Part shown: positions 1-64,000 of the stretch, in pieces
How positions within the stretch are numbered: the first letter of the stretch is position 1
Layout of the letters: each line of letters opens with the position of its first letter
From: Scenedesmus sp. ARA3
Taxonomy: Eukaryota > Chlorophyta > Chlorophyceae > Sphaeropleales > Scenedesmaceae
Direction of reading: 5' to 3'
NCBI GenBank assembly: GCA_004335835.1
Contig: RWJK01000996.1
Location: 1 to 64,000 of the forward strand
Length of the DNA: 64,000 nt
The notes under the pieces: model-generated
Databases searched by the model: none
Told to the model about the DNA's origin: nothing
The model's input: the letters and a program-made list of their open reading frames with translations, nothing else
Made by a program: the position numbers and the translations under genes

Positions 1-590
1 CTGGCCAGGCCGGACGAGGCTTGTGGCAGCAAATTGCAACTGCCCAGTGTGCTGAGGCACACAAGACAATTGCAAACAACTCAAAGGACCTTGACATGCA
101 CGCAAAACAACTCTGCCGGGTGCCAGTCAAATTAAATCAATCTTAGTACGTGCGCATGCACTGCAGCAGGCTGCTGCGCATCACAGCCTGGCCACGCCGC
201 AATGAGGCTTGGCGCAGCAAAATGCAACTGCCAAGTGTGGTGAGGCATGTAGGGCACTTGCAAAACAAGTCAAAGGACCCTGACATGACACAAAAACAAC
301 TGTGCCAGACGTCAGTTAAATCTAAACAATCTTAGTACGTGCGCATGCACTGCAACAGGCTGCTGTGCATCACGCTCTAGCCAGGCCGCAATGAGGCTTG
401 GCGCAGCAGAATGCAACTACAGAATGTGCTCAGGCCCACATGGCACTTGCAAACAACTCAAAGGACCTTGACAAGCAAAGAAAACAACACCGTTTGGTGC
501 TAGGTAATTCTAACCAATCTTAGTACGTGCGCAGGTACTGCAGCAGGCTGCTGTGCATCACCGTTTGGTCATCCGGCGATGAGGCTTGGA
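1..590. repeat. 188-bp tandem repeat, about 3 copies
   Basis: The block beginning at base 1 recurs, with substitutions, at about 188, 377 and 563, so the period is 186-189 bp. Recognisable words in each unit are GAGGCTTG, GCAACTGCC and CTTAGTACGTGCGCA. The period is not a multiple of three and no ORF crosses the units cleanly. It lies at the unresolved 3' end of the minus-strand gene that occupies the next 15 kb, so it may be intronic or downstream sequence. The array probably continues beyond the left edge. Confidence 0.8.
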
Positions 591-1146
591 GTAGCAAATG
601 CAACTGCCTAGCGCGTTGCGGCTGGCTTGATACTTGTCAACCATGTGCATGACCTGTCCAAACACCAGAACCACTTTTGCAGGGTCAAACACAGTTGGTA
701 TAATTATACTCACACAGGCAGCCACTGCAGACGCTTCTAGTGCAACACGGTTTGGCCTGGCCAGAATGGGGCGTGCGGCATCACCGGCAAGCCTCCCAGC
801 GCGCAGCGGCTGGCACGATACTTTTAAACCATGTGAAGGACGTGTGCAAACACCAAAATCACCTCTGCAGAGTCCCAAACAATATCAAGCAACACTACTC
901 ACACAGGCAGCCGCTGCAGCATCGTGTCTACACCTACCTGTGTCATTGGCTGCAAATAACACAATGTATTTGTTGCAAGTGGTTATACAATCACAAGCAC
1001 GACAGGAAAAGCTCACCTGCTCATCCTCGCAGATCTAAAAAGCCGCCTTGGCCAGCGCTGCGGCCACGAAGCGGATGTTGGAAGCGAGTGTGGGTACTGC
1101 ACTGCAAGTCAACGCAAACACAAATAACTAATAAAATGCTGCGCAC
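591..1146 (-). other. Degenerate exon/intron copies, left end of the large minus-strand gene
   Basis: No exon could be chained in phase here. The stretch holds a donor-side copy of the exon at 1147-1305 (copy boundary near 1018), and two related blocks near 640-735 and 830-910 that share CTCACACAGGCAGCC and a (G)GTGTTTG core. On the minus strand the 12 bases at 938-949 are bounded by a good acceptor (tatttgcag) and a good donor (gtaggt) and would be in phase 0 after the last chained exon. A 12-nt microexon is possible but unproven. Confidence 0.4.
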
Positions 1147-2592
1147 CTGCTCATCTTCACATGTCCCAAAAGCCGCCTTGGCCAGGGCTGCCGCCACGAA
1201 GCGGATCTTGCTGGCCAGCGTTGGCACTGCGCTGCGGGGGTCGGGCAGCGCCAGCTGGAACACACACGAGCCAGCAGACAGGTCAGCCAGAAGCGGCAGC
1301 GGCACCTGCAGGCCCAAATCAGGGGTTGACAGCAGGCGACAGGAAGGTGGCAGCAGCATGGATTAGTGTCGTGTATATGCGAGGCACCCAGGACATGGCA
1401 ATAAATCCAGTGTGCAAGAAACACAGCTGGAACACACATGAACCCTTGGATCAATCAGCAAGCAGAGGCAGCGGCAGCTGCAGGCACAGACCAGGGCCTT
1501 GAAGCAAGTGCCAGGAAGGTGGCAGCATAAGTGACCAGTGTGATGTACACGCATGGCAGCCAGGATATGGCAGTAGAAGCCGCATGCAAGCGACACAGCT
1601 GCACTGCGCCAACGTCATTACTGTACAGGTTGTGAGTCATGCCATGCATGCCACTCAAGAGACGGCCAGCTACCAAGGCACATGCGTCCTCTCTTGGTAT
1701 ATTCTGCACCACGTTCACCTCAAGGTGCTCGGTCCCTCTGCAGGACATAAACCGAATCATGTGTGGACCCTGCAACTTTCTGTTGAAGCAATATCACACC
1801 AGGGCCTACTCCGCACCTGCAGCCTCAGAGGTCCTACATAGCTGCAGCCCGCCGTAGCGGCACTGAACCCCGTCCGGCGAGCGCTCAACCCTTGTGAATC
1901 GGTAGATCGGAGTTGAACAGCATGTGAATCGGTAAATCGGAGTTGAACACCAAAAACCCAAAGGCCTCACCTCCAGCCTCAGAGGCCCCTCGTAGCTGCA
2001 GCCCTCTGCAGCAGCGCTGAACCCCGCCCTGTCAGCAGCCAGCAGCAACCGACCCCCAGCGCCCCTGAACTGCTGCGCAAAGGCTGCCAGCTGTGCGGCC
2101 AGCGCGCCGTGCCACAGGTGCAGCAGCTCCAGCTGCATAGAGAGAGGCCGCTGCAGCAGCAGGAGTGCGTCCTCCCTGCAGCAGCAGCAGCAACAAGAGC
2201 AGCAGAGGCAGATGATGTCAGTAGTTGAGAGGTGCAGCAGCTCCAGCTGCATAGAGAGAGGCCGCTGCAGCAGCAACAGGGCGTCCTCCCTGCAGCATCA
2301 GGATCAGCAGCAGCAGCAGCAGGTGCAGGGAGGACAACAATGCTATGGCCAGGTGAACAGGTGCAGCAGGTCCAGCTGCTTGGAAAGGGGGCGCTTCAGC
2401 AGCAGGCGTGTGTCATCCCTGCAGCAGCAGCAGCAACAGGTGCAGCAGAGGAAGATGATGTCAGCAGTTGAGAGGTGCAGCAGCTCCAGCTGCATAGACA
2501 GGGAGCGCTGCAGCAGCAGCAGGGTGTCCTCCCTGCAGTAGATGCAGCAGCAGCAGCAGCAGCAGCAGCAGGGTGTCCTCCCTGCAGTAGAT

Positions 2593-2637
<45 letters not shown>

Positions 2638-5329
2638 TGGGCAGGAGGGGCAGATGATTTCATCAGATGAACAGGTGCAACAGCTCCGGCTGCAGAGAGG
2701 AGATGCAGCAGCAGCAGCAGCAGCAACAGCGGCAGCAGCGGCAGTGACGGGAGCATATGCCCTGGGAAGCTCAGAGGTGCAGCAGCTCAAGCTTCACAGA
2801 GAGTGGCCAGCTCCAGCGGCAGCCGCCGCCGCAACCCACAGCTCACCAACACAGAGCCAGCCCGCTCAACATAGCTCCTCCACTGTCAAACACCCCGCAC
2901 ACCCAAGCTGTGTCCATGCAACAACAAACACCGCCACAGTTACAAACAATGCTCACCCCTTGGCATTCTCTGCAAACTCTTTGGCTGCCCTCTCGCAGTA
3001 GTCCCGTGCAGCAGCCAGCCCCGCCCCCACATCGAGTGACAGCAGCAGCCGCCGCAGACCGCAACTCAGCCGCACAGGCTTGCGCACCAGGCCAGCAACG
3101 CGCCCGGTCATCAGCCGCTGGAAATCAAACGAAACCGCACTGCTGCTGCTGCTGTTGCCTTCTGATGAGGCGTGACCTTCGCCATTGCTGCTGGCAGCAG
3201 CAGCAGCAGCAGCTGCTGCGTCTGGTGTTTGTCCTGCTGCTGCTGCTGCCGCTGGTGCGAGGCCCTCCTCCTGAGCCAGCTGGCAGCAGGCAGCATCAAG
3301 CGCTGCCTGCCACACCCCGCAGATGCGCTCCCAAGCCGGGCTGTCTGAATGTGCCAGGTAAAACCTGCACAGGTCGTTCAGAGTCACGCTAAGCCCTGCA
3401 ACAAGGGATGCTGTTGTAGTGTTGCTGCTGCTGCTGCTGCTGCTGAGGTCCGCCGCTGTACCCCCATTGAGCGGGACACCACCAGGGTTTGGCCCTGCTG
3501 CTGCTGCTGCTGCTGCTGTTGCTGAGCCCTGGCCGGGGCTGCTGCTGAACCCTGACGGCCCAGGGACGAGGCTGTACGGTCCAGGGTTTAGCAGCAGGGC
3601 CAGGGCTTTGGCGTGTCGGGGTTCCGGCAGGTCCAGCAGCGCCCGCGCCTTCTGAGCTATGCGCAGCTCCTGTTAATACGGCAGCAGCAGCAGCAGCAGC
3701 AGTAGCATCACGCCATACGGCTAGTGTAACGTCATCCTTGTTACTGCTCCTTATGATTGGACTGCAACCGGAACAAAACCAAACCACATAGCTAGCCAAC
3801 AACAACAAGCCAAGCACTAGGTTCAATGCATTACGCAGACACTGATGTTCACCTTGTCCTTTGGAGTGTCTCCTGCGGTGCAATTTCCTCACTCACAACA
3901 TGCAGGCTACCCAGGGAGCCTAAAGCGCCTATCTTGGTTGTATCAAAGCCATGCGTTGATCCAGCATGCTCCCACCTTGACAAAGTCCCATATGCCTGCC
4001 TTTCCCCTTGGAATGTGTGTCAGATCTAGTGTCAATTCTCAAATGCAAAAACCAATTTTGTAAGATTTTGCGCACCTTGACGAAGTCCCGTATGTCTGCC
4101 TTTCCCCTAGGGATGTCAGCAGCAGTGCGTGTCAGGTTGGCTGACAGGCAGGCAGTAGGCGGCCCAGCCAGTGACACCTCCCCAGCCAGCCACACCCCTG
4201 CAGGGCCCGGCTTGCTGCTGCTGCTGCTGCTGCTGATGCCGGCTGCTGCTGCTGCTGCTGAGCTGTCCAGGATGAACTTGCCCAGCTCATGCGGCAGGCT
4301 TGTGAGCAGCAGCTTAGTGAACACCTGCAGTTGCCAACACACAACAACATGAAAGTGTGCTCTGGTAGTCCAGAACGCACTGCCACTTTGTACAGTCATT
4401 GCAACCTGCTGCTGCTGCAGTGCCTAGAAGCAGCCGGCGTTGGGGTGCCAGGCAGTCGCAGTAAATAAAAGTTCTCCATGGGTGGCATCAGGTCGGCTGC
4501 ATGCCACACTCGTACAAAGCATCAGCGTGATATAGGAGTTGTGCGGCTGCAGCTGAGGCTGCATGATCGTGAAGAACATGCTGCTGCTGCTGCTGCCGAT
4601 GCTGCGGTGCACCCTGCTATCGCTGTTGCTGCTGCTGTTGCTGCTGGCTACTCACTGATGGCAGCACCACGTTCAGCAGGCTCTTAATCAGCGTCTTGGG
4701 CAGCGGTAGGTTCGAACCCTGCACCTGGCGCTCGAGTGACAGCACCTCGAAGGACAGCCCTGCAGCAGCAGCAGCAACAGCAGCATTATGACCAGTGCGT
4801 GCCGTGCCCAGCGTGCATGTGCGGCCTGCGAGCAGTGTGCACACCGTGCTGCTGAGATGAGACCAAAATATCTCAGAGCACATGTACATGCGGCCAAGCA
4901 CAGCATCTGCTTAGAACTTTAAAAGTCTCACACCAACCAGCTTCTTGCCCACCTGCGCTCTGTCAGCGCAGCAGCGGGCTGTAGGTCAATGTGGCGCTGA
5001 CAGTCGCCTCCACCGTTCACAAAAACGCAACTGAACCACTGGCAACGCATAAAACTCAAGATTCCAGTCAGAAGGACCCCACCCAAGCACAGGCGTGAAG
5101 ACTCCTTTTGGAACCCTACAGATCCATACCTGAGCTCTGCCAGCCCAGCAGTGGGCTGTAGGTCAGTGTGGCGCTGAGGACGGCTTCTACTTCCAGCCCC
5201 AGCTGTGCTGCACGGATGTTGGGCACCTGCAGCAGACGCACAGAACCTTTCTGCTGAGCATGTTGAATTGATAAATGTCTGATGTAGCGAAGAGCAAGCA
5301 CAGCTGTGCTGCACGGATGTTGAGCACCT

Positions 5330-5363
<34 letters not shown>

Positions 5364-5728
5364 GCCCATATTCCGGTTTGGTGACAAAATTACAATACTG
5401 TACTTCAAAGACACCGTCCAATAAGGTTGAGTCCAATGATGTAGCTGAGCTGGGCGATGCAGCAGCACAAGCAAGACATCTTGCAGCCAGTAAGGTTCAT
5501 CAAAGCAGCTACACAGTCAGCATGGTCAGCATGCCTTTTACCCCTTTCCCTTCAAGTGCTCAAGTGCCAGCATCGCAGAAAGACATCACACTGCATTGTA
5601 AACGAATGGCCCACAAACCTTGGTGCCCTTCTCCCCTACCACCTCCAGCCCCTCAGCCAGCAGCATCACCACCACGCCACGCCGCCCTGCTGAGCCCTTG
5701 GCGCCAGCCACACCCCCAGCACCACCAC

Positions 5729-5761
<33 letters not shown>

Positions 5762-6288
5762 ATCCATCCCTAGCCAGCCCTCCAGCTCCTCCGTCCTCAT
5801 CTCGTGCCCATGACTCATCCAGCAGCTGCCGATCCAGCTCGCCGGTGCTGGCTGCTGCAGCTGCTGCTGCAGCAACGCCCGGGAACGGCGCCGCAGTGGT
5901 CTCAACGGAGGCCCGCGACTGAGGTGGCGTAGGTGCTGCTTTGTGTGATGTTGCTGCTGCTGCTGTGTTGGGGTCTGCTGTGCTGATGCGCGGCAGGTCT
6001 GCAGCAGCGTCAGGTGGTGCTGTGGGTGTGCCTGTGGTTGCTGCGCAGCCACCTGTGCTGCTTGCTGCATGGGAGACAGGAAGAGGCGTGCTGCTGTCTG
6101 GACTCGGCGGCAACTGCTGCTGCTGCTGCTGCTGTTGCTGTTTTACTTCTACGCTTGGGTGTTCAGAAGCAGGTGCAACAGATGGTTCTGATGGGTCTCC
6201 AGCTGCTGTCTCTGCTGTCGGAACTGGAAGTGCTGCTGCTGCTGCTGCTGGTGGTGGTGGCGGTTCTGGTCGTGGCTCCCCTGGTGGT

Positions 6289-6330
<42 letters not shown>

Positions 6331-6503
6331 TGCATGGCCTGTTGTTGGTGCAGCAGCTGGTACTGCTCCCACTGCTGCGATGCCTGTTGCTGCTCCGCGT
6401 GCTGCTGCTGATGCAGGTGCTCGTCCAGCTTGCTGCTGATCTCGGACAGCTTTGTTTTGAAGCCGGCCTTGCCCTCCTCCATCAGCACCTTGGAGTCTGC
6501 AGT

Positions 6504-6536
<33 letters not shown>

Positions 6537-6920
6537 CTCAGATTGAACAGTGTGTTGAGGTAAGGCATCACCAGCATAGCGCATGCCAGCGCTGATCAAA
6601 CCACATGATGCTGCAGTACTGATGCGCATCTGCTGACAGGGCGCCACAAAAGTCATCACTGTACACATGGCACAGCGCTGGCTGTAGCTAGCCATACGCA
6701 ATACACACAATACACTTGCTGGCATGCAGAGTGAGCCCTTAACAGATAGCCCTCAGGCAGAAAAGGGTCACAACTGCAAGCCCAAGTGGCATGGCCCCAC
6801 CTGCCAGCTTGGTCTTGAGGCCTGCCTTGCTCTCCTCCAGCAGCACCTTGGAGTCTGCAACAATAGCATTTCACAGCAGCAGCAGCAGCAGCACCTTGGA
6901 GTCTGCAACAATAGCATTTC

Positions 6921-6981
<61 letters not shown>

Positions 6982-9900
6982 GGTCAGAGTGAATAGTCTC
7001 CTGAGGCCCGCCTTACCCTCCTCCAGCAGCACCTTGGAGTCTGCAGTGGCGGCAAAGTAGATGACAATCACAGAGGTAATGATGGTTACGCGATTGTCAC
7101 AGAGTGCCATTGCTAGCAGTCCGAGATGATCTAAAACTTCCTGTGCCCGCCCATCAACGCCTACATGCAAGCAACCCACATTCAGCACTAGAGATCTGCC
7201 AAACCGGTGTTGTTGATGAGCCAGTACACAACGCATGTAGGCTGACACATGCACTGTCGCCCACCTGCCAACACAACATTGGTGAACTCGCAACTGTGAT
7301 GACGTCACTGATGGACATGAGCACCACGTCAGCAAGCCAAGTCTATAGGTAGCTTGCGCAGCCCGCAACTTGCATGGCCCGCAAGTCTGGCGCATGCAGC
7401 CTGACATTAAACATGCAGCGCACATATGAATCATTGGTGCCATAGATGAGCCACTACGCAACACATGTGGGCTGAAACAATGACACAAGCGATGCATGGA
7501 CATACATACACATGGACAGAAGAACAGATACAATGCATGCAGGCTGACACATGCACTGGTGCCCACCTGCCAGCAGGTGCTTGGCAGCCGCCCGGGCACC
7601 AATCAGCAGCTGCTAAAAAAAAAATGACATATGTTGGTTAGGAGTGGTGGGGCGTGGACAAGAGTGTGTTGCCAACATAACAACGCTCAATGCTACATTG
7701 TCAGTAGCACCCACCTGCCAGCAGGTGCTTTGCAGCCGCCCGTGACTCGTTGAGCAGCTTGCTCTGTGCCAACTTCGCCCTGCTGTCGGCCAGCTTGGCC
7801 TTGCTGTCAGCCATTAAGTCGCCCAGCTTGCCACGCATGCCCTGCAGCCTGCAGGCAGCCAGTCAGCGACCATAAATCAGGTTACTGCACGCAATAGCTT
7901 TTACTTGCTGCCGTCAACATGCGCTCAACATTAAATCAACATGCGGTCAACATACGGTCAATGCCATGCAGCCTGCAGGCACCACGCCGGAGTGCGGTCA
8001 GGGGCACGAGCAGACAATGAGCGCGGCGGCGCAACATACATGCAGGCATGCAGTCATTGCATATAAGCTGGGTTGAGCAGAGCGGATTTGCCAGCAGCAC
8101 AAGCCAAAATGCAGAAGCTTCCAACACATGTGTGTTCCTCACCTTGCTTTCAGCTGGCCGTCCTGCTCATGCCCCATACTGCCGCCAGGGCTGCTGCTGC
8201 CAGCAGCAGCAGCAGCAGACCTGCCACCTGCACCACCAGGCATGGCCCCGCTGCCCTGCCGCCCAAACTGCCCAGGCGAGCTCGCAAACTCTGCTGACAG
8301 CCGCTGGGCGCCGCTGCGGCTGCTGGCATTGCTGCTGCTCCGACTCACACTCGGGTACGCTGCAGCTTGTACACCTGGAGCCATTGTAGCGCCACTTAAA
8401 GCGGCATCCCCAGCAATAGAAGTAGCACTATGCAGGATACTTGAGCTAGCTGAATCGCTCCGCACTACTGCTGCTGCTGCTGCTGCTGCTGCACTGCCTT
8501 CCCTGCTAATGCTGCGAGGCGTTTCTGGCAGCACCTGCTGCAGCCCTGCAAGGCCTGCCAGGTCAGGGCTACTGCCAGCACCACTGTCAGCAGCACTATC
8601 AGCTAAGCTGGATGAGGAGCCCAAGGCCCCTGCAGGGTGGTGGTGTGACATGTGCTGACCAAAGGCTGCTGCCTTGTCACTGAAGGCTCCTGCGAGGCGG
8701 CTGAAGCCTGGGATCTGCTGGCCCTGGCCTTGCCTGCGGCGGCAGCAGCAGCAGCAGCAGCAGGTGGGCAGTTCATGGCAGTTCAACGTAAACGCCTTGA
8801 TGTACAGCCCTGTGACAGCAGAGCAGAGGCTCTTTCTCGGCTGTGTGGATGCAGACCAAGCTGCGTGGCAACTACATGCATAACGTCTTTTGGAGTTGCA
8901 GACACAATGCGGCCCCTCCCAATTTCCTCTAGCATAAAGTGAATACTGCAGCGGAGAGCACCTTTATCTTTTGGCTGAGTCTCGCTCACCGCTGCATGCC
9001 CTGCAGGGGCCCCCCTGCAGCGCCGTCATGACTGGCAGCCCTGATGGCCTGGTGGCAGCACAGGGCACAGCAGCAGCAGCAGCAGCAGCAACCGTCATAC
9101 ATAGCCAGCAGCAGCAGCAGCAGCAGCACAGCACCTGAACATACCCCCGGCTGACGTTGTGTCGGCACACCCCGGTAGTGTGTATCTTGCGGTCAACACC
9201 ACGCATCATCATGCAGGCATGGCAGCAACCTGCACGCTGTAACATTTGTGTGTCTGGCGTGCCACAGTAGCGGCAGCTACACACCAGGTTGCAGCAGTGC
9301 CAGCGATGCGTGGCATGCCACGACTCACCGCTTCGTACCGGCAGTGCACCTGCTTCCAGCTCATCATAATATTTCCGATCACGCGATTGCAACAAGGCCA
9401 TCGGCCCTGCATCGGCGCACCTGCTTCAGGCTGCCCTTCTTGTCACTCAGCTTGCCGATGAACTTTGCCACGGCAGCACCACGCCGGCTGCTGCTGCTGC
9501 TGCTGCTGCTGCTGGCTGGCCCAAAGCTGCCCCCAGCAGCCCCGGCAGCAGCAGCAGCAGCAGCAGCAGCACTTGCTCCGTTGACCGGGGTCCCTCCAAC
9601 ACCAGAAGCAGCATCAGTGGCGGTACTGCTGCCATCAGCTTGCTGCTTTGCAGGAGACTGATGGGGCATAGCCTGGTTGCCATTGCTGGCAGCAGCGGTC
9701 TGCTGCTGTGCCGCAGCCTGTGCTGCGCTGCTGCTGCCACTTCTGTACAGGGGTGGGGGCTGCGGTTGCGGCTGCATGCGCTTGAGCGAGGTGGCTCGTG
9801 CTGCTGCTTTGGCTTGCTGCTGCTGCTCGTGTGCATGCTGCTGCTGCTTGAACCTGACAACGGAACGGGCAGATCAGCAGGTGTGCTTCAGCGGTGGAAC

Positions 9901-12900
9901 ATGGGCACAACCTTTATGCACCAAGCACATCAAAAGATACCAGCCACTACCATGTTTGTGCACAACACATCAGTGCCACGGGCGGGGAAAATACAAGATT
10001 TGAAACATGAGCCAGTAGAGTTTCCACGCCCCCGGCATGAGCGCGCACTTGGCCTGATGAATCGCGAGCACAGCACGAGCCACCCACACCACCACACGCT
10101 TCCAGCCTAGCTGACAACCACAGCACCAAACGAGATCTGATACATGCAGAAATATCAACACGCGCATTCAGCCCGTTCACTCACTCCTGGCCTGATGAGC
10201 TTGATGAGATGCCCGACAGCGCCACCTTCAGCCGAACCTGCTGCTGCTGCTGCTGCTGCTGCTGGGCTGGCAGTGCTTCCAGCTCCAGGCTGAATGCCGC
10301 GCTGACCTCGCACAGGTGCAGGTCCTTGCAGGCAAAGTACACGCCGTTGCCGCCACCCGAGAACCTGCAGCCAAGGATCGGCAGCATTAAGGTTTGACAG
10401 GTTTTACAACGCTTGTGCCGTGCTGGCACTTGAACCTGCGCCAGAAAGTGACTTGATCATAGGTTGAACATAGCAGATGCCGGCAAATTTTAAGTGCCGA
10501 CCTCGCACAGGTGCAGGTCCTTGCAGGCAAAGTACACGCCGTTGCCGCCGCCAGAGAACCTGCAGCCAAGGATTGGCAACATTATGGTTTGACAAGTGTG
10601 AAGTGATGCAGGCAAAGTACACGCCGTTGCTGCCACTTGAAACTGCGCCAGAAAGTGACTTCTTCAGTTGAACATAGCAGATGCCAGCAGATATTATATT
10701 GTCTCACCTGAAGCCTTTTATCTTTGGAAAGTAGCTGTCCAGCTTGGCCCTGTCCAGCCGCGCCTCTGTGGCCGCCAGCTGCTCCGTGAGCCGGCCCAGG
10801 TCAGACAGGCCCAGCTGCAGAACAGCAGTAGCACCACCAGCAGCAGCAGTAGCAAATAGTTGTTTGTGAAATCCAGCACAACAGTATAGCCAAAAGGAGG
10901 TGCTCAGTGAGCTGGCCCAAGTCGGACAGGCCCAGCTGCGCAGCAGCAGCAGCAGCAGAAGCAGCAACATCAGCAACACCAGCGCATGGTTATCGAGCAG
11001 CGCGTCAAGCAACCAGCCAAAACCAAATCGTCGGCAAACAAGCACACACATGCAAGCTTAGTGCACACGCACATAAGCCTACATCCGCGCACATAAGCGC
11101 ACACAAGCACGCTCAGGTGCACACGCACATAAGCCCACATCTGCGCACATAAGCACATTCAAGCACGCTCAGGTGCACACGCACATAAGCACACAGCTGC
11201 GCACATAAGCGCACACGAGCGCGCTTAGGTGCGCACGCACATAAGCACACAGCTGCGCAGGTAAGCGCACACGAGCATGTTAAGGTGCGCACGCACATAA
11301 GCAAACAGCTGCGCAGGTAAGCGCACACAAGCATGTTAAGGTGCGCACGCACATAAGCACACAGCTGCGCACATAAGCGCACACAAGCACGCCTAGGTGC
11401 GCACGCACATAAGCACACAGCTGCCGCACATAAGCGCACACAAGCAGGCTTAGGTGCGCACGCACATAAGCACACAGCTGCGCACATAAGCGCACACGAG
11501 CACGCTTAGGTGCGCACGCACATAAGCACACATCTGGGCACCTCTACTGTGCTTGTCCGACTTCAAGACGAACAGATACAGATTATGCATGTGGATCATC
11601 AACACCGCTGTGTCAATGAGCTTCACATATTATCGAAATGCGCACCTCTGCTGCGCTGTGCTTGTTCGACTCCAGCCGCGCTGCCGACTCGCGCCGCTTC
11701 AGCTCCGCAGCCACAGCAGCAGCCTCCGCCTGCAGCAGCCGCCGTGTGTCCTACAAGCGTGCACATCAAAAGCAGCACAACGCACACATTTATGCACGGC
11801 GCAGCTTAGCAGTACATGCATCAACTCAGATGTTACAGCAGCAGCCTCCGCTTGCAGCAGCCGCCGTGTGTCCTACAAGCGTGCACATCAAAAGCAGCAC
11901 AACACGCACACATTTATGCACGGCGCAGCTTAGCAGTACATGCATCAACTCAGATGTTACAGCAGCAGCCTCCGCCTGTAGCAGCCATCGCATGTCCTGC
12001 ATGCATGCAACAGGCAGCGTCTTTTTGCGAGGTCATACGCAGCAGCAAGTGCATCAGCTGGAAGCCACAGCAGCAGCCTCACACGGAGGTTGCGGGGCCT
12101 GCAGCAGCCGCCGAGTGTCCTGCAAACATGCATTGTAACATCCAGCACATTGCAAAGTTGACATAGCACATAAGTGCACCACCTCTGCTGAGTCTCAAGC
12201 AGCATCCGTCTGCAGCTGCAGCCGAGTGTCCTGCACGGGCATGGGAACACAGCAGTGTGGTTCTGTGAAGTCAAACGTAGCAGCAAGTGCGACAGCTCCG
12301 CAACCAAAGCAGTTGCTGCCGCCTGCAGCAGCCGCCGCATGCCCTGCAAGCAAGCATGCCTGGAAGCAGCACACAACAGGCAGCACAGTGGTGCTCTTGC
12401 ATTGGTGCTGATGGTAACATGACACGGATGTGGCAGCACGCTTGCATGCGGGGAGACGTAGCAGGAAGTGCACCTGCGCTACGCTGCTGCAGCGAACAGG
12501 ATGCTGCAGCCAAAAGCTGCTGTTGCACACAATTGATGGCTGCTGTAGTCAACGGGATGCTGCATCTGTTGCAAATGCAGGTCCGGCCACAGCTGCAAGT
12601 GAAGCTGCAAGCAGATTTCTTGTGGCTCCCAAATGCAACCGCATGATTGCCCTGTGCACTGGGCTGCTGCAGGCCGCACTGCTGCCTGCCCTGTAGGGCC
12701 GCCCACCAGCTGTGCCACCAGCTGCTGCAGCCGCGTGTCCAGAGTGTCCAGCAGCGGTCAGCACACAATGCATGCGTGTCCTGATGTGCTGACACTGCAA
12801 CGCCTCAGCACACATACACCACTGCTGCTGCTGCTGCTGCTGCATATCCAGCAGCGGTCCAGTGTGTCCAGCAGCAGCCTTTGATGGAGCCTGCAGGGCC

Positions 12901-13629
12901 TGCAGCAGCCGCCGAGTGTCCTGCAGCCACGTGTGCAGCTGCGCGTGCTTGCACTGCTATGTCCAGTGCGCTGTGCTACTGCAGCTGTCTCCTAGCAACA
13001 GCTGGCACACCTGGCAGCTGGCAGCAGGTTTGTCACACACACCCCTCTCTCACTCCTCACCTGCAGCACCACCAGCTGCGTCTCATGCTTGCTGAGACCC
13101 GCAGACCTCACTGCTAGCAACAGCTGCACCTAATAACTGCAAGCACACATTGATAAGCAATGCCAGCTGCAATACACTCCCTCTCACCTGCAGAACCACC
13201 AGCTGGGTTTCATGTATGCTCCGCTCCTCAGGCCACACTGCAGGGCCGCAAGCCAGCTGTGCTGCTAGCTGTTGCAGCCGCATTTCCAGCTGCACGTGCT
13301 TGCACTGCTGTGTCCAGTGCGCTGTGCTGCTGTATGCATCCTACTGCTGCAGCTGCAGCTCCTAGCACAGCTGCCGCCAGCTGGCAGCTGCAAGCATGTT
13401 TGTGCTCTATGTTTGCATTATCCTCTGCAAGCCCTCGCCTCACTCCTCACCTGCAGCACCACCAGCTGTGTCTCATGTATGCTCCGCTCCTCAGGCCGCA
13501 CTGTCGAGTCACCAGCCAGCTGTGCTACTAGCTGCTGCAGCTGCGTGTCCAGCTGCTCCAGCTTGCACTGCAGGCCTGACAGCTGCTCCCGCAAGATAGC
13601 AACATCGCTGCCTACAGGCGCATCAGCAT

Positions 13630-13664
<35 letters not shown>

Positions 13665-13946
13665 GCAGCGGCAGCAGCAGCAGCGGCAGCAGCAGCGGCA
13701 GCGGTGGTTGTGTGCTGGCACGCAGCAGTCACATAGAAGATGCAAGAAGACATCTGCGCCTGCTGCTCCTTGGACTGCAGTAACTTACATACAATCATCA
13801 CTGAACGCTGCATGATCTTGCAGCGGCAGCAGTGCAGCTGGCTGCTATGTGCCTGCCCTTGCCTGCAAAAGCGAGGGGTCGTGCTGTGCTGCCTCTGCTG
13901 CAGTGGCTACTGTACAACTGCACACATTGCATGCTCCCACGTACTT

Positions 13947-13997
<51 letters not shown>

Positions 13998-15548
13998 CGG
14001 CCAGCAAACACTTGCCTGCAAGCGCCGGGTCCTGCTGTGCTGCCTCTGCTGCCGCCTTTTTGTCCAGGAAGGCCTTCAGGTTGGCGATCTCTGCGCTCAT
14101 CTGCTTCGCCTCCCGCTGCAGGATCTCGCGCGTGCCAGTCAGCGCTGCAGGCAAGCAGCAGCAGCAGCAGCAGTAGCAGCAGCACCGCATGGCCAGGTGA
14201 GCAGGGCAGGCACAGTGCATCGCCCAGAGAGCAGTCAGGTCAGCAGACAGCCAGTTAGCGCTGCAGGCAGGCGGGACCGCATGGCAGGTTAGCAGCAGCG
14301 CATGGCCAGGTGAGCAGGGCAGGCAGCAGCGCATGCTCCGGTGAGCAGGGCAGCATACTGGCGCTGCCTTTGCCACTACAGGCGACCAGCATAGTAAGTA
14401 CTACTACTCGGTCCGTGACACGCACCGCTGATGCTGGCTGCGCACCACTGCAGGCCCCCACGCATCACTGTGCGGTGTGTACACAGAGCTACAGCAAGGA
14501 AAGGTGGACACAGCGCTCATGCTGGACCGCATGTTGCTGGCATTGCTCATTACTTTTACTGATTTACTATCAAGCCATGCAACAGGCAAGCTGGCAGGCG
14601 GCGGCTTCCCCTCAGCAGCACTTTGCAGTCTCGGGCGTGCCAGTTAAGGCTGCAGGCAGGGCATTGATCCATGAGCAGGCAGCACGCTGGCGCTGCTGCT
14701 GACCATTGCAGGCCATCTAGCATTGCATCATAACATCTCCTGGTCCAGCATTGCTTGAAAGTGTGTAGCTATGCATTTACTGTATGTATCCGTCCATCAA
14801 CAATGTGTGGGGCCACAGCAGCATGCAGTAAACGAAGTTCGCAGACGACAGAGTTACAGCCAGCTGCCAGTAACACTGAACGCCAGCGGCCTTGGCAGTA
14901 CAGTATGTTCAAGGCCTGCTGCAGCGTGCCAGCAGTGCATAATTGCACCACTATGAGAGGTGCTGCTTCTGCCACTGTAGCGCATTGCGCTTTGTGACTT
15001 GCAGAAGCATTGCAGCCCAACCCATCTGGATGTAGCACCACATAAACATGCACATCTGCAGCAGCTGCTGCCACTGCCACTGCTAATCTTCACTTGCTGT
15101 GGTTGCAGGCAACTTATTTCACACTTGTAACTCTGCAGTTCCCTCTCCTACCTTGGATGCAGCTCTCCAGCATGCACATCAGCAGGAGCTACTGCCACTG
15201 CGACGCTTCACTTGCTGTGGTCGCAGCCAACTTCTTTCACATTCAACTCTAAAGCTGTCGTTTGCTCTCCTACCTTGAATGTAACTCTCCAGCATGGGGC
15301 CCTCAACACTTCACTTGCTGTGGCTGCAACATTTCTTTCCTCTCCTTTCAATAAGTTACACTTGTACCATTGCAGCCGGCCGCACCTTGAATGTAGCTCT
15401 CCAGCATGGGGCTCTCATCCTGCCAGTGCCGCGCTTTTTTCGCCCCGTCAGCTGCCACCTCTGCATACAAGCCCGCCAGCTCTGCTCTGCAGCCAGCAAT
15501 GACCGACTGCAGCGGGCCTGGCGCACTGCCGGGGCCATTGCTGCCCAT
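1147..15548 (-). CDS. Large unidentified coiled-coil / low-complexity protein, 17 chained exons (3' end unresolved)
   Basis: I do not recognise the family. Minus-strand exons, 5' to 3': 15548-15386, 14144-14016, 13611-13451, 11750-11646, 10814-10708, 10364-10185, 9853-9421, 9048-8990, 8733-8143, 7848-7715, 6496-5619, 5226-5130, 4759-4656, 4324-4076, 3669-2957, 2175-1971, 1305-1147. All phases match and sum to 1489 codons with no stop. The start is the ATG at 15548 (another in frame at 15599). The N-terminal third is charged coiled coil (e.g. REILQREAKQMSAEI, LKRRESAARLESNK); the middle is poly-Ala/Ser/Gln; the later third is hydrophobic and better ordered (LPLPKTLIKSLLNVV, then LLLTSLPHELGKFIL; NDLCRFYLAHSDSPAWERI). 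The alternating hydrophobic strands could suit a lipid-transfer fold, but that is only a guess. The intron after exon 2 looks GC-AG (CAG|GCAAGT). Most exon edges have extra copies in the adjoining introns. Confidence 0.7.
1971..2640 (-). repeat. Acceptor-side exon-start array plus CAG tract
   Basis: The true exon starts at 2175 (minus strand, ctgcag|GGAGGACGC, encoding EDALLLLQRPLSMQL). Copies of the same acceptor and exon start have boundaries at about 2289, 2418, 2532 and 2581, steps of 114, 129, 114 and 49 bp. Each reads a variant of E/D-D-A/T-L/R-LLLQRxLSMQ. A (CAG)n tract (CTG in the sense of the gene) at 2536-2635 sits among them. Confidence 0.85.
4656..5350 (-). repeat. Junction copies around exon 5130-5226
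   Basis: An acceptor-side copy of the exon start lies near 5330 (reads VLNIRAAQL against VPNIRAAQL in the chained exon). A donor-side copy lies at about 4950-5010, with the same CCACA(C/T)TGACCTACAGCCC word but a stop in frame. CTG repeats on the sense strand precede both this acceptor and the next one at 4759. Confidence 0.7.
6440..7045 (-). repeat. Acceptor-side exon-start array with long CAG tract
   Basis: The chained exon starts at 6496 (ctgcag|ACTCCAAGGTGCTG, giving DSKVLMEEGKAG). Copies of this acceptor plus exon start occur with boundaries at about 6854, 6902 and 7040, all keeping GGAGTCTGCA on the plus strand. The tract at 6922-6980 is an almost pure run of about 19 CAG units (CTG in the gene's sense), among the longest triplet arrays in the window. 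Confidence 0.85.
7560..7975 (-). repeat. Junction copies around exon 7715-7848
   Basis: A donor-side copy at about 7563-7605 repeats the exon end (CCACCTGCCAGCAGGTGCTT on the plus strand, as at 7711). An acceptor-side copy lies near 7965-7985 (GCAGCCTGCAGGCA). The exon between them encodes an 11-residue internal repeat built on DSKAKLADSRAKLAQS. Confidence 0.7.
10310..10665 (-). repeat. Acceptor-side copies of exon 10185-10364
   Basis: The exon start encoding FSGGGNGVYFACKDLHLCE is repeated. The acceptor at 10364 has a copy at 10559 and a decayed third copy near 10610-10650. The second copy keeps about 60 bp of exon sequence including GCAAAGTACACGCCGTTGCC. Confidence 0.8.
11050..11541. repeat. 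56-bp intronic satellite, about 9 copies
   Basis: The word AAGCACACAGCTGCGCA recurs at 11187, 11243, 11299 (variant) and 11355, giving a strict 56-bp period; flanking units extend the array from about 11050 to 11540. It fills the minus-strand intron between exons 11646-11750 and 10708-10814. Because 56 is not a multiple of three and TA-stops are rare, it yields meaningless overlapping ORFs on the minus strand (runs of LMCVRT/ACAPK). These are not genes. Confidence 0.9.
11646..12925 (-). repeat. Seven-copy acceptor-side exon-start array
   Basis: The exon 11646-11750 encodes a 35-residue coil starting DTRRLLQAEAAAVAAEL. Its acceptor and first about 25 bases (GCAGCAGCCGCCG.GTGTCCT on the plus strand) recur with boundaries at about 11750, 11872, 11996, 12119, 12230, 12343 and 12920. 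The first six are spaced 111-124 bp. Only the 11750 copy continues into a full exon with a donor; a donor-side copy of its end is at about 11542. Confidence 0.88.
13050..13611 (-). repeat. Donor-side copies of exon 13451-13611
   Basis: The exon end (ETQLVVLQ followed by gtgagg) at 13451 is repeated with donor boundaries at about 13188 and 13061. The copy at 13188 also carries the upstream ERSIHETQLV-coding stretch and part of the coil before it, so it is nearly a whole-exon copy. Confidence 0.8.
13944..13995. repeat. (CAG)n microsatellite
   Basis: About 17 consecutive CAG triplets on the plus strand, inside a minus-strand intron between the chained exons at 14016 and 13611. The flanking donor copy (boundary near 13863) carries the same GC-type donor as the true exon end. 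Confidence 0.9.
14144..14660 (-). repeat. Acceptor-side copies of exon 14016-14144
   Basis: The acceptor region ctgcag|CGCTGACTGGCACG at 14144 has recognisable copies with boundaries at about 14260 and 14649 (CGCTAACTGG and CCTTAACTGGCACG). The later exon sequence is lost in the copies. Confidence 0.7.
15140..15420 (-). repeat. Donor-side copies of first exon
   Basis: The exon end PMLESYIQ with its donor at 15386 is repeated with donor boundaries at 15274 and 15152 (spacing 112 and 122 bp). The two copies have gtagga donors while the chained one has gtgcgg. Confidence 0.82.
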
Positions 15549-15599
15549 GTTGCTGCTGGGAGTGCGGTGCGTGTGTGTATGTGGCTGCTGCAGCAGCAC

Positions 15600-16268
15600 A
15601 CTACTGCCCAGTGTTCAGGGCCTCATCAGGGTCCTGCTGCTGCCCTACATTGACAGCATGTTTGTGGGAGTGTCACTGTATTTATCCAGGTGGTGTGATG
15701 GCGATTCATGCGGTTTACGAATATGTATCAAACGTATTGGACGCTGTTAACAGCCGGATCGACAGCACAGCAAGTAGAAGGAATCCTCCCAGAGGAAACA
15801 ACCACCTTAATATGTCAGCGCATGCCTGATCACACATACGAATTATTGTCAAAGCAAACGAAGATGTTTAAGCCTCATTGAGTGCTTCGCGCATGTGGAT
15901 GAAAAGCTAAGAGAGAAAGTAAACCCTGTGGAACTTGCACTTCAGTCACTCGCCCTGTTGCGTCAGTTGTGCACAAGCAGGAACGTTAAGATCAAAACAA
16001 TTATGTACAATGCAAGATAGGTTTGAGCAATGAGGCAGCGAAGTAGTACATGAAGGTACCTCCTAGGGAACAGGCACTGCAGAGGCGCTTGAAACTCTCC
16101 TAACACTGTGGCCCGCTGTTGGCCCTTCTACGTGACGTTTGGTAGAACACGTAGAGTCTTTCCATTCGCTGGCAACCACGGACGTAGTAGGGGCATCCTG
16201 GAGCCCCTCTGGCTCACTGGGTGGAACAAGGCTAGAGCGGCTCCTGGGAGCCTTGCACGTGATCTCCA
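15600..16268. other. Divergent intergenic region
   Basis: About 0.7 kb between the ATG of the minus-strand gene and the first possible exon of the plus-strand kinase. It is poorer in CAG triplets and more AT-rich than its surroundings, as expected for a shared upstream region. No specific promoter element could be assigned. Confidence 0.5.
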
Positions 16269-19200
16269 ATGACCTCAACACACAAGCTACATGAAGATGA
16301 TCTTCTACAGCTTCGCGCAGACGAGTTCACGCAGAGGTGGGCTGAACGGAAGAGGCACATCGCTGGTCCTGTCAGCCATTGGGCCTCCGGGCAGACGAAA
16401 CAGCAAGTAGGAGCCGCACAACTGCTGATCAGTTTTCACGCAGTGCAGCAGTACTGCGCACGGGCCCCCGTGGGTCCATGGGACCAAACGGTTCAGGCCT
16501 GAGACTGCGCCTGTATTGGTGATCTGTTGACTGATATCGTAGACATGACCATTATTCAGTTCGTCGATACGATAGCAGCAGCAGGTGCACTCCTACCCCG
16601 AGTGCCCTGAGCCAACACCGCTGAGCTCACCATCTTTTGGACGCAACCTGCTGCACTGCAGGTACAAGGTCGTTTCGAAGTTGGGAAGTGGAGCTTTCGC
16701 GGATGTCCTGCGAGTCAAGGACCTCAGGGGCGGGAGGGACTGTGCGGTCAAGGTGCTGCGCCCTGCAGCAGCACACCCAGCAGGCCTGCAGCCTGAGGTG
16801 GCGCTGTTCAGGGAGGCACGTGCACTGAAGCACGCCAAGCACCCGTGAGTACAGCAGCAGCGCAGCAGCACAGCAGCCGCAGCAACAGCTGTTTTGCAGT
16901 ACAGCTTTCGGCTGCCAGTGCCCTGTCCGGATCCCTGCACGACACCCTCGCACACCACACCCACAACAGCAGCTGCACATCTGCAGGAAGAAGTGTTCAT
17001 CAATACAAAACTCACTAGATATCTCAGCGTCCAACACCATGTTGCCTGGCGCTGTGCCCTGCACTGTCTCCCAATGCTGCTTGCAGGAACATTGTGGGGC
17101 TTGTCAGCGTGCTGCGTGTGCCGGCCCTGGGCAGCATCGGCCTGAGCAAGCGCAGCAGCATCCTGAGGGGCCTGCCTGGCGAGGGCTCCGGCAGCAGCAG
17201 AAGCAGCGGCAGCAGCAGCCAGCATGGCTCCTGCTGGGGGCTGATGCTGGAATATGTGCAGGTGAGGCCTGAGGCAGCAGCAGCAGCAGCGGGCCGCACT
17301 GGTTCTGCGCCTACAGCTGCTGTCCTCAGCGTCATACTTGTGACCTGCGGAGCCTCAGCAACACTTCCATCATCAGCCCCGCTTGCCACGGAACACCATC
17401 ATGTCAGCCTGTGTCTGCATTGGGCGCCTGTCAGCATGCGTGTGTCCCACTGCAACCCACTTGTTCCTGGCGGCTACTCTCGTGCCACATTGCTGCATCA
17501 CGCAGACAAACTTACTTTCAAGATACCCTTGCATTGCGATGTGGACGGGCAAATGTTCAGGTGCTTGACAACTGCGGCCAACGTATTCGCGTGTTCATGC
17601 CGCTGCCTTTCCTCTGCCCTGGTCCTTTGTCTCGTCATGGCTCTGCCTGCAGGACGGCTCGCTGGCTCAGGTGCTGTACAAGCAGATGGTCAACCCCTTC
17701 CCCCGGGCATACAGCGACACAGCAGCGCTGACCTGGGCGGTGGACCTGGCCTCCGCAGTGGCGCACCTGCACGGGCTGAGCCCATGCATCATCCACAGGT
17801 GTGGCACTTTGTGATGTTTAAGCTTGTGGTTGTGGTTGATATGTGGTTGTGTAGCAGAGATTTGGTTGGCTGGTATAAATCCTGGCATTGTCCACTGCTT
17901 CGATCTAACACCTGTTCTTGCAGCAGGACAGCTGTTTGTGGCATACGTGTCGGCACAGCCGTGCATTTCTGCGCACAATATCAAACGGCCTCCAGCTCTG
18001 CGTGTTTGGCCAGCTTTTACCAAACTTTGGCCCGAGTTTGACCATGCTGTGCTGCGCCTGCTGCTGCAGGGACCTCAAGCTGGAGAACATCCTCATGCAG
18101 AAGCCCGAAGCACAGCCTGCTGCCCCAGCCGGCCGCAAGCTGCCCCTTGCAAAGATCAGCGACTTTGGCCTGCACGTGGTGGGTGGCTAGGACAGCGGCA
18201 ATAGTTTGAGTTGACAGCAGCAGCAGCTGTATGCCGATGAGAGACTGCCAAGCTCAGCGACTTTGGGGTGCCTGCAGCAGCTGCTGTGTATTGATGAGTG
18301 ACTGCAGATATCAACAACTTCGGGCATTGCGTCACACATTCCAGCACATACCGCATGCACCTGCAGGGAGTTGTAGGGTGCCTGATGAATGCTTGTGCTG
18401 CTGCTGCTGCTGCTGCTGCAGATGCTGGAGACGCCGCCCTGCCCCTACCTCATCACATCAAACGGCGGTTGCCCGGTGCTGCTCTTTGGCCCCGAGCTGC
18501 AGCAGCAGCAGCAGCAAGACGGCACGGACGCTGGCAAGGCATGCTCTGCAGCACAGTCCAGCAGTGCTGCCGCAAGCGTCTCTGCAGGCTCTGCTGCTTC
18601 CGGCAGCTTCACCGCAGAGGTGGCCGCCTTTGCAGGAGACAGCTGCAGCGAGCCGCAGCTGCTGCTGCTGCAGAAGCCTTGTAGCTCGTGCTGCGGCAGC
18701 TGCAACAGCAGCAGCAGCAGTAGCAGCAAGGCTGCAAATGACGCCGTTGCAGCAGCTGATGGTGGTACAGCTGGCACGGCGACAGGTAAGCCGCCACAGC
18801 AGCCAGCTGTACGCAGGCTTGCAAAGCATGTGGCATTCAGCGCGAGTACGCGATCGCTGTATGCCGCGCAGAATGACCCACCTGACGCAGCCGATGCAGA
18901 CAACGCTGCAGCAGTATCAGACCAGGCGAGGGCAGCAGCAAACGATGCTGCTGCTGCGCGCAGTGCCTTCAGAGCCAGAGCCAGCCTGGAGACCGAGTCG
19001 GATCCTCTGCCGCAGCTGCAGCTGCCACGCGCTATGGAGCAGCAGCGGCAGGAGTGGCAGTCGCTGACTACAAGTGCACTCAGGCGCATGTCACTGGACA
19101 GCATGGCTAGTAGTGGCCCCGGCTGCGGCATTCCTCTGGCACTGCAGCTGCAAGGTGGCGGCAGCAGCAGCAGGCCTGGATCTGCAGCAGGCTCTACTGC

Positions 19201-21604
19201 TGCTGCTGGCTTTGCGCGCGTGTCTGTGCCGATGTCTGCGCTGCAGCGGGCATCACCATCTTCAGCAGCAGCGGCAGCAGGTGGTGACTGTGGCAGCGAC
19301 AGCGGTGTGGGGTTCAGGGCTGTGGGTGTGGCAGGCGGCGAGTGTTATGACGATGTCACTGACATACTGGCTGCTGCCAACATGGAGCGTGATTATGAGG
19401 TGAGCGCGTGGGGCGGTTGGGTTGTGCTGTTTTGGCTGCATGCCAGTTTATGCTGTGCGGGTGTTGCAGCAGCACCATGACAGCTGCAAATGACAGGCTC
19501 ACTAGTTTGCAAAATCTTGCAGGCTGCAGAAACTAATTTGCATGTGCTGCGGTTGCTGCTGCTGCTGCAGGTCAGCATGTCCGAGGCTCACGACAGGGCT
19601 GCCAGCAGCAGCAGCTGGTCACGCGCCCCTTCCGTCGCCAGCAGCCTGCATGCAGGCAGCAGCAGCCGCCCTCCAACGCCCAGAAGCGTCCGCGCAAACA
19701 CTGCCGCTGCTGCTGCTGCGGGTGGGGTTGACCATCTGACGCTGGCTGATGTGGGCAGCATCAGCGGCCGCTGCTGGGATGGTGTGCCGGCCACCACTGC
19801 TGCCTCCATGCTGTGGGAGGACATGATGGAGGTGAGCATTCCAGGATGAGCTTTGGAGATGTTGATTTTAAAGTGACCAGTGCTTCATGCCGGCCACCAC
19901 TGCTGCCTCCATGCTGTGGGAGGACATGATGGAGGTGAGCATTCCAGGATGAGCTTTGGTGATGTTGATTTTAAAGTGACCAGTGCTTCATGCCGGCCAC
20001 AACTGCAGCCTCCATGCTGTGGGAGGACATGATGGAGGTGAGGGGCGCCTGGCATGAATGAAATGGCTGTGATTCCTTGAAGTCGCCATTGTTTGTGGGC
20101 TGCCGTCTGACATGCACACAGTGCATCACTGCAAAGGAGCCTGATGTCAGCGGCTGCTGGCCAACACACACATGCACACAGTGCAGTACAGCGTCCATGC
20201 TGTGGGAGGACATGATGGAGGTGAGGGGCTGCCAAGGCTGTTGTTTTAGTGTGGTCGTTTTTCAGCTGAACTTGCTTTTATGGTGGAATGCGCCCATTCC
20301 CATTCTGGAGCGCGAGGGAGAGCTTGTTCTAGGGTGGAGTGGAGGCTGTTGTCGTTGCTCACTTGCTCTCAAGGCGTCATTGTTCAGGGGCGCCTCCATG
20401 CTGTGGGAGGACATGATGGAGGTGAGAGGGGCATAAAGAATGAAGGGAAGATCCCATATCTATGCAGAGATGCGCATGTTGGCCAGGGTACTGCATTGTG
20501 TAACAGTGTCTGCTGCTGCCAGCTGCTTGCAGGACACTGACTGCCAGCAGCCGCTGCTTCAGGCCCCACCACCCTGCCTGTGCATCAGCACGACTTAATC
20601 CTGCTGACATCAGGCTCCTTTGCCTTGCTCAAAGCCCCATGTGCTGCTGCACCTGCTGCTTCTGCAGGACTCTGGCTGCCAGCAGCTGCTGCGTTAGCCC
20701 CACCACCCTGCCTTTGCATCAGCACCACTGCATCCTGCTGACATCAGGCTCCTTTGCCTTGCTCAAAGCCCCATGTGCTGCTGCACCTGCTGCTTTCGCA
20801 GGACGATGACTGCCAGGAGCTGCTTGACGGTGCCGGCCACCCCGGCCTGTGGATTAGCACCGCTGCTTTTGCTTTTCATTGAACTCGGTTCCCTGTTGTA
20901 AGCCCTGTGTCCTGCACCTGCTGCTTCTGCAGGACAATGACTGCCAGGAGCTGCTGGACGGCCCTGGACAACCCGGCTGTACCTCAAGTCGGCTGCATAC
21001 TGCTAGCATCAGGCTCGTATGCCTGGTTTAAGCCCTGTGTACTGCTGCACCTTCTTTTGCTTTTGCAGGACGATGACTGCCAGGAGCTGCTTGATGGCCC
21101 CGGCCACCCCGGCTGCGCCTCAGGGCCGCTGGCGTATGACCTAACGCAGCACACGGGATCCTACATGTACATGGCCCCGGTGAGTCCTAAACCATTGTTG
21201 TTCAAGAGGTGCAGGTGTTGTATTTGGTCATAGGGGTCACGGCCTACACACCTGAATGTTTCAGGGCCGCTGGCATATGACCTCATGCAGCTCACGGGAT
21301 CCTAGATGTACATGGCCGCGGTGGAAGGCTGATGAACTGTTTTGGGGTGCAGGTTTGATTGAGCGCCTAGGGGTTCAGGGTGTCGGCGCATGCATGTTCG
21401 TGGGCCGTGATGCTTGACGTGAAGCAGCACAGGGGCTCCTACATTTACATGGCCTTGGTTTGTAGGCCCAATGTCAGGGCAGTGTGCTGAGACAATGGGC
21501 TGCGCCCGTATTTCGTACAAACCAGCTGACTAAGCGGGTGCATCGCGGGCTCCTCCACAGCCTTAAAGACCGGTGTTGTGACATCTATCTATTCTTGACT
21601 GCAT

Positions 21605-21636
<32 letters not shown>

Positions 21637-22377
21637 TTGCAGGAGATATACCGCGGCGAGCCCTACAACGAGTCCGTGGACGTGTTCAGCCTGGGGGTCA
21701 TCCTCTACGAGCTCTTCAGCCGCTCACTACTGCTGTACACCCAAACCCCGGCCTCAAAACCCTCGGACACCGAGGCATATGCAGCCCGCGTGGCAGGCGG
21801 CTTCCGGCCTCCGCGGCCGGTGAATATGCATGCGGGTGTGTGGGGTGTCATTGAGCGTTGCTGGGCTGCTGACCCGACTGCAAGGCCGGCTGCTGCTTGG
21901 GTGCTGCAGCAGCTGCAGCAGCTGCTGCAGGCGGAGGAGGCGGCAGCAGCAGCAGCGGAGCGGCGCAAGAGCAGCTCGGGCATTGCCGGTGCAATCAGCA
22001 AGCTGCGCGGAGCTGGCAGGCGCAGCATGGATGCCTATGCAGCAGCGAGGCTGGAAAGGAGGGGAGGCAGCACCATTGACGAGGATGCAGCTACAGGGGC
22101 TGTGGCAGCGGCCCATGGTTTGGTTGCTGCTGATGCATCCAATGAAGACGACAGCGGTGCAGCGGCAGGTGCCGGATCTGCCGGTGCTGCAGGGGACAGC
22201 GGAGACGGCAAAGCAACTGTGGTTGCTGTTGCTGCTTGCACAGGAGCTGAGTGCTTGCAGGACAAGCCAGCGCCTGCTGCATGCAGCGCTGCTGGCATGG
22301 CTGCAGGCAGCGGCACAGCGATGAGGAGACCGCATGGCAAGAAGGCGGAGCCAGCATGCGGTTGCGTGATCTGCTGA
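16269..22377 (+). CDS. Protein kinase (TKL-like) with giant activation-segment insertion and C-terminal CaaX-like motif
   Basis: Exons: (16269-16406 tentative), 16585-16844, 17087-17261, 17653-17798, 18070-18178, 18422-19399, 19571-19831, 21069-21179, 21643-22377; all phases agree. Without the tentative first exon there are 924 codons; with it about 970 aa. Kinase motifs: glycine loop KLGSGAFADV, lysine in CAVKVL, hinge MLEYVQ, catalytic HRDLKLEN (split across an intron), DFG in KISDFGLHV, MAPE followed by SVDVFSLGVILYEL, and the subdomain XI tryptophan-arginine region. Between DFG and APE lie about 450 Ala/Ser/Gln-rich residues instead of the usual 20-35. The tail has HGKK and ends CGCVIC, a possible prenylation/palmitoylation signal that would place the kinase at membranes. 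The GSYMYMAPE style fits the algal TKL (Raf-like) group; substrate unknown. Introns contain arrays of duplicated splice junctions. Confidence 0.85.
19785..20425 (+). repeat. Five-copy donor-side array in kinase intron
   Basis: The exon end SMLWEDMME followed by gtgag is present five times, with donor boundaries at 19831, 19934, 20037, 20220 and 20421. The first three lie at a 103-bp period and share the following intron sequence; the last two have diverged spacers. Every copy retains a consensus donor, so alternative use would be silent at the protein level only for the first. Confidence 0.93.
20528..21179 (+). repeat. Five-copy acceptor-side array in kinase intron
   Basis: The acceptor and exon start (tgcag|GACgATGACTGCCAGGAG) occur five times with boundaries at 20533, 20668, 20802, 20933 and 21069, spacing 135, 134, 131 and 136 bp. 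Only the last continues to the donor at 21179. The intervening 70 bp of each unit is a copy of the intron 3' end (GCCCCATGTGCTGCTGCACC). Confidence 0.93.
21120..21460 (+). repeat. Donor-side copies of the MAPE exon end
   Basis: The exon end encoding TGSYMYMAP (donor at 21179) is followed by two decayed copies with boundaries near 21320 and 21457. The first copy has TAG in place of the TAC codon; the second reads GSYIYMAL. Spacing is about 140 bp. Confidence 0.85.
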
Positions 22378-25300
22378 TGCATTTTTGACGAGCGCATGGA
22401 GAGGAGTAGAGCATGTGATGGGTTGAGTTACAGGCTCTCTTTGGGGTTGTTGCGCATGCATGCAGGATTGTATCCGTCGGCTGCTGTCCTTGTGTGGTGG
22501 CCTGCAAGACTGGGTTGTTGCGGGGGTGGGCGGATGTGGGGGTGGTTATGAGTTTTGGTTGATGTGGGGTGGAAGTCAGCAGCAACTGTGGCTGTTGGAG
22601 CGATATGCAGCAACAACAGCTGGTGATGTCTTCGTTCTTGGGGTCGGAAGCCAGCAGCAGCTGTGGCAGCTGGAGCAATATTCTGACAGAAGCAGCAGGC
22701 GGTGATGTTTGTTGGCTTTTTTTTTAATACGGCGGGAGTTTGAGGAGAGGTCAGCTGTGGGTAGAGAACAGGTGCCGCTTTCCTCGCATGAGGCGGGTTC
22801 ATCGGGGTGTGGTGATGTGTGATGTGCTGGTGATGCGTGAAGCAGCAACACCTATGCACGAAACACTCGGGGGCCATGCTATGGCCGGCCTTCAAATCTT
22901 CTCAGAAAAGCGGGACGCGCGCGTGGATGCAAGGGCTGGAGGGTGGCGAATGGCGGCATCACATGTGATATGATTATGCGCATGCAACGTGTGGTGCTGC
23001 TGCCACTGCTTGATGCATCTGTGATGAGTAGTTGGTGGGAACATGCTGGCGGTTATGACAACTTGCTGCACGTTGCTGCAGATTAAAAGAGCTGCGCCTG
23101 TAGCTGATGGCTTGCCTCGCATCTGGTGTGTGTATCAGCAAAAACACATGATGTATGTCACGAACTTTGTTTTGCGAGTGTGTTTTGTCAGGATCGCTTG
23201 TGTGTGTATGTATGGTAGTGTTGTGGGTGCTGTTGTGGTGCTAGCGTAACGGCTGTGGGCGGATAAGTGCATGTGATAGGTGTGTTTCTCCATATCATTT
23301 GCAGTTGCTGCTCATGTTAGGTCAAGTTTGTATGTCAGCGGCTTCAACGTGTTTGTTCTTGTGTAGCAATTTGTCCTGCGGTTTCGTCCCGCATGCAACA
23401 TCTGTTGTCATCAGACCTGAGACACACCTACATGTGGTTTTGCCAGAGTCCTTTTTACACAGTAGCCTGCACACACCATGTTGGTGTGTCCGATCATCTT
23501 CAGAATCTGTGCAGCTTTGAGCACGGTGGGTGTTCCGCCATACATCACAACGTGCATAGTACGCGTGGTCATGGAGCGCCCTTGTTTGCAAGACTGCCGG
23601 CTGCAGTTCACCCTTGGCAGTGCTGCAGTGTCCCCATGTTACTTGCTCAGGTGCAGGCTAGCATGATAGCGCTAGCCTGCTAGCACACGGTTGGTGCCTG
23701 GGTATGCATGCGTGCTGCAGTTGTGTGGTTGCGTACATGTTGCGACGGTGCGGCTGCGTGCGTGCTGCAAGGGTGTGGCGGTGTGCATCCTTGCGACGGA
23801 GGTCCGTCTCTTTGTGCCCAGGTGGTGCATCGTCCAGTTTTATTCCAGGAGAGGTGAATGCTTTAGGTGGTCGGTGTTGCTGCGTGCTGAACTATGGTGC
23901 TGGCAGGCGGCAGCAGAAGTCCTCTGCAGACGTGTTGGATGCACTTTGTTTGTTTCACTGGGGTCGTGCGTGTGTGTGCCTTGTTTGGTCGTAGTGTGCT
24001 GCAGCTGAGCATGTGTACCAGTGCACTTGTCGGCACAGTTTGCTGCCATGTGCGTTTGTGTAGGTTATGAAATACTGGCGGCTTTTGGTTTCTGTAGCTG
24101 GCCACAGTAGCTAGCAGCGCTGTTTTTGCGCCGCAGCTGTGTTGTTGAGCATGGCGCGTATCACGGGCATGTGCTTACACAGGGAAACGGCCGCAGCCAC
24201 AATTGAACGTGGTGGTGCCTTGCCCTGTGCCTTGCTTGATTAGCGTACAACTGCGTCGAGCATTTAGCACAGCCCAACACATCTGCATGGCACGCGCTGC
24301 ATACAACGCATGCGTCTAGGTGCATCGTAGCAGCACTGTTTCAGTGGGGTCGCATTGTCGGCTGCAATTTGACAACTTTGTGGCAGCCCCACCTGGTGCC
24401 GTGCTTACCACCAGAGCAAGATGCTTTCACATACACGGATTGGAGACTGTTTGGCGACATCTGGACAGCTGTGTTGGGCTGCTAGCCGGGCTCTGACTTC
24501 TGTTGAATGGTACGCCTGGGTTTCAAACAACAGGGTGGTCTAGCGCACACTGGTGCCACCCTGTTTACCGCCCTGTGTGCAGCGCAGAGCACATCATGGC
24601 GTGCTGGAGCCTAGCCCATATGTGTTTCTAATGCTTTGTGCCAGCTCCATGACAGCAGCATCATTCAGCAGCTGCTCCTGCATGAGCAGGCTGTTGTGTT
24701 CATGTCCTGTGTACCTAGTCTAGTACCTAGTCTAGTACTAAAGACTTGTTGCATGAACGGCGGGGGCATACATGGGCACCAACACCATGTGAAGGGCAAC
24801 CGGAACTATGTGCATGGCTGAATTTCCAAGCTCGACTGCCATGCATTGTGCCGTATGCTTGCTGAGCTTTGGCGTGCCGGCTTGGCACGGCATTTGTTAT
24901 GCCCACTAATAACTAGACAACGGCTCTGGCACCTTCTGCAGTTGCAGTGCTAGTGGCAGCAGCAGTCTGGATTTTGCTGAGGAGGTTGTGAGGCTAATAC
25001 AGTGAAGTTGAGGTTTCGGCTGGGGTTGAACCCTCAACCCAAAAACCTCTGTGCTGAGGATGTTGTGAGGCTTAAAACTGTGATGTGGCTCAGCCGCATG
25101 TATCAGCACCCAGCACCAGACATTTGCTGTGATCTACGTACCGTTACACGTGCGTTCCCACAGCACGTGCAAACACAGACTTCTGAGCCACGGGCACCAG
25201 CGTTGCTTAGCAGCCGGCGTCTTAGCACTGTTGCTTGGGACTTGTGGTGTGTGGGCATTGCTTGCTCGGGGTTTGTGGTGTGTCACCACTGCTTGCTTGG

Positions 25301-26580
25301 TGTTCGTGCGTGTGTCAGCAGCACTGGTTGCTTTGAGCTTGTGGTGTGTCAGCACTGGTTGCTTGGGGCTTGTGTGTGTCAGCACTGTTTGCTTTTGAGC
25401 TTGTGTGTGTCAATGGAGCATTGTGCTGCTGGCAGGCAGCTCAGCAACTGTCCTGCAAGCTGGTCTGCATGCCTTGAGCACATCTGTCGGCAGCACTTCG
25501 TAGAAGTGTGTACCGACATGGAGGCAGGCCGATTCCGGCTGCTCTGCATATTCCGCTGTGGGTGTGTGGAGCCTATGATACCCTGTGCCTTGCGGTGTCA
25601 CTGCGCTCTTACCAACTGTTACAGCTGATGTCTGTGCATGGTCTGGCTGCTGCTGCTTGTGCATGACACAGGTGTTGCTGTAGATCCTGCACCTTGCAAC
25701 CAGCAGTTGCGCTGCTGCACGCCCTGCCCATGCAACGCATGCTGCAATGCTAGGCTACTGGTGGGTTTGCGTCATTATCTGCTGCACATGCATGTACTTG
25801 GCTGCCCTGGCAGCTTTATTACACAGCCTTTTGCAGCAGTGCCCATGGCTCACTTGTTACATGCAAGACACACGAATAATCTGTTGTTAAGCAGGAGACA
25901 TGGAGCAAACTGCGTCGAGTGTAGAGCTCTGGTTGCTGAACATTTGCACTGCAGCTTTGGATGCTGGTGCTCGAATGCATGCTCATGTGTGGACCTGTCT
26001 GATTCCAACAGCGCAACAGCATGGCGCCACAGTTGTGTACGTGTACGTATGATGGGCGGTTGTGCCCTAGGCAACGTATGCACATGCTGCGCACGCATAT
26101 GCTGCTGCTAAGCTGTGCAAGCATGTGTTGACAGATATCTGTTGCATACTCATCCGTGGCACCCTGCAGCTGCGCGACGGGCCATGGGACTGCCACTAAA
26201 GCCTGTTGCTGATGGAAATGCAGAACACAGTTACTGCTGCTGATGGTCATGTGATGTGTTGAACAGCCCTTAGGCGTGATACGGCATGCCGTATTTCATG
26301 CCCAGCACTTGATGCTGCTGCGGCACAGGCCTTGGTTGGGTGTCTACCTTGTTACATTCACCGGTGGTAGAGAATGTAACAGTCAATCTGCAATGCGCCC
26401 CAACTGCCTGCCCGACACAGCAATGTCGCCCTCAGGCCATCCCGCCCCGTCATTGGCTAGGGCAGAGTGTACTTTCAGCAGGACGTGCTCGGTGTAGCGC
26501 TGGTGCAGTGGTACCGGCCGGTGACAGCAACACACCTAGGTAATAACCTTACATGTTTGCATCTTCGTTACCATATCAAC
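22378..26580. other. Gene-poor region downstream of kinase
   Basis: No ORF here shows coding character: the reading frames are short, Cys/His-rich translations of GT-rich DNA without splice-consistent continuation. The kinase 3' UTR must lie in the first part, but no TGTAA signal is close to the stop. A GT-rich minisatellite lies at about 25205-25415. Confidence 0.55.
25205..25415. repeat. GT-rich minisatellite
   Basis: Five or six imperfect units of roughly 36-42 bp built on CTTGTGGTGTGTCAGCACTG followed by TTGCTTGG. The units differ by several substitutions, so the array is old. Confidence 0.7.
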
Positions 26581-26589
26581 AGACCGGCT

Positions 26590-27900
26590 AATCGGCATTT
26601 CAGCCTGCGGTGCCTGGGATCTTGTGTTGAGGGCTGTGGACATTGAACTACAGGGCTTTCGAACCAGTTTGCGGTGCCTGGGACCTGGTGTCTAGGGCTG
26701 TGGACATTCATCTGCAGTGCTGTGGGCCCAGTTTGCGGTGCCTGGGACCTGGTGCTTAGGGCTGTGGACATTCAACTGCAGTGCTGTGGACCCAGCGTGT
26801 GGTGCCTGGGAGCTGGTGTTTTGGTCTGTGGACATTCAACTGCAGTGCTTTAAACCCAGCGTGCGATGCCTGAGAGCTGGTGTTTGGAGCTGTGGACATT
26901 TAATTGCAGTGCTGTGGACCCAGCTTGCGGTGCCTGGGAGCTGGTGTTTGGGGCTGTGGACATTCAACTGCAGTGCTGTGGACGCAGCGTGCGGTGCCTG
27001 GGAGCTGGTGCTTAGGGCCGTGGACATTCGCCTGCAGTGCTGTGGACGCAGCTTGAGGTGCCTGGGAGCTGGTGTTTGGGGCTGTGCACATTCAACTGCA
27101 GTGCTGTGGACCCAGCTTACGGTGCTTGGGAGCTGGTGTTTAGGTCTGTAGACATTCAACTGCAGTGCTGTGGGCCCAGTTTGCGGTGCCTGGGAGCTGG
27201 TGTTTAGGTCTGTGGACATTCAACTGCAGTGCTGTGGACGCAGCTTGGGGTGCCTGGGAGCTGGTGCTTAGGGCCGTAGACAATCAACTGCAGTGCTGTG
27301 GACGCAGCTTGCGGTGCCTGGGATCTGGTGTTTAGGGCTGTGCACATTCAACTGCAGTGCTGTGGACNNNNNNNNNNNNNNNNNNNNNNNNNNNNNNNNN
27401 NNNNNNNNNNNNNNNNNGAGCTGGTGTTTAGGTCTGTGGACATTCAACTGCAGTGCTGTGGACCCAGCTTGCGGTGCCTGAGAGCTGGTGTTTTGGGCTG
27501 TGGACCTTCAACTGCAGTGCTGTGGACGCAGCTTGCGGTGCCTGGGATCTGGTGTTTAGGGCTGTAGACATTGAACTGCAGCGCTTTGGACCCAGCGTGC
27601 GGTGCCTGGGAGCTGGTGCTTGGGGCTGTGGACATTCATCTGCAGTGCTGTGGACCCAACTTGCGGTGCCTAGGACCTGGTGCTTAGGGCTGTGGACATT
27701 CATCTGCAGTGTTGTGGACCCAGCTTGCGGTGCCCGGGAGCTGGTGTTTGGGGTTGTGGACATTCAACTGCAGTACTGTGGACCCAGCTTGCGGTGCCTG
27801 GGAGCTGGTGTTTGGGTCTGTGGACATGTGTCGGTGTCGATGGATGCGAGGGTTGCCCAACGAGGCTGCATTGTGCTGTGGACCCAGCTTTCGATGCCTG
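26590..27900. repeat. 64-bp satellite, about 20 copies
   Basis: The unit contains GGTGCCTGGGAGCTGGTG, then CTGTGGACATTCAACTGCAG and TGCTGTGGAC. The A of GGGAGCTGG falls at 26939, 27003 and 27067, a strict 64-bp period. As 64 is not divisible by three, three units make a 192-bp frame cycle, which is why long tandem-repeat ORFs appear on both strands; they are not genes. The array contains an assembly gap, so the real copy number is unknown. Confidence 0.95.
27368..27417. other. Assembly gap (50 N)
   Basis: A run of 50 Ns inside the 64-bp satellite. The round length suggests a placeholder of unknown true size. Confidence 0.98.
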
Positions 27901-29527
27901 GTCATCCACAACATGTTGCAACTACTGGTCGTCATCAGCTGTCAGAGGCGTGCACGTTGCCGTCACCGGCCAGTTGTCGCCATTGCCCGGCATCTCATAC
28001 CAACGCTGAATCCATCACAGTGTGAGCAGCTGCGACACCACCGGCATATTGTTACTGCTACAACTGTCTATGGGTGCTGCTGCTGCTGCCAACCGTCACC
28101 AGAACACGTTGCCAACTTTACCCCGTCACAAGTCATGACAAAATGCCAGACAACATTAAACTGACACATAGCTTTTGTCGGGATTTTGGAGGGATCAATC
28201 TCCTGTTTATCAACGATTATGAGATGTTCCACATCTCAAGCTGCAACTATTTTGCGGGCTCGTTGCACTTTGATTACAAGCCGGTCAGCAGCTGAGCAGA
28301 CACAGCTGACAATCGTGGCTGTCACAGTCAACCACACAGTGAGTTGTACATGTACAGCTTGACATGTCCAAGTCGCAGCTGCAGCTACCTACCAGCTGCA
28401 CATTACATTACATTACATTACATGCTCCACTCAACGAGGAGTGGGAACCCCACAACTGTTGGCAAGCTGGCCATGGCATGACTGTGCTGCTAGAGCAAGT
28501 ACACAAATTGACAGCATCACATTTCGCTCCTTACCAGGACTTGCAGGCTAGCGCCAGCGGCAGTGGTACTAGCTGGTAAAAGTTACACAAGAAGCTCGCC
28601 GGATTGGTGAGCCAATGACAGGCTGGAAAGACAAAAAAACAAACACTGGACAAAGCTTAGGCCCTTTCAACAGTCAACACTGCCAAAATTCATCCTGGCT
28701 ATCGTCCCACAGAGGATCGCATAGCAGTTCCTGGTGGCGTTCATCCATCAAAGCACCTGTGTTGCCACGTGGGCAGCAGCACTCACATACATGCGCAGTA
28801 ATCCAACAACACAGAACCGCACCACCACCAACTCGTACCACCACAAACAGCACACTATGCGGTGGCACCCAAGCTCCTCATGCCATATAGACCATAGTTG
28901 TGTGCAGAAGAGTCGTGCAAGCAGTCACCCGGCCCAGAAAACCAAGTATGTGAACTGCTGTGTTCCATGTGCTCATAGCTGACCTAGGCCTGCAGCAGGT
29001 GCTTCAAGCCTCAAAACGTTCTACTCTGACACTGCATGACACTAACCTAGTGCTGAGCATAAAACAACTGAGCTGGCAATCCAAGATAGCCGACCTCCAA
29101 CCCTTCGAAGGGTTTGAAACTCAAATGTGATGCCAGGCTCAATGTCATTCTTATGATAAAGTTTGTGCCTTGTTGGCAGTCGGAAACCACTGTCGCAATG
29201 CTGACCAAAGCAGATAGCCATGCCCCACTGTAATCTACAACACCTCACTCACAACGTGCCACAATCTCTTGTGCAGGCATTGCCTCCTGTCAGTGGATTC
29301 TGAGAGCTGGTAGAGCTAGCTCTACCAGCTGCAAGCAGCACACTGCTGCAGCGGCTCTGCCCGCAGGGGCCTCCGGCCACTTCACTTTGAAGCCACTTCA
29401 GCATAGTCGGACAGGTAGAAGGTTTGAAGCCCAGCAGCGCTGCCCCTGGCCACACACACCCTCTTAGCCCCAACTTACTCAGGAGCTGCAGAGCTGCCTG
29501 GGTAGTCACTCACTCAATCAACCAGCG
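27901..29527. other. Intergenic stretch between satellite and minus-strand gene
   Basis: No supported gene. It contains a run of TTACA words at 28395-28420 on the plus strand (TGTAA on the minus strand) that belongs to a repeat tail described separately. Confidence 0.5.
28394..28447 (-). mobile_element. SINE/LINE-like 3' end, copy 1
   Basis: On the minus strand this reads GGGGTTCCCACTCCTC, then GTTGAGTGGAGC, then a run of ATGTA units. CCACTC and GAGTGG can pair as a six-base stem around CTCGTT. A nearly identical stem plus (TGTAA)-type tail occurs in the opposite orientation at 55597-55650. A shared stem-loop followed by a short tandem tail is typical of non-LTR retrotransposon or SINE 3' ends. 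No 5' portion or reverse transcriptase is recognisable. Confidence 0.55.
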
Positions 29528-30094
29528 CAGCCTAGTCAGCCTCCTCCTCAACAAGCCGGGCGCCAGCCAGAACTGGCACTGCCACAGGCAAGGCTCAGCC
29601 TAAGCCACCCGCTTTGTGATCAAGCCAGCTGCAGGCTGCTGCATAGCAGCAGCAGCAGCAGCTGACGATGCATACAATCTGCCAGTGCTGGTAAAGGCAG
29701 TGTAGCGGATTTCAACAACACACTGCCCCAATGGCTCTGCCCTGAGGGGCTTCCAGCCGCTTCATTGCACCCATGCAGTGCGGCTGCAGCCTAGTCAGCC
29801 TCCTCCTCAACAAGCCGGGCGCCAGCCAGAACTGGCGCTGCCACAGGCAAGGCTCAGCCTAAGCCACCCGCTTTGTGATCAAGCCAGCTGCAGGCTGCTG
29901 CTGCTACGCAGCTGACAATGCATACAATCCGCCAGTGCTGGTAAAGGCAGTGTAGCGGATTTTAATAGCACACTGCTCCAATGGCTCTGCCCTGAGGGGC
30001 TTCCAGCCGCTTCACTGCACCCATGCAGTGCGACTGCAGCCTAGTCAGCCTCCTCCTCAACAAGCCGGGCGCCAGCCATGCCGGCAGGCAGCGC
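29528..30094 (-). repeat. Triplicated terminal exon
   Basis: A 250-259 bp unit starting CAGCCTAGTCAGCCTCCTCC recurs at 29528, 29787 and 30037. On the minus strand each copy encodes a terminal LAGARLVEEEAD (MAGARLVEEEAD in the 30041 copy) followed by TAG (stops at 29532, 29791 and 30041). The two distal copies carry their own possible acceptor (ctgtggcag). Only the 30041-30094 copy chains cleanly to a ctgctgctgcag acceptor. Confidence 0.85.
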
Positions 30095-32823
30095 CTGCAG
30101 CAGCAGCAAGTCAGAAAGCAGCATCAAGTGTGTGAAGAGCGCGGCACTGCACACTGCATGGCAGAGGTCTTGGCAGTGACAAGGTTGTGCTTCATAGTCG
30201 GCTGCACTCAGAAATTCCTGACCTCTGGACAGCAGCACTGTGTTATACTGTTGCTCCACCCTCCGCCGAACATGCAGTTGACGGTGAGCAAACTGCACCG
30301 CTCTGGCATGCAAGCAAAACGCAGAGCACAACAGTGCAGATTGTTACTGCCTGGCATATTGCGGCGCTGCCTGGGCTCAGCAAGGGCAGTTTAGGGCCTG
30401 CAGCCACCTGCAGTGTGACAGCAGCGCCTGCGCAAGTGGAATGCTGCACTGTCGTAGCTTGAGCTATCCTGCTGCTGCCTGCCACTGACAGCTGTAGCTG
30501 CCATGTAATGTGGCCACAGCTGGTTGCCCCTGACTGCTTCTGCACTGATGATGATGCAGCAAAAGCAGCGTTCTGCCCACCTGCAGGTTGCCCCCAGGCA
30601 GCAGGCCAGGGCCGCCTGCCGCACCAGCACCACCCTGCAGCAGCAGTAGCAGCAGCAGCACATCAGCAGCACATCAGCAGCAAACAGCAGCACGGCAGCA
30701 GCACAGCACGGCGATAACGTGGCAACAGCAGAAGCAGTAGCAGCGGCAGCATCAGCAGCAGCCGGGGCGCAGGTATGTCGGTGGATGCATGAATGCACAG
30801 AAAGTGCAGTCCAGCAATGTAGCTGCCAGCCACTGTTAGTAGGAAGCAGTCCTGTCCTAAATCTATAACGCCTGGACAGAGAGCGTGGCGAACACAATAC
30901 ACCTGTCCAGCTCACACAAGGTGCAGCACGCACCTGCAGCACCCCCAGTACCAGCAGCACACACAATTTGCAGCAGCCACCTCATTGGCTGATTCGGCAC
31001 TGCTAACAGTTTATTGCGGCACGTACCGTCAGCACGCCCAGGCCACGCAGCACCAGGCTGTAGCAACCACACTGTAGCATTCTCAAGCCGTGCAGCGCAG
31101 GCCTCGGTGTACATGCCGAATCCCATTCAAGCAACACACTCTGGATCAGGCTACAGCTGTGCAGCATGCCTTGTCAGCACGCTCAGGTCGTGCAGTACAC
31201 ACAACATGCAACAACCACGTGCAGCACCCCATCCAAGCACGGCGTAGCACAACATGCTAGAGCGTGCAGCGCCATCTTACGTCCAACAGCTGCAACACGC
31301 ACCTTCAGCACGTCTACGCCGTACATCACGAGCCGCAACACCTTATCGTTGCGGTCGCGCTCCGTTTTGGCGCGCTCCCGCTCCATCTGCGCCACATTGC
31401 TCATCAGATCCACCATGGCCCGGTCCTGCACGCACATTGCAGTTACATGATGTGACATGGGCGAAAGCATGCAGGCTTGTTCCAGTGCTTGTCTTGTGGC
31501 CCTCCATCCGCAGCGCGTTGTGGGCCAGCGCCACCACGGCCGGTTCCTGCAAGCAGATTGCAAGCAGATTGCATGTTTTCACAGGGGTGAAAGCATGTTC
31601 ATCGCAAATGTTCAGGAAATGCTTGTGGCGGTCCATCCGTGGCGCGTTGTGGGCCAGCGCCACCACGGCCGGTCCCTGCAAGCAGATTGCAGTTGCATGT
31701 TGCTGCAGGAGTGAAGCATGCATTACTGAGTGCCCAGCAGATGGCCTGCTCTCGCTCTATCAGCGCCACGTTGTTGAGCAGCGCCACGGACGCAGGGTGC
31801 TGCAGACAGGTTACTGTTGCATGCAGTTACAGGGGCGAACGCATGCATGGTTGGAAGGCCCAGCACATGGCCTTGTGCCGCTCCATCTGCAGCGTGTTGG
31901 TTGCCAGCGCCACGAGGGCGGGTCCTGCACACAATGCCTGGTTCACAGCTAATGAATGTATGCAAGAGCATGCATGTTCTGTAAGGCTTGTAAAGCCCAG
32001 ATGCAATGCAACGATGCATTTCAGCAGGCACGGCCACTCACTGAAACGAGGGCAATATCGATGCTTTTACAGTGTAGGGTGGTTGCTCGCCGGCTGCCTT
32101 GCCTTTCTGGCACTGCCGAACATACATCACTCCACCACACTCACGTTGCGCCAGTTTGGGTCCGCCGCTGCTGCACCAACTGTCAAGCTCAGCAGCTGCT
32201 CCGCTTCGCTGATGCCAGCAGCACCTGGGCCGGCAGCAGCAGCAGCAGCAGCTGCACTGCTGCCGGCCACACCGCCAGCGGCAGCAGCAGCAGCACTGCT
32301 GCCGGCCACACCGCCAGCGGCAGCAGCAGCAGCAGCCCCTGCAGGCTGCGCCACACCCCCCGCCACTGATGGTCCACCCTGGCGTGCTGCTGCTGCTGCT
32401 GCTGCAGGCGTGCGGCGTGCCCCGTTTGTCTTCTTGGGCCTCTTTGTTGCGCGCGACGCACCTGCTGCTGCTGTGCCGCTGCCGCGCTTGGGTGTCGCAG
32501 CCGCTGCTGCTGAGCTGTGCCCTGCTGCTGCTGCCGCTGCTGCTGTTGCTGCCGCCGCTGCTGCAGAGGCAGCTGCCTCGGCAGCGCGCTGCTTGGCTGC
32601 TGCTGCGGGGGCTGGTGTTGGTGTGTGCAGCTCTGCAGGGCTTGCTGACTCATCATGGTCATGATGATGTGGCGCCTGCTGATCACGGTCTGCAGTGTCA
32701 TCAAAGTTGTCACCTGCTGGTGCAGCCGCCTCAACATCGCCAGGTGCAGCCTGCGCTGCAGCTGCAGGCACGTTGGGCTGTGTGGCGCGGCGCCACTCCT
32801 GGCAGTGGAAGAGGAGGCGGTTG

Positions 32824-32881
<58 letters not shown>

Positions 32882-33386
32882 GGAGGAGGCGGCAGTCACG
32901 GCGGTTAGGGGCAGCACGTTGAACAGTGTTGTGTTGCTTACTGACACACTACTTCTGGGACAGCTTGTGTGGGCTGACAGTGCCAGTTATTGAGCAGTGT
33001 ATAAGGGACTCCAAATAGTTGCAGCAAAGATCTTGGCCAGCAGTGGCCGAATTACACCCTGAAAGTACATGCTGGGCCAAGACCCTGATTACTGCAAGCT
33101 TGGCAACCTCGCCGGACCCTGGTCACGGGGCGTCAAGAAGCAAAGCGCATCTTCACAGCTCACCCAACAAGCTACAGCTCACCTGCACCGCCTCAGTTGG
33201 TGAGCGCATCAGGAAGCAGAGTACGTTTCAAAAGAAGCAGAGTACGTTCTAAAGCTCTTCCAATGTGCTGCAGCTCACCTGCACAGCCTCCCGCAGCACA
33301 GGCATCAGCTCGTCCCCTCCCACGCCGCTCCAGGCCTCCTCCTGAGTGCCATTAACGTGCTGCAGCCAGTACCTGCAAGTATGTGG

Positions 33387-33441
<55 letters not shown>

Positions 33442-35120
33442 TTGCGGGGCAACACGCGTATAGGCAGCTGTGAATGTGCATATTTAAGGAGCTTTGATGC
33501 TGCAGCAAAAAGTGCTCAGTAGAGTGCAATGATGCGAGTCAGACAAAAATGGAACGGGGCAAGCAGGTTCCGATGCATGCCGCAACATCACGCTGAGCCA
33601 GCTGCAGCCCTGACAGTACACAAATTAAGTTTGTTAGACAAAGATCTCCCTGGGTATGTATGAATGCACACTGCAGAGTCATTCCTGCTCAGCTATAGCT
33701 GTGCTGCACAAACGCTGTTGCACAAAGGCAGTTGCTGCAGAACCCTCGCTGCTCAGCAGCTCAGCAATGCTGCTGCTGCTGCGACACAACAGGTGCTGAG
33801 TCACATGCTATGTGTTCGCAGCATACAACGTAACTGATTCACTACACACCTGTATCTGAAGGGGCCTCGGCCGCGGCAGATGCCGCTGCGGAAGCCCTTC
33901 TTGGCCTCCTCTGTCCAGGGGACCAGCTGCATGTCAGTCACGCAACGTGCAATGAAGTGCTTGCGCTCCTGCCGCCTGCCAAGGCCACACGACTTCAGGT
34001 TGTTTAACAGGTGCTCCTGAGGCCTGTAGTTAAGGTCGTTTCCCTTGTGATTGAGCAGTGCATACGGCCATGAGCCGTCTGCAGCCCTGCATGCAGCAGC
34101 AGAAGCAGTAGCAGCAAGTGCAGGTGCATGCATTTCAAGATGCGTTGTTCCGAACGTTTCTTTACGAGAACGACTCAATGTAACCACACAGGCGACAACC
34201 AGTGATTGAATTACTGCCACGCCGTGATGTTTGCACGCTGATTGGATGCACTCGTCGCATGAGCAGCTGTGAAGAGCTGCTGCACCTGATCTGCGCACCT
34301 GGTGTAGCTCCCGTCATCCAGCTTGGTTCCGAAGATGCCGTAAACGGTGTCATCCATGATGGGTAACAAGGCAGGCACGATGCGGCCGCTGTGAGGGTGA
34401 TACGTCGAAGCAGAGGAGCACGCCACGTCTAGCTGATGTTCAGCTGCAACAGGTCAACGCCAGATTGGTGTATTTGAACGATCTACACCATAAAATGGTA
34501 AAATAACGGGCTAAGTTGGCACGGTGCACCGCAAAATCGACAATTCGCCGGAACACAGCACGCTTGGGTATATGTCACACCGGCGATTGCTTTGTCTGAA
34601 TAATAAACATTTAGCGCTCAATATTCATATTTGTTTTTTACTTGCGCTTGTAGCATACAAAAACCTGGGCAGGGCGGGCTAGCAGCATTGCAGTGCAGGT
34701 GCCACTGGTGCAGGTACCTGCATAGTGCACAGCAGTCGCCTGTGATCGCAGCTCTCCAGCAGTCCCTGCTGCTCCAGCAACGACCAGTCGCGAGAATCCG
34801 CGCAAGCACCACAGAGGTGCGTTCTGGTGAACCAGAATTCAGCAAATCCATTCTTGCCGCTGAAGCTACTCTGCTGCTGCTTTTCCCAAGTCAGCTATCA
34901 TAGCATATGCCAAAAGTTCCGTTACAGATAGCCACTTCGCTAGCTGTGACAAAAGCAGCACAGGAAAGCAGAGTGCAGCAGCAGGTAGATGCAATTCCTT
35001 GCAGAAATGATCGCGCGAAGACATGTCTGCATTTCTAACAGCAGTGGTGGGCTTTCTTGCCACCAAGTGCTGTGCAGCAACAGCAGCTGCATCGTCCACT
35101 GTTCCCCTTGCTTTTGCCAT
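30041..35120 (-). CDS. Unidentified, probably nuclear protein, about 553 aa, 9 exons
   Basis: Minus-strand exons: 35120-34926, 34823-34718, 34443-34299, 34086-33850, 33372-33279, 32798-32145, 31425-31303, 30634-30581 (least certain), 30094-30041. Phases agree throughout. Residues 1-259 form an ordered domain I do not recognise (GRIVPALLPIMDDTVYGIFG; LLNHKGNDLNYRPQEHLLNN; YWLQHVNGTQEEAWSG). Residues 260-477 are Ala-rich with an acidic/His stretch and a basic KRPKK cluster like a nuclear localisation signal. Next comes a charged coil (AQMERERAKTERDRNDK). The C-terminus ends LVEEEAD. The start ATG is 85 bp from the start of the divergent plus-strand gene; the first exon is less certain than the rest. 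It could be a chromatin or DNA-binding factor, but nothing specific supports that. Confidence 0.62.
30930..31930 (-). repeat. Acceptor- and donor-side copies around exon 31303-31425
   Basis: Upstream copies of the acceptor and exon start (gcag|GACC.GGCC.TGGTGG, coding AMVDLMSNVAQMERERAK in the true exon) have boundaries at 31425, 31546, 31675, 31799 and 31924, steps of 121-129 bp. Downstream copies of the exon end (LVMYGVDVLK|gtgcgt) have boundaries at about 31027 (LVLRGLGVLT|gtacgt) and 30934 (LVLGVLQ|gtgcgt). This is the clearest two-sided example in the window. Confidence 0.88.
32824..32880. repeat. (CAG)n microsatellite at an acceptor
   Basis: About 18 consecutive AGC/CAG triplets on the plus strand, CTG in the sense of the minus-strand gene, ending about 25 bp upstream of its acceptor at 32798. 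Any ORF through it is poly-Gln/Ala/Ser and not supported as coding. Confidence 0.9.
33390..33440. repeat. (CAG)n microsatellite at an acceptor
   Basis: About 17 CAG units, CTG in the sense of the minus-strand gene, located just upstream of the acceptor at 33372. Confidence 0.9.
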
Positions 35121-35204
35121 GGTTGCTGTCAGGGTGTCTCCCAGTACGACCCTCCTGCTGCTTTTCTACGGCAGGTGCTGTGTGAGGTGACACGGGCAGC
35201 CTCA

Positions 35205-35397
35205 ATGGCTGCTCCTACTGCTGCAGTGAGTGATGCACAGCGACTGCGCCTCATCAAGGACCTGGCGCTCGGTGCGCTTGAAAACAGGGGAGTGTACGAG
35301 CACAACATACGGTCCCTGGAGCTAGTAGTCTCTTACACGGTAAGCCACCTCACCCCAACTGCAGGTTCAGCACTATTCTGGTTGGTGGCTGCAGCTG

Positions 35398-35442
<45 letters not shown>

Positions 35443-35864
35443 GCTGGCCGGCGGCTGATAAGCACAGTAGAAGCAACATGCACTGTGTGCTACATGTGCA
35501 GCAACGTGTGGCCGTAGTCATTTGTCAGACTCATCTGTGATAGGGTTGACCGACAGGCGAGCATCAACGGCGTTCAAGTGCCCTCACATGGTTGGGGTTG
35601 CGAGGCTAAACTGGCCTGTTGGGGGAGCTGAAGGCAGTTGCATCAGGAAAGGACAGCAATATAAACCACGCCATAGCAGAACAAGCAGCTGTCGGCGCTC
35701 CCAAGTGAAAAGCATTGTAGTTACACGGCGCTTGCCCACTAGCACATTGGCTCCCAAGGGAGCTTGCCGCTGAGACAAAACTTGCGAGAACCTGCAGTGC
35801 CAGCACAGCCTGGCCCAGCCGGGCTTGCATAGTGAGCGAGACAATGCACACTCGCCTTGCTACA

Positions 35865-35897
<33 letters not shown>

Positions 35898-35926
35898 AGC
35901 CCTCACCATATGCTTGCTGCTGTTGC

Positions 35927-35960
<34 letters not shown>

Positions 35961-36240
35961 ACCAACACAGGATCGGTTTGGCTTTGTCAAGAGGTTTTCT
36001 GTTGATGTGGGTGAAGGTGAGCTGTGAGAGCTGCGTGGTAGCAGCTGCCAGCACTCAGTGCAGCGCAGTGCGGCAAACACCTTTGGCGCCAAGTCATGTC
36101 GACAATACGCTGACACAGCCATGCTAATATGCCGTGTAAATGGAGGCACATCGGCTCAGCTTGTGCTTCTCAGCCAGCGCATTGCGGATGTGACAGCGGC
36201 TGACGAGCTAATCGACACGCTATGCCCCTTTCAGGAGTGA
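35205..36240 (+). CDS. Small unidentified protein, 120 aa, three exons
   Basis: Exons 35205-35339, 35971-36016 and 36059-36240, with gtaagc and gtgagc donors and matching phases, give MAAPTAAVSDAQRLRLIKDL at the start and ELIDTLCPFQE at the end. The reading frame is also open upstream to 34989 (with FLRQVLCEVTRAASM before the ATG), so the true start may lie further 5'; that would overlap the divergent gene's first exon. Both introns are rich in sense-strand CTG repeats (35398-35442 and about 35868-35960). I do not recognise the family. The stop is followed after one base by the ATG of the next ORF. Alternatively a gtgaga donor at 36236 could splice this frame into the next gene. Confidence 0.55.
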
Positions 36241-36241
36241 G

Positions 36242-37059
36242 ATGGCAGCCTCTCAGAAAAGAGCAGGACCTGCAGCCAGTGCCAGCTTGCCGGTAGCAGC
36301 AAAGATGCCTTGCAGGCACTGCAAAATGGCTTTGCAGGAACAAACTGGTCGCTCATCACAATGTGAGTGAGAATTGCATGTATGAGTTTACACTATTTCC
36401 GGCCTGTACACGGCCGCTGCAGCTCACCCTTGCCTCGCTGCATTTGATGCTGTTGTCCTGCATGCTTCAACATTGCAGTGGATCCTGCAAGCAACACCCA
36501 TGCTGCCGCTGCCGCCACCCCACGTACCCCAGCGCCACCTGCAGCAGCAGCAGCAGCGCCACCACCACCACCAGCAGCAGCAGCGGCAGCTGCAGAGGAG
36601 CAGGCTGACATGGACCATGATGCGGAACCTGAGCTGCCCAGCATGAGTGAGGCAGCCGCAGAGGCAGACAGCAGCGGGGAGGCATCGGCGCCGCCTGCCG
36701 ACGACCCAGCTTGCTCTAAAAAAGACAAGCAGGCCCAACTCGGATCCAGCAGGCCTAACTCGATCATCAGCATCAGTGTCGGCAGCCGCAGCTATGCCTG
36801 CTCCCTCAAGGCCTATGGCAAGAGCGGCAGCGCGCGGCAGGTCTTCATCACCACACCCGAGACAGCAGCAGCAGAGCGGCGGCACGGCAAGCGCCGCGGG
36901 TACCTGTTCATGGCTGATGAGGAGGGGCTGCAGCAGGTGCAGGACGGCTTGATGGGGGTGAAGAGCTGGGCAGATGTGAAGCGGCGCGTGGAGCCGTTTG
37001 TCATGCAACGATCGAAGCGAGCTGCTGATGTGCTGCAGCGCTTGGCAGAAATGGCTTGA
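36242..37059 (+). CDS. Unidentified acidic/Ala-Pro-rich protein, 233 aa, two exons
   Basis: Exon 1 at 36242-36362 (MAASQKRAG... with a CRHC pair) ends at a gtgagt donor; exon 2 at 36479-37059 follows a cattgcag acceptor in phase. Residues 42-75 are Ala/Pro-rich and 76-120 acidic. The last 100 residues look folded (SIISISVGSRSYACSLKAYG; RRGYLFMADEEGLQQV; SWADVKRRVEPFVMQRSKRA). No known domain is recognised. TGTAA words, the usual green-algal poly(A) signal, occur about 155 and 200 bases after the stop. Confidence 0.65.
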
Positions 37060-37214
37060 GAATGGACGCGGGGTGGGGTTTTGGGCTGGCACTGCAGCGA
37101 ATGAAGAGCACGTGCTCTTCTGCTGCATGGTAGGCGCTGTGTCTGCTGTGTGTGGGTGCTGTGGGTGCTGTGCCGGCGCTGCGGCGGTGCGGCACTGTTT
37201 GATACAGGGCCAAT

Positions 37215-37262
37215 TGTAAATCAAGAGTTGCGCCAGCTGTTGATGGCAATGAGCATTTGTAA
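37215..37262 (+). terminator. Candidate polyadenylation signals (TGTAA)
   Basis: Two TGTAA words (near 37215 and 37258) follow the stop at 37059 by about 155-200 bases, a usual distance for green-algal mRNAs. The motif is known from chlorophyte genes; its use here is inferred. Confidence 0.5.
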
Positions 37263-37820
37263 CATTGCTTGATGGTCTAGTACTAGTGTGCGATCAAGGG
37301 TGTGCACACAGCATAAGGCCGACAAGACCTGGACAGGCCTAGGGAGTCTGCTGGGTGTGCCGTGTTTGTGTTACGTCAACAGTGCATGCACGCCACACTC
37401 TCACGGCACGCTCAAAAGAATAATAGTGTAGTTAGCAGCATATATGGTTGTGCATGCGTCGTCAGGGAGGAAGCGGACCGTCCTGACACAGCAGTGTGGT
37501 CCGTGTAATCATCACGCTGATGTTACGCGGACGCACAGGCTCATAATAAGGCCACATTGACGTGAACTCTGACAGTGTTCCGGTTTATCTTCACCCGCTG
37601 TGGGTATGAACTGGCCAAAAAAGGCCAGTGCTCTTGCCTGGTAACCATTACTGACAATGTTCGAGTATCCAGGCATTGGACCGCCCGTGTACTTTCAGCA
37701 CCGGCTTGCGCATGTGGCGAATTACACTTATGTATGCAAACAATGTATGTATCCTATCAACTCACCTAGCAAGCCTCTTCAAGATTTTCCCAGTTCGCAG
37801 GCAGAGCTTGACAACAGATC

Positions 37821-38418
37821 ATGCAACACGCTATGTTTGATGACATATATACCAGTGAAGCACGCCTAACACAGTCTACAGCAGCCGGCCTACAGCAAGA
37901 GTGCTTCCCTCCTTGCGGACTCGCCTCGAGCTACGTGGAGCCATCAACCCTCTCGTGTAGCGCAGTAGGAAATGAGGACGCCGAGCATAGCCATTTCGCT
38001 TCTTGGTCAGGCGAAGCAGCAGCAGAGCAGCGGGTGCCGCACCTGCTGGAGCTGGGGGGCCAATGGTGCTCCAGTGGGGTTGCAGGCTTCTCAGCTGCTG
38101 CAGTGCTACCAGGGAGCAGCAGCAGCCACTGGCACGGCTTGCCTCACACCAACATCAACAGCAGCTTAGCATCACCTGCGGCTACAACAAGCACTGCGGA
38201 GGCTGCAGCAGCGCCGCGCCCCGGCCCTGCTGGGGCCAGCTACAGCCGGCATCCATGTGCATCGCCAGCAATCGACAACTGCTGTACTGCTAACAACCTT
38301 GCCATGGCAGCCGATGCAGCAGCGGCAGCAGCAGCAGGGGCGGAATTGTTCAGTGGGACAGAGCCCAGTGCAGATGTAGGCAGCGAGGGCACTGCTGGCC
38401 CGGCAGCCTCCTTGGTGC

Positions 38419-38476
<58 letters not shown>

Positions 38477-39308
38477 GATGCTGCAACCTGCCGGACAACA
38501 GAAGAGGTACTCTGAAAGCATCAGGGGCAGCCGGCGACGTCTGAAGCAGCAGCGGCAAGAGGAGGTTGTGAATAAAAAGGTGAACAACCTATCGCCAACA
38601 GCTTCACTACTTACCTGCTTCGTTAAGCCTGCTGCTTACTGCAGCAAGGTTTGCTGTGACGCGTCAGTCATCCTGGTGATAGTGTTACAGAACATAGATC
38701 AGCTCTGAAGTCTCTACAGCAGCCGCACAACATTGTGTGCAACAGCCAGCTAGAACACGCCAGGACGTTGGCACAAGTGCTCACGCGCTGCTGCTGCTCT
38801 ACTGCTGCCACTTCCGTCACTTGTGCTGCAGCTTGCAGCAGCAACAAACAAGGTTGCGGAGCTGCAGGCGCGTCACGCGGCGCTGTCGTCCGACCACAGC
38901 GCGCTGCTGGGCCGCCTGGCTGACGTGACGCGCAAGTGGCAGGCCACTGTGGCCACCAACCAGCAGCTGCACCAGGCCAACGGCAGCCTGCAGGCGCTGC
39001 TGGCGGAGGCGCAGCAGCAGCTGACGGCGCTGCAGCAGGAGTGCCGGCAGTACAGGCAGCTGGTGGGGCCGCCGCCACCGCCGCAGCAGCAGCAGCAGCA
39101 TGGTTACTCTCACCTGCAGATGGCAGCAGCATCAGGGCAGCAGCAGCAGCATCAGCAGATGTGGCAACAGCTGCAGCCAGATGCAGCAGCTGAGCTCCAG
39201 CCAGATGCAGCGTGTGAGCTGCAGCAGCAACAGCGGCGCTGGCCTGTTGGTTGGCAGCAGCAGATTGCTGTGGCATTGGAGCAACAGGCAGCCAGTGAGC
39301 AGCAGTGA
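37821..39308 (+). CDS. bZIP-like transcription factor, paralogue 1, 411 aa
   Basis: Exon 1, 37821-38579, ends in the basic segment (KRYSESIRGSRRRLKQQR) at a gtgaac donor. Exon 2, 38832-39308, begins in phase after ctgcag with LAAATNKVAELQARHAAL, a long heptad coil, and ends in a Gln-rich tail. Exon 1 is Ser/Ala-rich with an Ala run at about residues 204-220, like an activation region. The DNA-contact signature N-x7-R of bZIP basic regions is degenerate here: by alignment with its neighbour the Asn is Ile or Ser and the Arg is Lys, so it may bind DNA weakly or act as a dimer partner. The zipper exon is almost identical to that of the gene at 42521. Confidence 0.72.
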
Positions 39309-42300
39309 GTGCACCGCACCCTACACAGCTGTCAAGGTAGTCATTTAACACGTCGTCAGCAAGTAGGTCCAATTAGCGAGTACTTGAGTTGAGTTTGGGC
39401 ACTGATGCACTACATGCATTGCCAACCTGTGAGGCAGCACGAGTCTTGATGTCTTCAGACTATGCGCTGCAGCCAGTGCGTCACACCAAAGCAGTCGTCT
39501 GGCTCAGACACATGCTACACGTGCTCGTCTGGTGGCCCTCATCTGCTATGCATTCCAGATAGCTCAGATGTCTAGCAGCAGGTTTGCAACGTCACGGTGG
39601 CTTGTAGTTCCAGCCCCACAGAATACTGCTTGCTGTGGTTGGGGTCAACATCCGGTGGGTGGGTTGATGGTCTGCCTGTTGTTTGTGGGCCACATGTTAT
39701 GCCAACTTGCTGGGTGTTTCTTTTTTTTTCTAGCAGGGTGTGCTGGACACAATACTTGCCACGGTCAGGTGCACACACTTACATCATGTTGTGCTACAGT
39801 GCAGCCCTTGTTTGTTTGGCGGCTTGTGGGCTTTCTGTTACTTGCCTTGCGGTCACTGCTAGGTCACTGGGTGGTTGCTGCTGTATTGTGCGACAAAACA
39901 GTGTGGCACAGGCATCGTTGTGAAGTCTGTCACGCCACAGTGTGTCATTGCTGATGTTTGTCTTTCACACACAATGTAAACATGTGTGATTTGCCTGAAC
40001 ATATGGTTGGACTGGTGCTTTGGTATACATTTTGGTACAGTGCTGTAGGCCACCATGCTGCGGTGTTTGAAATGCAGCAGCATACCTCCATTTAGAACAA
40101 CTTTGCCTGTTCAGAGGATGATTGTAGGGCCCGATGATTTGCGTTGACGCCGTATAGGTCAGTATGCAGCACAGCAGCTACATCCGATCGTGTTGATTGG
40201 TGCAGACGTGTTTCAACAGCCTGTGTTGCGGTGCGTGTCTTGGGGCACTGGCAGGTGCATGAATAATGCTTGTGCAGTGACAGCCGGGGCGGTCTCCGCC
40301 CTGCATCCTGCAGCAAGGTGGGTGTTCAGAACACATGGTTCCTGCAAACATGGTTCTTCTACGCATGGCACGCTGCTCACACACCCAGTCAGCATGGTTT
40401 GCAGATGCAGCAGCCTTTGGCAGACTATTCATTGTCTGGCAGCCTAGTTGGTGGTGCACTTCCACTGGAAGGTTGGCAACCTACCAGTTGCATCAGCACT
40501 GGCTGGTGAATCAGGTATGATCTGCTTGCTCTTGCACCAGCTCTGAACAGCAAGGGCACACTCTAACGCTTGTTGGCACATGGGACACATCTCATGTGCT
40601 GTGGAGTGGGCTCATTTCAGCTAGGTCATGCTCAGTAGCACAGTAGCACGAGCATGCGTGTGTGGACGCACAGGTCAGTGGATGTTTTTTCAGCAGAATG
40701 CTCATGTCTGGTGCAGCGTAGTGTGCATGGTGTAGTATGCAGAATGACACCACAGGGTAGTCAGCTGGTGTGTAGGCATGCATGTTGTTGTGGCCAGAAT
40801 CACCACACCAGCCTCGCATAGTGCAGTCAGTGCCTGGGGTCCTCAGACTGAGACGCACTGTTGTGCATGTCACAAAAACAGTGACGCATCTCGTGCTGCT
40901 GCCAGCATGCCGGATTGGCCTGCGGCATGCATTACATCGCCCACGGTGTATGTGCGGATGCGGATACACAGCCTGAACCCTGGTGTCACGTCATCATGTT
41001 GATATACCTGTCAGCAGTGAGGATGATCAGTTCTACAGCAGAGTGATGATCAGTTCTTGGCAGCTCAACTTGAGGCATAATGCCAGGTGTCACATCAGCA
41101 TGTTGTTCCTTCTGCTTGCTGCGCTGCTGTTCAACGCGGCGCAGGTATGAAGCCTTCAACGGCTTGGGAGTTATCGTTCCTGCAGGAGTACGACTACTGC
41201 TGGATGACCACAGCAGGCTGTGTGTTGGAGTAGGAACATTTCAATTATTGGTTGAAGGGCTGACAGCACAGTTGATGATCGTACAGTGGGCTGTAGTTAG
41301 GGTTGTGGTTTGGTACCATGAGTCACTGTGGCATCTGGAAGCTGCTTTACTGCCTACCAGGCTTTCCAGGATTGCCTTTGAACTGGGCATGATGACTGGA
41401 TATTAAAACAGAATGTGTGTCCAGGGATGTGTGACGGTCGGCGGCGTGTTTCTTTACAGTTGTGCGTGGCAGTTGGGGCGGACACGGCGGTGTGTGGCTT
41501 GGGGCGGAAAGCAGTGGCGTTGACAGTGAGATTGCAATTGGCTAGGCGTGGACAGCAGTAGTTTGTGGCATGGCCCGGGGCGGACAGCAGTGGTGTGTGC
41601 CTTAGGGCGGACAGCAGTGGTACGTGGCTTGCCACACGCGTTTGGCAGGTGCTGCATCATCATGATCTGCAGTGCCTGGAATGATTGTGGTGTGGCACAC
41701 ATGGCCCAACAAGCGGCATGTTGCCTGTGGACAGGTGCGCATGTGCACCATAATACTGCAGCTCTTTGCATGTGTGGCAAGGTGTGCATCTGCTGCATGC
41801 ACAAGCCGCATGCGTTGTAGCAGGCTGCATGCAATCCACCAGTGTAGCCTACGGTGCGGTACAGGTACAGCATTACGAAGTTTGTAGTACACCTTGGAGT
41901 TGAGGTGCATCGGTTCCTTGCATGCATGGGTTGCGCGTTTGATTGCGATTTTGAGGCAGGCAGCTTGCAAACAACATGCCAGGGCAGCAGCTGCTGCTGG
42001 ACTGGCAAAGTCACCGGCTAAGCCTGCCAGCCAGCTGGCAAGTTAACGAAGTTCTGCTGTGGATTCTGAACGCGACCTGGAGGACGGTTTACGTACAATG
42101 CTGCTGCACATCATGTTATGAGCAGCCGTCGTGGTAAGCTCAGACAAGCTGGCGTAAGAAATGTGAAGCTCGCCCCTTCTTCTTGCACGTCACGCTGCTT
42201 GTACAAGGTCGCTGCCATCCAGCAGACACTGGAAAACTTTCTTTAACATTACTTTCAACATGTTCACAGCATATCATGAGTGATACGCCTCTGCTGGAAC

Positions 42301-42520
42301 AAGGTAATCCCAAGGCCTTCTAACAAGCTCATCTTTGCAACACTGTTCGTCGCTCATTGGCGAGTCAGCAACCGCCGTATGCTGCTTTATGCTGCTTCAG
42401 TTACACTTATTCAACTGCAGAGGCATGCAGGCGCCAACAAATATCTGCTGAAGGCCCACAGCAGGTTGCTGTGCAGCAGCAGGTGCAGCATACATTCTTG
42501 ATTTACGTTTTTCAACCAAA
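39309..42520. other. Intergenic region between the bZIP-like paralogues
   Basis: No splice-consistent coding segment was found. A minisatellite of about 36-bp units (GGGGCGGACAGCAGTGG core) lies at 41465-41640. A T-run follows 39720. Confidence 0.5.
41465..41640. repeat. Minisatellite, about 36-bp unit
   Basis: Four to five imperfect repeats of GGGCGGACAGCAGTGGTGTG separated by TGGCTTG-type spacers. No coding frame is maintained. Confidence 0.65.
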
Positions 42521-43684
42521 ATGGACGTATTACATCACACCTTCGCTGGCACCCATCTTCAAGGTTGCCTTCGCTCCAGCACGCTCCCGTCCAGCCACGT
42601 CGAGCTGGAGCAGCTCTCGTACAGCGATATAGCCACGGAAGAGGCAGAAAACAGCTACATGCTTTCATTTTCAGCGGAGGGCAGCACGGATCAGCTGTCA
42701 GCAGTGCTGGGCCTGGGCGAGCCTTGCCCCATGCAGCAGGCAGCACAAGATGCTGCATGGCAGCCACTCGCCAGCGGCAACTGGCTCGGCTTCATCTGCC
42801 CCGACACAAACAGCCACCTCGAATTACAAGCTCGGACAGCAGTGAGCAGTGAGAAAGCAGCTGCCGCAGCTGGCACTCAGACACTAGGGCTTGGGTACCC
42901 TCCCTGCCAGCCAGGCCCAGTCTCCAGTCCTGCAAGCAACGCTGACTGCGGCAGCCAGGGAACTGCTGCTACCACAGCGCTGACAGCAGCAACAGCCTCA
43001 GCATCAGTAGAATGGACAGCAGCTGATGTGTTCTGCAGTATCGAGTCCGGCTGTGGCCTGAGCAGTGAGTGCGGTACTGCCTCAATGCTGACAGCAGCTG
43101 CTGCAGCAGCAGCACCGGCCGCAGCAGCGGAATGGGCTGCAGCAGCAGATCCCCTCTGCAATCCTGAGCCCAGCTGCGGCCTCAGCAGTGCCCCTGGCCC
43201 CTCAGCAGCAGCAGCAGCAGCAGCAGCGCCGGCTGGTGGGCTGCGTGGTGACAAGCGCAAGGAGACCAACAGGCAGTACCAGCGACGGCTGAGGCAGAAG
43301 CGGCAGCAGGATGCGGACGACACCACGCAGTCGGTGAGCATAGGTTACCCGCGCACAGCAACCCTTTGCCTGCCAGGGTTAGTATGGAGTGTGCATGCGC
43401 TGCGATGTATGATGTGCGTGTCGCATGTTGATGGCTGTCCGATTGTGGTGTGGAGACATACAGCTGTAACATCAGATGGTTGGGCTGCATGGCGCCAGGG
43501 GTGATGTGTGCCTGCTGTATTGCTCTGCTGCGTAGGCCTGGCACAGCCTGGACGCGGCTGATGCTCCGCAACAATGCTGCTGCTGCTGCGTGTGCAGCAT
43601 GCGCTGCTGCATGTAGAGTAACATGCAGCAGACATGCTGATGGCTGACTACAGCATCAAACAACACTACTGCTCACTGACAACC

Positions 43685-43733
<49 letters not shown>

Positions 43734-44002
43734 ATCTGCTGTCACTGACGCCATCACAGCTCGCACACGTCACACAGAAGGCCGCGGAGCTGCAGGCGCG
43801 TCACGCGGCGCTGTCGTCCGACCACAGCGCGCTGCTGGGCCGCCTGGCTGACGTGACGCGCAAGTGGCAGGCCACTGTGGCCACCAACCAGCAGCTGCAC
43901 CAGGCCAACGGCAGCCTGCAGGCGCTGCTGGCAGAGGCACAGCAGCAGCTGGCGGCGCTGCAGCAGGAGTGCCGGCAGTACAGGCAGCTCATGCAGCTGT
44001 AG
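42521..44002 (+). CDS. bZIP-like transcription factor, paralogue 2, 351 aa
   Basis: Exon 1, 42521-43333, ends at TCG|gtgagc after a basic region (KRKETNRQYQRRLRQKRQQD) that keeps the bZIP N-x7-R spacing (N of TNRQ, R of RRLR). Exon 2, 43760-44002, follows catcacag in phase with LAHVTQKAAELQARHAAL and ends RQLMQL. The rest of exon 1 is Ala/Ser/Glu-rich, with short repeats around GLSSECG/GLSSAPG. A (CTG)15 tract at 43687-43733 lies just upstream of the acceptor. Likely a nuclear dimeric transcription factor; its target is unknown. It shares only the basic/zipper part with the gene at 37821, so the pair is an old tandem duplicate whose zipper exon has been homogenised. Confidence 0.75.
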
Positions 44003-46862
44003 CTGCTGCGCTGCTGTAGCTGCTGCAGCCTTTTTGAGGCCTTGCTAACTGCAGTGGCAGCAGCTTCAAGCATGCCCTACTGCCCTGTATGCTGCAGGCC
44101 TTGTGGAGACATACATAGAGATTGTTTGGGCTGAGTTGTGGCTCTGTGCTGGATGGATTCGACTTGAAAAGCAGGGCATTGTGCAGCTCTGCTCAACTGG
44201 TCTGATGCCGCTGCCTCTTGTGGAGCCTGCAGCCGTCTTACTGGTGCAGTGCCGCGGCCGGCTGCAAATAAAGGGTCTCATCAGATCAAATGCATGGTGG
44301 CTCCTGCTGGGGTGGCTCCTGCTTATTTCCTCCTTGATGCAAGGCCTTTGTGTATGTGCCTTGGAGCCCACATTCCCCTGGCTTGGGTGTTTCATGTTGC
44401 ACCCGCAACAGCTGATACTTTGAACAAATGTCAAGAGCGTGTGTGCCTGAATGGGTATGTCAGAGTGTGCAGCAGCTAGCTGGCAAAACACAGAAAGCCA
44501 GCTGCAGCCTCACAGAGATGTGCATACAGGCCGAGCACATGTTGGCCGTATTCGCGCATTGCCTCCTTTTGATTGTCAGCCTTTGTCTCTGATACAGTTG
44601 AGCTTGCAGTAGGATGGGGTGCAGCGACGTGTACACATGCACAGCACACAAGCGTGACAGAAAGTGTGCACAGGCACAGCACATGTATTTACGCAGAGCA
44701 TGCAGCTCTGCGCGCTGGCGAGATGTGGCTGTCAGGTGGGGTGAGGGGTCCGGTCAATTGAGGAAGTGCATGAGCGTTCCATGCGCCACATTTGTGAGTG
44801 GGGTTGATTCTGGTGTGATGGCAGTATGTGCGTGTTGGCACGCTCCGCGGTGCTGGTGAAATGACATCTGGGTTGCATTGTGCAGTGGGCTTGTCAGCAG
44901 CAGGACTCCAGTGCATGCGTGGCTGTGGGGCAGGGCTCTGCAGCGCAATGAAGCCATGCCTGCAACAGCCAGCCCTGAACGCATGTGCTTCTAGGACATG
45001 TTTGGCGGGGTTTGTCGGATGCATGCGCATGCAGTATGCCAGCGCGCAGCATTGCGTGGGTGTTGCAAAAACACCAGAAGAGGCAGGAGGCGCTGGCTTG
45101 CGCACACCCACAAACTGTTCAGGGTGCGTTTCCAGTTGAGCTGTTGAGGGTCAAGCCATGGAGCTATGGCAGCATGTATGCCTGACGCCATTGGCCGGTG
45201 GGCTGCTGCTGGTGCGTCCTCCATGTCACATGGTGCTGGAGTTGAGGCAATGCCACACAAACTGTGCTTCAGATGCGCTGACTTCTGGTGTGGTTGATTC
45301 TGGTGCTGGTTGCTCTGCTGTGGTTGGGATGTGTGGGTGCTGGCACACGCTGCTGTGCTGGTGAAATGACATTTGGGTAGCATTGCGATGCGGGCATATC
45401 GGCAGAGGTGCTGAGGTGTGGGAGGGCAGGCATAGCAGGTGCAACTCATTTGTGTGTTGGTGACAGGAAAGGCTGCAATGCTGAGGTCTGGGGGCCGATG
45501 GCTGCAATGCATACAGCTGCTGCTGCTGCTGCTGTTGCTGCTGCGATTGCTGCGATTGCCAGCATCCTTCTGGGCACACACACGGCACCAGTTGCTGCTT
45601 AACAAAACTGCTTCTTTTGGTGTTTGCTTCTGTGCGAGGGTGAAGGGTGTACTATTGTGTGTTTTGTCAAGGTTCGCATGACTTGCAACGCATGAGCACA
45701 TGCGGTGTGCCAACAACAACTCAATGAACACATGAACATTGCAGCAGCGCGCCACATGCGGCTGTCTGCTGTTGGCATCACTGTGGGGCCGTTTGTTCTG
45801 CTGGGTGACTGCTCAGGCTGCGGCTGTGCACCACTGATTTGCCAATACCAACACCAATACCAAGTATGGGACAGACCCACCTCAGGCACAAGGCCAGCGA
45901 GCCGATCTACCGCTCACTCGCCATAAGCAGGGACAAGCCAGGCGCTGCACAGTTGCTGCTGCCTGTGCTGCCTGTGCTAAATTTTACTGCATGATTGGGG
46001 ACACATTGTGCATGCATGTAGTGTTTGTGGCTTTCGTTGTCAGGGCCTTTTTCATGCCTGCAACCTGGGACGCCATGCCATGAATAACAGCAGTGATGGG
46101 TTGTATATGCGTAGAATCGCGGCATTCAAGTGTTCCTATGTGCAACAGCAACTCATGGGCTGTATATACCCCACAGCTGGAGCTTGACTTAAGCTGCCTC
46201 TGTGCGGGCTGGCACTGTGGCAGCGCTGCTCGGCTACCGGCTGTGCTGCAGCGTACTTAATGTGAAGTGTTCAACAGCAGCAACAGCCGGGCCCAGCTAG
46301 CGCACTTGGCTACGAGTTGCACTGCCCAAGGTATTGTTTATTGCTCTTTTTAGAGCTTGTCTGCGTTGTTGCGATGATTGAAACGTTGTTTTGTTGGGCT
46401 GTAGTGGGTGTGGTGCACTGCATGTCTTTCTCTCTCAGAGCGCATGAGTCTGATTCTGAGGCTCGAGTCTGGTTGTGGAGCGGCAGCACGTCTGCCTGAA
46501 TGCACTTGCTATTGCGAACACTGCTTTTATGCACTACATACAATGAAGTGATGATGGTGTGTAACACAGATTGCCAGAATTAGGGTTTAAATGCACGAGT
46601 TGCCTACCCTCCTCAACACAACAGACTGCAGTATCTGCTGAACAGCAAGAGAAATGCACAGGAAATGAGTAAGAATATGGTGCAGCAGAGGGAGTTGGTG
46701 CACTCCAATTCAATCAATGCAGACAAACGGCAGGCATCACCCATCACGTTCAATTCGAAGGCAGCCTGCTGAGCTGCTACCTCAAAACCGTGCCACACAT
46801 GCGCAACACGGGCTGATCTACTTGGGCTGTTTCTTTGGTATGCATGCACGGACGACAACATC
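44003..46862. other. Intergenic region upstream of the retrotransposon
   Basis: No supported gene. Two related blocks about 500 bp apart (around 44800-44900 and 45290-45410) share GGTGCTGG.GAAATGACAT and GGGTTGATTCTGGTG-like words, an old duplication. Confidence 0.5.
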
Positions 46863-46866
46863 AGCA

Positions 46867-46975
46867 TGTAGTGTGCTGTGGCGTGACATCCCTGTGTTTG
46901 CGTCACTGCAGCGCTGTTTGCGTCACTGCAGCGCTGTTTGCGTCACTGCAGCGCTGTTTGCGTCACTGCAGCGGG
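46867..46975 (+). repeat. Left repeat segment (A1) and 20-bp tandem repeats
   Basis: Bases 46867-46915 match 53930-53978 with two mismatches. They run into four copies of a 20-bp unit (CGCTGTTTGCGTCACTGCAG) ending near 46970, just ahead of the gag ATG at 47000. TGGCGTGACATC within the segment starts with TGG and could be a primer-binding site, but no matching tRNA was checked. Confidence 0.75.
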
Positions 46976-46999
46976 GGAAGCTCAGCAGGCCGCTGGCCG

Positions 47000-49737
47000 A
47001 TGCGTGATGGGCCTGGGGCCACACCCAGTCAGTTGCATGCCAGTGAACAGCAGCAGTATGTGCCTCCTGCTGCGCAGCAGGCCCTGCCAGGGCGGCTGCG
47101 CAGCGTTACCCATGTACTAACGCCTGGTGCTGCGCTCCCCGAGGTGCCGCGGCCGCAGGCAGGTCGGTACACAGCAGTGCACACGGTGCTGCACCCGCCA
47201 TCCGCCAGCCACGCCAGTGTGCCAGGCGCCGCGGGCCCTTCTCAGCAGCAGCAGCAGCCGCAGGGTGCAGTGCCAGCAGGCTGGCCAGCAGGCCCGCCGC
47301 AACAGCAGCAACCACCAGGCTTGGGGCCAGCAGCGTGGCAGCCGCCAGCGGCAGGCATGCCTCCCTATGTGCATGGTCCCCCTCAGCAGCAGTTCCCTGG
47401 GCCAGCAGGCCCAGCAGCAGCAGCAGTGTCCGCCCCACCGCATCTGGGGCCTCCTGGCGTCAGCTATGGACCGGCAGCTTACAGCCAAGCGCCGGCACAG
47501 CAGTTTGGACAGCAGTCAGCGCCTCACGGCATGCCGCCTCCCGGCATGCCGCCTCCCGGCATGCCGCCTTACGGCATGCCAGTGTTCCCGCCGCCGCCCG
47601 GTTGGGGTGTGGCGGTGGACACCGGCTACAATGGACCTCCTACGACCATCCCGCCGCACATGCTGCGGCCTGTACCGGTGGCGCCGTCGCAGTGGCATAC
47701 ACAGCCGCCAGCCGCACATCCGGGGTTCGGGCCGCCTCTGCAGCAGTCATCCTCTGGCGCAGAGCAGCAGCAGCAGTCCGTGGCGCCGCGTCCTGCTGCC
47801 CCTGGCAGCAGGCCGGAGTCCACTGATCAGCACCACAAGCGCCTGCAGCATGCTCGCGCCTTCTTTGAGAAGGAAATGGGCGAGCGGTATGATGGCCGCA
47901 CGCCAGTGGAGGCATTTGTGCGGCGTGTGAAGCGCACCATGCAGCGCATGCAGGAGCATCAGTACCAGTGGAGCGACAGCGACATAGCCAGCTTCATCGT
48001 CTGCGCCATTGCCAACAAGCAGCTTGCGATTTGGGCTGCCGGCAAATCGGTGCTGCGGGAGCCAACCTCCTCAGCGGAGGTGCTGGAGGAGCTCAGCAGG
48101 GTTCTGCGGCCCCGCACTGACCTGCAGGAACTGGCCTGCCAGAAGTGCTTACAGCAGCCAGCAGCCACAGCAGTCGGGCAGTACGACAGCCTGGTCAGCA
48201 ACTACGAGCTGTACATGGTGCCGCAGCCGTCTGGCACCGACGTGCGCCGCATGCTGCGCTTCTTCCCTGCGCGCATGCAGAACCGGCTGCCGCTGCTGAT
48301 GTCCGAGGTGCAGCCAGACCACGACAAGCACAACATGCAGCTGCTGCAGTCTGCGTGCGTCACCTACGACAGCCAGGTGGCACAGGAGCAGGAGGAGCAG
48401 CAGCGCAACGAGCAGCAGCAGCTGATCCAGCAGCTGCAGGCCGAGAATGCGCGGCTGCACCAGGAGCGGGCAGCAGCAGCAGCAGCTGGGCAGGCAGGCG
48501 GCGGCGGTGGCGGCCGCTACGGCAGTGGCGGTCGCCACAGCCGTGATGGCCGTGGCGGCCGTGACGGTGGACGTGACGGCGGTCGCGGCAGGGGCCGCGG
48601 TGGCCGCCCTGAGCCAGCAGCAGATGACGAGGGCGACCTGGGCCCTCTGGCAGGTGGAGGCGACAGGCCCCACGGTGCCATGGCAGTGGTGCTGATGGGC
48701 GCCAAGTTCGGAGCGCAGCGTGCTTGGGACGATGGCGACAGCAGCGAGTCGGGCGACGATGACCTGGCTGGTGCAGCGGCGTTGGCAGCTGCCCTCATGG
48801 CAGCTGGCGTCTCCGGCAGTGGCAGTGGCAGCAGCAGTGCAGCTGCTGCCCCAGGCAGCAGCGGCGTAGCTGCTAGCCCCATCGGCAGTAGCGGCAGCAG
48901 TGCAGCTGCTGCCCCAGGCAGCAGCGGCGTAGCTGCTAGCCCCAACAGCGGTGGCAGCAGCAGTGCAGCTGTAGCCACAGGCGACAGCGGCACAGCTGCT
49001 TGCCCTATCAGCAGTGGCAGCAGCAAAGCAGCTGCTGCCCCAGGCAGCAGCGGTGGAGCTGCTAGCCTCAACAGCGGTGGCAGCAGCAGTGCAGCTGCAG
49101 CCACAGGCGGCAGCAGTGCAGCTGCTCGCCTCAAAAATGGCAGCAGCGGTGCGGCTGCAGCCTCAGGCGGCAGCAGGGCAGCTGCTCGCCTCAACAATGG
49201 CAGCAGCGGTGCAGCTGCAGCCTCAGGCAGCAGCAGTGTAGCTGCTAGCCTTGACCGCGGTGGCGACAGCGGTGTAGCTGCAGTCCCAGGCGGCTGCCAC
49301 AACACAGTGATCCGCGCCATGCAGGCGCTGGCGCGGGCTATGAACAGCACCGCGCGGGGCAGGCGCCCCCGTAACGCAGAGCCCATTGGGCCTGGCGATG
49401 AGCAGCCACAGCCTGGGCCCGGCGGGGCACAGCAGCAGCAGCGGCAGTCATCAGAGCAGCGATCTCTGGCCCACATACAGCAGGTGCTGGCCAAGGCGCT
49501 CATCTCCATCAACCTGCAGGAGCTGTCCACGGTCTGCGCGTCTGAGCGGGCGGAGCAGCTGCGCAGCGTGCTGGCGCAGCTCTATGAGGAGTTGGCTCGG
49601 CCCAGCAGTGGCGCCATGTGGGTGGACGTGTTGGCGGCAGCAGCAGCAGTCGATGACCTGCTGCAGGCTGAGGAGCTGCAGCAGCCGTCCACGCCTGTGC
49701 AGCTGGTCAGGCCAGCCGCGGCAGCAGCAGCAGGCCC

Positions 49738-49769
<32 letters not shown>

Positions 49770-49882
49770 TCTGGCGCCGGCGCGCCCGTGCTGAGCGCTG
49801 GGCTGGCGTTCAGCGTGCTGCCGCCCGACAGGGCCGCCCCAACAGCAGGCAGCAGCAGCAGCAGCAGCAGCGCGGCCGGTGA
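47000..49882 (+). CDS. gag: Retrotransposon Gag, 960 aa
   Basis: The start is the first ATG inside the element (47000); the frame is also open further 5'. Residues 1-280 are Pro/Gln-rich. About 280-500 form a helical capsid-like region (TPVEAFVRRVKRTMQRMQEH; LEELSRVLRPRTDLQEL; VRRMLRFFPARMQNRLPLLM) followed by a Gln/Glu coil. An Arg/Gly-rich stretch of roughly 50 residues (GGRDGGRDGGRGRGRGG) seems to take the nucleic-acid-binding role, as no CCHC knuckle is present. Residues about 605-750 are 22-residue Ser/Ala/Gly repeats. The tail is helical (LAHIQQVLAKALISINLQEL). The frame ends in Gln runs encoded by CAG, where the overlapping protease frame is already open (+1 relative). Confidence 0.85.
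48820..49262 (+). repeat. 66-bp coding repeats in gag
   Basis: Six to seven imperfect 66-bp units, each coding about 22 residues on the pattern GSSSAAAAPGSSGVAAS. The period is a multiple of three and the frame is kept, unlike the noncoding satellites in this window, so it is under coding constraint or recent. Confidence 0.85.
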
Positions 49883-50489
49883 GCCGTACGCAGCGCCCTA
49901 CCGGGACGCTGCTGCTGGCGAGGTGATCAAAATCACCCTGGCCGGCATGATGACTATCAAGGCTGGAGTGTACAGCAACGGCAGCGTGAAGTGCAACAAG
50001 CTGACGTCGCCCGACTACGGCTGCAACAGCAGCTGCATCAGCGAGGTGTTGCTGCGGCAGCGCCAGCACCAGTTCTTTGCCCCGGGCAGCAAGGCAGAGC
50101 TGGTGGAGCTGGAGACGCCAGTGCAGCTCAGCATGTTTGCAGGCGAGCAGCAGATGCGCATCACAAACGTGGTGCGGGGCCTGCAGCTGCTCATTGGCGA
50201 CGGCATCTACACGGTGGACCTGCTGGTCGTGCCGGGTGCAAATTTTAACCTGGTGCTGGGCAACGACTTCGCGTTTAACTTCGCGGACCGCACCTGGACG
50301 CGCGACTTCCGCGACCGCCAGGCCGGCCACTACCTGCTGCTGCCCCTGACTGCGTCCCTGTGCCGCCCCGGCGTGGAGGCACCCCGCCGGCCCCCTGGCG
50401 CCGCCGAGTTCTGGTACCCGCAGCAGCGCGTGCCCATCTCCTACCCGGTAACTGTGCAGGAGTGGCGCGTGGCCAGCAGCCGGCTGTGA
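49386..50489 (+). CDS. pro: Retropepsin-like aspartic protease (frame +1 to gag)
   Basis: Open frame overlapping the end of gag; the protease domain proper starts after about 49890. The active-site region reads SPDYGCNSSCIS, which aligns with the retropepsin D-T/S-G-A-x-x-S-F-I-S; Tyr in place of Thr/Ser is unusual. The C-terminal signature DLLVVPGANFNLVLGNDF matches the usual hydrophobic-G-x-D strand. Overlap with gag is about 500 bp and contains two CAG/AGC runs (49739-49768 and 49849-49872) where a change of frame would be easy. The stop at 50487 overlaps a consensus splice donor (gtgagt), perhaps by chance. Confidence 0.75.
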
Positions 50490-50548
50490 GTGCAGCCCGT
50501 GTCTGCGTGATATGTCCTTTTGTCCCCCGTTTTACCGTTTGTTAATAT

Positions 50549-51637
50549 ATGCCACAACCCACCAATGTGAGCCCTGGTGTTTCGAGTGAGGAGGTGCAGG
50601 GGGCGGCGGCGCCGTCGCCTGGTCCGCCTGCGTCTGCAGAGCGCCTGGCAGCGCTGCTGCAGGCGCTGCGCCTGCTGCCTGAGCAGTATGCGCATTTGAG
50701 TTCTGGTCAGTTTGAGCAGTTGCGGGTACTGTTATGTGTCTACCATGACGTGTTTGCTTTGGATGATGAGATTATTGGGTGTGTGCCGGTTGAGAAAGGC
50801 GTTTTCCATCGTATTCCGACGCCTGGTGATTTGCGGCCTGTGCGACAGCGTGGTTACAACCTGTCGCAGCACGAGAGGCTGTTCTTGAAGTGCGAGGTGC
50901 AGCGGCTGCTGCGCTTAGGTGTCATCCGGCCTAGCAGTAGTCCTTGGATGTCTCCCGTTGTGATGGTTAAAAAGCCAAATGGCAAGTTGCGTGTGACGAT
51001 TGACTACAGAGTTGTGAACAAACATACTATTGCTGATCCCTACCCCTTGCCGACTGTGGATGATATGCATGCTTCCATGGCTGGCTGCACTATGTGGAGC
51101 CAGCTTGATGCTGTTACTGGGTTTTGGCAGGTGCCTGTGGCTGAGGAGGATGTTGCCAAGACGGGCTTCACCACCCCCTTCGGCAATTTTGGCTGGACTC
51201 GCATGCCTATGGGTATGGTATCCTCGCCTTCGACCTTTCAGCGGCTGATGAATGATATGTTGGCAGGTGTGGAGGGTGCACGTACGTATGTGGATGACAC
51301 ATTCTGTTTCACGCGTGGTTTTGAGGCGCAGTTGGAGGTGCTGCGTCAGGTCTTGGCTCGAGTGCGTGACTATGGGTTGTTGTTGCAGCCCTTCAAATGC
51401 TCGTTCTGTGTGGAGCGTGTGGTGTGTTTGGGTCACGTGGTGGATGCGTCGGGTGTGCGTCCTGTAGGTGACAAGGTGGCAGCGATTGTGCAACTGCCCC
51501 AGCCCCGTACTGTTCGAGCTCTCAAAGGCTTTTTGGGTAGGATGGGTTTTAATAGAAAGTTTATGAAAGACTATGCACGCCTTGCGGCACCCCTGGATGC
51601 GATGACGAGGCGTGGCGTGGCGTTTCAGGTGGAGTGA
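50549..51637 (+). CDS. pol: Reverse transcriptase, 362 aa
   Basis: Ty3/Gypsy RT with all key motifs: KPNGKLRVTIDYRVVNK, catalytic Asp in SQLDAVTGFWQ, MPMGMVSSPSTFQRLMN, YVDD, and FKCSFCVERVVCLGHVV. ATG at 50549 has an in-frame TAA two codons upstream, so it is separated from the protease frame by a real stop. It ends at a TGA just where the RNase H linker begins in the +1 frame. Codon use is richer in T at third positions than gag-pro. Confidence 0.93.
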   Translation: MPQPTNVSPGVSSEEVQGAAAPSPGPPASAERLAALLQALRLLPEQYAHLSSGQFEQLRVLLCVYHDVFALDDEIIGCVPVEKGVFHRIPTPGDLRPVRQRGYNLSQHERLFLKCEVQRLLRLGVIRPSSSPWMSPVVMVKKPNGKLRVTIDYRVVNKHTIADPYPLPTVDDMHASMAGCTMWSQLDAVTGFWQVPVAEEDVAKTGFTTPFGNFGWTRMPMGMVSSPSTFQRLMNDMLAGVEGARTYVDDTFCFTRGFEAQLEVLRQVLARVRDYGLLLQPFKCSFCVERVVCLGHVVDASGVRPVGDKVAAIVQLPQPRTVRALKGFLGRMGFNRKFMKDYARLAAPLDAMTRRGVAFQVE

Positions 51638-53861
51638 GGAGGCAGTTGCTGCTTTTGAAGCTATGAAGCAGGCGCTGTGTTCTGCGCCTGTGCTCGCGCT
51701 GCCAGACTGGAGTTTACCGTTTATTTTGACGACAGATTGGTCTTGTGGCGCCATTGGCGCGGTGTTGTCTCAGCTGGATCCTGTGTCAGGTGATGAGCAC
51801 CCGGTTGCGTTTGCCTCCAGGTCCTTGACCTCAGCAGAGCGCAACTATGGTGCTACTGAGGGTGAGTGCCTCGCAGTGAAGTGGGCTGTTGACAAGTTTA
51901 GATACTATCTGCATGGCCGTCGTTCCACTTTGCGTACTGACCATCAGGCGCTGACGTGGCTTGATTCTTCACGTTTCAGCAACTCTAAGCTGGAACGCTG
52001 GGCTATGGCCCTGCAGGAATTTGACTTCAGTGTGGAGTACATAAAGGGCGAGACCAACGTGGTGGCTGATCACCTGTCACGCTCTTGCAGTTGTGTTGTG
52101 TTGCACTGCAACTATGCAGCAGCTAAGGTGCCTTTGTTGACTCGTCGGCTGCGCCGCGCACAAGCTGTAGCAGCGGCCGGCGCTGCTGTGCAGGTGTACG
52201 CGGCTGCAGGGTCAGCTTGGCCTCAGCAGGCGCGTCGACAGGCAGATTTTGACAGCGTGGTGTGTGAAGTTTGTTGCGACCCTGGCGGTGGCAACAACAT
52301 GGCGATTTGTTCTGGATGCAGTAAGTGCTTTCACTTACGGTGTGTTGTACCTGCTATGTCCACTGTGCCCAGTGGCGACTGGTACTGCCCAGGTTGCGAT
52401 CCTGTGTTTACAAATCTAGATGAACTGCGTGATGATGCAACAGTCTTGTCTTACCGTGAGGGTGATCCTTACGAAGATCCGCTACTGTTGGCGTTTGTGC
52501 GCAGCTCAGGTGATGCAGCTCTGCTTGCAGGACTGCCCTGTCGGCGTGCTGCAGTTATGCCGAAGCGTGCGGCGGCCCTGCGGCCGCACCCTAGACTGCC
52601 TGACTGGTTGGTTGTGTGTGTCTCTAGGCGTGGGGTGTTTCGATGGGTTACGTGTCCTCCTGTGGAGTACAGGTGGGATATCATCCGCTGTATGCATGAT
52701 GCTCTTGGGCATGCCGGTGTGCAGCAGACTTGTGTGTACATGCAGCAATATTTTCATTGGCGGGGGCTGCGTGCGGATGTGGCTTCTTTGGTGCGCTGCT
52801 GTGACAATTGTCAGCGACGGAAGCTGGCTATGCTGGCATTGCCGCCGTTGCAGCCGCCTGTTGTGCATGGTCCGTTTGAACATGGGCACATTGACTTGTG
52901 TGGGCCCTTTCCAGCTCCTGTTGTGAGTGTGCATGGCCGCTTGTCTGTTCCAGACAATCCGCTCAAGGCACATGTTGTGATCATGGTGGACTACTTCAGC
53001 AAAGCAGCAGAATTCGAGATTGTTTATGACAAGTCGGCGGCTGCTGTGGCTAAGGGGTTCTACTACAGTTGGATTTGCAGGTACTTCGTGCCTGCGTATG
53101 TTACCAGTGATAATGGCTCTGAATTCGAAAGCGAGTTTGTGCATATGCTGTCCCGCTTGGGTGTGCAACATATCCAGACCACAGCAGCGCATCCCGCCAG
53201 TAACGGCGCTGTTGGACGTCTGGTGAAGTCGTTCAAAACATTGTTGTGTACGCATGTAAATGCGCATCCGCAGCATTGGGTGCAGAGCTTGCCTGTTATC
53301 AGGATGCAGTACTGGTCGCGCGTGCATGCGGCTCTGGGCATGTCCCCGCATCAGATGGTGTTTGGCAGGCAGCCTCGCCCTGCGCTACCTGGTAGCAATG
53401 ACTTGCTGTTGGCGGCTGCGCAGGCTGGCGGTCAGGAGTCATGTGGGCTCCCTCCTGTGGTTTCTGTGGTGCCTGATGAGTGTCTCAATCCTTTTGAGCA
53501 TGTTGCCAATCTGCAGCAGCAGCTTATGGAGCACGATGCTGGAGTGTTTGATCGTATTAGGATGCAGTTCTACAAAAATGCACGACAATGGCCGCTGCGG
53601 CATGACACCCGCAAAGGCAGGTTGTGTAGTGAGCCGCTGCAGGTTGGTGACTGGGTGTTGGAGATGCTTTCTGGTCCTGTGCCTGTCTTGCAGGATCAGG
53701 TTCAAGGTCCTTTTCTCGTAGTTGGTTTGCGTGCTGATGATCAGCAGGTTGCGGTTTTGTCTACGGGCGGCACAGCATTCAAGGATCCTGTGGTGTTCAA
53801 ACGTCACGTCAGCAACCTGGCTCGGTATTATTCCAAGCAGCAGTTGCAGCGTGGGCGTTGA
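51612..53861 (+). CDS. pol: RNase H - PHD finger - integrase polyprotein, about 749 aa
   Basis: Continues pol in the +1 frame; the linker FRWSEEAVAAFEAMK is normal for Gypsy elements, so one base separates it from the RT frame. RNase H: Asp in TTDWSCGAIG, Glu in GATEGECLAV, Asp in RTDHQALTWL and in VVADHLS. A C4HC3 PHD finger follows at about 52260-52405 (CEVC, CSGC, HLRC, CPGC with WY before the last pair). Integrase: zinc domain H-x4-H and CDNC, Asp in HIDLCGPF, Asp in TSDNGSEF; the expected Glu is Gly (GGA at 53214-53216, in NGAVGR). The C-terminus carries a GPF module (QGPFLVVG) and no chromodomain. Confidence 0.93.
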   Translation: MAWRFRWSEEAVAAFEAMKQALCSAPVLALPDWSLPFILTTDWSCGAIGAVLSQLDPVSGDEHPVAFASRSLTSAERNYGATEGECLAVKWAVDKFRYYLHGRRSTLRTDHQALTWLDSSRFSNSKLERWAMALQEFDFSVEYIKGETNVVADHLSRSCSCVVLHCNYAAAKVPLLTRRLRRAQAVAAAGAAVQVYAAAGSAWPQQARRQADFDSVVCEVCCDPGGGNNMAICSGCSKCFHLRCVVPAMSTVPSGDWYCPGCDPVFTNLDELRDDATVLSYREGDPYEDPLLLAFVRSSGDAALLAGLPCRRAAVMPKRAAALRPHPRLPDWLVVCVSRRGVFRWVTCPPVEYRWDIIRCMHDALGHAGVQQTCVYMQQYFHWRGLRADVASLVRCCDNCQRRKLAMLALPPLQPPVVHGPFEHGHIDLCGPFPAPVVSVHGRLSVPDNPLKAHVVIMVDYFSKAAEFEIVYDKSAAAVAKGFYYSWICRYFVPAYVTSDNGSEFESEFVHMLSRLGVQHIQTTAAHPASNGAVGRLVKSFKTLLCTHVNAHPQHWVQSLPVIRMQYWSRVHAALGMSPHQMVFGRQPRPALPGSNDLLLAAAQAGGQESCGLPPVVSVVPDECLNPFEHVANLQQQLMEHDAGVFDRIRMQFYKNARQWPLRHDTRKGRLCSEPLQVGDWVLEMLSGPVPVLQDQVQGPFLVVGLRADDQQVAVLSTGGTAFKDPVVFKRHVSNLARYYSKQQLQRGR

Positions 53862-53905
53862 TATGGGGTTCTGCGCTATTTTCCTGTTCTGGGCTGCCTG
53901 TGGTG

Positions 53906-53978
53906 GTAACAATTTATGCCGCTACATCATGTAGTGTGCTGTGGCGTGACATCGCTGTGTTTGCGTCACTGCAGCACT
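53906..53978 (+). repeat. Internal junction copy (B1-A2)
   Basis: Bases 53906-53926 are identical to the element's right end (54888-54908). After TCA, bases 53930-53978 match its left end (46867-46915) with two mismatches. In other words a right-end/left-end junction lies inside the element, just after the integrase stop. Confidence 0.85.
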
Positions 53979-54187
53979 GCTGCCCTGAACCCTAAGCGTG
54001 GCCGCGGCTGTCTGCACTTGTGCGATGGCAGCGCTGTTGCACGCTGTTGGGTCTCCGGTTTTGTGTGTGAGGGGTGTCTGGTGTGCAGCAGTTAGGCGTA
54101 AATAATACCACTGCAGTGCAGCGCGCGTGCCGCCTGGGTTTGTGCTTTTGCTTGGTGTGTGTTCTTTGGTTGCTCTCAGCCCGCCTC

Positions 54188-54200
54188 TGGGGGGGGGGAA
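54188..54200 (+). other. Polypurine tract candidate
   Basis: A G-run ending GGGAAG followed by TGTGGCC, the normal arrangement of a plus-strand primer and the first bases of a 3' LTR. Confidence 0.65.
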
Positions 54201-54201
54201 G

Positions 54202-54908
54202 TGTGGCCGCTGATGGCGTGCCTTGTCAGCCTTTGTGATCGCGTTGGCTGAGGTCAACGGCAGTATTAGGAGATTGTTGCTAGACAGCTGTGCAGCAATG
54301 CGCCTAGTGCTTCTCAGCACATGTGCAGCGGCAGCGTCTTGGAAGCAGCAGAAGGCCTGGATGAAGGCGAAAGAAGGATGTTGCCAAGCAGCTATGCAGT
54401 TATGCAGCCATGCACATGGTGCGGCGGTGGCAGCTATGTAGTCACGCAGCCTTGCACATGGTGCGGCGGTAGCAGCAGTGTTGTAGGCAGTGTCAGGATG
54501 TGAGGAAGAAGAGCTGCAGTACTGGAGCAGCAGTAGCAGTGCTGTCGGTACCTCTGTACAGCATGAGGGCAGTTACATGACTGTGCAGTTGGCACATAGG
54601 TGTGTACTTGTACAGTGATGGGAGCTGTCAGGCAGAAGACGACGGGTGTCACATGGTGACATAAGGGATGCAGTCAGTGTCACAGACTGGCATTGACAAT
54701 GCAATCTGGCCTGTTGGCCATTCTTGGCAGATATAAGTTATGTGGCAGCCAGTGGTTGTGCGCAGCAGTGCTTGTACAGCTGAACAGTTCAGGGAGTGAC
54801 GATGAGGCTACAACAGAAAGTGTACTCGGCTCCTGTTACTGGTTCCTGCTGTGTGTGCCCATTTGTTGGGGCCGCAAACTTAACGATGTAACAATTTATG
54901 CCGCTACA
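54202..54908 (+). repeat. Candidate 3' LTR (unpaired)
   Basis: Starts TGTGG after the polypurine run and ends CTACA. It contains a TGTAA poly(A) signal at 54887 and a 44-bp internal duplication (CAGCCATGCACATGGTGCGG) at about 54390-54478. No equivalent copy is seen near 46.2-46.9 kb, so LTR status rests on position only. Confidence 0.45.
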
Positions 54909-54912
54909 AGCA

Positions 54913-57238
54913 TAGAACGACGACAAGTCAAACATGCAGCGTGCTCGCCAAACTGAAGCATGCGCGCGCAGCTGCGCATGCATCTCATCTCATGCACACA
55001 GTCAATGTGCATGTCGCCAGATGCAGGACACTCACTGCCTGTGCTGCAGGTTTTCATGCCGCGATCGACAATCACTGCCGTGACGGCACAACGCGCCGTA
55101 CACTGCACAGTGGCTGAGCTGCCATCCTGCAGGGCCGCAGCCACACTCCAGGTTGGATTTGTGCCTATGCATAGCTGAGAATGCCGAGCAACACAACCTG
55201 GATAACAGTTGCCGACACAAGCAGCAACAGCGAAACCACACTCATGTTCTGCCTCGTAGAGTGGTTTTGGTGCAGCAAGGTTTCAGCGCTGGCTGTGCCT
55301 TGCCCCAGATAGACACCACAGCCTGACTCTGCACCAAGTGTCGTACATAAACCACGCTGCAGTGCTGGTATGTTTCAAAACACTGGCAGGATAGGCACAG
55401 CAAGTGTATTCACTGTGCGTAGCAGGGTGATCAGCAGCAGCATAACTAGAAAACGTAGTGCGTAATGCTGCCACTGGTTCTTTGCCTGAGATTCTCGGAA
55501 CAAACAAGCTATCGCCCACAACATGCATGCCCCCCTATGAGCCTCTCGATGGCTCCTGACTGGGGTTCACCCACTATGAGCCTCTCGTTGGCTCCTGACT
55601 GGGGTTCCCACTCCTCGTTGAGTGGAGCATGTAATGTAATGTAATGTATGCATGCTACTGCTGGCCGAAGGGTGCTAAAAACCTCGGTGCTGCTCGCTGC
55701 GCAGCCTTGCTGCAGCCATTCTCTGCTTATCATACTCAACCACTTCCGCAGACATGTTCGTCCGTGGAGTGGTTGTTTATCAAACTGCATGCTGTTTTTG
55801 TGCTATGCCCAGGCCTGTCAAAGTGCCAGGGGACGGCACCACAACCAACACAATCACACAAACACGATGACAGGAGGGCAGCAGGAGACTCGGTGACAGG
55901 AAGCACTGGCGCCGCTGAGGCACCCGAGCCACACGATCAGCCCACTTCTTGACAGAGTACCCAACACATGATAGCAAGCAATTCAGCACCTCTTGATGGC
56001 GATGAAGCAAGCCGGCACCCCTTTGCATGGAGGGAACAGCACCATGTTGCAACCCGCAGCTTGACACACACCAAGAAAGAAAGGATTCAAGCCTAGAGAG
56101 TCACCACGCCGCATCTACCCACACCATCATATCTGACCACAACGTACACAAGCAGCAGCAGCAGCTGCAGCACCCAGCTCAAGGGCATGGGGACAAGTGC
56201 CTTGAGCTGCTGATTAATAGCACCCATTCTGCCGTAAACGGCAGCGTGGCTGCATCAAGGCCTGTGACGCCAGCACACCCCAAAAATGACAGCAGCTGTC
56301 GCTGCAACACAACCGTTGTGTTTGAGGGTGCTGCAAGCATCAACACAAGGCTGCACTGCAGCTTGTGATAAGGACACATGGTGTAGCACAGGAGCAAACG
56401 GCAAATGAGACGGTGCAGACGGGCCATATGCCTAGGCACCACAACGCAGGGACAACAATCCAGTTGCTTCAAAGGTTCCGGTGCATTGTTGGTTTGCTGC
56501 CAAGTGCGGTGTGTGTACGCAATAGCCACCTGCAGCAGCAGTGTGTGACCAGGACGATCGAGGTACCACTGGTGCTGAGCTGTTTTTCGGCAGCAGTGCC
56601 GTACGACTGCTCCGCGGCCAAACCTCCAGAAATGATGGTTTTTGAGGGGCACACTGAACGTGCTGGCAAGGCTGCAACAACTGCTGCTGCTGCTGCTGCT
56701 GACAAGCAGCAGCACACTCATGTGACATTCCAAAGGCAGCAGTGAGGCTGTGCCTATTTTGAGCGGCGACGCAATTCCAATAGCAACACAGTTCCAGTAG
56801 TATAATAATAGGTGAAACACAGGCGTTGAGCAAAGAGGTGCAACACACAAAGGAGCAGCAGCAGCAGCAGCAGTGGCGCAGCTGTGTGAACAGCAGCACA
56901 GCTGTGCTGCAGGACGCATGGTAAAGGACAAGGAAACCGCAATAATAATCATGGCTGGGCAATCAACGCCGCAGCCATGGACAGGAACCACGCAGGCTCT
57001 TGGCAGGCAGAGCAACACCCCGACACCACACATGTAACCCCTGACACAAGTGCAGCAGCAGCTCAACCTCCACACCAACGCGAAGGCATACCCTACGTAT
57101 CAAGGCCCCAGCACGCCTGCTGCAGCTGGGGCATGCAGTCCAGCAACATTATCCTGCCCACAACACCAAATAAACCCCTAAAACCCACTCCGAACCCATT
57201 CCACCCCATCCATATACCTCTTTCAAAACCATCCGCAG
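54913..57238. other. Intergenic region with a SINE/LINE-like tail
   Basis: No supported coding gene. It holds the repeat tail at 55548-55650 described separately and CAG runs at about 56150 and 56855. ORFs of up to 299 codons on the minus strand here are Cys/Leu-rich and splice-inconsistent. Confidence 0.5.
55548..55650 (+). mobile_element. SINE/LINE-like 3' end, copy 2
   Basis: Two 37-bp direct repeats (TATGAGCCTCTCG.TGGCTC, then CTGACTGGGGTTC) lead into GGGGTTCCCACTCCTC, GTTGAGTGGAGC and a TGTAATGTAATG tail. The last about 45 bp match the copy at 28394-28447 in reverse orientation, including the short stem-loop. Both translate to the same HYITLHAPLNEEWEP on the complementary strand, which reflects nucleotide identity and not a gene. 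Confidence 0.55.
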
Positions 57239-57687
57239 CTACGGTGCCCGTGCCGTGTCTTTGCACAGTCCCATGGGCACATTATCACGGTACACGCCCA
57301 GCTCCCGCACGGCCCAGTACATGTCCTTGCACTTGCACTTGGCTGGCGGCTCTGTCTGGAAGGAGCTGATCTTCAAGCCGCTCTCCTCATCCACCCAGCT
57401 GGGTATAAATTCAGGAGACTCCCACCTGCGGGACAGCACAGAATCAGCAGCAGCAGCAGCAGCAGCACCAGCAGTGTTGTAGCGCGTTAAGAAAAGCAAC
57501 AGCATAAATGGCCATACACCCTGCAAACGTACAACAAGCAAAGAAACACATCTCAGGGTCTCAGCAGCTGCTAGCCCAGCTGCGGCGAGGCAGCAGCATG
57601 CCAAAGGTCACACATGAACGGCTATACCAAGCTTGAATATGAATGCTACAAACACGCATATCTAGTTGTTTGCATATAAGCTGTAGG

Positions 57688-57732
<45 letters not shown>

Positions 57733-60700
57733 CACTTTGTGGTGCAGCCGCCAGCTCCAGGTGGATCGCACGAGAAGACAAACGTGCGCCTGCGAGGGTC
57801 GTTATATTTGCTTGTAACAAGTGTTATGTTCATCAGGTCCGGCAGCTTCCCGCCCTGCAGCATACACTCCGCAATAACATCTCCAACCTTGAACCCTCCA
57901 GGCCTGCTGCAAGTGGGTTGCTTCACGCTGGCTGGCGGCTGTGGCACCACCCACATGCGGCCTAGTGGCATCGGCCCGCGGTTCCAAAACCCGTGGTTTA
58001 GGCTGCAGACCTTGTGATTTCCGGATCCGGGCACTTTTGGCCTGAAGCAGCGGGAGGCGGGTGCCACGCCGGCTTTGCTGCGGGCAAAAGCCATTACCGA
58101 GCTGCCAGTTAGGCAGCAGGATAGCGGCACTGTTATCTCAAGGGTTCCTGTTACTGCTGCGGCAGGAGCAGCAGTCAGCTCCACAGTAGAAGCTGCACTG
58201 CCAGCAGCAGCTGTGGCGTTGGCGGACACTGCATCTGTTCCTACAGCTGCTGCTGCCATGGCAGGTGCGCTGTTGAGGGCGCTGACGCCGTTGCAAGTTG
58301 CAGCAATGGAGGCCTTCACGTTCCACTTGCCATTCACAAAGCCAAAGTTTCCCCCGCATGTGACGGTGAGCTTGCCGGTAGTCTCGCTGGACGCTGCAAG
58401 CAGTAAATAGTGAACAGAACACCGCAGCAGCAAGATTATGACCATCATTGTGCGTCTGATGACAGGAAGTTGACAGCATAATAAGTTGACTGAGTTAGGC
58501 GAGGCATCACTGCTGCTTCTACTTTGCTGTTCACCCTGCAACAGACTGGCCCACACCGCTGCTATACGTTGTGCTTTGCGCCTTTTCAGCCAGGTTTAGC
58601 AAAGCTGTGATATGCAGATATGTCTGAACAGCACGTGGCCGACCACCTTCCAGCGCCAAACACACTGCTGTGTGTCAAACATGTGTCTCAAACACACTGC
58701 TGTGTGTCAAACATGTGTCTCAAACATACTGCTGTGTGTCAAACATGTGTGTCAAACATACCACTGTGTGTCAAGCACACCACTGTGTGAGCAGCCACCC
58801 ACATTCCAGGGTCGACTTGCAGTCAGTCGACAGCGCCGCCAGCGTGCCAGGTGCCACCACCTGGCGCAGCAACGCAATCCTGCTGCTGCTGCCGCTCCTG
58901 CTATTATGTCGTACACAGCAGCCACTAATCCGTCACCATGATGGTGCTACAGCAGAACGCTATGCTGCCGTCACTCATCATCTAGTGCTGCTTCATGTAA
59001 ATACCACACGCAACTACCTCCCTCTCGGTATTCAAATACTTTGTACATCACAGCCACCCACCTTCCAATGTCGACTTGCAGTCAGTCGACAGCGCCGCCA
59101 GCGTGCCAGGTGCCACCACCTGCCCCAACGGCTTGATAGCAGCCACCTGTGCTCCATTGCCCGCATTGTCCACCCAGTACTCAAACTGCGCTGTTGCGGT
59201 TCGAGAACCCAAGCACACTGGCACAGGCTCCAGGTGCCTCAGGTTGACAATTGGCCTTGCTTTGACGCTGATGCGCGTGGTTACGGGTGTCGTGGCAAGC
59301 TCCTGTTTGCAGACTGACACTGCACCTTGCTCCATCAGGTAGGCTGCAAGGGTGATGTCGTAGGTGCCGGAGGCAAAGCCGGCAGCGTCGTTTGTGCTGC
59401 AGGTGACGGTTACGCCTGTTGTAGACAGCGGCAGTTAACAACAGCAACAGCAACAGCAGCAGCAGCAGCAGCAGCATCACAAGCAGTGGTGACGTCGTAG
59501 GTGCCCGAGGCAAAGCCAGCAGCGTCGTTTGTGCTGCAGGTGACGGTCACGCCTGTTGTACACAGCAGCGATTAGCAGCAGCGGCAGCAGCGGCAGCAGC
59601 AGCAGTGGTGAGGCCCGCAACAAGGTGTAAGGCAGAGTGCTGCGCCTGGTAAGCCGTGATCATGCAACACATGGGCAGCTGCTGCTGTGGTGCCAATTCT
59701 CTGCTCCCTCTGCTGCTGGCAGCAACCTTGCATTGCTGCCAAACCTGCATGCATGTTTTGCAACGCAGCAGCTGCTACCAGAGCGCCTGCCCAAGCCGGA
59801 GTATACTACATCCCACTTTGTCTGCAAATGGCACCTACCGGAGCCTCCCGCTCACCCACCTGCCCCCGACTCAGCAGCGCTGCACATGCTCCTGTCCTGG
59901 CCATTGACCGTCACAGTGTACCCCATCGCGAGCCCGCGCACGCTCTCGCTCTTCTCATACGGGAAGCTCAGCAAAAACTGCTTGCTGCCGAAGCACAGCT
60001 CGGCATCTTGCGCCTTGGTGAGCCGGATGCTTGGGGGCCCGATGACGACTGCGGTTGTGGAGATGCTTCTGAACACGCCACCGCAGCCAGGCATGCCGTT
60101 GTCGAAAACAGCTGTGACCTGCAGTGAATGCGGGCCCTCGCTGAAGGAGCCCTGGCAGGCCACAGCGACCACGCCAGACTGTGTGAAGCCGTCCATGGAG
60201 CGCTCCACTGTCATTTTGTTATTTTTGTAACGGGTACGACAGCGATGCCGGCAGCCAGGTGCGAGGGTCATTGCAGCAGTGACGGCAGCAGAACAGTATG
60301 CAGAACTGTCAGCGCATATGGGGTTTTTGGACTGATGCATGTCACTACTGCTGCTGCGGCTGCAGGGATGTCTCGGCCCCTCTCACCAGTTGCGTTACAG
60401 GTCAGCTGCTGCTGCTGCTGACACTTCTGCTGCCACTCCTGATGCTGATGGGCCTACACCACCCTAGGTTGCTTCTTGATTGCAGCGGCTCCTGCTGCCA
60501 TCCCTGCCGCTAACGTCTGTTGCTGCTACCGCAGCTGCTGATGCTGTGCTGCCTGCAGCCACTCACTCACAACCTCCGGCTCGCAGCTGCTGCTGCTGCT
60601 GCTGCGCTGGCTGCTAATGCTGCTGCTGCTGCTGTTCCTGCAGCCAATCACTCACAACCTCCGGCTCGCAGCAGCTGCTGCTGCTGCTGCTGCGCTGGCT

Positions 60701-62381
60701 CCTACTGCTCCTGCTGCTGCAACCATTGCTGCAAATTGGAACTCACCTACGACCTCCGGCTCGCAGCTGCTGGCCTCTCCATCAAAGAAAGTCTCAAAGG
60801 TGGGCGCAGTGTCGCCGTTGCCTGTCATGCTGGCTGTGTATGTGAGGTTGGTCACGATGCGGGTGCTGGAGCCGTCCAGGGAGCCCTGGCACTGGTCAGC
60901 CGGCTTCTGGGCTTCAATTGAGAGGCTGGGGGGCTGCTGGCAGGACACGTCGTCAGCAAGCACTCCTGCAGGAGGGACATGTTAACACACATGTGGATGT
61001 TAGTATGTGCATAAACGGCAGGCCAGCAAGCTACATATCATGTGCCTCAAGAGCAAAGAGAGAGGCTGGGGGGCTGCTGGCAGGACACATCGTCAGCAGT
61101 CACCCCTGCAGGAGGGACATGTTGACACACATGTGGGTGTTAGTGTGTGCAGGCATGCAAGGTAGATATCATGTGCTGGAGGCGAGAGGCTGGGATGCTG
61201 CTGGCAGGACACGTCGTCAGCAGTCACCCCTGCAGGAGGGGCACACACGTGTGGGTGTTAATGTATGCGGGCATGCAAGCTAGATATCATGTGCTTCAAG
61301 CGAGAGGTTGGACGGCTGCTGGCAGGACACGTCGTCAGCAATCACCCCTGCACTGCAGGAGGGGCACGTTTGTGTGCATGATGGTTAGGGCCTAATGGGG
61401 CATGCCTGATGTGTGCTGCGAGTGGCATGTGTCAGCAGCAGTGTGTGAGCAGCAGTGTGAGCAGCAGTGTGAGCAGCAGAGTGAGCAGCAGCGACAGCTG
61501 TGTAAGGCAGCTGCTGCAGGAGAGCATCTGCATGCATGCAAGCATCCATGCTGCATCTGTCGCATGTTATGCCGTGTGTTAGTGAGTGTGGCTGATATGA
61601 GAAGAAGATGACACAGTGCGATGATGTTGTGCACTGCAGAGGTGCACTGCATGCCTGTATACTTTCCCAGCGTAAGCTGCAGCACAGTGCAGCTGTGCTG
61701 CATGGCATGGCAGCGGCTCTCTGCACGCCAGTGCAATGCAGTGCAATGCTGCTGCACCGCCAATGGGCTATGCGAGCACAACCCGTGAGGCACGCCAGTG
61801 AGGAGCTGCACAATGATATACAATTGCATAGAGGCAACTGGCGGCCTTCCCTTTCCTAGCTGCTGCGGATGCAAAATACCAGCAGTGCTGCTGCTGCTGC
61901 CGCTGCTGCTGCTGCTGCTGCTGATGTGGCCAAGCCTCAGCAGCACTTCACAGCAGATGCTGCAGCTCGCGCTGCCTTCACCTTAGTTGCATACACCACA
62001 ACCAAACGTGCATATGCAAGGGTGTAGGACCCTACCAGAACTACCCACAATGCTGTGGTGCCACGTACCTGGCAAGGTGGCATACGTCAGGAGCAGGAAT
62101 ACCAGCTGCAGCACTACGCTGTATTTTCGTAGACTGTGCACGCCGATCTTTTGCTGCTGTCGCTTCGGCCTGGGCTGGTTGCTGCACGGAGTTTCAACAG
62201 CCTGCGTGGGGCAGCGGCAGGCGCGCCCAGCAGCAGACGTGGCCGCTGCATAACCATCTCCAGTGCCCATTGAAGTTTTATTTAACTTTGTGGTGTCCAC
62301 TGGCTTTGCTAAGCGGCTCAGCGCACGAACGCTCTCTCCAGGAGCTGCAACAGCCGCTTCAGACCGCCGCTGTAATGCCAA
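57239..62381 (-). CDS. Signal-anchor protein with repeated disulfide-type beta modules, 692 aa, six exons
   Basis: Exons 62381-62069, 60965-60747, 60207-59860, 59415-59062, 58393-57736, 57425-57239; every phase matches. Residues 1-86 are polar and basic near the end (RPKRQQQK); 87-104 (KYSVVLQLVFLLLTY) form a single membrane segment, so a type II or signal-anchor topology with the rest outside is likely. The outside part repeats a pattern of Gly, V-x-V-x-C, Phe, Gly, aromatic, hydrophobic (VVAVACQGSFSEGPHSLQV; VTVTCSTNDAAGFASGTYD; LTVTCGGNFGFVNGKWNV), suggesting at least three Ig-like sandwiches with paired cysteines. An Ala-rich spacer at about 380-420 and a Cys/Lys pair near the end (AKCKCKDMYW) follow. 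Family unknown; a cell-wall or surface role is only an inference. Adjoining introns hold junction copies. Confidence 0.72.
57686..57730. repeat. (CTG)n microsatellite
   Basis: About 14 CTG units on the plus strand, immediately downstream of the minus-strand donor at 57736, so CAG in the gene's sense. This is the opposite polarity to most intronic triplets in the window. Confidence 0.9.
58657..58800. repeat. 32-bp intronic minisatellite
   Basis: CAAACACACTGCTGTGTGTC begins at 58657, 58689 and 58721, a 32-bp period, with decayed units to about 58800. It ends exactly at a donor-side copy of the exon end at 59062 (copy boundary about 58803). Confidence 0.88.
59340..59560 (-). repeat. Acceptor-side copy of exon 59062-59415
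   Basis: The exon start coding GVTVTCSTNDAAGFASGTYD has a second copy at about 59490-59555 that keeps both the acceptor (caacag) and the reading frame for 23 codons, differing by a few bases. A sense-strand CTG run lies between the two. Confidence 0.85.
60540..60790 (-). repeat. Donor-side copies of exon 60747-60965
   Basis: The exon end coding SSCEPEVV with its donor is present at 60747 and again near 60650 and 60565 (plus-strand word ACAACCTCCGGCTCGCAGC). Each copy is preceded by CAG triplets in the gene's sense. All keep a gtgagt donor. Confidence 0.82.
60920..61360 (-). repeat. Four-copy acceptor-side array
   Basis: The exon start coding GVLADDVSCQQPPSLS (acceptor ctcctgcag at 60965) has copies with boundaries at 61105, 61229 and 61347, steps of 140, 124 and 118 bp. 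The unit also carries intron sequence (GGACATGTT.ACACACATGTGG). Confidence 0.9.
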
Positions 62382-63294
62382 AAGATCAAAAATGTAATAG
62401 CTTGCAAGATGCTATCTGGTTGCAGCGATGTAGGCTACTTGCTGGTCGACTTCTATGGTTGGTCTGAGTTGCATGTTCAACGTTCGCAGATATCAAGAGT
62501 TGAGTTCACACGCTATACATAGAGAACGCATCTGCACGATCAGCAGGCTATGCTCGCCCTACTGCTCATGCTGCATTCACCTGTGAAGTTAGGTGTGCAG
62601 AACACCACGAACAGTTCTTGCGTAATGCGCGGCGACCCTTCGTGTTCGTTGAGCTTGAGCACAACCAGACCGTGACAAACTTTAAGAATACATGCATGTT
62701 GTATGTTTGTGCATGTCTCCCCTCAAACCGTCAGGTCAGACCTACCACGCCCCCTGCACGCGTTTGGACAGGATTGGCTGGCCTTCTCACGGCCAATCGA
62801 ACGTAAATCTTGCCAGATAACGCATTACAGCTGCTGCTGCCTGTTTCTGGAAAGGCAGTACACTTCTATTGTGCAGGGCTGGCAGCAGATGCCATCTGGG
62901 TGGCATGCACTGCACCTTGCCACAGCCTTAAAATGCCGCAATAGCACGGGTTCTCCTGTAATTGTTTCTGCAACCCCAACCCAGCTGACCCCACCAGGTT
63001 TCGGCCCACACACCAAATACAGCACGGAGCATGCCGGTGACCCAGCAACACACCGTGACATAAAAAATTGGTTACCTTACACATGCTTCGAGACAACATC
63101 CCATACCACATCCTACACCTGGACACGCAGCAGCAGCGGTGCGCAACCAGCGCTGACACCTTGCCACATGCTTGACCTGTAATCACTGCTTCGGCACTAG
63201 CTCTCTGCCAGCAGCACGACACAAGCTTGAAGGTGCGTAAATTTGCACTTTTCATGCTAGATTGTCCATCTTTACGACACACAGTAACAAACTG
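62382..63294. other. Intergenic region between two minus-strand genes
   Basis: No supported gene. TGTAA on the minus strand (TTACA at 63077-63081) lies about 215 bases beyond the stop at 63295 and may be the poly(A) signal of the gene to the right. Confidence 0.45.
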
Positions 63295-63996
63295 TCACTG
63301 GTGCACTTGAGGGGGCCTGTCAGCCAGGTACAGCCAGCCAGACTTGAGGCACAGCACTGCACGCTGGCGGCCCCACACATCTGCGCCCACCACCATAGCG
63401 GGCTGCCCAGACAGGCCCAGCTGCGCTAAACCCCGCAACCCCGCAACGCCAAACCGCGAAGGCGGTGACAGCAGCAGCGAACCTGAGCTGCTGCTGCTGC
63501 TGGTGGTGCTGGTTGCAGTTGCTGCTGCCGCAGCTGCAAGCCTCGCATGGCCTAACACCAGCTTCACAGCACTGGCAGCCACCTGATGCTGCTGCACCCG
63601 CAGCGGACTGTATCCACTGCCGTTGCTGCTGCTGCTGCTGCTGCTGCCACGGCCTCCCTTAGCGCTCTGTGGGCTACGAAATGGTTGCACATTGCCTTCC
63701 AGCCAGCCGCCGATGCTGCTGCTGCTGCTGCTGCTGCCTGTCCCCAATCCGCCTGGCAGCGATATCTTTGGTGGCTGCCGGTTCAGAGCATCAAGATGGC
63801 TGCTGCTGCTGCTGCTGCTGCTGCTGTGGCCGCTGACATGCAGTCCGTGCTGCTGCTGTTGCTGGTGACTGTGGTGATGCTCAGCCACCTGGGCGCTGCT
63901 GCTGCTGCTGCCGCTGCCGCTGCCAGGCAGCTTAGGCCGCTGTAGCAGCAGCTCAGCATCTGGCAGCACCTCAATATTGCCAAAGTAGCCATACAT
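63295..63996 (-). CDS. 3' part of an unidentified Ser-rich protein (runs off the right edge)
   Basis: An open frame of 233 codons ending in a stop at 63295. The first ATG is four bases from the window edge, so the true start or upstream exons probably lie outside. About 150 residues are Ser/Gln/His runs encoded by CAG/AGC triplets. Ordered parts are the first 25 residues (GYFGNIEVLPDAELLLQRP) and the last 70 (AVKLVLGHARL; RFGVAGLRGLAQLGL; VWGRQRAVLCLKSGWLYLAD). The final segment resembles the strand pattern of a PH-like or beta-propeller fold, but I cannot assign it. Confidence 0.5.
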   Translation of the reverse strand: MYGYFGNIEVLPDAELLLQRPKLPGSGSGSSSSSAQVAEHHHSHQQQQQHGLHVSGHSSSSSSSSSHLDALNRQPPKISLPGGLGTGSSSSSSSIGGWLEGNVQPFRSPQSAKGGRGSSSSSSSNGSGYSPLRVQQHQVAASAVKLVLGHARLAAAAAATATSTTSSSSSSGSLLLSPPSRFGVAGLRGLAQLGLSGQPAMVVGADVWGRQRAVLCLKSGWLYLADRPPQVHQ

Positions 63997-64000
63997 GTTG

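What the first reader, a model, noticed from the sequence alone, without database searches (positions are those of the whole stretch)
1147..62381. Splice junctions are the centres of tandem duplication in every long multi-exon gene
In four unrelated genes (minus 1-15.5 kb, plus kinase, minus 30-35 kb, minus 57-62 kb) I chained exons by phase and then found extra copies of the exon edges in the neighbouring introns. Copies of 'intron end + exon start' always lie upstream of the exon and copies of 'exon end + intron start' always lie downstream, mostly 100-140 bp apart. That geometry is what repeated tandem duplication across a splice junction would leave. Many copies keep usable AG or GT. It looks like a general way of growing introns while creating decoy or alternative splice sites. 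I know of no named description of this as a genome-wide process.
Basis: partly seen in the sequence, partly recalled or inferred. Interest (0 to 1): 0.88.

Follow-up and report, generated by a model that had tools for sequence, protein, structure and literature searches.

The report
Copied exon edges fill algal introns
In this green alga long introns carry repeated copies of the ends of their neighbouring exons, complete with working-looking splice signals, which suggests how introns grow and raises the question of how the cell ignores or uses the extra splice sites.

Summary
The geometry is real. With gene models fitted to homologous proteins I found 112 exon-edge copies in six genes, two of them in the window: 46 exon starts upstream, 44 exon ends downstream, 4 whole exons, 18 internal, none reversed. 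Six further genes add 55 copies with the same polarity. Intron length fits 318 bp plus 122 bp per copy (rho 0.79); 22 of 23 introns of 600 bp or more carry copies. Not every gene has them: chaperonin zeta has none, and the 30-35 kb window gene was not reproduced.

The mechanism offered is half right. The freshest case is a plain tandem duplication across a junction (kinase intron 7, 103 bp, 98%). But in 47 of 80 copies the intron half is no longer recognisable, while the exon half is still about 90% identical and hardly depends on flank loss. Flank-less copies keep pyrimidine tract and AG, or a donor consensus. Neutral decay does not give this; selection and homogenisation are not separated. 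T. obliquus protein models, aligned here, fit splicing at several such copies.

The parts
16269..22374 (+). protein kinase gene (9 exons, 8 introns) used as anchor; PF07714/PF00069
   Evidence: spliced alignment to T. obliquus P0241; Pfam on its last exon
19571..19831 (+). kinase exon 7, true donor at 19831|19832
19888..19934 (+). copy 1 of exon 7 end plus GTGAG, 100% over 47 bp; part of a 103-bp junction-spanning tandem duplication (19785-20042, 98%)
19991..20037 (+). copy 2 of exon 7 end plus GTGAG, 95.7% over 47 bp
20184..20220 (+). copy 3 of exon 7 end plus GTGAG, 89% over 37 bp, flank unrelated
20392..20421 (+). copy 4 of exon 7 end plus GTGAG, 100% over 30 bp, flank unrelated
20802..20865 (+). 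copy of exon 8 start (84%), preceded by pyrimidine tract and CAG
20933..20995 (+). copy of exon 8 start (83%), preceded by pyrimidine tract and CAG
21069..21179 (+). kinase exon 8 (true edges)
21261..21320 (+). copy of exon 8 end (90%), followed by GTGGA
21415..21454 (+). shorter copy of exon 8 end (85%)
18246..18271 (+). 26-bp partial copy near the end of exon 5 (85%), weak
1147..6449 (-). minus-strand gene, 8 exons fitted: 6449-5619, 5226-5130, 4759-4656, 4324-4146, 3571-3483, 3395-2957, 2175-1971, 1305-1147 (low-complexity stretches less certain; protein fitted to residue 681 of 1143)
   Evidence: spliced alignment to Scenedesmus sp. NREL 46B-D3 protein P0244
2230..2581 (-). four copies of the start of exon 2175-1971, each after CAG: 2230-2289, 2357-2418, 2473-2532, 2553-2581
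2583..2822 (-). four weaker partial copies (70-84%) of the same exon start
1817..1882 (-). copy of the end of exon 2175-1971 (79%), followed by GTGCG
1017..1105 (-). copy of the end of exon 1305-1147 (81%), followed by GTGAG; beyond the fitted part of the gene
1424..1476 (-). copy of the start of exon 1305-1147 (75%)
4953..5000 (-). copy of the end of exon 5226-5130 (90%), followed by GTGGG
5301..5327 (-). copy of the start of exon 5226-5130 (27 bp, 96%), after CAG
59483..59552 (-). copy of the start of gene-finder exon 59415-59120, 91%
   Evidence: exon from my gene finder
13061..13304 (-). downstream copies of gene-finder exon 13567-13451: a whole-length one (13188-13304, 85%) and an end copy (13061-13113, 81%), both followed by GTGAG
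   Evidence: exon from my gene finder

Best explanation
Introns of this alga (T. obliquus or a very close strain) lengthen by repeated short tandem duplications, mostly 90-190 bp, that span a splice junction. Shown: spare exon starts with acceptors lie upstream of the true exon, spare exon ends with donors downstream; the freshest duplication is intact across the junction, others keep the exon part and the splice signal while the rest of the intron part has drifted to varying degrees; intron length tracks copy number. Inferred: such duplications survive because the true exon always keeps the innermost acceptor-donor pair, so exon definition still picks it; duplications inside the exon are mostly purged. 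Inferred: the copies are then kept exon-like and splice-competent by a second force, most likely selection on spare sites that the splicing machinery really sees (for example stepwise or nested removal of long introns, or regulated unproductive splicing), with homogenisation from the functional exon as the alternative.
For: Polarity 90 of 90 edge copies and 55 of 55 by halves in six more genes. Intron length = 318 + 122 bp per copy, rho 0.79, 64 introns. Annotation-free: 7 of 33 local repeats in the window end exactly at GT[GA][AC]G in both copies, 1 at another offset. Fresh case in kinase intron 7. Repeat coverage 0.51-0.54 on the last 30 exon bases against 0.19-0.20 at +10 to +49 (37 introns of three genes, zeta left out). 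Flank-lost start copies (n 15): pyrimidine 0.69, true acceptors 0.69, other AGs of the same zone 0.53, zone background 0.59. End copies: 38 of 45 GTs fit GT[AG]NG, nearby other GTs 18 of 274. Exon/copy differences fall on third codon positions in 270 of 405 (three genes, gapless copies). T. obliquus models aligned here fit three end-copy donors and one start-copy acceptor, plus a whole-exon copy whose choice among near-identical copies is uncertain.
Against: No RNA reads seen. Spare acceptors are weaker than true ones by the weight matrix (2.47 against 4.36, p 0.006, though the matrix was trained on true sites of four of the six genes). No cassette-exon signature: best acceptor near end copies 5.0 against 5.4 in control windows, best donor after start copies 2.1 against 3.8. 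Used as exon extensions, 89 of 93 would break the frame or add a stop, so strong spare sites look costly. Third-position excess is partly expected because the true exon itself changes mostly silently; copy-lineage singletons are less extreme (52 third of 95). Copy-copy pairs with alignable flanks show only a mild difference (flank 0.148, exon part 0.092, only pairs passing a flank score). Flank-lost start copies number only 15. The acceptor edge (CAG) is much less sharp than the donor edge in the annotation-free test: 5 of 33 in the window at offset 0 against up to 3 elsewhere.
Confidence: 0.6

Rival explanations
1. Plain tandem duplication across junctions followed by neutral decay; junctions stand out only because exon halves decay on one branch.
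For: Fresh and intermediate duplications exist; polarity follows by necessity; slower pair decay of exon halves lets junction copies stay visible longer.
Against: Exon identity hardly depends on flank loss (rho 0.15). Simulated neutral copies with lost flank have exon identity 75 +/- 6 with 3% at 90 or more; 28 observed average 90.5. Pyrimidine tracts persist without sequence homology. Few intron-only repeats at 85% or more.
Confidence: 0.15
2. Concerted evolution: recombination or gene conversion between the true exon edge and its copies keeps the exon half alike, and homology ends at the splice site because intron flanks have drifted.
For: Explains sharp similarity edges, exon identity nearly independent of flank, retained CAG and GTGAG inside the homology block.
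Against: No patchiness of mismatches in 52 copies (Fisher p 0.34). Does not explain pyrimidine tracts kept outside the homology block.
Confidence: 0.25
3. Copies are alternative exons that make proteins with short in-frame repeats.
For: Five T. obliquus chaperonin records carry four such repeats and align to the copies; third-position excess; 11 of 15 strong donors after start copies are in phase.
Against: No general acceptor before end copies (8 of 34 in phase) and weaker donors than control after start copies. The repeat-bearing records are listed only from annotated-protein sources, and the canonical alpha and gamma proteins from more sources.
Confidence: 0.1
4. A dispersed intron-borne element (introner-like) inserts at junctions.
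For: Many introns affected.
Against: Copies match the adjacent exon; among 2016 pairs of the 64 introns 21 share a hit that is not low-complexity, and the longest of these are pieces of copied chaperonin exons or CTG-rich; kinase intron 7, the one intron searched genome-wide, matches only itself and its own exon edge (simple repeats skipped).
Confidence: 0.02
5. Assembly error.
For: Draft assembly of 1567 contigs; one copy abuts a run of N.
Against: T. obliquus protein records contain peptides of the same copies; copies differ in sequence and mostly at third positions.
Confidence: 0.03

Closest known systems
Tandem genomic duplication model of intron gain (review PMC3443670, passages seen)
   Same: Short tandem duplication in a gene that copies splice-signal sequence and is hidden by splicing.
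   Different: There an exonic AGGT segment is duplicated and a new intron appears between the copies; here existing junctions are duplicated and existing introns lengthen.
Potato RdRp case, duplicated 3' intron side plus 5' exon side (PMC4974935, passages seen)
   Same: A duplication of intron end plus exon start carrying tract, AG and exon start.
   Different: Single event that made a new intron and inserted exon; here recurrent arrays, both acceptor and donor sides, in many genes, and the spare copy stays intronic.
Tandem exon duplication, mutually exclusive exons (recalled)
   Same: Whole-exon copies occur (chaperonin alpha exon 13, 90 bp).
   Different: 90 of 112 copies are partial edges, 4 whole.
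Decoy exons in intron retention, e.g. OGT (PMC12017769, search listing only)
   Same: Intronic sites that look like real splice sites.
   Different: As I recall them, individual regulatory exons, not defined by copying of the neighbouring exon edge.
Introners (recalled)
   Same: Large-scale intron change in green algae.
   Different: No dispersed family among 64 introns.
Recursive or nested splicing (recalled)
   Same: Would use intronic splice sites to remove a long intron stepwise without altering the mRNA.
   Different: Not tested here.

Membership tests
Tandem genomic duplication intron gain | short tandem duplication inside a gene carrying splice signals | tested here: met
   kinase intron 7, 103-bp period, 98%
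Tandem genomic duplication intron gain | creates a new intron from duplicated exonic sequence | tested here: not met
   copies sit inside existing introns between true exons
Tandem genomic duplication intron gain | intron absent at that position in relatives | not testable with these tools
   no genome of a relative held
Tandem exon duplication | whole exon with both splice sites copied | tested here: not met
   4 of 112 copies whole
Introner | many similar copies across unrelated introns | tested here: not met
   21 of 2016 intron pairs share a hit that is not low-complexity, longest ones copied exon pieces or CTG-rich; one intron searched genome-wide
Minisatellite expansion in introns | repeat unit independent of exon position | tested here: not met
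   copies end at exon edges
Decoy exon / regulated unproductive splicing | sites bound or used in vivo | not testable with these tools
   no RNA data; protein models only
Nested or recursive splicing | splicing intermediates joining intronic sites | not testable with these tools
   no RNA data

The most novel reading that the evidence does not exclude
Arrays of spare exon edges are working parts: end copies near the 5' side and start copies near the 3' side of long introns pair with each other first, so that long introns are removed in nested steps while the outermost true pair is joined last. Intron growth by junction duplication thus supplies its own splicing aid, and selection keeps each spare edge exon-like.
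Probability: 0.22. Interest if true: 0.92.

Novelty: new variant of a known kind. Interest (0 to 1): 0.78.

Why it matters
How introns lengthen is often put down to transposons; here, in six genes, length above about 320 bp goes with counted copies of exon edges. It gives a natural experiment on how a cell picks the true splice site among near-identical spares, a test bed for exon definition, and a warning for gene annotation in this alga: spare edges already appear in protein records as in-frame repeats.

Tried and rejected
Tried: (a) junction copies as random tandem duplications uniform along the gene: disfavoured, repeat pairs at 85% or more are 52 exon-edge to 5 intron-only. (b) Copies as cassette exons: no acceptor or in-phase signal for end copies (8 of 34 in phase); for start copies 11 of 15 strong donors are in phase, but only 15 of 44 have one and donors are weaker than control. 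(c) In-frame exon extension: 4 of 93 open and in frame. (d) Conversion by mosaicism: no signal. (e) Selection on copies from codon positions: suggestive only, since changes in the true exon can be misassigned to copies. (f) A simple gene finder: on known genes it found 24 of 24 junctions of zeta with 30 predicted and 19 of 24 of epsilon with 64 predicted, and it strung the window into 151 and 129 exons; I used it to pick pieces for one protein search and to test 15 picked exons, 5 of which gave copies (one of the 15 was entered with a shortened start). (g) Papers: nine searches, seen as listings, showed no description of genome-wide junction-copy arrays; two of them returned nothing and one a single unrelated paper. 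Passages of four papers were read.

In counts, 18 of 112 copies that reach neither exon edge were kept as 'internal'; all 8 upstream ones are nearer the exon start and all 10 downstream ones nearer the exon end (listing). Of the 112, one lies beyond the fitted gene. One end copy at a gene end was skipped. Hits overlapping fitted exons or exon cores were dropped before counting. The gamma model stops at residue 481 of 558 because the contig ends. Subunit names of the chaperonin loci are mine from sequence.

Full report
What the window is. It is contig C697 of an 87.3-Mb, 1567-contig genome. The top protein matches are T. obliquus: chaperonin alpha at 99% over the aligned stretch, the window kinase at 100%, and epsilon at 85% against a rough chain that held non-coding residues. 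Spliced alignments then reproduce the T. obliquus proteins almost letter for letter. I therefore take it as T. obliquus or a very close strain. A published comparison gives T. obliquus a mean intron of 462 bp and 15.7% coding, against mean introns of 230-302 bp in four other green algae (PMC5966456, passages seen).

Gene models. I wrote a spliced protein-to-DNA aligner and fitted T. obliquus proteins to chaperonin epsilon, zeta, alpha and gamma and to the window kinase, and a Scenedesmus protein to the minus gene at 6449-1147: 64 introns in six genes.

The copies. Blasting each exon against its surroundings gave 112 copies: 46 exon starts upstream, 44 exon ends downstream, 4 whole exons, 18 internal, none reversed (details). 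Epsilon, alpha and gamma supply 90, the window genes 22. Edge copies are 25-100 bp long, median 57. In six more genes, with 36 exon cores taken from profile matches, 23 cores gave 55 copies, 31 from end halves downstream and 24 from start halves upstream, none otherwise. In profile matches alone, partial second copies of exon starts upstream and exon ends downstream are already visible in tRNA synthetase loci. Zeta, with introns of 120-401 bp, shows no local repeat at the threshold used.

Chance and selectivity. Adjacent introns: 111 plus, 5 minus hits in 128 exon-intron pairs; same gene, not adjacent: 6 and 4 in 650; other genes: 111 and 94 in 3702. Without annotation, 7 of 33 local repeats in the window end exactly with a donor consensus in both copies and 1 does so at another offset; in nine other loci the reverse-strand donor appears 10 times at the first three offsets and 8 times over the other 27 offsets, 92 repeats. 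The acceptor edge is less sharp in that test.

Intron growth. Introns below 300 bp: 1 of 19 has a copy; 600 bp and above: 22 of 23. A line of 318 bp + 122 bp per copy fits, rho 0.79, p 1e-14. Copies themselves cover 18% of intron bases; I infer that much of the rest of each unit is the drifted intron half. Of 94 spacings between neighbouring copies 83 lie at 90-189 bp.

What is copied and what is kept. In the first alignments most copies were 85-100% identical on the exon side while the intron side looked random beyond CAG or GTGCG, with some exceptions. Over 37 introns of three genes, repeat coverage falls from 0.51-0.54 on the last 30 exon bases to 0.19-0.20 at +10 to +49, and rises again where copies sit; at acceptors it falls from 0.49-0.52 to 0.23-0.30. 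Yet flanks retain faint similarity: of 80 copies 33 exceed the 95th and 20 the 99th percentile of a null of unrelated junctions, p 4e-19, and where flanks align they differ at 16.8% against 7.4% in the exon part (true edge to copy), 14.8% against 9.2% between copies. So the birth event is most likely duplication across the junction. The youngest case is kinase intron 7, where the duplicated stretch is 98% alike throughout.

Why plain decay fails. Exon identity hardly falls with flank loss: 92.7% in 20 copies with clear flank homology, 90.5% in 28 without. A neutral simulation of my own gives 75% for the latter. Flank-less start copies (n 15) keep a tract of pyrimidines (0.69; true acceptors 0.69; other AGs of the same zone 0.53, p 1e-4; zone background 0.59), with a position profile like that of true acceptors. 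End copies keep donor consensus in 38 of 45, sometimes by a different but equally good donor. Differences fall at third codon positions in 270 of 405 cases, a share that drops from 0.73 in the most similar class to 0.54 in the least, with the caveat on misassignment. By weight matrix the spare acceptors are weaker than true ones, p 0.006.

What keeps them. Cassette use, in-frame extension and patchy conversion found no general support. T. obliquus protein records, aligned here, fit splicing at end-copy donors in alpha, gamma and epsilon and at a start copy in gamma. Selection on sites that the splicing machinery sees, such as nested removal of long introns, fits the retained tracts and donors best but is inference; homogenisation fits the exon half. 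I leave both open.

Known or new. Duplication of an exonic AGGT segment as a source of new introns is described as established (PMC3443670, passages), and a single potato case duplicated an intron end with an exon start (PMC4974935, passages). No dispersed element explains the copies: 21 of 2016 intron pairs share a hit that is not low-complexity, the longest being copied exon pieces or CTG-rich. Recurrent arrays at both sides of existing introns, in 11 of 12 genes examined, tracking intron length in six, with retained spare splice sites, I did not find described in the nine searches made.

Noticed in passing
46817-53861 +: LTR-retrotransposon-like coding region: reverse transcriptase, RNase H, integrase zinc-binding and core, and a PHD finger in two open frames from 50546 on; terminal repeats not looked for.
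   Followed up: no
38754-39308 and 43622-44002 +: Two neighbouring open frames share a nearly identical stretch (AELQARHAALSSDHSALLGRLADVTRKWQATVATNQQLHQANGSLQALLAEAQQQL), which looks like a local gene duplication.
   Followed up: no
26601-27827: 64-bp minisatellite, about 18 units in two blocks.
   Followed up: no
11040-11541: 56-bp array, 9 units, 90%.
   Followed up: no
L036/L037 (contig C1492), chaperonin alpha exon 13: Five copies of a 90-bp exon (30 codons): four whole or nearly whole, one partial; 28 of 30 differences at third positions: candidate interchangeable exons.
   Followed up: partly
18476-19246 +: One T. obliquus kinase model (P0242) treats 771 bp of exon 6 as an intron, another (P0241) as coding.
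   Followed up: partly
introns of six genes: Copy spacing has a floor near 90 bp (one of 94 is shorter) and gathers at 120-130 and 170-190; why smaller duplications are missing is unexplained.
   Followed up: partly
whole window: CAG/CTG tracts are common and several acceptors follow a CTG run.
   Followed up: no
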